Below, piece by piece: positions 1-33,698 of a stretch of DNA of 33,698 bases. The DNA comes from a virus, in IMG/VR virus record IMGVR_UViG_3300035701_007250, positions 1-33,698 of that record; one strand, 5' to 3'. The translations under genes and the position numbers were made by a program. The notes under the pieces were generated by a model that was given only the letters and a program-made list of their open reading frames with translations, ran no database searches and had not been told where the DNA came from. The stretch's first letter is position 1, and each line of letters starts with the position of its first letter.

Positions 1-101
1 GCATCCTTCCTTTGTGTATCAAGAGTTATGCGGATAAAACCAATATGTTTATCTTCTTGTTCTTCTTCAAATCGTTTAATTATTTGTTTAATCATACTCA
101 T
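1..101 (-). CDS. Partial unknown protein (N-terminus only)
   Basis: The reading frame starts with ATG at 101 (a second ATG lies two codons on) and stays open to the left edge, so only about 33 codons are visible. A purine-rich Shine-Dalgarno stretch (AGAGGGGG) sits just upstream. The visible part is charged, with a Lys-rich start and a Glu-rich run. It follows the 119-355 gene in the same leftward block. No family can be named from this fragment. Confidence 0.55.
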   Translation of the reverse strand, partial: MSMIKQIIKRFEEEQEDKHIGFIRITLDTQRKD

Positions 102-118
102 TCCCCCTCTCTAATAGC

Positions 119-355
119 TTAATAACTCACTGGCATATTCTCTATTCCCATCTGAAATAGACCGTAATTGGGACACTCTACGTTAATGCAGTAAGGGACT
201 TCACACCATTTAGGTTGTAAATCATGAATCTTTAATTCTTCACCGCACTGTAAACAATGGTTCATAAGTTTATCCTTAGATATTGGATATGGTTTAGAGT
301 TTAGGGAGAAGTCTCCCGGCTCACCCTTATCCCATTCGCTTTTAGTCTTTGACAT
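119..355 (-). CDS. Small zinc-ribbon-like protein
   Basis: This is a 78-aa soluble protein. It has a CxxC pair (CLQC, about residues 34-37) and a second Cys cluster with CxxxxC spacing (CINVEC, about residues 56-61), followed by PNYG. This layout suggests a single structural zinc site, like the small zinc ribbons common in phage early regions. The Shine-Dalgarno GGGGAG lies inside a hairpin (361-380). The role is unknown; nucleic-acid or protein binding would be a guess. Confidence 0.6.
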   Translation of the reverse strand: MSKTKSEWDKGEPGDFSLNSKPYPISKDKLMNHCLQCGEELKIHDLQPKWCEVPYCINVECPNYGLFQMGIENMPVSY

Positions 356-360
356 ATTTT

Positions 361-380
361 AGCTCCCCGCAAAGGGAGCT
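361..380 (-). promoter_or_regulatory. Hairpin overlapping the ribosome binding site of the 119-355 gene
   Basis: Positions 361-367 and 374-380 are perfect 7-bp inverted repeats with a 6-nt loop. On the minus-strand RNA the 3' arm contains GGGGAG, about 8 nt before the ATG at 355. No U-run follows, so a terminator is unlikely. Occlusion of the ribosome binding site, or an RNA-processing site between the 388-1122 and 119-355 genes, is the simpler reading. Confidence 0.5.
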
Positions 381-387
381 ATTTATA

Positions 388-1122
388 TCAGCGAAACAAA
401 ATCCATTTATTCGTTGCTCCATCTACCACCTGACTGATGTTTGAAGCATTCACAATACCGTCGGCGGCACAACCTGAAACACTCTGGACACCGAATGTTA
501 CATCGCCGCTTAAAGCACATATTTCATGGCTTCCAGTGGCTGGTTGGTTGGCTAGTGAATGTTCCCATCCACTAGAACTATTTAATCTCCAATAAATATT
601 TACCTTATCAGATGACGGCCAGTATTTAACAATGGCACATTCTCCATTCCTGTAAATATGAGGATTAGTCACCGGTTGGGGAGTAGTATCAGTACAGACT
701 GGGACTCCGCAGTTTTGGGTACAGCCTTCTGGTTTACTTTCTGCTGGTTGTTCTGGAGTAGGGGTGACTTCTGGGGTTGGAGTTACTTCCGGGGTAGGTT
801 CTGGGCAATTACATTCCCAAACCTTTTCATCCTTCTTACACTTCTCTTCAGTCGGACATACCCATTCACAACCGTAAGTTTCCTCACAGTATTTATGCTC
901 ATCCTGGCATGAAGTTTCTACCTTTAAAGTTGCCTGGTAACCCTCCTGACATTCACCACAAGTCCAGGTCTTACAGACTTCTGGAGTAGGAGTAGCTGTA
1001 GGTGTAGGTGCTGGCGGTTTAGCCTCTGCCTCTCTAGGTTGCAAAATAATGAGTGCCGTTAAAGAACCGACAAAAATACTTAAAACTAATAACAATAAAA
1101 TTCTTAACTTAATATTAATCAC
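388..1122 (-). CDS. Secreted/anchored Cys-rich, Pro-Thr-rich protein
   Basis: This 244-aa protein starts with GTG at 1122, behind AAGGAG at good spacing. Residues of about 7-28 form a hydrophobic signal or membrane anchor. A Pro/Thr linker follows, then a Cys-dense segment of about 60 residues with around ten Cys, then a second Pro-Glu-Val-Thr repeat linker. A C-terminal domain of about 90 residues carries more paired Cys and reads as beta-rich. The Cys residues lie on the exported side and could form disulphides. It is the gene before the 119-355 gene and directly follows the CHAP endolysin in the leftward unit. That suggests a role at the cell surface in lysis, superinfection exclusion or adhesion, but no family was recognised. 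Confidence 0.65.
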   Translation of the reverse strand: MINIKLRILLLLVLSIFVGSLTALIILQPREAEAKPPAPTPTATPTPEVCKTWTCGECQEGYQATLKVETSCQDEHKYCEETYGCEWVCPTEEKCKKDEKVWECNCPEPTPEVTPTPEVTPTPEQPAESKPEGCTQNCGVPVCTDTTPQPVTNPHIYRNGECAIVKYWPSSDKVNIYWRLNSSSGWEHSLANQPATGSHEICALSGDVTFGVQSVSGCAADGIVNASNISQVVDGATNKWILFR

Positions 1123-1140
1123 CCCCTCTCCTTATATTAA

Positions 1141-1560
1141 TTATACTTTACGCAACCATCCCATGACTCCCTTATAACTATGTAGTTGTCGATGACAAGC
1201 AGTCCCGGTAGGCCAATTCTGGTCAAAGGAAACAAAGTTCCACTGACCGGCTCCATCACCCACACAAATAGCGACATGGCCATTGATCCCGGTCACACCC
1301 CAGTACCAGCCCCAGAACATGATGTCACCGTTTTTAGGAATGGCTTCTCGAGTGTTGTAAATCTTTTTAAATGGGTAAGAGGTGTTATACCTTTGGAAAA
1401 TCTGCTTGGCTCCCGGTGCTGCCGGTAAGACCGCATAAGGGTCTAAACCCAGCACATCCTTGATATATTGCCTCATTAGATCGACACACTGATAACCATA
1501 AGCATGATCATAGTCAACGTAATGACCGCTGTGTAAATCTAAAAACTCTTGATAAGTCAT
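1141..1560 (-). CDS. CHAP-domain endolysin (peptidoglycan amidase/endopeptidase)
   Basis: This 139-aa protein consists of essentially one CHAP domain. The nucleophile is Cys25 in YGYQCVDL, the catalytic His is His95 in NGHVAICVG, and a polar residue follows in FDQNWP (about 113-115). The NGDIMFWG strand before the His is also typical. CHAP enzymes cut peptidoglycan stem peptides or cross-bridges. No signal peptide or separate wall-binding domain is visible, so release would need a holin or another route. Its ATG overlaps the stop of the 1557-1874 gene (ATGA), suggesting coupled translation. Confidence 0.88.
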   Translation of the reverse strand: MTYQEFLDLHSGHYVDYDHAYGYQCVDLMRQYIKDVLGLDPYAVLPAAPGAKQIFQRYNTSYPFKKIYNTREAIPKNGDIMFWGWYWGVTGINGHVAICVGDGAGQWNFVSFDQNWPTGTACHRQLHSYKGVMGWLRKV

Positions 1561-1874
1561 AATATTTCCTTTCTAATACTAAATTTATGACGGCTACCAG
1601 CTAATTTCCGATAAGTCCAAATTTCCTTGATACATTGGTCTGGCAATTGAAAACATTCGATCATCTTCCTTAAAGTACTGGGTACACCTGACTGGCCCTT
1701 GATCGCAATAAAACGGATGACTGGTGGACTGTAAGCCATGATGTCAAAGAGGCCAAAGTAATCAACTTGGTAACCCCTTGGATTCTTAAAACCAGAGGGA
1801 CGTATTTTCCAATCTACTTGCCATCCTTCAGCTTCTAATTCTTTCTGGCACCTAATTTCAAATTTAGATCTCAT
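1557..1874 (-). CDS. PD-(D/E)XK-nuclease-like small protein
   Basis: This 105-aa protein has an amphipathic N-terminal helix with a conserved-looking Glu, then VDYFGLFDIMAY, then a strand IRFIAIKGQSG. The order matches the core of small PD-(D/E)XK folds such as Holliday-junction-resolvase-like and VRR-like proteins. The usual acidic-x-Lys pair reads Ala-Ile-Lys here, so the metal site may be altered or the protein inactive. It sits between a small zinc-finger-like gene (1871-2047) and the endolysin, with ATGA overlaps on both sides. The fold is inferred from the pattern only. Confidence 0.55.
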   Translation of the reverse strand: MRSKFEIRCQKELEAEGWQVDWKIRPSGFKNPRGYQVDYFGLFDIMAYSPPVIRFIAIKGQSGVPSTLRKMIECFQLPDQCIKEIWTYRKLAGSRHKFSIRKEIL

Positions 1875-2047
1875 GGGCTTATATCCACTAGTTTATTGTT
1901 TATATAAATTCCCTCATCTGATACAAATTCATGTTGATGAACCCTTAGAATATGGGCTTGATAGCTTTGATAATCTTTAAAAGCAATTCGGTGTTCATCA
2001 CATCGGTGAACACTAAAATGGTATTTCAATTTGCTTAGGAACTTCAT
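1871..2047 (-). CDS. Small protein with C2H2-like finger (CxxH-x11-HxxxH)
   Basis: This 58-aa frame starts at ATG 2047 inside the end of the 2013-2324 gene and ends with a TGA that overlaps the ATG of the next gene (ATGA at 1874-1871). The protein has Cys16 and His19, an aromatic core (FKDYQSY) and His31/His35. The spacing resembles a classical C2H2 finger with the second Cys replaced by His. Gap filling between neighbours, coupling overlaps and the finger pattern support a real gene. The Shine-Dalgarno is only moderate (AGGGTGG). Confidence 0.62.
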   Translation of the reverse strand: MKFLSKLKYHFSVHRCDEHRIAFKDYQSYQAHILRVHQHEFVSDEGIYINNKLVDISP

Positions 2048-2324
2048 CTTTCACCACCCTTTCCATCATAAACTTAGGTATTACATATAATAAAGTCTTT
2101 TTACCGGCTAAATACATGGCTTTGCGTTGCTTACAATAAGCATAAACTTTATCTGGAGAGAACCAATAGTCTTCATTAAGCCTATCTACGTGTATAAATA
2201 CCCTCTCACCCTTTTGCAAAGCCTCTAGAATGTCTTTTTTCTTAATTCCGATCCCCCATATCGGCTTAGGCCAATTAAATTTAGACCAAGCTCCCCACCA
2301 AGGCTCATGGATTGTAATTTTCAT
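2013..2324 (-). CDS. Unknown phage protein
   Basis: This is a 103-aa basic, aromatic-rich protein. It has a Trp-rich N-terminus (EPWWGAWSKFNWPKPIWG) and a Lys-rich middle. The start ATG at 2324 overlaps the stop of the SSB gene by one base (TAATG), with AGGAG just upstream, so translation is probably coupled to SSB. The last part overlaps the 1871-2047 gene. No domain was recognised. Its position suggests a role in replication or recombination, but that is only context. Confidence 0.6.
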   Translation of the reverse strand: MKITIHEPWWGAWSKFNWPKPIWGIGIKKKDILEALQKGERVFIHVDRLNEDYWFSPDKVYAYCKQRKAMYLAGKKTLLYVIPKFMMERVVKDEVPKQIEIPF

Positions 2325-2887
2325 TAGACTCCTAAGACCTTCTCGATCTCATCTATATCTACAATAGTTTCTTGTTTAGTTACATTTTCAGTCGCTTCAA
2401 ATGGATCATCAGCCGAGTAAAGTTTCTCAATTCGAATATTCATGTCCTTGTAAAGTTGAATAACCCCCGGATCAAGAGGTTTTTTGGGTGAGGGCATAAC
2501 ATGGTATTCTGTTTGTTTACCTTCACCTTCACGGGTTACATTCAAATCGTATTCTTTCGGGTCCCCCCAGTCATTACTCTTCACCAAGGCATTGATGGCA
2601 TTCATAATGGTTTTCTGAGTGATCTCCATGATCTGAATTTTCTTGTCCTTGATGTTATAAACCGGGAAAGCCCAAAAGTGCCGGATATCAGAATCGGCAT
2701 CTAATTCACCAGCCGAAATCTTCTCATCCTGATGTTTTCTAATGGGCCGACGGCCTTCCTTAGTCTCAATCCAAAATACTTGGCCGATAATGGCTGAGTC
2801 TAAAATCCTGAATTTATTCTCCCCGTTCTGGAGTTTAAAATAGTTTGATTCAGTCGGTACTTCATAACCTTTAGGTAAAAATGACAT
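2324..2887 (-). CDS. Phage single-stranded DNA-binding protein
   Basis: This 187-aa protein begins MSFLPKGYEVP, followed by the strand pattern NYFKLQNGENKFRIL. Further on it has GDPKEYDLNVTREGEGKQTEY and PKKPL, a layout typical of phage SSBs annotated as gp32-like or OB-fold proteins. The C-terminus is acidic, as expected for recruiting replication partners. I chose ATG 2887, which has AAGGAGT at ideal spacing. An upstream in-frame start at 2908 would add seven residues and lacks such a site. SSB coats single-stranded DNA during phage replication and recombination. Confidence 0.8.
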   Translation of the reverse strand: MSFLPKGYEVPTESNYFKLQNGENKFRILDSAIIGQVFWIETKEGRRPIRKHQDEKISAGELDADSDIRHFWAFPVYNIKDKKIQIMEITQKTIMNAINALVKSNDWGDPKEYDLNVTREGEGKQTEYHVMPSPKKPLDPGVIQLYKDMNIRIEKLYSADDPFEATENVTKQETIVDIDEIEKVLGV

Positions 2888-2888
2888 A

Positions 2889-3065
2889 TTACTCCTTGCT
2901 AATCTCAACCTCCCGGTTGGCTAATTTATCAATTAAAGCTCTAATCACTTTAGACATGCTGGTTCGGTTTAGATGGGCATATTCTCTCAGGTAATCAGCA
3001 TATTCTCTAGTCCAATATAAGGTGGTCCGGACAATTTCTTCCTCCTCATCAAATATTTTTTTCAT
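2889..3065 (-). CDS. Ribbon-helix-helix-type small DNA-binding protein
   Basis: This 58-aa protein has an acidic start (KKIFDEEEE), a short basic strand (RTTLYW), then two helices with the turn NRTSMSKVIRALIDKL. That is the usual ribbon-helix-helix pattern. Such proteins act as dimeric repressors or plasmid/phage regulators. ATG 3065 is preferred because AAGGAG lies 9 nt upstream; a start at 3101 would overlap the previous gene more deeply. It is a candidate ligand for the palindromes at 4161-4175 or 6351-6366, which is inference. Confidence 0.65.
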   Translation of the reverse strand: MKKIFDEEEEIVRTTLYWTREYADYLREYAHLNRTSMSKVIRALIDKLANREVEISKE

Positions 3066-3456
3066 ATTGTTCTTTCTCCTTGGCCAGTCTAACTGAAACA
3101 TATTCGGTTAAGGTTTTCTCAATGCCGGGGATCTCTCCTTGATAGTTTTGAATCACTGGTTTCATATAACGCATATCTAAGACAACTCTGGTCTCAACCG
3201 GCACTCCTTTGGATTCTAAGAACTTACCAGCCTCATCGTCATTAAGGACTTTGATCCGCCTTAACTGTTTCCGCATAATCGTATACTGGCCAGTCTTTAA
3301 GGTCAGCACGTCATTCTCCTTGGTTACCTCAAGTAATCTACTCCTTAAAACGGCTAAGGATGATTCAATCTTATCCTTGGCTCTCTCTAGTTCCACTATC
3401 TTTTCGGCTGCCTTGATGGGAGCCAAAGTATTCAATTCAGCGATTTGTAAAGACAT
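3049..3456 (-). CDS. Gp157-like coiled-coil protein
   Basis: This 135-aa protein starts at ATG 3456, with AAGGAG 8 nt upstream; the GTG at 3465 overlaps that site and is unlikely. An N-terminal coiled coil (KAAEKIVELERAKDKIESSLAVLRSRL) leads into strands LKTGQYTIMRKQ and IKVLNDDEA. Next come an MKPVIQNYQGEIPGIE segment and a terminal strand. This order matches the siphovirus Gp157 family, a coiled-coil phage protein usually near SSB and recombination genes. The family assignment is by pattern only. Confidence 0.5.
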   Translation of the reverse strand: MSLQIAELNTLAPIKAAEKIVELERAKDKIESSLAVLRSRLLEVTKENDVLTLKTGQYTIMRKQLRRIKVLNDDEAGKFLESKGVPVETRVVLDMRYMKPVIQNYQGEIPGIEKTLTEYVSVRLAKEKEQYEKNI

Positions 3457-3461
3457 AATTC

Positions 3462-3644
3462 TCACTCCTTGATAATCTTAATCTGAATCATTTTGGCGTT
3501 GCTTAACTGCTCAAAACAGTTATCCGGCATAGTAATGGCTTTAATATTTACCGGCGTAAATTCAGGCGTTGAGGGTTGATTAGTCAGGTGAAGCCAAAAT
3601 CCTAAACTAAAAGCAATCATGACAATTATAAAGGTTTTAATCAT
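3462..3644 (-). CDS. Small single-pass membrane protein
   Basis: This 60-aa protein has residues of about 4-20 forming one hydrophobic helix (IIVMIAFSLGFWLHL), followed by a short polar, Pro/Thr-containing segment. The ATG at 3644 overlaps the stop of the upstream gene (ATGA), with AAGGAG just before it, so translation is coupled. Function is unknown. Holin, Rz-like or superinfection-exclusion roles are possible for small phage membrane proteins, but nothing here distinguishes them. Confidence 0.55.
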   Translation of the reverse strand: MIKTFIIVMIAFSLGFWLHLTNQPSTPEFTPVNIKAITMPDNCFEQLSNAKMIQIKIIKE

Positions 3645-3862
3645 ATCTCCTTGCCAATCCAAGCAGTCAGGCTGTCGATTTCAATATTGAGTCTCTCTAC
3701 CTTGTCTTGGCCATCCCGCATTAACAGAATATATTGGCTGGTATATTTGTCCAAGTCCTTGGCCATATCAGTTTGTTTATTAGCTAAGAGGATTTTCCTT
3801 AATTCTAAGGTGACCTTTAACAAATTCCTCTCCTTGTTAGCATTCCATAAATTAATATACAT
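3641..3862 (-). CDS. Small helical protein, unknown
   Basis: This 73-aa protein is predicted mostly helical, with heptad-like Leu/Ile spacing, a Lys/Arg-rich middle and no Cys. A clear AAGGAG lies 7 nt before ATG 3862. It shares an ATGA overlap with the downstream membrane protein gene, so the two are probably made together. No family was recognised. Confidence 0.6.
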   Translation of the reverse strand: MYINLWNANKERNLLKVTLELRKILLANKQTDMAKDLDKYTSQYILLMRDGQDKVERLNIEIDSLTAWIGKEI

Positions 3863-3866
3863 AGTC

Positions 3867-4061
3867 TTACTCCTTAAGGTAATTATTAGCGAATGTCCTT
3901 GCCCGGTCTAAAATGATTTCAGCCACTTCACCAATGTCAGTGTAGTCCTTGTATAGTATCTCTAATGTCTCACTATCAAACACTTCAATCTTATAGGTTA
4001 CTGATCTGGTATGATCCCCCCCAATCCGGACAGGGGATTGAGGGGGGATGGTCTTAGTCAT
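3867..4061 (-). CDS. Unknown 64-aa protein with hairpin in its start region
   Basis: The protein reads as two beta strands (SVTYKIEVFDSETLEILYKDY) followed by a helix. It has no obvious Shine-Dalgarno. Instead its ATG at 4061 overlaps the stop of the 28-aa ORF at 4054-4140, which has its own ribosome site. That suggests translational coupling to the tiny upstream ORF. A GC-rich inverted repeat (4017-4047) lies within the first 15 codons. Function is unknown. Confidence 0.58.
   Translation of the reverse strand: MTKTIPPQSPVRIGGDHTRSVTYKIEVFDSETLEILYKDYTDIGEVAEIILDRARTFANNYLKE
4017..4047 (-). repeat. GC-rich inverted repeat inside the start of the 3867-4061 gene
   Basis: Positions 4017-4027 (six C then AATCC) pair with 4035-4047 (GGATTG, one bulged A, six G), leaving a 7-nt loop. 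The repeat lies in codons 5-15 of the 3867-4061 gene. In RNA it would form a very stable hairpin just after the start codon and may slow translation or protect a processed end. Confidence 0.5.
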
Positions 4062-4140
4062 CTGTAACTGTCTTTATAACTAATATGACTAACTCGATAA
4101 AAACTAGTGTTAGCGGTACCCATTCTAGTATACCCATCAT
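4054..4140 (-). CDS. 28-aa single-helix membrane peptide
   Basis: ATG at 4140 (a second ATG follows directly) has a GGGAG ribosome site 9 nt upstream and is the first ORF after the promoter at 4156-4184. After WVPL the peptide is one hydrophobic helix (LVFIELVILVI), ending in KTVTDD. Its TAA overlaps the start of the next gene (GATGACTAA), which itself lacks a ribosome site. The promoter, ribosome site and overlap support expression. Either a real micro-membrane protein or a leader peptide is possible. Confidence 0.55.
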   Translation of the reverse strand: MMGILEWVPLTLVFIELVILVIKTVTDD

Positions 4141-4155
4141 GTATTAATTCTCCCT

Positions 4156-4184
4156 ATTCTAGCATACTGTATGCTGTTATACAA
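4156..4184 (-). promoter_or_regulatory. Leftward sigma70-type promoter with palindromic operator
   Basis: On the minus strand the -35 is TTGTAT (4184-4179), then a 17-bp spacer, then the -10 TAGAAT (4161-4156) with an extended TGC just before it. A perfect 7+1+7 palindrome (AGCATAC-T-GTATGCT, 4161-4175) fills most of the spacer and touches the -10. That is the position of a repressor operator that would block RNA polymerase. It lies in a 165-nt gap and would drive 4140 leftward towards SSB and the lysis genes. Confidence 0.65.
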
Positions 4185-4226
4185 TAACGTAATAGACGGG
4201 GTGGCAATTAGGTGCCTGATGTTAGT

Positions 4227-4424
4227 TTACAATGGTTTTTCTATCTCAAGTAAAATACTATTATGATCTTTACAGGTTAAGATAATCATACCTTTTGACT
4301 TGTATTGCTCTTCTTCTTCATCCCACTCATTGGTAACAGTGAGTACTGTATGCAATACCACATTATGGTGCTGGTGCTTTTGTAATTCTTTATATTGTGA
4401 CTGGTTAGGTGCGTAAAATCTCAT
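4227..4424 (-). CDS. Unknown 65-aa protein
   Basis: This small soluble protein has an N-terminal His-rich patch (KHQHHNVVLH), an acidic run (WDEEEEQY) and a C-terminal strand pair. It has a GGGGG ribosome site 5 nt before ATG 4424 and an ATGA overlap with the upstream gene. It is the last gene before the gap holding the 4156-4184 promoter. No family was recognised. Confidence 0.55.
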   Translation of the reverse strand: MRFYAPNQSQYKELQKHQHHNVVLHTVLTVTNEWDEEEEQYKSKGMIILTCKDHNSILLEIEKPL

Positions 4425-4642
4425 ATTGTCCCCCTATAATCTGGGTTAATTTGATTACTATAATTGATATTGTAAGGGGTGCGGTCAAACTGTAGCCACT
4501 TGGTACCCTTAGAATTCATTACTTGCCAGTAATACTTGCCGTGGTCTAGCTGAAAATAACCGGTATATTTGCTAATGGGAAAGCCAAAGTCGAAGTCAAT
4601 AATTGGCTTACCTTGACTCATCTTGTCTAGTCCTACAATCAT
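4421..4642 (-). CDS. Unknown 73-aa protein
   Basis: ATG 4642 was chosen because AGGGGAT lies just upstream; a GTG start at 4675 would lie within a GC-rich hairpin region. The protein is aromatic and beta-rich (GYFQLDHGKYYWQVMNSKG, then WLQF) with no Cys. Its stop overlaps the next ATG (ATGA). No domain was recognised. Confidence 0.55.
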   Translation of the reverse strand: MIVGLDKMSQGKPIIDFDFGFPISKYTGYFQLDHGKYYWQVMNSKGTKWLQFDRTPYNINYSNQINPDYRGTI

Positions 4643-4669
4643 ATAATCCCCTATATTAATTAATAACAC

Positions 4670-4691
4670 CCCCACCCTTTACGGGGCGGGG
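4670..4691 (-). repeat. GC-rich hairpin between the 4698 and 4642 genes
   Basis: CCCCACCC (4670-4677) pairs with GGGCGGGG (4684-4691) around a 6-nt loop. The single non-Watson-Crick position becomes a G-U pair in the minus-strand RNA, giving a continuous 8-bp stem in the transcribed direction. The RNA then continues GTGTTATTAATT without a real U-run, so a terminator is doubtful. mRNA processing or stabilisation is more likely. Confidence 0.45.
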
Positions 4692-4697
4692 CTGGTA

Positions 4698-4904
4698 TCA
4701 ATTACCCCATTCATAGACGTCATTTGACTCAAGGTTATTAGCTGATGCACAAGCGTCAATTGCTCGCTCTATTTCGTCACGCTTGCCCATAAAATCAGCT
4801 ATACCTATATCAAACGTTCCCTGTATATTGTAGTCAAGGGCCACTAATTGGGGTTTTCCTGGTATCTTATTAAGATAAGATTGTATCAATTTTTTCGTAG
4901 TCAT
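4698..4904 (-). CDS. Unknown 68-aa protein
   Basis: This soluble alpha/beta protein has a Lys-rich N-terminal helix (KKLIQSYLNKIPG), a strand segment (LVALDYNIQGTFDIGI) and an acidic C-terminal helix. AAGGA lies upstream of ATG 4904. It is a member of the leftward block of orphan genes and no family was recognised. Confidence 0.55.
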   Translation of the reverse strand: MTTKKLIQSYLNKIPGKPQLVALDYNIQGTFDIGIADFMGKRDEIERAIDACASANNLESNDVYEWGN

Positions 4905-4935
4905 ATATATCCTTATAATTATTAATTGGCTGGTA

Positions 4936-5241
4936 TCAATTACATAGATAATCGTATGCTTGCGTCAAATCGTCATCAGTAGGCATAGTATTAATTGACT
5001 CAATAATAGCCCCGGTATGAAGCCTGTAGCCCCGGTATGGGAATCTATTTTCTTGAGAAAATGGGAGTATTCCAAATCTTTTACCCATTTTAACTATTGC
5101 TAGACCGTCCCAGTCACCGGCACTAGACATAGTATTCATGTATTCTGCCTTTATGACGTCCTTATAGCCTTCTAGCAATTTGGCCGGGTCATACCATCCA
5201 AATCCTGCATGATCCCAGGTTCTATCTTGTAGTTTAGTCAT
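4936..5241 (-). CDS. Unknown 101-aa protein
   Basis: The protein is aromatic-rich (TWDHAGFGWYD, then RFPYRGYRLHTG) with an acidic end. An AAGGAG lies 11 nt before ATG 5241, a long but usable spacing, and overlaps the end of the upstream gene. No domain was recognised. Like its neighbours it is probably an early, host-interaction type gene, which is inference from location and size. Confidence 0.55.
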   Translation of the reverse strand: MTKLQDRTWDHAGFGWYDPAKLLEGYKDVIKAEYMNTMSSAGDWDGLAIVKMGKRFGILPFSQENRFPYRGYRLHTGAIIESINTMPTDDDLTQAYDYLCN

Positions 5242-5257
5242 ATATGGTTATTACTCC

Positions 5258-5533
5258 TTAGTTAAGATTAGCTAATTTATACTCACCGCTATCAATTCTT
5301 GACTGTATCTCACTCTTTCCCATACCTACTGTGTCATTTAAGAACCGGCCCAGGTATTTTAGGGTAGTTCTTGAGTAGTCCCAGTATTTTTTATCTAGGG
5401 TAATTAATCCCAAATATTTTCTTGCTATAACTGATTCATAAGACTGGAAAAATAACCTGCCACCGCCGCCATCAATAGTGAATTGATTGGCTACTGGTCT
5501 GCCTGACCTACCAATCATGTTAGATACTTTCAT
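5258..5533 (-). CDS. Conserved phage protein with WDYSRTT motif
   Basis: This 91-aa protein begins with PVANQFTIDGGGGRLFFQSYESVIA, continues through a strand ITLDKKYWDYSRTTLKYLGRFLN, and ends in a helix leading to YKLANLN. This layout (N-Q-F, FQSY, W-x-Y-S-x-T-T) recurs in small proteins of many phages of unknown function; I recognise the pattern, not a role. GAGGGGAG is an excellent ribosome site 3 nt before ATG 5533. It lies within competing hairpins (see 5545-5615). Confidence 0.62.
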   Translation of the reverse strand: MKVSNMIGRSGRPVANQFTIDGGGGRLFFQSYESVIARKYLGLITLDKKYWDYSRTTLKYLGRFLNDTVGMGKSEIQSRIDSGEYKLANLN

Positions 5534-5544
5534 AAACTCCCCTC

Positions 5545-5615
5545 GGGGTCTTATGCCCCATTTAACTTATAATCTGGCTATTCTAGCCATTATCTAGCGG
5601 TGTATTAGACCGCTA
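5545..5615 (-). promoter_or_regulatory. Three tandem hairpins and a promoter-like -10 upstream of the 5258-5533 gene
   Basis: Perfect inverted repeats occur at 5595-5601/5609-5615 (7 bp, 7-nt loop), 5575-5580/5584-5589 (6 bp, 3-nt loop) and 5545-5548/5556-5559 (GGGG/CCCC). The plus-strand 10-mer CTATTCTAGC (5578-5587) also occurs at 4154-4163, where it contains the -10 of a clear promoter. So 5580-5585 may be another minus-strand -10, again overlapped by a palindrome. The -35 is poor. The last CCCC can pair either with the upstream GGGG or with the GGGG of the ribosome site. Confidence 0.45.
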
Positions 5616-5638
5616 TAAATGGTTATAATTAATTTTAT

Positions 5639-5968
5639 CTATATAAATTCATCACCCAGGGTTTTTTTAGTGAATCCAATATCGTCTATTGATTCCCATT
5701 TTTCATATCCACAACAACTACAAACTATACAATAAGTTTCAAAAACAACCCCAGAGATACGATCCTCAATAATGACATGGGGTAAATAGGCTTCATTGGC
5801 ACAATCAAGGGCCTTTCTATAGGTTTTAAACGTTCCTATCAGCCCCCCATTAGCTTTTTTCAATGGGAAGTCTATGTCGCCATTTTTACTGGTGGCTTTT
5901 TCGTCATATTGGAAAACCCAGTATATATTGGGGGTTTTACCATCCCCAATTAAGTTTTTATAGTTCAT
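5639..5968 (-). CDS. Unknown 109-aa protein with C-terminal Cys cluster
   Basis: The protein has mixed strand and helix character, with a CxxCxCCGYEKW cluster near residues 79-88 that could bind one metal or form a partial zinc knuckle. A GAGGAG lies 13 nt before ATG 5968, within the end of the preceding gene. Function is unknown. Confidence 0.55.
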   Translation of the reverse strand: MNYKNLIGDGKTPNIYWVFQYDEKATSKNGDIDFPLKKANGGLIGTFKTYRKALDCANEAYLPHVIIEDRISGVVFETYCIVCSCCGYEKWESIDDIGFTKKTLGDEFI

Positions 5969-5973
5969 ATTAT

Positions 5974-6150
5974 TTATTTACTCCTCTTGATCCAATAGTC
6001 TAATTCTAGTTTGATATTATCTAAGCTATCGTATTGACTCATGACAAAATCGCCTTGGTAGTTTGTTCTAGTGTTGTCTAACTCATATACCTTTAGATGA
6101 TGGTATTCGTTGGCTTCATCTGGTCTAATGGTGAAGGTGTATTGACTCAT
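5974..6150 (-). CDS. Unknown 58-aa protein
   Basis: This frame runs from ATG 6150 to TAA 5974-5976. Its ATG overlaps the stop of the 6147-6314 gene (ATGA), and its end carries the ribosome site of the next gene. The protein begins MSQYTFTIRPDEANEYHHLKVYEL, with strands followed by a helix (LDNIKLELDYWIK). Continuous small-gene packing and coupling support it. No family was recognised. Confidence 0.6.
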   Translation of the reverse strand: MSQYTFTIRPDEANEYHHLKVYELDNTRTNYQGDFVMSQYDSLDNIKLELDYWIKRSK

Positions 6151-6314
6151 AGTGCTTCCCTCAATTCTTGATTTACTGATAATTGAGCTATTAGAATATC
6201 AGCTAACTCTTGCCGGTATTCGTCCGGGTCTACCATCCACTGAGTAATATCACATTGATCACCATCAAGATCACTGGTAAAGAGACTAATAATGTCTTGA
6301 AGTATAGCGGGCAT
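6147..6314 (-). CDS. Unknown 55-aa acidic protein, first gene of the leftward unit
   Basis: ATG 6314 has AGGAG 7 nt upstream. The protein is acidic and helical (DIISLFTSDLDGDQ, then DEYRQELADILIAQ). It is the first leftward gene after the divergent control region at 6315-6466. Its stop overlaps the next ATG. No family was recognised. Confidence 0.62.
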   Translation of the reverse strand: MPAILQDIISLFTSDLDGDQCDITQWMVDPDEYRQELADILIAQLSVNQELREAL

Positions 6315-6350
6315 ATACTTACTCCTATATTAATTAATATGACTATATAT

Positions 6351-6381
6351 GTATGTTACGACATACCCATATTGATTACAA
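6351..6381 (-). promoter_or_regulatory. Leftward promoter with overlapping inverted repeat
   Basis: On the minus strand, -35 TTGTAA (6381-6376), a 17-bp spacer and -10 TAACAT (6358-6353) lie upstream of the 6314 start. A 6-bp inverted repeat (GTATGT/ACATAC, 6351-6356 and 6361-6366) covers the -10. The TTGT-type -35, 17-bp spacing and a GTATG/CATAC palindrome at the -10 are shared with the promoter at 4156-4184. A common regulator is possible, although the half-site orientation differs. Confidence 0.45.
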
Positions 6382-6452
6382 TACATAACCGTTACACACA
6401 AGCAAAACCCGTAGAATTAGAATGGGTTTAAATCGGTTTTATTTTAAATTGT

Positions 6453-6460
6453 GGTACAAT
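6453..6460 (+). promoter_or_regulatory. Extended -10 promoter, probably leaderless, for terminase small subunit
   Basis: TGGTACAAT (starting at 6452-6453) is an extended -10 element. It ends 6 nt before the ATG at 6467, so transcription would start at or within a base or two of the start codon. No Shine-Dalgarno is visible. The -35 region is poor, as is usual for extended -10 promoters. An inverted repeat AAACCC/GGGTTT (6405-6410 and 6424-6429) lies upstream. Confidence 0.5.
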
Positions 6461-6466
6461 CACACC

Positions 6467-6910
6467 ATGCCCAAATACGGAAAGTATCACACCAAGCCTC
6501 AAGACAAACGGTTTGTAAAAGAATTTATAAAGACTGGTAATGCGACTCAGTCAGCAGTAGTGGCTTATACTAAAAACAGGACTAGTGCTAGTGCTATTGG
6601 CCACCGTAAATTAAAGATGGGTAATATTCAAGCAATGATCCAACAGGCAATGGTGGATGAAGACTTAGATCCGGCTTATACAATACATCAAAGGAAAGTG
6701 TTGGTTGAGACTGGAATGAGTCAGTTAAAGGATAATAAAGTAACACCAGCTGATATTTTGAAGAGTCTTGATGGATTGGAGAAGCTGATGGGTATTACTG
6801 GAAGTACACAGTCTTTTCAGTCTCACTTACATCTCCACCAAGCACCATTACAGGACGTAGTAGACTACAGATCAAAGCAAGGTAAGTACTTTGACCAGAT
6901 CAAGAAGTGA
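6467..6910 (+). CDS. Terminase small subunit-like DNA-packaging protein
   Basis: This 147-aa protein has a basic N-terminus, then FVKEFIKTGNATQSAVVAYTKNRTSASAIGHRKL. That is the helix-turn-helix DNA-binding segment typical of Terminase_2-type small subunits (NATQSAxxA). A helical oligomerisation region and a basic tail follow. The small subunit recognises the packaging site and feeds DNA to TerL. The ATG at 6467 fits the conserved start better than the one at 6422. The large subunit lies about 1.9 kb further on, separated by a moron-like unit and an epimerase gene. Confidence 0.72.
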   Translation: MPKYGKYHTKPQDKRFVKEFIKTGNATQSAVVAYTKNRTSASAIGHRKLKMGNIQAMIQQAMVDEDLDPAYTIHQRKVLVETGMSQLKDNKVTPADILKSLDGLEKLMGITGSTQSFQSHLHLHQAPLQDVVDYRSKQGKYFDQIKK

Positions 6911-7355
6911 TGTGACGCACAAGCATGATTGTACGACTGTCCAATAATGATACCCCCATACACCCCAAATATAAATATTTAAATTTGAATTAACTACCCC
7001 ACCGGTACGACAACTTTTCCACCTAATTTAACTATAGGTCTAGCCTTCCGCCTGTCTTACTCAAGTTGAAGCTAATTAAACCTGCTTAAAAGAAAAAAAA
7101 GAAAAAGCCTAACCCCCCTCCCCAGATGCTGCTGGGGTCATCTTGCTGAACCCTATTTGTGTTTCTTAAACACTTGCTACTGTTTTACTCAATAGCCTCC
7201 GCACTCTCAGTCTGAATGTGTTTCAATTCCAGTTAAGGTTAGCCTCTGATATAGGCGACTTACCTTGCGTCACACCGAATGTAATTGTTCTAGCTTTGCC
7301 TGTTCTTGATTAATATAGTTTAAAGTTAAACGGTTTTGTGTTACCATAAAAAAGA
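6911..7355 (+). other. 445-nt region without a supported gene
   Basis: No convincing ORF with a ribosome site was found on either strand. A 25-codon minus-strand frame (7347-7270) exists but has no Shine-Dalgarno. Visible structure: an AT-rich tract at 6968-6994; a purine run (7089-7108) followed by a C-rich run (7112-7123); a CCCCAG/CTGGGG hairpin (7120-7125/7132-7137); and a GTGTTT/AAACAC hairpin (7159-7164/7168-7173). A packaging or replication site is possible because the region follows the small terminase gene, but nothing decisive is seen. Confidence 0.5.
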
Positions 7356-7380
7356 GGGAGGTCAGCGGGCAGTACCTCCC
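7356..7380. terminator. Bidirectional intrinsic terminator
   Basis: GGGAGGT (7356-7362) pairs perfectly with ACCTCCC (7374-7380) around an 11-nt loop. Five T follow on the plus strand. On the minus strand the stem is followed by TCTTTTTT. It can therefore stop transcription from the terminase small-subunit side and from the minus-strand 7362-7535 gene, whose stop codon lies at the stem/loop boundary. Confidence 0.82.
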
Positions 7381-7535
7381 TTTTTAATTGGTATCGGTTC
7401 ATTGAAAATCAGGTTAAGTTCTTCTTTCGTCATATCTCCGGCTGTTTGTGGTTGATTCATTCGTTTCTCCTCTGCCCATTCTAATAGTTTTGACCGCATC
7501 TCCGCAAGTGTATATTTTTGGCTCAAACTCTGCAT
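7362..7535 (-). CDS. 57-aa protein of a moron-like transcription unit
   Basis: ATG 7535 has GAGG 7 nt upstream, and the frame ends with TGA inside the terminator at 7356-7380. The protein is helical and soluble, with YTLAEMRSKLLEWAEEKR, a QPQTAGDMTKEELNLIF segment and a basic end. It has no membrane segment or Cys. It has its own promoter, leader and terminator and lies opposite to the surrounding genes. That is the layout of phage morons, which often carry host-interaction, anti-defence or regulatory functions. The family is not recognised. Confidence 0.68.
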   Translation of the reverse strand: MQSLSQKYTLAEMRSKLLEWAEEKRMNQPQTAGDMTKEELNLIFNEPIPIKKGGTAR

Positions 7536-7621
7536 AAAAAAACCTCTATTGAGATGAGTTAGTGAGTTCGTTTCGAGGACGACTTAAACTCACCTCAATA
7601 GAGGCTCCTCGAGAACTCACT
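7536..7621 (-). promoter_or_regulatory. 86-nt structured leader with interleaved inverted repeats (candidate attenuator)
   Basis: Read on the minus strand from the predicted start near 7621, four arms follow in the order B', A', B, A. B' (7621-7607) pairs with B (7578-7561) in 9+6 bp around a 3-nt bulge. A' (7604-7587) pairs with A (7560-7543) over 18 bp, with one position that is G-U in this strand's RNA. Arm A contains the AGAGG ribosome site and is followed by exactly seven U and then AUG. A'-A would therefore resemble a terminator and also hide the ribosome site, while B'-B pairing competes with it or forms a pseudoknot. Confidence 0.6.
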
Positions 7622-7627
7622 GTCTAT

Positions 7628-7656
7628 AAATTATCATTTCATGCGTTAAATGTCAA
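7628..7656 (-). promoter_or_regulatory. Consensus promoter for the minus-strand moron gene
   Basis: The minus strand has TTGACA (7656-7651), a 17-bp spacer and TAATTT (7633-7628) preceded by TGA, an extended -10. Transcription would begin near 7621-7623, exactly at the first base of the structured leader. This is the best -35 in the window. It overlaps the rightward promoter of the epimerase gene. Confidence 0.75.
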
Positions 7657-7658
7657 TA

Positions 7659-7667
7659 TGCTATACT
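7659..7667 (+). promoter_or_regulatory. Extended -10 promoter, probably leaderless, for the epimerase gene
   Basis: TGCTATACT (7659-7667) is an extended -10 element ending 6 nt before ATG 7674, the same geometry as at 6453-6460. No Shine-Dalgarno precedes the ATG. It overlaps the -35 of the divergent minus-strand promoter, so the two promoters could exclude each other. Confidence 0.55.
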
Positions 7668-7673
7668 CGCCTT

Positions 7674-8405
7674 ATGATGAAAGATATTACGGTCTTGGGT
7701 GGCAGCGGTTTCATCGGCAGCCGGGTAGTTTGGTTATTAAGGCTTAAAGGCTATAATCCCATCGTCTTTGATAAGACTCATGGTAAGGATGTCTTAGTTG
7801 ATCCTTTGCCTAAGACTGATGTAGTAATTCACTTAGCGGCCCGGTTGTTTGATAAGTTCAATGATAACTTAAAGATGACCCAGAAGGTGGTTGAAGCTGG
7901 GTACAGTAAGATTGTCTTTGCTTCCTCAGCCGGGGTTTATGGTGACGGCTTGAATCATACTGAAGACGAGCCACTAAAACCGGTAGGGCCTTACGGCAAG
8001 ATCAAGGCCAAGGAAGAAGCCCTAATCACCAAAAGCGGTAAAGCCTACGCTATTTTGAGGCTGGCTAATGTCTACGGCTTTGATTCGGACCACGGGGTGG
8101 TCTACCGTTTTCTTAATGGTTTAGATACGATTAACGGTGACGGGGAACAAGTCCGGGACTTTGTTTGGGTGGAAGATGTGGCCTTGGCTTTATTTGAAGC
8201 GGCCACCAGTAAGAAGTATAACGGCATTTATAATATCTCTACCGGCAAGAAACGGACTATTGCTGGCTTATTTAAGCAATTATTTCCGGATCTGATACCG
8301 GTTCATGGACCTTTATTGAAGGAGATTCAGGTTTCCACCTTGTCTCCGGCAAAAGCTATGGCCAAGGGTTTTAAACCCAGAGACATCTTATGGCAGACAA
8401 AGTAG
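7674..8405 (+). CDS. NAD(P)-dependent sugar-nucleotide epimerase/dehydratase (extended SDR)
   Basis: This 243-aa protein has a Rossmann motif GGSGFIG (residues 9-15), SSAGVYG with the catalytic Ser (about 84-85), and YxxxK at Tyr107/Lys111. It also has LRLANVYG and the RDFVWVEDVA segment. These are hallmarks of UDP-glucose 4-epimerase-like extended SDRs that remodel nucleotide sugars. It is shorter than the usual length of about 300-340 residues, mainly in the C-terminal substrate domain. The start is 7674 or 7677, because an upstream in-frame ATG (7650) lies within the promoter. It sits between the terminase genes and probably supplies sugar precursors to the cluster at 17488-31669. Confidence 0.85.
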   Translation: MMKDITVLGGSGFIGSRVVWLLRLKGYNPIVFDKTHGKDVLVDPLPKTDVVIHLAARLFDKFNDNLKMTQKVVEAGYSKIVFASSAGVYGDGLNHTEDEPLKPVGPYGKIKAKEEALITKSGKAYAILRLANVYGFDSDHGVVYRFLNGLDTINGDGEQVRDFVWVEDVALALFEAATSKKYNGIYNISTGKKRTIAGLFKQLFPDLIPVHGPLLKEIQVSTLSPAKAMAKGFKPRDILWQTK

Positions 8406-8836
8406 GTGAGGCTCGGGAGATTCTCGATACCATCGGTCAGGATAGTGAGAAAGAAGGCATCCGCTGGACCAAGATCTTTATGGATCAGTGGGATAAGAAG
8501 GAATGGGAAGAGAACCAGATTGAGAAAGAAAAGCTTAAGAAACGCAATAAGCGAAGATTGGAATATACCCATCTCTTGCATAACCTGATCCGGGAAAAGG
8601 GACTAGAATTGGAACGGCCAGCCCAAGGTTACTGGCTCGAGACCGGCTTTAATCAGAAGGGGGTTTGGGTCAGGCTCCACGACCGCCATGGCAACAAATG
8701 GAACCGGGGGATCAAAGTGACCGGCATCCCTAAATACGACCATCATGCCGCCCTGATCTTGGTCCAAGCTATTGAAGATAAAATGTGGGAATTAGAAGAG
8801 AATCCCCAAACCAAGTCAGGGATTTACCTATCATGA
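8390..8836 (+). CDS. Unknown 148-aa basic helical protein
   Basis: The N-terminal half is highly charged and predicted helical or coiled coil (DQWDKKEWEENQIEKEKLKKRNKRR). The C-terminal half reads as a small strand domain (YWLETGFNQKGVWVRLHDRHGNKW). It overlaps the epimerase gene by 16 nt, and its stop overlaps the TerL start (ATGA), so it is translated with the packaging genes. No family was recognised; a packaging accessory role is inference from position. Confidence 0.6.
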   Translation: MADKVGEAREILDTIGQDSEKEGIRWTKIFMDQWDKKEWEENQIEKEKLKKRNKRRLEYTHLLHNLIREKGLELERPAQGYWLETGFNQKGVWVRLHDRHGNKWNRGIKVTGIPKYDHHAALILVQAIEDKMWELEENPQTKSGIYLS

Positions 8837-10314
8837 AAACCGACGATTTAACTAAAGCCGAACTGATCCAAAAAATCGAGGAAGAAGAGGCCAAGTATAT
8901 TGCGGAGACCCGGCCTATCCTGGAGGGTAACTTATTCAAGTTTAACCGGTTCGTCCAGGAGGTGGAAAGTGGCCGGGATGCGGTTAAGCTGGCTCCTTTA
9001 CACGAAGAGATTGGCCGGTTTATGGATAACCATAACAAGAAGCGGAAACTATTACTGATCCCTCGTGGCCACTTGAAGTCAACCTTGGTTACCATCGGCT
9101 ACAGCCTCCAGCAGTTATGCCGCAATCCGGGGATGCGTATTTTGATCACTAATGCAACGTATAACTTGGCTTGTTCTTTTTTAGGCGATATCAAGCGAAA
9201 CCTAAAATTTAATGAGAAACTGCATCTGTTTTGGGGTGACTTGTCCCGTGGGGCCTTAAACTGGTCTTCGGATTCCATTACCTTAGCTACCAGTATCCGT
9301 AAGGAACCGACGGTGACTGCCATGGGTATCGAATCCAATATGACTTCCCAGCACTATGACTTGATCATTATGGATGACTTGGTCAATAAAGACTACGTTA
9401 ATACTCGGGAACAGATAGAGAAAACTATTTACTTCTATAAGGAATGCTTAAATCTTCTAGAACCCGATGGGGAGATCATTGTCATCGGAACTCGCTGGCA
9501 TGACTCAGACCTATACGGCTGGATCCTGGACCCGGATAATCGCCTGGAGGCTGACTTCTCGGTGATGATTAAACGGGCCTATGAGGGCTCACTGGATAAT
9601 GACGCTGAGTTTGTGGGGCTGTTCCCGGAGAAATTTAAACGGGATCACTTGCGTAAACTTTACGAACAGCAGGGGCCTTATTTCTTTTCATCTCAATATT
9701 TGAATGACCCGATCCCGGAATCGGATGCCACCTTTAAACGGACTTGGTTTCAATACTATGAGAAACCGGATTTGAAGGGGAGGTTATTATCTAAATTTAC
9801 CATGGTTGATCCGGCTATTTCGATTGAGAGAACGGCTGATTACACGGCTATAGTGACGGTCGGCGTGGATGAGTTTAGGAATATTTACATTTTAGATGTC
9901 CGGAGAATGAGGTTAAACCCGAAACAGATCATTGATAACATCTTTGAAGTCTGGCACTTTTTTGATCCGGTCTATATTGGTATTGAAGATGTAGCTTTTC
10001 AGAAGTCTTTGCAATATAGTTTAACGGAAGAGATGAATAAGCGGCAGGAATACTTGCCGATTAAGCCGTTAAAGCCAGGAGGGAGGGCTAAGGATCAGCG
10101 GATAAAAGGTCTCCAGCCGCTTTACGCTAATAAGAAAGTTTTCCACAACCGGGAAATTGATAACATCGAGTACCTTGAGGACGAACTATTAAGATTTCCG
10201 ACTGGAAAACACGATGACATTATCGATTCTCTCGCATATATGCTAGAATTGAACATATACCCACCAAAGCGGAAAAAATCGCATTTAAGAAGTAAGCGAT
10301 ATCTTTATGCCTAA
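8833..10314 (+). CDS. terL: Terminase large subunit
   Basis: This 493-aa DNA-packaging motor has a Walker A-like motif PRGHLKST (77-84), Walker B LIIMDD (177-182) and motif III GTRWH (219-223). The RNase-H-like nuclease domain has acidic residues at Asp326 (FTMVDPA), Glu385 (IGIEDVA) and Asp461/462 (GKHDDIIDSLAY). The length is typical. The ATG at 8833 overlaps the previous stop; an upstream in-frame start at 8785 lies inside the previous gene. It powers DNA translocation into the prohead and cuts the concatemer, docking on the portal encoded next. Confidence 0.93.
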   Translation: MKTDDLTKAELIQKIEEEEAKYIAETRPILEGNLFKFNRFVQEVESGRDAVKLAPLHEEIGRFMDNHNKKRKLLLIPRGHLKSTLVTIGYSLQQLCRNPGMRILITNATYNLACSFLGDIKRNLKFNEKLHLFWGDLSRGALNWSSDSITLATSIRKEPTVTAMGIESNMTSQHYDLIIMDDLVNKDYVNTREQIEKTIYFYKECLNLLEPDGEIIVIGTRWHDSDLYGWILDPDNRLEADFSVMIKRAYEGSLDNDAEFVGLFPEKFKRDHLRKLYEQQGPYFFSSQYLNDPIPESDATFKRTWFQYYEKPDLKGRLLSKFTMVDPAISIERTADYTAIVTVGVDEFRNIYILDVRRMRLNPKQIIDNIFEVWHFFDPVYIGIEDVAFQKSLQYSLTEEMNKRQEYLPIKPLKPGGRAKDQRIKGLQPLYANKKVFHNREIDNIEYLEDELLRFPTGKHDDIIDSLAYMLELNIYPPKRKKSHLRSKRYLYA

Positions 10315-12526
10315 GATTGATAGTAACAAGAACGCTAAGATTAATCAAATATATAAACCTTCTGATCAAGAACAAAAATACCGGGAATGGGTTTACCAGC
10401 GAAAATACGACATGGAACAAGCACCTGAAAGACAACGGGCTCTTAAAGTCTGGGATGATTCGGAGAAACAATGGGATCAATACCGGGGGGAAAAGAACGC
10501 CGACGATTGGACCTCGGATTATTATGTACCCATGACCACTTCGGTAGTGGAGGCAGCCATCTCCGAGATGGTAGACCAGATGCCCCGGCCTTTTGTTATG
10601 CCTCGGTCCAGTGAGGATATCTGGAAAGCCCGGATTATGAATGAGATCTTTGAGTATTCCTGGGAAGTAGCCAATGGCGACGAAGAAGTGAAGACAATAA
10701 TCAGAGGCGTGATGACTCACGGGACTTCAGTGGCTCAGGAGTATTACTTGAAAGACCGTCGGTTCATCAAAGAAATCACCGGCTTGACTAATAAGAATAA
10801 TAAGAAACAGCGGGAGTTTGCCTCAGAGGAAAAGGAAGTTTATGAATATGATGATGTTTTATTAGAATGGATTGATCCTAGAGACTTTTTGATCGATGAG
10901 AATGCTCGGGAGATTAACCGGGGCAATTATAAAGCCCGAGATTGTATTCGCCGTTATATCACTTCTTATGAGGATGCCGAACAGTTTTTTGCTAAGGATC
11001 AGATTTGGGATCACTTAAATAATTTTCGTTATGTCAGGCCAGGTGGGGAAACCAATTATTTCCAGTATTATAAACCGCCCGAAGGGGCCAACAAATCTAA
11101 TGATGTGGAGATTCTTTGGTATTGGGCCAGGACTCCGGAAGACTTATTGGTGGTAACCATCAATGATGTGGTAGTCCGGTTAGGTCCGAATATCTATAAA
11201 CACAAACAGTTGCCTTATGCCAAGGTAGTGGACGTGGAACGTCTGGGGAAATTTTACGGCAAAGGGGAACCAGAGTTACTATCCTCAATCCAAGAGGAAG
11301 CTAACACTTTGAGAAGAATGATTATTGATCGGAACCACTTGGATATCGATAAGATGTTTACCGGCCCCAATACCATGCAATATGATGAAGAAGATCTGAT
11401 TGCTCGTCCCCATGGTTTTATCCCCGGAGAAGACATCAAACCAATTGAGTATAATGATATTCCCTTGTCGGTAGATAGGACTTTCAAATCCATTAATGAA
11501 GATAAGATTTCAGTGACTGGGATCGATGAGCGTTTTCAGTCGGTATCTAGGACACCTTCAACGGCTACCGAGGCAGCCATCCTTAAGGAATCGACTTTGA
11601 AGCGGGTGCGGATGAAACTCAAGAACTTTGAGAATGGCTTTTTAAAGGATGTCGGCAGAATGAGATTATCCAATATCTTACAATTTTATCCCCAGCCTAA
11701 ATTAGAAAAGATTATCGGGGAAAAAGGAACTGAGGACTTTAAACGCCGGATTGCCGATTTGTCCAATCAAGGCATGTTAGAAACCAGGGATGGGGAAATG
11801 TATAAGAAGCAATATCGCCAGGTAACCTTAGAGGGTAAAGAAATGTATTTTGATGAACGGGGAAATCCTAAGATCAGACGGCAGCCGGGTTTCAGTTTCT
11901 TTGAGGCAAAACCGGAATACTTTTTCCCGGTGGCTACCGGCGGCTACGATATCAAGTTTGAGGCCGGACCGTCGATGCCGGTGTCTAAACCTTTGATGCA
12001 GCAGAACATGATGGAAGCTTTTGACCGGGTGGCTCCTTTTGCGGTTAAAGGCTTGACTACTTATGATCCAGAAAAACTGGTAGATGAGTTAGTTATCAGA
12101 CCAGCTGATTTGAATCCGGAAGACCTTAAAGTCCAGGAAGAAGCGGAAGATAGCAATGTTGGTGACAACCGCTTGGGGATTAGTATCGAATTGGCTTCCC
12201 AGGAAAATCAAATGGTGACTAACGGTGAACCGATCCCGCCGATGGGTACACCATATGCGGCTGAACCTCACACTCGGGTTCACTTGGAATACATGAAGTC
12301 TGAATCCGGTAAACAAATGGACGAAGCCAAGTTTAAGTTATTGTCACAACACGTTATGGGTGAAGTGATGGCTATTCAGCAACGGGAAAAAGCTGGGGGT
12401 AGTAATGTCCAGGTTCCGGGAGGAGGGGTACAAGGGACTCAAGATCTGACTAAAGAAACGGTAATGCCGGGGACAATTGAAGGTGGTGGCCAAGTTCCCA
12501 CTGGAAGGGCATTAGGCAATGGCTAA
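10307..12526 (+). CDS. Portal protein
   Basis: This 739-aa protein follows TerL with an 8-nt overlap. The length fits the larger portal families rather than the portals of about 450-500 aa of many siphoviruses. Features include an N-terminal region rich in charged helices, VVRLGPNIYKHKQLPYAKV, a long stem-like helical segment (EEANTLRRMIIDRNHLDI), and PSTATEAAILKESTLKRVRMKLKNFENGFLKDVGRM, a motif region typical of portals. The C-terminus is Gly/Gln-rich and flexible. Portals form a dodecameric ring at one capsid vertex for DNA entry and exit. Confidence 0.87.
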   Translation: MPKIDSNKNAKINQIYKPSDQEQKYREWVYQRKYDMEQAPERQRALKVWDDSEKQWDQYRGEKNADDWTSDYYVPMTTSVVEAAISEMVDQMPRPFVMPRSSEDIWKARIMNEIFEYSWEVANGDEEVKTIIRGVMTHGTSVAQEYYLKDRRFIKEITGLTNKNNKKQREFASEEKEVYEYDDVLLEWIDPRDFLIDENAREINRGNYKARDCIRRYITSYEDAEQFFAKDQIWDHLNNFRYVRPGGETNYFQYYKPPEGANKSNDVEILWYWARTPEDLLVVTINDVVVRLGPNIYKHKQLPYAKVVDVERLGKFYGKGEPELLSSIQEEANTLRRMIIDRNHLDIDKMFTGPNTMQYDEEDLIARPHGFIPGEDIKPIEYNDIPLSVDRTFKSINEDKISVTGIDERFQSVSRTPSTATEAAILKESTLKRVRMKLKNFENGFLKDVGRMRLSNILQFYPQPKLEKIIGEKGTEDFKRRIADLSNQGMLETRDGEMYKKQYRQVTLEGKEMYFDERGNPKIRRQPGFSFFEAKPEYFFPVATGGYDIKFEAGPSMPVSKPLMQQNMMEAFDRVAPFAVKGLTTYDPEKLVDELVIRPADLNPEDLKVQEEAEDSNVGDNRLGISIELASQENQMVTNGEPIPPMGTPYAAEPHTRVHLEYMKSESGKQMDEAKFKLLSQHVMGEVMAIQQREKAGGSNVQVPGGGVQGTQDLTKETVMPGTIEGGGQVPTGRALGNG

Positions 12527-12827
12527 GAAATACGTTGAGGCGGAATTAATCTTAAAGAATTTACCGATTGAACAATTGTCGGCTTTGCATCAATTGCGGG
12601 GTGATGCCAAGATTTTCGAATCTTTCAAGAAGTTTTTAACAGATTTGCTTTACATTGATGAAGGCAAAATCTTGGGTCTGGCCGGAACAGCTAAAACGGT
12701 GGATGAAACAGTGGAAAAAATGATAAGGCAGAATTACTACAAGGGCCGGACTAATATGTTGGTTTTAATCCATGCTTTACTAATTAACGCCGAGAAAGAA
12801 ATTAACCGGCGGGAGAAGAAGGTATAA
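12519..12827 (+). CDS. Unknown 102-aa helical protein of the head module
   Basis: This all-helical soluble protein starts within the portal end (8-nt overlap). The segments LPIEQLSALHQLRGDAKIFESFKKFLTDLLY and MIRQNYYKGRTNMLVLIHALL suggest a compact bundle. In many phages the position between portal and scaffold carries small head-assembly or connector-associated proteins. No family was recognised. Confidence 0.62.
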   Translation: MAKKYVEAELILKNLPIEQLSALHQLRGDAKIFESFKKFLTDLLYIDEGKILGLAGTAKTVDETVEKMIRQNYYKGRTNMLVLIHALLINAEKEINRREKKV

Positions 12828-12828
12828 T

Positions 12829-12945
12829 ATGCCCTTCAGATCTAAAAAACAAATGAAATGGATGTTTGCGAATAAACCCGCAATGGCTAAAAAATGGGTG
12901 TCTAAATACGGTTCAAAAATTAAAAAGTCAAGGAAAAAGAAATGA
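12829..12945 (+). CDS. 38-aa very basic small phage protein (MPF-SK type)
   Basis: ATG 12829 has AAGG 6 nt upstream, and the TGA overlaps the next ATG (ATGA at 12942). The protein begins MPFRSKKQMKWMFANKP and ends in a Lys/Arg-rich tail. Tiny proteins starting MPF(K/R)SK with MFA and K-W-x-x-K-Y-G are common in phage head modules and have no assigned function. Strong positive charge suggests DNA or RNA contact, which is inference. Confidence 0.7.
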   Translation: MPFRSKKQMKWMFANKPAMAKKWVSKYGSKIKKSRKKK

Positions 12946-13379
12946 GTAATGGTGTAGATCCCAATACCAACTTTGGTCGATCCGATGGTGTTTCTTTAAG
13001 AGAATACTTTGAAATGGCATTAAAAGATTTTAGGGAACAGTCTAGGGAAGATTCTAAAGATTTAAAGGAAGCATTTAACGAGAAATTTAAAGCCCAGGAT
13101 AAGGCTCTAGGTTTGGCAACTAAGATATTGGAAAAACGTCTGGAGAACATGAATGAGTTTAGACAGGCATTAACCGACCAAGCAGCTAGTTTTATAACCA
13201 GAGAGATATATGAATCCAGGCACGATATTTTACAAAGACAGGTAGACGATTTAAGATTAAAAGGAGCCGAGTTAGATGGTAAGGCCAGCCAGAAATCCCT
13301 TCAAGCAACTAATGTAATGGCTATGATTGCCTTAATAATGTCCGTCGCCGCCTTTGTAATTGAATATGTTTTGAAATAA
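12942..13379 (+). CDS. Coiled-coil protein with C-terminal membrane segment
   Basis: Residues of about 20-120 are charged and helical with heptad character (DKALGLATKILEKRLENMNEF, then REIYESRHDILQRQ). A tail-anchor-like hydrophobic helix near the C-terminus (MAMIALIMSVAAFVIEYVL) ends in Lys. This layout recurs in phage proteins placed near lysis or head genes and sometimes labelled holin-like. A membrane role is well supported, holin function is not. ATG 12942 follows AGGA and overlaps the preceding stop. It is the last gene before a gap of about 100 nt. Confidence 0.65.
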   Translation: MSNGVDPNTNFGRSDGVSLREYFEMALKDFREQSREDSKDLKEAFNEKFKAQDKALGLATKILEKRLENMNEFRQALTDQAASFITREIYESRHDILQRQVDDLRLKGAELDGKASQKSLQATNVMAMIALIMSVAAFVIEYVLK

Positions 13380-13479
13380 GAGTTAATTAACTTGACATCT
13401 AATACAAAATACATCATCATATAAGGGTACTTTACTAACTAGGGAGAATCGGTGGCTCGACCCCATCCGGAAGGAGAAT

Positions 13480-14280
13480 ATGCCAGACGAGAATATGACG
13501 GCCCCGCAAGGACAAGCCAGTCAGACTCAAGATGTCCCAAAGAGCAGTAGCGAAGGACAAACATCAGCAAAAACTACTGAAGCACTTTCAAATCAACCCG
13601 AAAAGTTTCAGGGTAAGACTACGGAAGAGCTTATCAAAATGTATGGTGAGTTAGAACGTAAACTCGGAGAACAATCATCATTGGTTTCCGAGGCTCGTAA
13701 ATTGAAGGAAAATCAGGAGATCTTAGCGAAAGCGATTTATTCTGATCCTAAGATAGCGAAAAGCGTTGAACAAGCCGTAACAGCTCTTTACGGTTCTGAT
13801 ACCGAAACAAGCGGGAAAAAAGGTGACGAAGAGGCAGCAAGGACGGTTGACCCTCAAGTCGCTGACCTTCGAAGGGCTAGTGAAAATCGAGTCATAGCTG
13901 AGTTTTCAACTCATTATGGTTTCGAAAAAATGAAACCCGATGAACGTCAGGACATGATGAAAAAAGTCGGTTCGAAACTCGCCGACATGGTTGATCCTTC
14001 TGGTAAGCTCTCCATGGCTGAGGTTATTTCTAACATTAGTTTAGAAAGACTGCCGGTCATGTTAGAAGATGCTTATTGGTTGGCCAATAAAGATAATATT
14101 ATTGACAAAGGATCCTTGCCTCAAGATGTAGCCTCTATTGGACGGTTTTCGTCCAGTACTTCGAAATCAGAAGGACAGGAAGTCCAACTGACGGACAAGG
14201 AAAGAGATATCGCTGCAAAACTAGGGGTTAAACTTGATAATTACCTTAAGCAGAAACAGCAATTAAAAAGTAGTATTTAG
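13480..14280 (+). CDS. Capsid scaffold protein
   Basis: This 266-aa protein starts with AAGGAG upstream of ATG 13480. The N-terminal 45 residues are disordered (Gln/Ser/Thr-rich). Next come a coiled coil (TTEELIKMYGELERKLGEQ), an acidic helical body and a basic, Lys/Gln-rich C-terminal helix (LKQKQQLKSSI). Acidic, helical, disordered proteins just before the decoration and capsid genes are typical internal scaffolds, whose basic C-terminus binds the capsid protein. The 100-nt gap before it has a TTGACA at 13392-13397 but no convincing -10 at proper spacing. Confidence 0.78.
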   Translation: MPDENMTAPQGQASQTQDVPKSSSEGQTSAKTTEALSNQPEKFQGKTTEELIKMYGELERKLGEQSSLVSEARKLKENQEILAKAIYSDPKIAKSVEQAVTALYGSDTETSGKKGDEEAARTVDPQVADLRRASENRVIAEFSTHYGFEKMKPDERQDMMKKVGSKLADMVDPSGKLSMAEVISNISLERLPVMLEDAYWLANKDNIIDKGSLPQDVASIGRFSSSTSKSEGQEVQLTDKERDIAAKLGVKLDNYLKQKQQLKSSI

Positions 14281-14289
14281 GAGTTTAAT

Positions 14290-14829
14290 ATGGCAGGTTT
14301 TGAGTATCGTGGCCAACTCAACAGTTCGGAAAGTCCGGTAACTCTTGATGTGGTCATCAAAAACTCAGCCACTGTTAAAGTCGGGGATGCTGTTTATAAC
14401 GATGCAAATGGGGCAACTAGGGCAACTAGTTCCACTTCTATTCTTGGAATAGTCCAAGGTATCGTCGATAAAAATGGCATAGATCTAGATAATACGAGTA
14501 CCAACAATTACGATGGTACCTGGACCTCATCGACTAAAACCTATGTGGCTGCCTCGGATAACGTGACTGATAAAATGGTGAAGGTGAAATTAATTGTTGA
14601 TCACATGTCATTATTTTATAATGATGCTGATGGCAATTTCACTAATCCAGTGGATCAGGGCATGTTCTGCAAATGCACCGATCATGATCAAATTGCTGAG
14701 TCTACGACTTCAGCAACGGTGGGACAATTTTTCATTGTCAAACTAGATCCTGATGGTGACGGTGACTTATCTAAGTGTATCGTGAAGATCGCTTGGAGTC
14801 AGTTACTGGCGTTTGAGCCTGAAACATAA
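14290..14829 (+). CDS. Probable capsid decoration (head-stabilising) protein
   Basis: This 179-aa beta-rich protein lies between scaffold and major capsid genes. The segment PVTLDVVIKNSATVKVGDAVYNDANGATRATSSTSILGIVQGIV resembles head-fibre or decoration proteins that use short beta repeats with a final GIVxGI strand. The second half is rich in Asp, Asn and Thr. TAGGAGTTTAAT precedes ATG 14290. The order scaffold-decoration-capsid is common and supports the call; a capsid-assembly protease is unlikely because no catalytic motif is visible. Confidence 0.68.
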   Translation: MAGFEYRGQLNSSESPVTLDVVIKNSATVKVGDAVYNDANGATRATSSTSILGIVQGIVDKNGIDLDNTSTNNYDGTWTSSTKTYVAASDNVTDKMVKVKLIVDHMSLFYNDADGNFTNPVDQGMFCKCTDHDQIAESTTSATVGQFFIVKLDPDGDGDLSKCIVKIAWSQLLAFEPET

Positions 14830-14863
14830 GGCTAGTTAATATTTAGAAATTAGGAGTTAGACT

Positions 14864-15781
14864 ATGGCTTCATATCGTGCAACTTTCGGTGATTTACTGG
14901 AACCAGGGTTCCGGCAAATCTACGATGATGCCTTTGTCGAACAGCCTTTAGTCTTTGAACGTATCTTTAACGTCAATTCATCCACCAAACAGGATGAAAA
15001 AGATTCCGGTATCACCGGTTTCGGACTGTTACAGGAAACTTCTGAGGGAGCTTCAGTTGATTATGAAGATCCAGTGCAGATGTACGATGTAACTTATGTT
15101 CACAAGAAATATACTAAAGGTTTCAAGGTGAGTGAAGAACTCATGGAAGATGACCAATATAACGTCATCAAGGGTAAACCAGCCCAATTAGCTCGGGCAG
15201 CCCGTCGGACGACTGAAACTTCAGCGGCCAACGTGATCAATCGAGCTTTTAACACCAGCTATCTTGGCGGTGATGGTCTACCTTTAGTTTCCACCCTTCA
15301 TGTAAGATCTGATGGGGGTTCTACGCAATCCAACGGTTCGTCAACGGGTATAACGCTGACTGAGAGTAATTTAGAAACTGCAAGGATTGCAGCAAGACAA
15401 CAACTTGATGATAAAGGGCAAATTGTGCAAACAATGCCTGATACCATCATTGTTCCTGTTGATCTAGAGAAAACCGCTTCAATTTTGGTTGACTCTACGA
15501 TGAGACCAGGGACAGCTGACAACGATGTCAACGTCTATGCTGGCAAATTCAAAGTTATTGCCTGGGAATACATCACGGTCAATAACACTTTGTGGATTCT
15601 ATTAGATTCCAGACAGCATAAACTGCAATGGTTCTGGCGTGTTCGCCCAGAATTTAAGCAGGATGTCGCCTTTGATACCGGCATGGCTCTCTTTAAGACT
15701 AGGACCCGTTTCTCTAACGGCTGGTCTGATTGGAGAGGTGTCTGGGGTTCATTAGGTGATGGTGCAGCTTACAGTAGTTAG
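14864..15781 (+). CDS. Major capsid protein (HK97-fold type)
   Basis: This 305-aa protein has an N-terminal arm (DLLEPGFRQIYDDAF), a spine-helix region (QLARAARRTTETSAANVINRAFNTSY), G-loop strands (GDGLPLVSTLHVRSDGG), and an A-domain ending in ALFKTRTRFSNGWSDWRGVWGS. The organisation resembles Mu gpT-like and related HK97-fold capsid proteins. Strong AGGAG upstream of ATG 14864 and a stable hairpin right after the stop fit a highly expressed gene. It assembles around the scaffold to form the icosahedral shell. Confidence 0.88.
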   Translation: MASYRATFGDLLEPGFRQIYDDAFVEQPLVFERIFNVNSSTKQDEKDSGITGFGLLQETSEGASVDYEDPVQMYDVTYVHKKYTKGFKVSEELMEDDQYNVIKGKPAQLARAARRTTETSAANVINRAFNTSYLGGDGLPLVSTLHVRSDGGSTQSNGSSTGITLTESNLETARIAARQQLDDKGQIVQTMPDTIIVPVDLEKTASILVDSTMRPGTADNDVNVYAGKFKVIAWEYITVNNTLWILLDSRQHKLQWFWRVRPEFKQDVAFDTGMALFKTRTRFSNGWSDWRGVWGSLGDGAAYSS

Positions 15782-15789
15782 TGTATAAT

Positions 15790-15817
15790 GTGGGGGAGGT
15801 ATAAAAACCTCCCCCAC
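15790..15817 (+). terminator. Perfect 11-bp hairpin after the major capsid gene
   Basis: GTGGGGGAGGT (15790-15800) pairs perfectly with ACCTCCCCCAC (15807-15817) around a 6-nt A-rich loop. No U-run follows on either strand (AAACTAAG on plus), so classical termination is doubtful. It more likely protects the 3' end of capsid mRNA from exonucleases or gives partial termination, lowering expression of the fibre-like genes that follow. A TATAAT (15784-15789) sits just before it but lacks a good -35. Confidence 0.6.
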
Positions 15818-15830
15818 AAACTAAGATAAT

Positions 15831-16043
15831 ATGACAACCAAATATCAAAGTTTATCAGGCAGACTCATAACAGCAACTTCGGCACCGACCACTCCCGTTG
15901 AAGGTGACATGTATTTCGATACCACTTTAGTAAAATTCAGAGTTTATAATGGCAGTTCCTGGTTATCGGTGAACGTCATTAGTACTACTTCAACCTCAAC
16001 CTCAACCTCATCCTCAACTTCTACTTCAACAACGACATCGTAA
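15831..16043 (+). CDS. Mini fibre-like protein 1 with Ser/Thr-only tail
   Basis: This 70-aa protein has a fibre-type module TPVEGDMYFDTTLVKFRVYNGSSW in residues of about 21-45, and residues 51-70 are only Ser or Thr. The G-x-M-Y-F-D-T-T...F-R-V-Y-N-G...W pattern is widespread in phage tail fibre and virion proteins, where it forms a short beta motif. The ribosome site is weak (AAGAT). It is the first of three tandem relatives. The Ser/Thr tail is a candidate site of O-glycosylation. Confidence 0.72.
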   Translation: MTTKYQSLSGRLITATSAPTTPVEGDMYFDTTLVKFRVYNGSSWLSVNVISTTSTSTSTSSSTSTSTTTS

Positions 16044-16620
16044 AGGATAAATTATGTCTAGAGATCTATTACAAAACGCTACCCATGTTACAGATATAAA
16101 GGGAATCCTTAATGTGGCTACTTCAGATATTCCCAATGAGGGTGTAGCCGGGACAGCCAATGGAGAGATCTACTATAATTCTACTTTAAAGGATTTGAGA
16201 ATTAAGTCCGGTACTGCCTGGTATGGCATGCCTTTCACTACTACTTCTACTTCTAGTTCTACATCAACATCAACAAGTACAACAACGAGTTAAATTATGG
16301 CAAGTACACATTTTTCACAATTAAAATCCAAATTTAACCGGGGAACTGTTTTCCCGGTCGCTCCTGAAGATGGTGAATTATTCTTTTGTACCACGACTAA
16401 TGTTCTTAACCGTTACAATGCTACAGGTTCAGTTTGGTACGGGATTAAATTTGGTATATATGCTACAACTAGTTCCACTTCTACCTCTACTTCGACTACA
16501 ACTACCTCAACCTCATCCTCAACTACTACTACTTCTACTTCGACTACCACTACTTCGACTAGTACTTCGACTACAACTTCTACTAGTACTTCAACTACTT
16601 CAAGTACGTCTACGACATTA
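15981..16620 (+). repeat. Ser/Thr-codon tracts ending three consecutive genes
   Basis: Three separate tracts (15981-16040, 16237-16290 and 16465-16617) consist only of ACN, TCN or AGT codons, giving 20, 18 and 51 consecutive Ser/Thr residues. All four Thr codons and five Ser codons occur in irregular order, so the DNA is only loosely repetitive while the protein is strictly Ser/Thr. This favours selection on the protein tail over simple microsatellite expansion. The shared DNA could also promote recombination with the related tract at 33525-33698. Confidence 0.8.
16054..16293 (+). CDS. Mini fibre-like protein 2 with Ser/Thr-only tail
   Basis: This 79-aa paralogue-like protein has module ANGEIYYNSTLKDLRIKSGTAWYGM (about 36-59), matching the Y-F-D-T-T...R-V...G-x-x-W pattern of protein 1. 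An 18-residue Ser/Thr tail (62-79) follows and ends in the same five residues as protein 1 (STTTS). A ribosome site AAAGGA precedes ATG 16054. The N-terminal 35 residues differ from those of protein 1, so the shared parts are the module and the tail. Confidence 0.72.
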   Translation: MSRDLLQNATHVTDIKGILNVATSDIPNEGVAGTANGEIYYNSTLKDLRIKSGTAWYGMPFTTTSTSSSTSTSTSTTTS

Positions 16621-16623
16621 TAA
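16297..16623 (+). CDS. Mini fibre-like protein 3 with long Ser/Thr-only tail
   Basis: This 108-aa protein has module EDGELFFCTTTNVLNRYNATGSVWYGI (about 24-50), the same pattern as its two neighbours. An unbroken Ser/Thr tail of 51 residues (57-107) and a final Leu follow. It starts 3 nt after the previous stop with little ribosome site of its own, suggesting coupling. The tail is longer than the folded part, an unusual design that would be a flexible, hydroxyl-rich bristle if virion-bound. Confidence 0.74.
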   Translation: MASTHFSQLKSKFNRGTVFPVAPEDGELFFCTTTNVLNRYNATGSVWYGIKFGIYATTSSTSTSTSTTTTSTSSSTTTTSTSTTTTSTSTSTTTSTSTSTTSSTSTTL

Positions 16624-16632
16624 AAGGAGTTT

Positions 16633-17145
16633 ATGGAATACATTGTTTACAATCCAAAGAGATATAACGGAAAACCTTGTTCAGACATTCAGACTTTTCC
16701 TTGGGCTGGAGATAAGTGGGATGGGCTTAAATCGGGTTCTATGGCCCGGTACCCTGATCATGTGGCTAAAGAGTTATTAAAACGCTACGGTTTTTTGAGG
16801 CGGGTCATGCCGGAAGAGATTGAAACGGTCAGTAAATTGATCAGTCAACCAGAGCATATTTGTGAATATTGTGATGAAGAGTTTGAAACTGATAAAGCCT
16901 TGGCGACTCACGTTTTAAGTATCCATAAACTTTCTGAAGAAGCTTCTAAGAAAATGGAAGCCATTCCTTTAGCGGCAACCGTCGAAGTTAAGGGTAGTAA
17001 AGAAAATATAAAAATGGATTCACCTGAACTGCCGGATACTAAAAAGGGTGAAGTAGATGGCTGGTATGGACCAGGTCTAGAAAATGATTTACCAGATTCT
17101 ATTGAGATAAAACGCACCGGTGATGCCGGTGTCTTTGGAGGTTAG
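16633..17145 (+). CDS. Conserved phage protein with classical C2H2 zinc finger
   Basis: This 170-aa protein has an N-terminal part (YNPKRYNGKPCSDIQTF) and RYPDHVAKELLKRYGF, which resemble a small phage virion-module protein of unknown role. A classical finger follows: Cys77, Cys80, His93 and His98 (C-x2-C-x12-H-x4-H) with the expected Phe and Leu core. The C-terminus is acidic and probably disordered, ending in GDAGVFGG. AAAGGAG gives a strong ribosome site. The finger could bind DNA or a partner protein. Its place before 17148 suggests a head-completion or accessory protein. Confidence 0.68.
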   Translation: MEYIVYNPKRYNGKPCSDIQTFPWAGDKWDGLKSGSMARYPDHVAKELLKRYGFLRRVMPEEIETVSKLISQPEHICEYCDEEFETDKALATHVLSIHKLSEEASKKMEAIPLAATVEVKGSKENIKMDSPELPDTKKGEVDGWYGPGLENDLPDSIEIKRTGDAGVFGG

Positions 17146-17147
17146 TT

Positions 17148-17435
17148 ATGGAAAGAGCCACAACTGGTAGGATAACAGGTAGCGGAACGATAGTTAGCGG
17201 ACCAGCTGAAGTGACTACTCTGGGGTTTGTTTCTAGTAATGCTGCTGGTAATGTTAAATTTCGTGATGGGGGAACTAACGGTCAGATCAGATGGGAATTG
17301 TCTGGTATAGATAAAGCCTATTCGGGTCAGATTTTTAATCCACCCCTTCGTTTCAAGACAGATGTTTATTGTGAATTTACGAATACTGGGATTGCTTACG
17401 TGGCGATTGTTAATCCTCAAGCTAATCAAATTTGA
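17148..17435 (+). CDS. Small beta-rich virion-type protein
   Basis: This 95-aa protein has strands and turns such as LGFVSSNAAGNVKFRDGGTNGQIRWELSG and NPPLRFKTDVYCEFTNTGIAYVAI. The pattern of alternating strands with a central D-G-G turn recurs in small phage head or decoration-type proteins. A strong GGAGG precedes ATG 17148. It is the last structural-type gene before the glycan cluster. The exact role (capsid vertex, connector or fibre base) cannot be decided. Confidence 0.65.
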   Translation: MERATTGRITGSGTIVSGPAEVTTLGFVSSNAAGNVKFRDGGTNGQIRWELSGIDKAYSGQIFNPPLRFKTDVYCEFTNTGIAYVAIVNPQANQI

Positions 17436-17449
17436 TCCCCTTTGTTATA

Positions 17450-17478
17450 TTGTGCGTGGTAGGAGTTTGTGCTAGTAT
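17450..17478 (+). promoter_or_regulatory. Promoter of the glycan cluster
   Basis: TTGTGC (17450-17455), a 17-bp spacer and TAGTAT (17473-17478) preceded by TGC form an extended -10 promoter. The -10 ends 9 nt before ATG 17488, so the mRNA would start within a few bases of the start codon. No Shine-Dalgarno fits that ATG. It is the only clear promoter found before the run of 19 tightly spaced genes, and it resembles the leftward promoter at 4156-4184 (TTGT, 17 bp, TGCTAG). Confidence 0.6.
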
Positions 17479-17487
17479 GGTTAGAGT

Positions 17488-18828
17488 ATGGAAAAGTTTC
17501 AAGAGGTTAATCAAAAACGCATTGCTATTTTCACCAATTTTTACGACGCTGACCCGGCTTACTCTTTAAACCGGGTAGTTCAAGACCAGATTAAAATGCT
17601 GGTTAGGAATGGTTATCCGGTACAAGTAATTGTTTCGGAAGGTTTTAAACCGGTGGAGATGTACGCTCACCCTATGGTGACTTTAAAGTTTATTCCTTCG
17701 GTTCCTGGTCATAATGAGGTAAAGAAGGACCCCACGTTTGAGACTGATGTTGAGAAACTGACCATTAGTCTGAAAGAGATTTTAAAAGATGTGGATGTAG
17801 TTTTATCTCATGACATTATTTACCAACCGGCAGCTTTGAAACACAACTTCGCTGCCCGTAAAGTCGCTAAAGAGTTTCCTAATATTAAGTGGCTGCACTG
17901 GATTCATTCAGCTACGGCTCCATATACTTTATCGATGCTTTTGGGCATCTTCTCTGATGAATATCTGGATTTAATTAAAGAACAGTTCCCTAATTCCTTC
18001 TACATTTTCTTCAATGACTATTCTAAACCTAGAATTGCTAGCAACTTTGGGATTGATGAGAGTCTAGTAAAGACGGTCCATCACCCGATTGATGTGGATG
18101 AGTTCTACCACTTTGATCCTATTCTCAGCCGTCTAATCTTAGAGAAGAAGATTCTATCAGCCGATGCCATTGCTGTTTACCCTTGCCGGTTAGACCGGGG
18201 GAAACAGGTGGAATACTTGATTAAGACGATGGCTATGTTAAAGGAGTTTAATTTGTCCATTAGAGTCATTGTGGTCGATTTCCATTCAACCGGCGGGGAC
18301 AAAGTTACCTACCGGGATGAGTTGAAGAATCTGGCTTTGGACTGGGGAGTCAACGCCCAGGAGATTACTTTCACGTCTGAATTTGACTCTGCCTGGAATC
18401 TCAGTTTGGATCATAAGATAGTTAATAGTTTAATTCAGTTGTCTAACGTCTTTATGATGCCCTCCGTTTCTGAATCTTATTCATTGGTAGCTCAGGAGGC
18501 TGCTTTATCCGGTAAAGTGATTGTCTTCAATTTTGACTTTCCACCCTTCCGGGACATCTTCGGATCCAATGCTATCTTCAGGAAATATTCTTCTAACATT
18601 GATGTGATGAATGGAATGGATGGGAATACAGTTACTAATTACGGTCCGGATAAGGCCAGCCTCGAAGAGCGTAAATCTTATGAGAGGTTATATCATAGGG
18701 AGACAGCGGGTATGATTGCCTACCGTCTGAGAAATTATGATAATCTGGTTATGCAGACTCATATCCGGAAAGATCGTAATTTGGATGCGGTATTCAAGAA
18801 TGAACTAGAACCCCTGATTTTTGCATGA
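17488..18828 (+). CDS. Glycosyltransferase, GT4-like (GT-B fold)
   Basis: This 446-aa protein begins with an N-terminal Rossmann-like domain (IAIFTNFYDADPAYSLNRVV). The C-terminal donor domain has VYPCRLDRGKQVEYLIKTM, the start motif of GT4-type retaining transferases, and an EX7E-like motif in SESYSLVAQEAALSG (Glu329/Glu337). These enzymes move a sugar from a nucleotide donor with retention. No membrane helix is visible, so it is cytoplasmic. It is the first gene of the glycan cluster, and its end overlaps the next gene (ATGA). Confidence 0.85.
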   Translation: MEKFQEVNQKRIAIFTNFYDADPAYSLNRVVQDQIKMLVRNGYPVQVIVSEGFKPVEMYAHPMVTLKFIPSVPGHNEVKKDPTFETDVEKLTISLKEILKDVDVVLSHDIIYQPAALKHNFAARKVAKEFPNIKWLHWIHSATAPYTLSMLLGIFSDEYLDLIKEQFPNSFYIFFNDYSKPRIASNFGIDESLVKTVHHPIDVDEFYHFDPILSRLILEKKILSADAIAVYPCRLDRGKQVEYLIKTMAMLKEFNLSIRVIVVDFHSTGGDKVTYRDELKNLALDWGVNAQEITFTSEFDSAWNLSLDHKIVNSLIQLSNVFMMPSVSESYSLVAQEAALSGKVIVFNFDFPPFRDIFGSNAIFRKYSSNIDVMNGMDGNTVTNYGPDKASLEERKSYERLYHRETAGMIAYRLRNYDNLVMQTHIRKDRNLDAVFKNELEPLIFA

Positions 18829-19595
18829 ACAATTGTGTTGTTATCGGTGGAGTAGGCATGGTAGGTACTGCTGTCCGTTATGAGTTTGGGATTGATAAAT
18901 ATTTCGACTTGAGGGAAAGTACGGTTACTTTGGAGGAGGCAGCTGGGTATAGGTATATTTTTATTTGTCTACCGACTGCGATAAAAAATGGACGTTATGA
19001 AACTGATGATATTTCTAATATTATTGAACAGATAGCTGATTTTGGCCAGCAAAATGTCTTCATAATAAAATCGACGGTTTTTCCTAATTTCGCCTTTAAT
19101 TTAATGAACAAATTGAGAATAAATAACATTATTTCTTGTCCGGAGTTTTTAACCGAAGCCACTTGGAAAGAAGATGTTAGTTCTCCAGATGTGATTGTGA
19201 TTGGTGGCAGAATGGAAAATTACATTGAAGACGTGGTCGGAATTTATCAGTCTCGTCACAAGGGTGCTACTATTTACAAAACAGATAATACGACGGCAGA
19301 ACTGGCTAAATTGGCTATAAATGGGCTATATGCGTTAAAAGTCGTATACGCCAATCAAATTTACGACTTCGCTGAAAATGTCGGAGCTAACTACGAGCGA
19401 ATTAAGGAGATTATGTATGCCCGTAAGTGGGTGGGTAAGAATCACTTGGATATTTGGCATAAAAACGGGAGGGGGGCTGGCGGTAAATGCTTGAAGAAAG
19501 ACTTCGAAGCTCTGGGGGAGTATAGCCAATTACCTTTGATTAAGACTGCTATGGGCATTAATAACTCTTATTTAAGTACCTCACACAAAAAATGA
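18825..19595 (+). CDS. Compact UDP-glucose/GDP-mannose dehydrogenase-like enzyme
   Basis: This 256-aa protein has NAD-binding GGVGMVG (8-14), IFICLPTA (45-52) and STVFP (83-87). Catalytic-type residues are Glu111 (CPEFLTEA), Lys162 and Asn166 (AELAKLAIN), Cys222 (GAGGKCL) and Asp226. The family oxidises NDP-sugars to uronic acids. It is much shorter than the usual size of about 390-450 aa: the N-domain is trimmed and almost nothing follows the Cys motif, so the C-terminal NDP-binding domain is missing. The active site is intact, but it may need a partner or a changed substrate. It is coupled to its neighbours by ATGA overlaps. Confidence 0.8.
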   Translation: MNNCVVIGGVGMVGTAVRYEFGIDKYFDLRESTVTLEEAAGYRYIFICLPTAIKNGRYETDDISNIIEQIADFGQQNVFIIKSTVFPNFAFNLMNKLRINNIISCPEFLTEATWKEDVSSPDVIVIGGRMENYIEDVVGIYQSRHKGATIYKTDNTTAELAKLAINGLYALKVVYANQIYDFAENVGANYERIKEIMYARKWVGKNHLDIWHKNGRGAGGKCLKKDFEALGEYSQLPLIKTAMGINNSYLSTSHKK

Positions 19596-20332
19596 AGCCA
19601 AAACTAAGCATAATTATACCGATTTGTAACAGTGATTATCCTACTTGCCATTATACTGGAAATTGTATCGGCAGTATCCGTTATTTTTCAACCACTGAGG
19701 ATAAAGAGATCATTGTCATCGATAACGATTCTAAAGCGACCCTGGGCCACCTTTATTGGGAAGAATACGTACAGAAGTATATCAAGAATGAAACTAACCG
19801 GGGGGTATCTAAGGCTTGGAATCAGGGAATTGAGGCTGCAGAAGGGGAGTATCTGGCTTTCGTGAATAGTGACGTAGAAGTTTATAACCGATGGGATAAA
19901 TTCTTGATTGATGACCTAAATGATGGGGTAGGTTTAGCCATGGCTTCGCCTATGTATGCCCATCCCTTTGGTAGAGCTAAAGAAGCTGAGGAATTAGAGG
20001 GTAAGGTTGAAGGTGATTATTTATCGGACTTTAGGGATTTCTCTTGTTTCATGATGAAGCGGGAAACGATTGATAAATTGGGAAAGTTTGATGAGAACTA
20101 TGGCTTGGGCTGGGGAGAGGATATTGATTATGCTTTTAGGATCCTTCAAGCCGGTTTAACGGTCAAATCTGACCAGAGGGTAAATACCCATCATATCGGT
20201 ATGGCTTCAGCTTATGCTCTGGGTACTTTGATCAATGTCAGCGAAGAGATGGATCGTAATAAGGAATATACGGCGAAGAAATGGGAATTAGACGAATTTA
20301 ATACGCCTAAATTTATGAGGGAAAATGCCTAA
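19592..20332 (+). CDS. Glycosyltransferase family 2 (GT-A)
   Basis: This 246-aa protein begins LSIIIPICNSD, continues through EIIVIDNDSKA, NRGVSKAWNQGIEAAEGEYLAFVNSDVEV (the DxD-like NSD) and ends with GLGWGEDIDYAFRILQAG, whose Glu-Asp pair is the catalytic-base region. This is a canonical GT2 layout for inverting sugar transfer. No transmembrane segment is seen. The ATG overlaps the dehydrogenase stop. Confidence 0.88.
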   Translation: MKPKLSIIIPICNSDYPTCHYTGNCIGSIRYFSTTEDKEIIVIDNDSKATLGHLYWEEYVQKYIKNETNRGVSKAWNQGIEAAEGEYLAFVNSDVEVYNRWDKFLIDDLNDGVGLAMASPMYAHPFGRAKEAEELEGKVEGDYLSDFRDFSCFMMKRETIDKLGKFDENYGLGWGEDIDYAFRILQAGLTVKSDQRVNTHHIGMASAYALGTLINVSEEMDRNKEYTAKKWELDEFNTPKFMRENA

Positions 20333-20510
20333 AAATACTTTAGAAAAATTAGCTAAAAAGGTAATTAAAGATCATTTTAGAGAAACTGGTGATGGTGTTA
20401 TTTTTTGTCCACATTTAATTTGGGATGAAAATACAAAGGGACAGGTTTATTTTTCTAATGATTTATGGTTAGCCGTTTGTAAAATATTTATAGACAAAGC
20501 ACATGCCTAA
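20325..20510 (+). CDS. Unknown 61-aa protein inside the glycan cluster
   Basis: The start overlaps the previous gene and the end overlaps the next, both through the same ATGCCTAA junction, supporting coupled translation. The protein has a basic helix (LEKLAKKVIKDHF), a CPH turn and a hydrophobic C-terminal helix (LWLAVCKIFI). It is too short for an enzyme of the cluster; an adaptor or unrelated insert is possible. Confidence 0.55.
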   Translation: MPKNTLEKLAKKVIKDHFRETGDGVIFCPHLIWDENTKGQVYFSNDLWLAVCKIFIDKAHA

Positions 20511-21312
20511 ATTTTCAATCCTGACTTCATACCATATAAATAATCAGATTAAAGAGAAGCAATTATGGCGGTGCTTGAGAAGTGTGTCAGCACAAGGATT
20601 CACTGATTATGAACATATTTTAGTCAATGATGGTTCCGTTATTGAGGTTGATATATCCGGGGATAAACGTATAGTAATCAAGGATGTCCACAATGAAAGA
20701 GTTAATGCTTTAAGGTTGGGGATGTCCAAAGCTACCGGGGAGTGGATGACATTTCTCGATGCGGATGACGAACTCTTGAGTCATTCTCTAGAGATGTTTA
20801 ACCAGGCGATTGAGAAATACCCGAAGTTTAAAGTCTTTAATTTCGGGAGTGTTCATCTATGGAAAGATTACACTCTGCACGTAAGGGGAGCCTTCCAGCC
20901 GAAACAAACTAAGTTTGGCCACGAACCTTTCGGTCCAGGACAGATCGTCAACGGTACTTTTATCTTTAAGCGATCCGTTTATGAGAAAGAAGGCGGTTTC
21001 CCGGAAATGGATATTATTGGGATTGATACGACTGATATCAATTATGGTGGGGTAAGGAACTTATGTATGTGTTCTCCTTGGGATTTCTCGGCTTATGCCC
21101 AGATGGAGTTCCCGGAGATCAGGCCGTTGTTTAATTTTGACAAGGAGGCCGAACCTTATAAAGTTATTAGAGAATTAGGCAATCCTTGGGGTAATGATTT
21201 TTATATGTTTTATAAATACACTAGAAAGCATCATAGCAAGGCATTCGATGTACCTTGTGTCTTGATCCACCACGATGGCAAGAATGATGATGAGGGCCAC
21301 TATGTCGAATAA
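20503..21312 (+). CDS. Glycosyltransferase family 2 (GT-A)
   Basis: This 269-aa protein has FSILTSYHINNQIKEKQLWRCLRSVSAQ, HILVNDGS and ATGEWMTFLDADDELL with a clear DADD metal/donor motif. An acceptor-side C-terminal region follows. The pattern is the standard GT2 fold for inverting transferases. The C-terminus is His-rich (KHHSK, LIHHDGK). No membrane segment is visible. Confidence 0.85.
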   Translation: MPKFSILTSYHINNQIKEKQLWRCLRSVSAQGFTDYEHILVNDGSVIEVDISGDKRIVIKDVHNERVNALRLGMSKATGEWMTFLDADDELLSHSLEMFNQAIEKYPKFKVFNFGSVHLWKDYTLHVRGAFQPKQTKFGHEPFGPGQIVNGTFIFKRSVYEKEGGFPEMDIIGIDTTDINYGGVRNLCMCSPWDFSAYAQMEFPEIRPLFNFDKEAEPYKVIRELGNPWGNDFYMFYKYTRKHHSKAFDVPCVLIHHDGKNDDEGHYVE

Positions 21313-22045
21313 TGTCATTGATATTTTCATCACGGCTTATTTGAGGCAGTATTACACTGAACAAACTATCGAGTATCTTACTTTGAGAACGACCCATCCT
21401 TACCGGATTTTTGTGATTAATAACGGCGGGAATGATGAGGTAATTAATGAGTCGATCAGGCAGAACGTTACCTTCTTGAGTTTAAACATGTCTCACAATG
21501 TGGGTATTCATGCGGCCTGGAATTTGTCTCTGGCTATGGCTGAATCGGATTACTTTATTACCTCGGATAATGATATCTTTGTTCCAAACCTGGATCCGGA
21601 TTGGCTGACTCAGATGATAAGATTTATGGATGAGAGACCCGACTACGGTGCTATATCTATGTGTCCTCATATTTTTATTGGGGCTGCTGGTATCGATCCC
21701 AAGACCGCCGAAGATGTGGTAGAGAGAAACATGTGCGGGGCAGTTATGAGGTTAATGCGGCGTGAGGCTGTACTTAAGGCGGGTGGTTGGGAGAGAGTAA
21801 TCAGAACCGGCAGGAATCATGAAGAGAAAACGATTTGTGGCCGGTTACAGGAACAGGGGTATAAAACCGGGATTTGCAGTCGGATTCGGGCTTATCATCC
21901 TTTTGGTAAGGAACATGGGGGCAATTGGGGTTACCCGGCTGATTTTACTCCCCAACAACAAGGACATAATCCTGATCTGGCTGAATATGTCCAATCATTT
22001 GATAATATAGAAGCGTATGATGAGAATACTTGGTTACCTTTATGA
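21302..22045 (+). CDS. Glycosyltransferase family 2-like (GT-A)
   Basis: This 247-aa protein starts at ATG 21302 (MSNNVIDIFITAYLRQ), with GAGGG upstream; an in-frame ATG at 21275 lies further inside the previous gene. Key parts are IFVINNGG, SHNVGIHAAWNLSLAMAESDYFITSDNDIFV (DxD-like DND), and CGAVMRLMRREAVLKAGGW. The layout is GT2. The stop overlaps the next ATG. Confidence 0.82.
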   Translation: MSNNVIDIFITAYLRQYYTEQTIEYLTLRTTHPYRIFVINNGGNDEVINESIRQNVTFLSLNMSHNVGIHAAWNLSLAMAESDYFITSDNDIFVPNLDPDWLTQMIRFMDERPDYGAISMCPHIFIGAAGIDPKTAEDVVERNMCGAVMRLMRREAVLKAGGWERVIRTGRNHEEKTICGRLQEQGYKTGICSRIRAYHPFGKEHGGNWGYPADFTPQQQGHNPDLAEYVQSFDNIEAYDENTWLPL

Positions 22046-22899
22046 TATTAGATCCGACTGACTTAACCATTATTATTCCCACTCTTAATTGGGCTGAAGG
22101 AGATTTTCAGATAAAAATAAACTATTCCTTGGATCTTTGTTTATTGTCTCTCTGTAAGTCTATTTCTAATCTGACTAAAATGATTGTGGTTTCTAACTCA
22201 GGTGATCCTAGACCATTACCAATGTCTATTAATGAGAATATTGTGAAGCGAATGAATCTTTGGGAACAAGGTCAATGTAAGGCGGTCAATGCAGCCGCAG
22301 CCACGGTTTCTACTCAATGGCTGATGATCACCAATGACGATATGATCTACCCTCCAGATTGGATGGAAAAGCTTTTCGATAGTGACAAAATGTACCCTTG
22401 TTTTAGTCCGATGCTGGTTGAACCTCAACCGGGGGCTCCGACATTCATCGTCGATTTCCTGGGAGGGGCTGGCGGTGATTTTGACCAGCATAAATTTAAT
22501 GAGAAATATACCGGTTTTCATTATCAGGGTTGGCGAACCGGGTTCAACATGCCTTTGGTCATTCGCAAGGAACTTTGGGATTTAATCGGTGGTTACGATG
22601 TGCTTTACGATCCGTGGGGCAGTAATTCTGACAGTGACTTGGAATATAAGATTAAACTAGCCGGGATACAACCGATGCAGAACACTGATTGTCCGGTTTA
22701 TCACTTCTCTCAAACTTCGGGAACCTTCCATCCATCGAAACAAGAATACTGGCAGAAGAATTATGACTACTTTAAAGCTAAGTGGGGTTTTGAAAGAGTC
22801 GACTCTCCGGAAATTTGGACGGCTAACTTCGAAATTCCTTATCAATTATTAAAATATCGTCCTTTTTGGGCAAAACTACCAGAGGGCAACGAATTGTAA
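22042..22899 (+). CDS. Glycosyltransferase family 2 (GT-A)
   Basis: This 285-aa protein starts at ATG 22042, overlapping the previous stop. It has LTIIIPTLNWAEGD, MIVVSNSG, CKAVNAAAATVSTQWLMITNDDMIY (NDD motif), and an acceptor region with WRTGFNMPLVIRKELWDLIGGYD and SDSDLEYKIKLAG in the catalytic-base position. It ends as a soluble protein. It differs enough from its GT2 neighbours in acceptor half and length to suggest a distinct linkage. Confidence 0.83.
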   Translation: MILDPTDLTIIIPTLNWAEGDFQIKINYSLDLCLLSLCKSISNLTKMIVVSNSGDPRPLPMSINENIVKRMNLWEQGQCKAVNAAAATVSTQWLMITNDDMIYPPDWMEKLFDSDKMYPCFSPMLVEPQPGAPTFIVDFLGGAGGDFDQHKFNEKYTGFHYQGWRTGFNMPLVIRKELWDLIGGYDVLYDPWGSNSDSDLEYKIKLAGIQPMQNTDCPVYHFSQTSGTFHPSKQEYWQKNYDYFKAKWGFERVDSPEIWTANFEIPYQLLKYRPFWAKLPEGNEL

Positions 22900-22922
22900 T
22901 AGCCCTAAAACGGCTTTTCTTT

Positions 22923-23504
22923 ATGAAACTCAATATTGGTTGTGGCAATGTACCTCTAGTTGGATACATAAATGTGGATAAATACTATTATCCCAGTTCC
23001 GATAAGATTTTGACCGATTTTAAATTAGCTGAGACTTGGAATATCGACCATCCCGATTCATCGTGGCTCTATGGTGATATGGAAAAATTGGATATGTTTG
23101 CCAATAATACTTTTGATGAAGTGATGATCATCCATGCTTTGGAGCATGTTTCGATGGAAGCCGGTAATCGGTCCATCGTGGAAGCAGTTAGAGTTTTGAA
23201 GAGTGGTAGCCAAATTGACATTGAAGTTCCCGATCTATTCAAAGCCTGTCAGTTATTGCCGACTTTGGAGGTTGAGAGTCCGTTGTGGTACAGAACCATG
23301 GGTTGTATTTATGGGACTTCAGGTTATGACGGGGAAGGACAGTTTCACCTTTGTGGTTATTCAATCCCTCATTTAAAGTATAAAATGGAACAGCATGATT
23401 TGATCAATATTCAGGAAATCCCGGTTGGGTTTGGCCATGGTAATAACTTAGAGGGTCATCCGGAACCGGAATATGATTTTAGATTGAGAGGAACCAAGAA
23501 ATGA
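22923..23504 (+). CDS. Class I SAM-dependent methyltransferase
   Basis: This 193-aa protein has start MKLNIGCGNVPLVGYINVD (motif I), an acidic loop, and TFDEVMIIHALEHVSMEAG, typical of Methyltransf_11-like enzymes found in glycan clusters. RVLKSGSQIDIEVPD follows. ATG 22923 matches the family start; an upstream in-frame start at 22866 would add a basic extension inside the previous gene. The likely role is O-methylation of a sugar, which is inference from context. Confidence 0.8.
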   Translation: MKLNIGCGNVPLVGYINVDKYYYPSSDKILTDFKLAETWNIDHPDSSWLYGDMEKLDMFANNTFDEVMIIHALEHVSMEAGNRSIVEAVRVLKSGSQIDIEVPDLFKACQLLPTLEVESPLWYRTMGCIYGTSGYDGEGQFHLCGYSIPHLKYKMEQHDLINIQEIPVGFGHGNNLEGHPEPEYDFRLRGTKK

Positions 23505-24205
23505 AACCGAAACTAACCAGTATCGTTATGACTGCTAAGATCCGGAATAAGTCCCAGGCCCATATGACGATGACGGCAGTCGATATGATCAGTAAGTTTA
23601 CTAATGAAGATGAATACGAGCTAATTATTGTTAATCCTGAGCCGTCTGAAGCAATCCGGGACGATTATCATGTATTACACCCTTATTTGGAATTACAGCC
23701 GTCTCCGGACCCTGATTATGGTTCTTGCATGAATCTTGGAGCTAAAGAAGCTAAGGGTGATTATCTAGTATTCATCCAGAATGACGTTTTTGTTCAGGAG
23801 GGCTGGCTGCCCGGTTTAAGACAGTACTTTGAGGCTGATTTATGTGATTATTGTTTTCCGGATCAAATTCCACGCCCCAGGCAATATGTATTAGAGACAT
23901 ATAAGCTCGATCCATTTGATGAGAAGATCTTGGCAGGACCATATACCGGGGCCAGAGATGCTGGTTTGATCATGATGACTAAAGAAATATTCAATGCTAC
24001 CGGTGGCTGGGGTGAGGGATTTTCGATCCTGGCTGAAAGAGACATGTATGAGAAATTACAGAACTTGGGGGCCAGACAAGTCCAGACAACCAAGGTCTAT
24101 ATTGCCCATATCATGGGGGCGACCAATTGGATCCAATATCATGAAGATCGAGAAAACTATGATAAACGGGCTAAAGATGATGCCGATATATTAAATAAGG
24201 AGTGA
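23501..24205 (+). CDS. Glycosyltransferase family 2 (GT-A)
   Basis: This 234-aa protein starts MKPKLTSIVMTAK, then YELIIVNPEPSEA, GSCMNLGAKEAKGDYLVFIQNDVFVQEGW (QND in the DxD place), and TGGWGEGFSILAERDMYEKLQ as the catalytic-base segment. It is a compact GT2 without membrane helices. The ATG overlaps the methyltransferase stop, tying transfer and methylation together in translation. Confidence 0.83.
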   Translation: MKPKLTSIVMTAKIRNKSQAHMTMTAVDMISKFTNEDEYELIIVNPEPSEAIRDDYHVLHPYLELQPSPDPDYGSCMNLGAKEAKGDYLVFIQNDVFVQEGWLPGLRQYFEADLCDYCFPDQIPRPRQYVLETYKLDPFDEKILAGPYTGARDAGLIMMTKEIFNATGGWGEGFSILAERDMYEKLQNLGARQVQTTKVYIAHIMGATNWIQYHEDRENYDKRAKDDADILNKE

Positions 24206-24206
24206 T

Positions 24207-25376
24207 ATGAGAAATATTGAACCGGGTGGATTTAATATTAATTTTTATCAGAAAATTCTAGTTAATAAAGTTATGGATGACAGTCGCTTATCCTATGGTC
24301 AGATGACGGCTGATTTTGAGAAACAGTGGGCCAAGATCCATCAGGTTAAATATGCCCTCTTCTGTAATTCTGGAACTAGTGCTCTTCAGGTAGCTCTTCA
24401 TGCTTTAAAGGAAATTAATGGTTGGTCTGACGATGATGAGGTAATCATACCGGCAACTACTTTTGTGGCCACCATGAATATTGTTCTACAAAACAATATG
24501 AGGGTGGTTTTTTGCGACATTGATAGACGGACTTTTAATTTGGATCCCAAGTCACTGGAGAAAAAGATTACTAAGAAAACAAAATGTCTTATTGTGGTTC
24601 ATCTTTTGGGACAACCGGCAGAGATGGACAAGATTATGGCGATTGCCAAGAAACATAAACTTAAGGTTATTGAGGACTCTTGTGAAACAGTGGCCGCTAC
24701 TTTTAAGGGAAAGATGGTCGGTTCATTTGGCGACCTGAGTTGTTTCTCAACTTATGCTTCCCATATCATTGTTACGGGAGTAGGCGGGTTTGTCTGTACC
24801 AGTGATCCTGATTTAGCCATGATGGTAAAGGGGTTGTATAACCATGGCCGGGACGGTATTTACCACAGTATTGACGACGACGACAATATCCAAATGGTCG
24901 GTAACCGGTTTAATTTTATCCATTCCGGATATAGTTACCGTTTAACTGAGATGGAATCAGCTTTGGGTTTGGGACATTTAAAATTCCTGTCTAAAGAATT
25001 GTCAGCTAGACTGAAAAATGCCCTGACTTTAACCCATGGTTTGAAAGAACTAGAGAAGGCAAATTACATAGTTTTACCTTATATCCATCCTAGTGCCAGC
25101 CATTCATTTATGTTGTACCCGATTATTATCAAAGAAAATCGAGATGAAGTGGTTGAATACTTGGAACAGAATGGAATTAAAACACGATATATCATGCCTT
25201 TAACTAATCAACCCATTGTTAAGAAACTATTTGGTGAGATTGAGGCTGATTATCCCAACTCAGCTTACATCAATCAGCATGGTATTTTAATTGGTTGCCA
25301 TCCAGAATTATCAAAGACTGATTTAAAATATATTATAAAGGTGTTCCTTAAATATTATGAAAAGTTTAAAAGTTAA
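24207..25376 (+). CDS. DegT/DnrJ/EryC1-fold PLP sugar enzyme with His at the Lys position
   Basis: This 389-aa protein has NSGTSALQVALHAL, DEVIIPATTFVATMN, VIEDSCETVAATFKGKMVGSFGDLSCFS, then STYASHIIVTGVGG. The usual aminotransferase Lys is replaced by His186 (S185-H186). In the same fold the 3-dehydratases ColD and RfbH/E1 also carry His there and remove the C3 hydroxyl instead of transferring an amino group. NHGRD, the F-x-H-S-G-Y-S-Y-R-L-T-E-M-E-S-A segment and length agree with that group. It likely makes a 3-deoxy sugar nucleotide. AAGGAG precedes ATG 24207. Confidence 0.82.
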   Translation: MRNIEPGGFNINFYQKILVNKVMDDSRLSYGQMTADFEKQWAKIHQVKYALFCNSGTSALQVALHALKEINGWSDDDEVIIPATTFVATMNIVLQNNMRVVFCDIDRRTFNLDPKSLEKKITKKTKCLIVVHLLGQPAEMDKIMAIAKKHKLKVIEDSCETVAATFKGKMVGSFGDLSCFSTYASHIIVTGVGGFVCTSDPDLAMMVKGLYNHGRDGIYHSIDDDDNIQMVGNRFNFIHSGYSYRLTEMESALGLGHLKFLSKELSARLKNALTLTHGLKELEKANYIVLPYIHPSASHSFMLYPIIIKENRDEVVEYLEQNGIKTRYIMPLTNQPIVKKLFGEIEADYPNSAYINQHGILIGCHPELSKTDLKYIIKVFLKYYEKFKS

Positions 25377-26322
25377 TTTTATTGGTAATTTTGGGGTAGG
25401 TTATGTAGGGGAAACGGCAGATGAGGTTATCTTGGCTAGAGAGTTGACTGATTTGGGCCATAAAGTGGTTAAGGTTCCAAGGGATCAATGGCGGGATATT
25501 TGTAATGGAGTCAAACCGAATAAAGATTGGGTTTTACCTAAAGTAGCCGACATTAACATTGTGGCCAAATGGGATGGTTTTAATGGTGGGATTTATATCA
25601 ATAAACTTAGAGAAGTTAGTGGAGCTCCAGTATTTTATTGGACTTGGGATTGGATGCAATGGCCGGACATTCCCAGGTGGCATTTAGAGGTGGCCTTGGC
25701 TGCTGATGTCCATTTAACTAATGAGGGCGGTCAACTTGACATAATGAAAAAAGCAGGAGTTAATGCTTATTATTTCCCCTTTGATGTAGCTGATGGTGAG
25801 TTGCCTATTTTTAATAGTTACCAGAAGAAATATGATGTAACCTTTTTTGGCAGTTGTATTGACCAAGGGGACAGGAAGAAATGGTTGCCAATAATTGCTA
25901 AGAAGTGTGATTTGACTGTTTTTGGTTGGAATCATACTGGTTGGCAGGAATTGGGTCTTAAAGCATACCCGCCCGTTTATGGAGATGACTTTCGAAAGAA
26001 ACTGGCTCAATCTAAGATAACGCTCCAGTTTTCCACTTGTGACCATATCTGGGGTTATTGGAGCAATCGAGTAGGGAAAGTTCTTTCAGCTGGAGGTTTC
26101 TTGCTGGCCAGATATTCTCCCGGCATGGAGTTATTTTTAAGGGATGGGGTTGATTACTTTTCTTCTCCGGATGAAGCGATTGAAAAGATCCAGTTTTATC
26201 TCAGGAATGTTCCGGCCAGACTAAGTGTTCAAATGAAGGGTAAAGAATTGGGTGAGTTATTTACGACTAAACAAAGAATTAAAGAACTTGTTATATTTAT
26301 AGAAAGGTATTTATATGAATGA
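25357..26322 (+). CDS. CgeB-like glycosyltransferase (GT-B)
   Basis: This 321-aa protein has a Rossmann-like N-terminal half (LKVNFIGNFGVGYVGET, then DEVILARELTDLGHKVV). The donor half has YDVTFFGSCIDQGDRKKWL, then WSNRVGKVLSAGGFLLARYSPGMELFLRDGVDYF. That is the signature of CgeB/Glyco_trans_1_2-type enzymes, which in other organisms glycosylate proteins or spore surfaces. It overlaps the previous gene by 20 nt. The final helices are soluble. Confidence 0.8.
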   Translation: MKSLKVNFIGNFGVGYVGETADEVILARELTDLGHKVVKVPRDQWRDICNGVKPNKDWVLPKVADINIVAKWDGFNGGIYINKLREVSGAPVFYWTWDWMQWPDIPRWHLEVALAADVHLTNEGGQLDIMKKAGVNAYYFPFDVADGELPIFNSYQKKYDVTFFGSCIDQGDRKKWLPIIAKKCDLTVFGWNHTGWQELGLKAYPPVYGDDFRKKLAQSKITLQFSTCDHIWGYWSNRVGKVLSAGGFLLARYSPGMELFLRDGVDYFSSPDEAIEKIQFYLRNVPARLSVQMKGKELGELFTTKQRIKELVIFIERYLYE

Positions 26323-26950
26323 TAAGGACCATTATTTTTCGCAACCGGATAATGAGACCTGGTGCCGGATGGGTGGCAATGGACCGATTAATGTGACCCA
26401 GATTATGCCCCTGGTTAAATATACTTCAGATGAACAAACTTTCTTGGATGTAGGTTGCGGTAGTGCTACGACTCTGGATGCGATAAAGGCCATTAAGCGT
26501 CATGTCATTTATAAAGGAGTTGATTTTATCGATTCCAGGATCAAGTGGTTAATTGACCGCTATCCTGGTTACTTGTTTGAATGCCAAGATGCCAGACATC
26601 TTAAGGAAGACGATAAGAGTTGGGATGTTGTCTGGAGCCGCCATGTTGTCGATCACATGCCCAGTTTTGAAGAGGCGATCACTGAGCAATGCCGGGTAGC
26701 CAAAAAAAGGGTAATCTGTATTCTTTGGTATAGCATTACTGATAGTCTGGAACACATAATCAAACATGTAACTTATGAAAAGGTTTTTGAAGATGAATAC
26801 TTAAATCAGTACAGTCGAACCAAAATTCAGCAGTTTTTAGGTAGCCTTTCGGGATGGAGTCTAAAAGAATTTAGAGAGGATGTTTCCTGGCAGGGAGACA
26901 AAAAAGGAAAGGGTGACGATACCATTATCGTCTTAGATCGAAATGAATAA
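26315..26950 (+). CDS. Class I SAM-dependent methyltransferase
   Basis: This 211-aa protein has FLDVGCGSATTLDAIKAI (motif I), VIYKGVDFID (acidic residue for ribose) and SWDVVWSRHVVDHMPSFEEAITEQCRVAKKRVI. The layout is Methyltransf_11/25-like. A good ribosome site (AGAAAGG) precedes ATG 26315, which overlaps the previous gene by 8 nt. The context suggests sugar methylation. Confidence 0.8.
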   Translation: MNDKDHYFSQPDNETWCRMGGNGPINVTQIMPLVKYTSDEQTFLDVGCGSATTLDAIKAIKRHVIYKGVDFIDSRIKWLIDRYPGYLFECQDARHLKEDDKSWDVVWSRHVVDHMPSFEEAITEQCRVAKKRVICILWYSITDSLEHIIKHVTYEKVFEDEYLNQYSRTKIQQFLGSLSGWSLKEFREDVSWQGDKKGKGDDTIIVLDRNE

Positions 26951-27932
26951 AATATTGATCATACCGCCAAATAAATGGTATATGGAAGCCCAGGCAGAAT
27001 ACCTGGTCCGATATTTAAGTGATGAGTTCTTCATGGAAATTGCCCATATTCCTTATCCTCCCTATGATACTTACCTCCAGAGATTTCCTAATGAATCACC
27101 CTTTATGCGTAATCCAGATGATTATGATCTGTTATGGCCTCTCTGGCCGGGTCACTGGGGAGTTAATCAGGATGAGTACTGTCATAAAACGGCAGTTGTT
27201 CATTATGAACCGGGAGAATGCCGCTGGACCGATGTAGCAGCGGTGGGGGCAGCGACTCCGATTGCTGAGAAACATTTGGGAGACTTCCCTCATCACCGAC
27301 TTCGCTTTGGAGTTGATACCGAATTGTTCAGACCTTTCCCCATGGTTAGGGAAGATGATTTATTCCATGTGGGTATGGTGGGATCGATGGTTAATACTAG
27401 ACATATGGTTAGACCAGTGATTGAAGCTTTAAAAGATGTTCCTGGGATTAGATTAATGTTATTTCCAGCTTATCTACCCAATGAACAAGATGTTAGAGAC
27501 TTGGGGGGATGGGATTTCTTAAGCCGAATTGTATCTGGAGAAAAATGGTTCAACGGTTTCCCCAATGTTTACAACCAGATGGATGTCTTAATCCGGTGCG
27601 AACAGGATCCGGGGTATTCCTTCCCGATACCGGAAGCCATGGCTTGTGGAGTCCCGGTGATCGCCACTAACTCTGGTATCGAAGAGGAATTGTTGGGTTC
27701 TGGTTGCGGCATTATTATTGACGGCAACCGGGATATCCATCTAAACCATCCGGAGATTACTACAGAAAAGGTCAGGGAGGCTGTTATTAGGTTGAGGGAT
27801 AATCGGGAGATGTTAAAACTGATGGGAGATTTAAGCCGCCAAAGAATTGAAATTTATTGGACCTGGGACAAATTTATTAATGACTGGAGAGAGTTCTTCA
27901 GGAAAGGTTTAGAATATGCAAAGAGCCACTGA
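26943..27932 (+). CDS. Glycosyltransferase, GT4-like (GT-B fold)
   Basis: This 329-aa protein has N-terminal ILIIPPNKWYMEAQAEYLVRYL, LRFGVDTELFRPFP at the domain junction, and HVGMVGSMVNTRHMVRPVIEAL in the donor domain. The motif DPGYSFPIPEAMACGVPVIATNSGIEEEL is the canonical retaining-transferase donor loop. It reads as soluble. The 8-nt overlap upstream and 17-nt overlap downstream suggest strict co-translation. Confidence 0.87.
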   Translation: MNKILIIPPNKWYMEAQAEYLVRYLSDEFFMEIAHIPYPPYDTYLQRFPNESPFMRNPDDYDLLWPLWPGHWGVNQDEYCHKTAVVHYEPGECRWTDVAAVGAATPIAEKHLGDFPHHRLRFGVDTELFRPFPMVREDDLFHVGMVGSMVNTRHMVRPVIEALKDVPGIRLMLFPAYLPNEQDVRDLGGWDFLSRIVSGEKWFNGFPNVYNQMDVLIRCEQDPGYSFPIPEAMACGVPVIATNSGIEEELLGSGCGIIIDGNRDIHLNHPEITTEKVREAVIRLRDNREMLKLMGDLSRQRIEIYWTWDKFINDWREFFRKGLEYAKSH

Positions 27933-28455
27933 TAACATGGAAGAGTTAAATAATTATTTGAGGCAGTATATTGAGGGCAGTTTCTCAGTTCCGGACATGC
28001 AAGTGATTCATGATAATGTTTGTAATCTTGAACCAGGTCAGGTTTACTTCGAGGTGGGGGTAGCTGAAGGCATGTCATTATCGACAGCCTTTTATTCCTC
28101 CAAGGAGGGGGTATTTTGTTTAGGGGTTGATTACTATGATTCTCCGGATCACCGACGGCCAGATTTTATGAATACTATTGTTAGTGGCAACCAGGTTGCC
28201 TACATCCATGCCGATGCCCATGAATTGGCCAATATCTGGAATATACCGATTAATACGCTTTTTATTGACGGGGCTCACGATGAAGACAATGTTTGTATGG
28301 ATACCATGAATTGGGCTCCCCATGTGGTGGAGGGAGGCACCATTCTCTATCATGATTACGATATGCCTAATGCCGAAGGAGTGATTGTATTCATTGACCA
28401 GTATTATAAAGATTTTGAAGTTATTAATACTAATATAGTGAAAGTGATTAAATAA
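27916..28455 (+). CDS. Methyltransf_24-like SAM methyltransferase
   Basis: This 179-aa protein has VYFEVGVAEGMSLSTAFYSS (motif I), FCLGVDYYD, VAYIHADAHELA, and LFIDGAHDEDNVCMDTMNWAPHVVEGGTILYHDYD. The I-D-G-x-H-x-Y/D type block is typical of Methyltransf_24 and cephalosporin-hydroxylase-like sugar O-methyltransferases, which are often metal dependent. GGAAAGG precedes ATG 27916. Confidence 0.8.
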   Translation: MQRATDNMEELNNYLRQYIEGSFSVPDMQVIHDNVCNLEPGQVYFEVGVAEGMSLSTAFYSSKEGVFCLGVDYYDSPDHRRPDFMNTIVSGNQVAYIHADAHELANIWNIPINTLFIDGAHDEDNVCMDTMNWAPHVVEGGTILYHDYDMPNAEGVIVFIDQYYKDFEVINTNIVKVIK

Positions 28456-28456
28456 T

Positions 28457-28993
28457 ATGAATACTCAAGTCCATAATTGGGGTAACAAAGTTAAAGAAAA
28501 GCACCCTCAATATTTTGTCGACAATAAAGTAATTGAGATTGGATCAGCCAATATCAATGGCAGTTTAAGGGAGTTATTTACCGGAGGGGAATACATTGGT
28601 TTAGATGTGGCTCCATATGCTGGAGTAGATGTGGTTAGTATCGCTCATGAATACACTGATAAGCCTGACGGCTACTTTGATGTGGTCTTCTCTACCAGTG
28701 CTTTGGAGCATGACATGTTCTGGGAAAAGACTCTAAGAAAGATGGTGGATTTGCTTCGTCAGGGTGGTTTAATGTTTATCTCGGTGGCTTCGACTTGGCC
28801 AGAACATGGTTGCAGCCGTCATTGTCCGGAACATTCGTTGACCACTAAGATTAACCAGGAATGGGCTGATTATTACCGGAATATTACTGCCGGTGATCTG
28901 GCTGGAGTTATCGACCTAAATAAAGAGTTTCTTGATTGGGAGATGACCCTGGATTCCGGCATGGATTTAACTTTTATTGGATTAAAACGATGA
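28457..28993 (+). CDS. Class I SAM-dependent methyltransferase
   Basis: This 178-aa protein has VIEIGSANINGSLRELF (motif I variant), YIGLDVAPYAGVDVV, and YFDVVFSTSALEHDMFWEKTLRKMVDLLRQGGLMFISVAS. This is the Methyltransf_11 layout. A Cys/His-rich stretch (PEHGCSRHCPEHSL) follows and may shape a substrate or metal site. Only 1 nt separates it from the previous stop, and its stop overlaps the next ATG. Confidence 0.78.
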   Translation: MNTQVHNWGNKVKEKHPQYFVDNKVIEIGSANINGSLRELFTGGEYIGLDVAPYAGVDVVSIAHEYTDKPDGYFDVVFSTSALEHDMFWEKTLRKMVDLLRQGGLMFISVASTWPEHGCSRHCPEHSLTTKINQEWADYYRNITAGDLAGVIDLNKEFLDWEMTLDSGMDLTFIGLKR

Positions 28994-29655
28994 AAATCAC
29001 AGCTATTATTTTAGCCCATTATAAAGAAAGGGAAACCAACTTAAAACGGATGGTGGATGATTTCTTGGTTGGGGCGGTTAAACCTAATGAGATTATCATC
29101 TTTATCGACAACCCAGAGATTAAATTTAAGGATAACCGGGCAACCATCATCCGGTCTTCCAGAAGTTTCTTACCGAATATCCGGTTTGCTCTGGGATTAG
29201 TCACCGGAGCTGATTACTGCTTTTTTATTGATGATGATTTGACGGTCAGGAAAGAGACTTTGGCTAATTTGCAATATTATGCGACCCAATATCCAGACCG
29301 AATCTTGGGCTTTGAAGGCTGTCTTTTAGATGATTCCAGTGAAGCCCCTTATTCCAATGCCAAGTCATTCAACCGGGGAGATAAATACCAGGCGGTTGAT
29401 ATTGTTATCCGGACCTACTTTGTCCCGTTAAAAGCTCTGGCCCATGGTTTCGTCTTAAGACATAATCGTCCGGAATTACCCAAAGAATCATTGGATGATG
29501 TTTTTCTTTGTATGGGCTACGGCCATTGTGCCATTGTCCCGGTAACTGAATTGAGTGATCTGACTGAACTGACTGAAGGCGGGGTGGGCCAGTCTTATAC
29601 CAGCGTCCATTATCAAAACCGTAATATAGTTTGTAACGAAATAAGGAAAGGTTAA
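28990..29655 (+). CDS. Glycosyltransferase family 2-like (GT-A)
   Basis: This 221-aa protein starts at ATG 28990 (MKITAIILAHYKERETNLKRM), overlapping the previous stop; an in-frame ATG at 28936 lies deep in the previous gene. It has IIIFIDNPEIKF, IRFALGLVTGADYCFFIDDDLTV (DDD metal motif), and a short acceptor half ending with LDDVFLCMGYGHCAIVPV. This is a GT2-type fold near the lower length limit. Confidence 0.78.
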   Translation: MKITAIILAHYKERETNLKRMVDDFLVGAVKPNEIIIFIDNPEIKFKDNRATIIRSSRSFLPNIRFALGLVTGADYCFFIDDDLTVRKETLANLQYYATQYPDRILGFEGCLLDDSSEAPYSNAKSFNRGDKYQAVDIVIRTYFVPLKALAHGFVLRHNRPELPKESLDDVFLCMGYGHCAIVPVTELSDLTELTEGGVGQSYTSVHYQNRNIVCNEIRKG

Positions 29656-29656
29656 T

Positions 29657-30178
29657 ATGGAAGAATATAAACACTATGGCCGTCCAGCTGGCCGAGGGAT
29701 TAAAATCCAATTAGGCTGCGGAGACTATTGGTTCGACGGCTATCTTAATATTGATCAGGTAATCTTGGGCGGGACAGATATGATTCTGGACATCAGAAAG
29801 TCCCTGCCCTTTAACGATAAAACCGTGGAATTGATTGAACTCCATGATGTCTTTGAACACTTTTCTGATGGGGAGATTGCTTCCATGATGGATGACTGGT
29901 ACCGGGTTTTAATTGATGGCGGTAAAATCATTGCTACCTTCCCGGATATCGATGAACTGACTAAGAAATATTCGGAAACCTCGGGTGACGATAAAGCTTT
30001 CTATTTAAGGTCTATTTACGGCATTGAGGGTGATCATAAGGCTGGTTATAACAAGGATTCGGCTAGGGCTATATTTCTAACTCATAAGTTTACTGATATT
30101 GAAGTCAGTGATTATGCTCCAGAGCAGCCCAAAGATCCTTGCCCTAGGATGCAAGTGATTGCTTATAAGAAAGGTTGA
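29657..30178 (+). CDS. Class I SAM-dependent methyltransferase
   Basis: This 173-aa protein has IKIQLGCGDYWFDGYLNID (motif I), DMILDIRKSLPF, VELIELHDVFEHFSDGEIASMMDDWYRVLIDGGKIIATFPD. The start resembles the 22923-23504 enzyme (LNIGCGN...GYINVD), so the two may be paralogues. Strong AAGGAAAGG precedes ATG 29657. The likely substrate is a sugar or glycan, from context. Confidence 0.8.
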   Translation: MEEYKHYGRPAGRGIKIQLGCGDYWFDGYLNIDQVILGGTDMILDIRKSLPFNDKTVELIELHDVFEHFSDGEIASMMDDWYRVLIDGGKIIATFPDIDELTKKYSETSGDDKAFYLRSIYGIEGDHKAGYNKDSARAIFLTHKFTDIEVSDYAPEQPKDPCPRMQVIAYKKG

Positions 30179-30179
30179 T

Positions 30180-30776
30180 ATGATGCCTGAAGTAGTTTTT
30201 GACAGTGATGATTTTTCCATGTATCCGGAACGTAACTGCCTGGATGAATTACTTTACTTGAAGGGTAAATTCCCTAATTTTAAGATCACTCTATTTACGA
30301 TTCCTAGATATAAGAAATATTACCAGGCTGATTTCTTCAAGATGGTGTATGACGAGTTTGGCAACTGGATCGAGATGGCTTTACATGGCAATAAACATGA
30401 AACTAATTTTGAATGCAAAGACTGGACTTATCTAGATGCCGTGGGATATTTGGAAGAATACCGCAACAAATTTTACTTTGTTCGGGGCTTTAAGGCTCCC
30501 GGCTGGCAGATCTCCAGAGAGACTTACCGGGCTTTAAAAGAATTTAATTACTGGGTGATGGATCATACCATCTCAATCTATACTGAACCAATACCTAATA
30601 AAGATAGGAGACCGGAAGGATTAAAGTATTTTAGTATTGACGATCCCCGGTTAATTCATACTCATACCTGGGATACTCAGGAAAACGGCTTAGCTAAAAT
30701 GATTGAGAACTGGGAAAAAGAGGGTTATCCTTTTGATGAAAGTACTAAGTTTAGGTTCGTTTCGGAGGTAGTATGA
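30180..30776 (+). CDS. NodB-like polysaccharide/sugar deacetylase
   Basis: This 198-aa protein has the five NodB landmarks in order: Asp8/Asp10-Asp11 (FDSDDF), His69-x3-His73 (HGNKH), Arg102 with KAPGW (RGFKAPGW), an aromatic segment FNYWVMDHT, and His160/His162 (LIHTHTW). These bind the metal and form the acid/base pair of CE4-type deacetylases. It has no signal peptide, so it acts in the cytoplasm, probably on an N-acetyl sugar of the glycan or its precursor. AAAGG precedes ATG 30180 (a second ATG follows directly). Confidence 0.78.
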   Translation: MMPEVVFDSDDFSMYPERNCLDELLYLKGKFPNFKITLFTIPRYKKYYQADFFKMVYDEFGNWIEMALHGNKHETNFECKDWTYLDAVGYLEEYRNKFYFVRGFKAPGWQISRETYRALKEFNYWVMDHTISIYTEPIPNKDRRPEGLKYFSIDDPRLIHTHTWDTQENGLAKMIENWEKEGYPFDESTKFRFVSEVV

Positions 30777-31669
30777 TCGAGAATGTGTTTGTCTTTGATC
30801 CGATCAGACCGGATTTCATTGAACGCTGTTTACTCACCTTAAAGAAATACACTCATCATGATTACCGGATTGTTTTAATCGATCAAACCATGGATGGAAT
30901 GTATGAAAAGGTGAAAAACGATGTCCATCTGTATTTACGGCCCTACCGCAACTTAGGCTTTTCCAAATCCATGAACGAAGGCATTATTCACGGCATCAGG
31001 TGGGGAGCTAAATATATCACGGTCATTAATGACGACATCGTATTTATGGATGACCGGTGGTGGGACGGGATCATGGAGACAATGAACAGTGATCCGAATA
31101 TAATGGGAGTTAATCCCGAATGCCCCAAAGAACCTGGATGGGGCTATGGTTTACCCGACGGGGAATTTATTAATCTCATGGAGTATAAGGAAAACTTTAC
31201 GACTCAAGATTATGACTATCTCCTGGAGGGTGATTTCTCTGGCGTTGCTGGTTTGCCTGACACTTTTCCTCGAAAGAAGGTCGGCGTTATCGATGCCATT
31301 GCCACATGGTGTACTACTTTTAGAAGAGAATGTTTTGAACAGTACGGACTCTTCGATGAACGATATTACCCTGGAGGCGGGGAAGACTATGATTACAATG
31401 CCCGAATTTACCGAACTGGTAAAAGACTGGTGGGAACAACTAAATCATGGGTTTACCACTTTTGGGGAGCAAGTAAAGATAAACTGTCAGAACATAAAGG
31501 GAAAAGCTTACCGCTTGATCCAGCCTTAGTCTGGAATCATCCCCATTTATTGTGGCCAGAAGATAAGAATGGTGGCCAGGTGATGGACCCATGGGGAAAA
31601 TGGACCGATAAAGACGGTAATAAAATCCCGATGGAACGTGATCCAGTCATTGGTATAATTGACATATAA
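30773..31669 (+). CDS. Glycosyltransferase family 2 (GT-A), last gene of the cluster
   Basis: This 298-aa protein has VFVFDPIRPDFIERCLLTL, YRIVLIDQT, NLGFSKSMNEGIIHGIRWGAKYITVINDDIVFMDD (NDD), and RYYPGGGEDYDYNARIYRTGKRL as the catalytic-base region. The C-terminal extension of about 50 residues is Trp/Pro-rich. GGAGG precedes the ATG, which overlaps the deacetylase stop. The layout is close to rhamnosyltransferase-type GT2 enzymes. No membrane segment is seen. Confidence 0.86.
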   Translation: MIENVFVFDPIRPDFIERCLLTLKKYTHHDYRIVLIDQTMDGMYEKVKNDVHLYLRPYRNLGFSKSMNEGIIHGIRWGAKYITVINDDIVFMDDRWWDGIMETMNSDPNIMGVNPECPKEPGWGYGLPDGEFINLMEYKENFTTQDYDYLLEGDFSGVAGLPDTFPRKKVGVIDAIATWCTTFRRECFEQYGLFDERYYPGGGEDYDYNARIYRTGKRLVGTTKSWVYHFWGASKDKLSEHKGKSLPLDPALVWNHPHLLWPEDKNGGQVMDPWGKWTDKDGNKIPMERDPVIGIIDI

Positions 31670-31725
31670 TCTTCTATTGATATTTCATCTTAGTATTTCA
31701 TCCTGCATACCGGAAGGTTTAATGA

Positions 31726-31734
31726 TGGTAAAAT
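31726..31734 (+). promoter_or_regulatory. Extended -10 promoter for the large fibre-like gene
   Basis: TGGTAAAAT (31726-31734) is an extended -10 with no good -35. It lies in the 97-nt gap after the glycan cluster. Transcription would begin near 31741, giving a leader of about 26 nt with a CAGGA site before ATG 31767. A 17-codon ORF (ATG 31733 or 31739, ending at 31786) overlaps the gene start in another frame, but its expression is doubtful. Confidence 0.45.
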
Positions 31735-31766
31735 GAAAATGCTGAAGTTATGCCAGGATTGTAACT

Positions 31767-33698
31767 ATGGAAATACAAGAAGGTGAAATCATCTACGAAC
31801 CCAAGATACCAGAATTAAAGATTGATACCCTTTCTTATGCTCTAACCCCCAAGGAAAACCCCAAAGACAAAATTGAGGTAGAAATCGGTGATTCTAAGGA
31901 TTTAACCCAGTTCCAGCCCCAGGTTAAAGTAATGAGGTGGGACAACGAAGTAAACCTATCCTACCGCCTAATTACTGATGAAAAAGCAGATGAAACAGTT
32001 ACTCAAACAGATGAAGTAATTACTTGGGATAAAGGGAACATTCAAGTCCAGACCTACGACTTGCCCATCAGTGCAGAAAACCCCGAAGGTGGCATGGAGT
32101 TTGAAATTGTCTTGAAGGAATTACCTAAGACTAATGTTATAGAGTTCACCCTAAACGATAAAGATGTTGAGTATTTATATCAATCACCACTAACGCAAAA
32201 ATACCAGAATGGTTATTGTGAGGAATTTAAAGAAGAGATCTCGGTTACAGAAACCTGGGTCAAAGATTTACATGGAAATGTTTTAGTTGATAGACCAGAG
32301 AATGTAGTAGGTTCTTATGCCATCTATGCCAAAACTCCCAAGACAAACTGGACAGGTGGAAAAGAATATAAAGTCGGCAAAGTCGGACATATTTTTAGAC
32401 CAAAGATATTTGATGCTAATGGTGCTGAAACTTGGGGTGATTTACATATTGAAAATGGAATACTCTCGGTAACTATTCCTAAAGAGTTTTTAGATAAAGC
32501 AGTTTATCCAGTGGTGGTTGATCCGACGTTTGGATATTTGGGTGGTGGAACAAATTACACCGTAGACCAGAATGGGTGGATTGGATCTGTTTTTACAAGC
32601 CCATCGTCTATAAATACAATATCAAAAATTTCTATTTATTGTGTCAAGTTAGCTTCTGCCGCTTATTTTAAGGGAACTATTGTTTTACATTCCGATCTAA
32701 GTATTGTAGAAAATGGAATATCTAATATTTCTGAAACTATTTACTCTGCGGGAGTAAAATTTTGTGATGCAACTTTTTCTACAAATCCAACAATCAGTTC
32801 ATCAACTGCTTATGTTTTAGGTGGAGTTTTTTCTGAAAACACTTGTGTTGTCAATTATGATGGTGGCGATATTGATCAAGGACATAGTGAAACTGATAAT
32901 AATTACACATCTCCTACAAATCCATCATCAATAACTCATACTACTAATAAATTTGGTATTTATGTTATTTATACCGCAAATAATTACTATCAAGGTAGTG
33001 GTAGTGGTGACTCTGGGTTTTCATATACTGCTGGAACAGCCCTCAGTTATTTAGGTGAAAAGTCAAATATTAGAGTGGGTTATAGGAATGGGGTTAATTG
33101 GGGTAATATTGTCTCGGCCTTTCGTTTATGTAACGTAACCATCCCAAAGAGTGCAACTATAACGACGGCGATTTTTACTTATACAGCTTATGATACAGAT
33201 GCCTCCACTGATGCCGTAACAGTTTATGCTGAGGATGTTGACGATGCTCCCACAATTACGACTACCGGTTCAGAAGAACCCGTAGATAAAGGGGGTCGGG
33301 TAACAACTGCAAGTGTTAATTGGACTCTACCGAACCAAGTAATATACACCACCTATGATTCACCTGAATTAAAAACAATTATACAAGAGATAGTTGATAG
33401 AGCATCTTGGGCTAGTGGAAACGACATTTGTTTAGTCTTTAAAAACAACGGGGCAACTGAAAATCATAACATGATAGGTAGTGCAGGATTGTTTTGGCTC
33501 TACGCCACCTATACAGGAGGTGATACAACTTCAACCTCCAGTTCCAGTTCGACTACTACCACTAGTACTAGCACTAGCACTAGCACGACGACCACTTCCA
33601 CTTCTTCCTCTACCTCTACTACTACTTCTACCTCAACTACCACGACAAGTACTTCCACTTCAACGTCTACTACGACTACTTCTATAAGTACCTCAACC
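31767..33698 (+). CDS. Large fibre-like virion protein, partial, entering a Ser/Thr-only region
   Basis: The frame is open for 644 codons to the window edge without a stop. The N-terminal 250 residues are charged beta-type sequence ending in FLDKAVYPVVVDPTFGY, a junction also found in bacterial and phage surface proteins. Residues of about 255-430 and 430-585 read as two beta-rich, Asn/Thr/Ser-rich domains; the second ends in FWLYATYTGG. From residue 587 on, all residues are Ser or Thr except one Ile. The stretch could be a linker to a further domain outside the window. It is a probable host-binding fibre or spike. Confidence 0.72.
   Translation, partial: MEIQEGEIIYEPKIPELKIDTLSYALTPKENPKDKIEVEIGDSKDLTQFQPQVKVMRWDNEVNLSYRLITDEKADETVTQTDEVITWDKGNIQVQTYDLPISAENPEGGMEFEIVLKELPKTNVIEFTLNDKDVEYLYQSPLTQKYQNGYCEEFKEEISVTETWVKDLHGNVLVDRPENVVGSYAIYAKTPKTNWTGGKEYKVGKVGHIFRPKIFDANGAETWGDLHIENGILSVTIPKEFLDKAVYPVVVDPTFGYLGGGTNYTVDQNGWIGSVFTSPSSINTISKISIYCVKLASAAYFKGTIVLHSDLSIVENGISNISETIYSAGVKFCDATFSTNPTISSSTAYVLGGVFSENTCVVNYDGGDIDQGHSETDNNYTSPTNPSSITHTTNKFGIYVIYTANNYYQGSGSGDSGFSYTAGTALSYLGEKSNIRVGYRNGVNWGNIVSAFRLCNVTIPKSATITTAIFTYTAYDTDASTDAVTVYAEDVDDAPTITTTGSEEPVDKGGRVTTASVNWTLPNQVIYTTYDSPELKTIIQEIVDRASWASGNDICLVFKNNGATENHNMIGSAGLFWLYATYTGGDTTSTSSSSSTTTTSTSTSTSTTTTSTSSSTSTTTSTSTTTTSTSTSTSTTTTSISTST
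33525..33698 (+). repeat. Ser/Thr-codon tract at the window end
   Basis: There are 58 consecutive codons of ACN, TCN, AGT or AGC (one ATA exception), running off the window. Synonymous codons are mixed, as in the tracts at 15981-16620. The match in composition, but not in exact order, with those earlier tracts suggests the same selected protein feature on several virion proteins. The tract also marks a spot where homologous recombination between fibre genes could occur. Confidence 0.75.

Follow-up and report, generated by a model that had tools for sequence, protein, structure and literature searches.

A phage late operon in which Ser/Thr-only protein tails flank a glycosyltransferase cluster that probably modifies the virion

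Why would a phage encode a whole set of sugar-handling enzymes between proteins that end in nothing but serine and threonine? We address this question for the late operon of a podovirus-like contig from an uncultured bacterial virus; the window, i.e. the whole stretch of DNA analysed, is 33,698 nucleotides long. The reading that we favour, with a probability of roughly 0.8, is that the phage encodes a protein O-glycosylation system of its own, which works in the cytoplasm and is devoted to the virion of the phage itself. Its direct support consists of the tails, their place in the virion module, enzymes whose catalytic motifs are conserved, and the linkage of tails and enzymes together with its recurrence. 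To our knowledge, virion glycosylation has been documented for few phages, mostly mycobacteriophages, and our literature search found no paper on Ser/Thr-only (S/T-only) phage tails with glycosyltransferase (GT) clusters.

According to the first-pass annotation, four window proteins carry unbroken S/T tracts of 20, 18, 51 and at least 58 residues. Direct translation gave the same lengths for the three small virion proteins, with tracts of 20 (15981-16040) and 18 residues (16237-16290) that run up to the stop codon and one of 51 residues (16465-16617), after which come a single Leu and the stop; the fibre tract, by contrast, is unbroken over 53 residues (33525-33683) and continues with an Ile and four S/T codons to the contig end (57/58 overall, the edge being open). 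Fibre homologues in L235, L239 and L295 have tracts of 64-194 residues. S and T make up 10.2% of the 31 other window proteins, in which no run exceeds 5, the expected count of S/T runs of at least 18 in the window proteins is ~1e-14, and the longest mixed S/T run among 36 random viral loci (324 kb) is 7. Moreover, all ten Ser and Thr codons, including AGT/AGC, are present in the tracts, which are therefore not a DNA-repeat artefact: the residues are constrained and the codons are not. This codon diversity rules out an origin by chance or DNA slippage. The earlier label "mucin-like" is loose since the tails are without Pro, and the closer likeness is to serine-rich-repeat proteins (SRRPs). The domain of small virion protein 1 was modelled with a pLDDT of 85, and a fold search with the S/T-protein domain gave weak matches only (E ~0.5 and above), to phage tailspike/tail-fibre and collagen trimerization domains, which may hint at a trimer and are suggestive rather than evidence.

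Table 1. Predicted features of the window discussed in the text
Feature	Position	Strand	Basis or remark
Terminase large subunit (TerL), phage backbone marker	8785..10314	+	PHROG 38, E 2.7e-97
Portal protein	10307..12526	+	PHROG 1216, E 1.7e-18
Major capsid protein (MCP)	14864..15781	+	PHROG 371, E 5.6e-21
Small virion protein 1, ~50-aa beta domain and 20-residue S/T tail	15831..16043	+	Weak virion-structural PHROGs
Small virion protein 2, 18-residue S/T tail	16054..16293	+	Direct translation
Small virion protein 3, 51-residue S/T tail	16297..16623	+	PHROG 11591 virion structural, E 4.5e-4
Two extra genes	16633-17145 and 17148-17435		Between third tail protein and GT cluster
GT4_1, retaining GT-B glycosyltransferase, first cluster gene in lineage	17488..18828	+	Pfam PF00534
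Two-domain UDP-sugar 6-dehydrogenase	18825..19595	+	PF03721 and PF00984 only
GT2 glycosyltransferase	19592..20332	+	PF00535, 1.7e-18
61-aa ORF	20325..20510	+	No Pfam family matched
GT2 glycosyltransferase, core, present in other backbones too	20503..21312	+	PF00535, 3.3e-15
GT2 glycosyltransferase	21275..22045	+	PF00535, 1.7e-11
GT2 glycosyltransferase	22030..22899	+	PF00535, 3.5e-6
SAM methyltransferase	22866..23504	+	PF08241, 1.5e-7
GT2 glycosyltransferase	23501..24205	+	PF00535, 1.9e-6
DegT-family PLP enzyme, 3-dehydratase-like	24207..25376	+	PF01041, 3e-92
GT-B glycosyltransferase (Glyco_trans_1_2)	25357..26322	+	PF13524, 5.9e-15
SAM methyltransferase	26315..26950	+	PF08241, 1.5e-11
GT4 glycosyltransferase	26943..27932	+	PF13692, 2.1e-7
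SAM methyltransferase (Methyltransf_24)	27916..28455	+	PF13578, 3.4e-13
SAM methyltransferase	28457..28993	+	PF13489, 1.3e-7
GT2-like glycosyltransferase, weak alone	28936..29655	+	PF00535, 5.8e-4, under Pfam curated cut-off
SAM methyltransferase	29657..30178	+	PF08241, 6e-5
NodB-like polysaccharide deacetylase	30159..30776	+	Pfam match under cut-off; motifs
GT2_7, last cluster gene, adjoins S/T fibre	30773..31669	+	PF00535, 2.3e-8; kept in other backbones
Fibre-like protein, long N-terminal region and 53+ residue S/T tract, truncated by contig end	31767..33698	+	

The cluster between the tails comprises 19 co-directional ORFs (17488-31669) that are adjacent or overlap (gaps +1 to -58 bases), and its GT genes share the strand of TerL, portal and MCP. 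ORF prediction and Pfam scans confirmed the gene content given by the first-pass annotation, with ten GTs (seven GT2, two GT4 and one Glyco_trans_1_2), five SAM methyltransferases, one UDPG_MGDP_dh dehydrogenase, one His-type DegT enzyme, one deacetylase-like protein and, in addition, the 61-aa ORF. The GT2-like protein whose Pfam match is weak has homologues in three relatives with 49-56% identity.

Specifically, R234, K239, E329 and E337 of GT4_1, i.e. GT4 catalytic-motif residues, are invariant. Structure search returned a generic GT4 fold only, and the GT4_1 profile gave no sequence match at E 0.01 or better against a library of all PDB chains. GT4_1 is probably the initiating enzyme, a candidate whose priming specificity is not readable from sequence or fold. 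The dehydrogenase is without the C-terminal nucleotide-binding domain and retains the catalytic residues; all ten homologues are likewise ~250 aa, and its PDB matches are UDP-glucose dehydrogenases (E 7e-28). Alignment to perosamine synthetase places a His at the PLP-Lys position of the DegT protein, while the DD and HGxxxH motifs of the deacetylase-like protein are invariant among seven homologues and its sole PDB match is the polysaccharide deacetylase 3rxz (E 0.017). That the enzymes look soluble was borne out by hydropathy, with no transmembrane-like segment in any cluster protein (highest 19-residue value 1.53).

The lineage was defined via MCP relatives, which were found in 26 viral loci. 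Its gene order is TerL, portal, scaffold, decoration, MCP and one to three small S/T-tailed proteins, followed by GT4_1, the dehydrogenase, GT2s and GT2_7 and then, contig permitting, S/T fibres in which the runs reach 278 and 409 residues. In one member (G095) a SU10-like head-tail adaptor is located 3' of the fibres and is followed by one more S/T-tailed protein, and in a complete distant relative the interval from MCP to tail adaptor holds only three small genes; together, these two observations place the whole block inside the virion module.

Do the tails and the GTs travel together? A first search for any 24 TCN/ACN codons returned mostly poly-Ser antisense to other repeats and was dropped; a mixed Thr/Ser pattern took its place, with the tail sequence alone as query. 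At least two GT2 genes were present in 9/13 tail-type phages compared to 4/62 phages with S/T linkers (Fisher 3e-6) and 2/36 random viral contigs (1.6e-5), values that overstate independence because lineage members are mutually related. Four tail-type records have fewer than two GT2s, and three of these exceptions can be accounted for or carry little weight (L201 and L192 measure 4.9 and 11.5 kb, respectively, and L216 stops just after MCP), while L227 is a plain exception. Neither S/T tracts (0/24 contigs) nor GT2 (0/24 contigs) were detected among distant MCP relatives, including three complete genomes with neither, and a complete podovirus carrying a tail-less homologue of the window's fibre likewise has neither tracts nor GT2. 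Five records with other backbones (G099, G108, G110, L295 and L299) encode GT4_1 relatives (33-50% identity), more GTs and very S/T-rich proteins; G099 has TerL and portal families that differ from those of the window, G110 encodes a 1245-aa protein with punctuated STSSTSQ repeats, L295, a contig of a Neomarinimicrobiota MAG, is phage-like, and L299 is a Zixibacteria prophage-like region. A further GT4_1 relative, near baseplate genes in L300 (Anaerolineales), is without an S/T run. Many other phages have S/T-rich linkers without a GT cluster, and S/T runs thus do not need phage GTs. The co-occurrence across relatives that had been proposed as a check on the first reading proved strong inside the lineage, in comparison with distant relatives, linker phages and random contigs, and in other backbones.

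GT4_1 relatives were also found in bacteria. In Luminiphilus (L297) the neighbour of the relative is a small exported protein whose C-terminus is S/T-rich; in the proteobacterium UBA7415 (L298), the weaker case, it is one that has a short T/S tail. Among 140 genomes of the Luminiphilus family, no GT4_1 copy was found beyond the original one, and the bacterial association therefore amounts to one clear and one weak case.

Since tails and GTs co-travel across related and unrelated phages, the cluster probably represents a virus-made sugar-coating of the particle. S/T-only tails, carried by small proteins close to the capsid and by large fibre proteins, would be the acceptors, and the chemistry, order of action and benefit that we infer are as follows. 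The soluble GTs may work sequentially, with GT4_1 probably adding the first sugar to Ser/Thr and the GT2 and GT4 enzymes lengthening the chain; sugars would come from, or be modified by, the two-domain dehydrogenase, the DegT enzyme and the deacetylase, and the methyltransferases would decorate the glycan product. The tails could thereby form a dense glycan brush on the particle, with shielding, stability or adhesion as possible benefit. We give an even chance to a broader proposal, a mobile "virion brush" module in which an unrecognised GT4 subfamily needs no sequence motif to prime Ser/Thr homopolymer-like tails, the other GTs and the sugar-modifying enzymes are exchangeable, and the module, shared by unrelated phages and some bacteria, produces a dense glycan coat in which one tail could offer as many as hundreds of sites.

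Phage GTs commonly change the host serotype (PMC4691112), and the cluster might instead act on a host surface glycan, be it O-antigen, capsule or wall polymer, and so bring about superinfection exclusion or serotype conversion, with the S/T tails as unmodified flexible linkers that lie nearby by chance; such linkers do occur in phages without GTs. We consider this unlikely given that a flippase (PF01943) and a phosphoglycosyl transferase (PF02397) were present in 0/10 tail-plus-GT records, in agreement with the earlier remark that no flippase or lipid-carrier transferase is visible, that the cluster is without membrane proteins and placed between capsid and tail adaptor, and that tails predict GTs, other backbones included. 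Quite unlikely, too, is that the GTs glycosylate virion proteins mainly elsewhere (capsid, tail core) and that the tails are unmodified spacers or adhesive filaments. Capsid and tail tube proteins are indeed glycosylated in mycobacteriophages (PMC12363180 and PMC12619734, on Freeman et al. 2023); the tails, however, differ in length, protein and backbone yet accompany the GT core, and one bacterial GT4_1 relative lies next to an exported protein rich in S/T. DNA glycosylation by virus GTs is well known (cited in PMC12619734), but hypermodification of phage DNA bases against restriction by the GTs and methyltransferases appears very improbable here: a thymidylate synthase/hydroxymethylase-type homologue (PF00303) was found in 0/10 records, a set that includes incomplete ones, an oligosaccharide accounts better than a base mark for ten GTs accompanied by a sugar dehydrogenase and a deacetylase, and the cluster sits in the late virion operon.

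If glycosylation of the phage's own virion is correct, densely glycosylated virions would be a recurring strategy of several phage backbones, with S/T-only acceptors of up to 409 consecutive residues, and the cluster would offer a compact, soluble, membrane-free O-glycosylation toolkit that could be rebuilt in E. coli. Acceptors and enzymes would become mutual predictors in uncultured phages, and the tail-GT link suggests a counterpart bacterial system.

Among known systems, the phage-encoded GTs of Che8, Corndog and Myrna (Freeman et al. 2023) modify the phages' own capsid and tail tube proteins, as described in PMC12363180 and PMC12619734. The likeness would be that phage GTs serve the phage's own structural proteins; the difference is that the window combines ten GTs with S/T-only tails. 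Chloroviruses and mimiviruses, with methylated glucose reported on mimivirus fibres, also supply their own GTs and sugar-modifying enzymes (PMC4691112), but they are large DNA viruses of eukaryotes with unrelated backbones and with Vp54 or collagen-like proteins as acceptors. Three cluster GTs (GT4_1, GT2_7 and GT2_3) gave no match to cultured phages such as Che8, Corndog or Myrna in 50,697 phage records (tblastn, E 1e-5), which leaves a descent from the systems of mycobacteriophages or chloroviruses unsupported. In streptococci, staphylococci and lactobacilli, SRRPs are glycosylated stepwise in the cytosol by GtfA/GtfB priming and variable extending GTs (PMC5207161, PMC6973325). As in that system, soluble GTs are encoded beside a Ser/Thr-dense acceptor, here S/T-only tails that flank the GT cluster. 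The phage set differs in that it adds methyltransferases, the mini dehydrogenase and the His-type DegT enzyme, and in that its acceptors are virion proteins whereas SRRPs are adhesins exported by SecA2/Y2; no SecA2/SecY2 gene and no transmembrane protein was found in the window's cluster, nor is such export expected for a virion, and a GtfA/GtfB priming pair was not found, as GT4_1 has no PDB match at E 0.01 or better and Pfam scans of the cluster detected no DUF1975 (GtfB-like chaperone). Most likely, the phage cluster works like Gram-positive serine-rich-repeat glycosylation without being a member of it.

Directly 3' of the capsid gene are three small proteins with terminal stretches of 20, 18 and 51 consecutive Ser/Thr residues, as stated in the first-pass annotation, but the "at least 58" unbroken residues that it gave for the fibre-like protein at the right edge are in fact 53 Ser/Thr, an Ile and four more before the contig ends. 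In the remaining window proteins Ser+Thr amounts to 10% and the longest run is ≤5; mixed Ser/Thr runs are all ≤7 in 36 random viral loci, and the longest is ≤9 in 24 loci of distant capsid relatives. The small tailed proteins have homologous N-terminal domains (about 50 aa), their relatives have tails of 18 to 85 residues, and all ten Ser/Thr codons are in use in the tails, which indicates that selection acts on the residues. The window, an IMG/VR virus record of 33,698 bases, is classed as linear and is therefore probably a fragment; large terminase, portal and major capsid protein are all present (PHROGs), and the capsid is 24-36% identical to those of sequenced phages in the annotated collection, with podoviruses among the relatives.

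The 19 tightly packed cluster genes encode ten glycosyltransferases (GTs), five methyltransferases, a dehydrogenase, a DegT enzyme, a deacetylase and a 61-aa ORF, matching the first inventory, and the proposed solubility of the enzymes was borne out in that membrane segments are absent from all of the encoded proteins. The GT4 motif residues of GT4_1, the first gene, are kept in twelve homologues, and its predicted structure is that of an MshA/BshA-like GT-B enzyme (good confidence; mean pLDDT 86.7). His occupies the PLP Lys position in the DegT enzyme and in five of seven homologues, the other two having Lys. In every one of ten homologues the UDP-sugar type dehydrogenase is about 250 residues long and lacks the C-terminal nucleotide-binding domain; its invariant residues T84, E107, K162, N166, C222 and D226 correspond to the catalytic residues of UDP-glucose dehydrogenases, and this two-domain enzyme may act on an unusual substrate. 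Upstream of the window terminase is an SDR-type epimerase/dehydratase, which may belong to the glycan pathway since a homologue (41% identity) sits inside the GT cluster of contig G001.

Coordinates of features in the window and in compared loci
Feature	Record	Position
SDR-type epimerase/dehydratase	window	7650-8405
Enzyme cluster	window	17488-31669
GT4_1	window	17488-18828
Dehydrogenase	window	18825-19595
GT2_7 (last cluster gene)	window	30773-31669
HNH endonuclease	L274	11343-11927
1245-aa Ser/Thr-rich protein	L292 (G110)	3280-7014
Small exported protein	L297 (Luminiphilus)	11398-11814
Small exported protein	L298	near 11600
GT4_1 relative and tail-like genes	L300 (Anaerolineales MAG)	445-11305

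Eleven further contigs belong to the window lineage (capsid identity 55-80%). All have Ser/Thr-tailed proteins and 10/11 have GT4_1, followed by the remaining cluster genes up to the point where each contig ends; the exception, L216 (G088), stops directly after the capsid gene. The longer contigs share the order capsid, small tailed proteins, GT4_1, dehydrogenase, GT2s, deacetylase, GT2_7 and tailed fibres, followed in G095 by an SU10-type adaptor and another tailed protein. Since the complete relative MW202785 has just three small genes between capsid and adaptor, the GTs and tailed fibres of this lineage form a large block within its virion module. The terminase genes of G064, G079 and G095 (L261, L263, L273) are broken by 0.7-0.9 kb insertions, and in L274 an HNH endonuclease gene lies between GT2_7 and the fibres; these are likely introns or inteins.

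Co-occurrence in related genomes, the check first suggested, was examined with the tail sequence as the sole query against the viral collection, after which GT2 genes were counted per record. At least two were present in 9/13 tail-type records, 4/62 linker-type records (Fisher p 3e-6) and 2/36 random contigs (1.6e-5), p values that overstate independence because six of the nine come from the window's lineage (L215, L239 and L246 are outside it by capsid sequence). Neither tracts nor GT2 were found in 24 distant capsid relatives. MW202796, OK172329 and MW202785 (all complete) and MW202647 (29 of 47.6 kb covered) have no long tract, and GT2 is absent from the whole records; the MW202647 homologue of the window's fibre is tail-less. 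Related phage proteins in L068, L122, L130, L193 and about 40 others have linkers of the type TTTTSTS...LPPTTT, with one weak GT2 at most, and form a large, natural linker class that phage enzymes probably do not glycosylate.

GT4_1 relatives (41-50% identity) with further GTs and Ser/Thr-rich proteins are also present in G099, whose terminase and portal belong to other families, in G108 (a Ser/Thr run of 358; capsid identity to the window just 27%), in G110, and in L295, a contig of phage-like character from a Neomarinimicrobiota bin. A prophage-like region of L299 (Zixibacteria) has GT4_1 (33%), a GT2 and proteins with >200 consecutive Ser/Thr. In two proteobacterial genomes, L297 and L298, GT4_1 adjoins a small exported protein with a 'VNTVVLPAHAQ'-like end of the signal region and then a Ser/Thr-rich end (SGSSTTTSGSSTTT repeats in L297, shorter in L298), a possible bacterial counterpart. 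In L300 the relative is preceded by Baseplate_J and further tail-like genes, and there is no Ser/Thr run; this locus may encode a contractile injection system of which one part is glycosylated. L296 was too short to be judged.

The arrangement of tails and GTs is real and recurrent, is undescribed in the literature so far as surveyed, and strongly suggests, as its predicted function, a novel form of virion glycosylation by enzymes that the virus itself encodes. Modification of the host envelope would be one rival, but export and lipid-carrier genes are absent from ten records with tails and GTs, in keeping with the earlier argument from a missing flippase and lipid-carrier transferase; likewise, a cluster modifying phage DNA is argued against by the absence of a base-modifying synthase gene from ten records, some of them incomplete. 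Glycosylation of other virion sites is possible.

On the most parsimonious reading, the tails would be O-glycosylated stepwise in the cytoplasm, before or during assembly. GT4_1 is our best candidate for priming: it opens the operon, is the most widely conserved, and lies beside Ser/Thr-rich proteins even in loci whose other GTs are different. Such a mechanism would resemble the serine-rich repeat protein (SRRP) system of Gram-positives, where the GtfA/GtfB pair primes Ser/Thr with GlcNAc and other GTs extend (PMC5207161, PMC6973325). The phage cluster has neither a GtfA/B match nor SecA2 and is therefore not an SRRP system by membership. The G110 protein (Ser+Thr 61%), in which STSSTSQSTSTSIS-type repeats interspersed with Gln, Ile, Leu or Val make up a long region, is itself reminiscent of SRRP adhesins.
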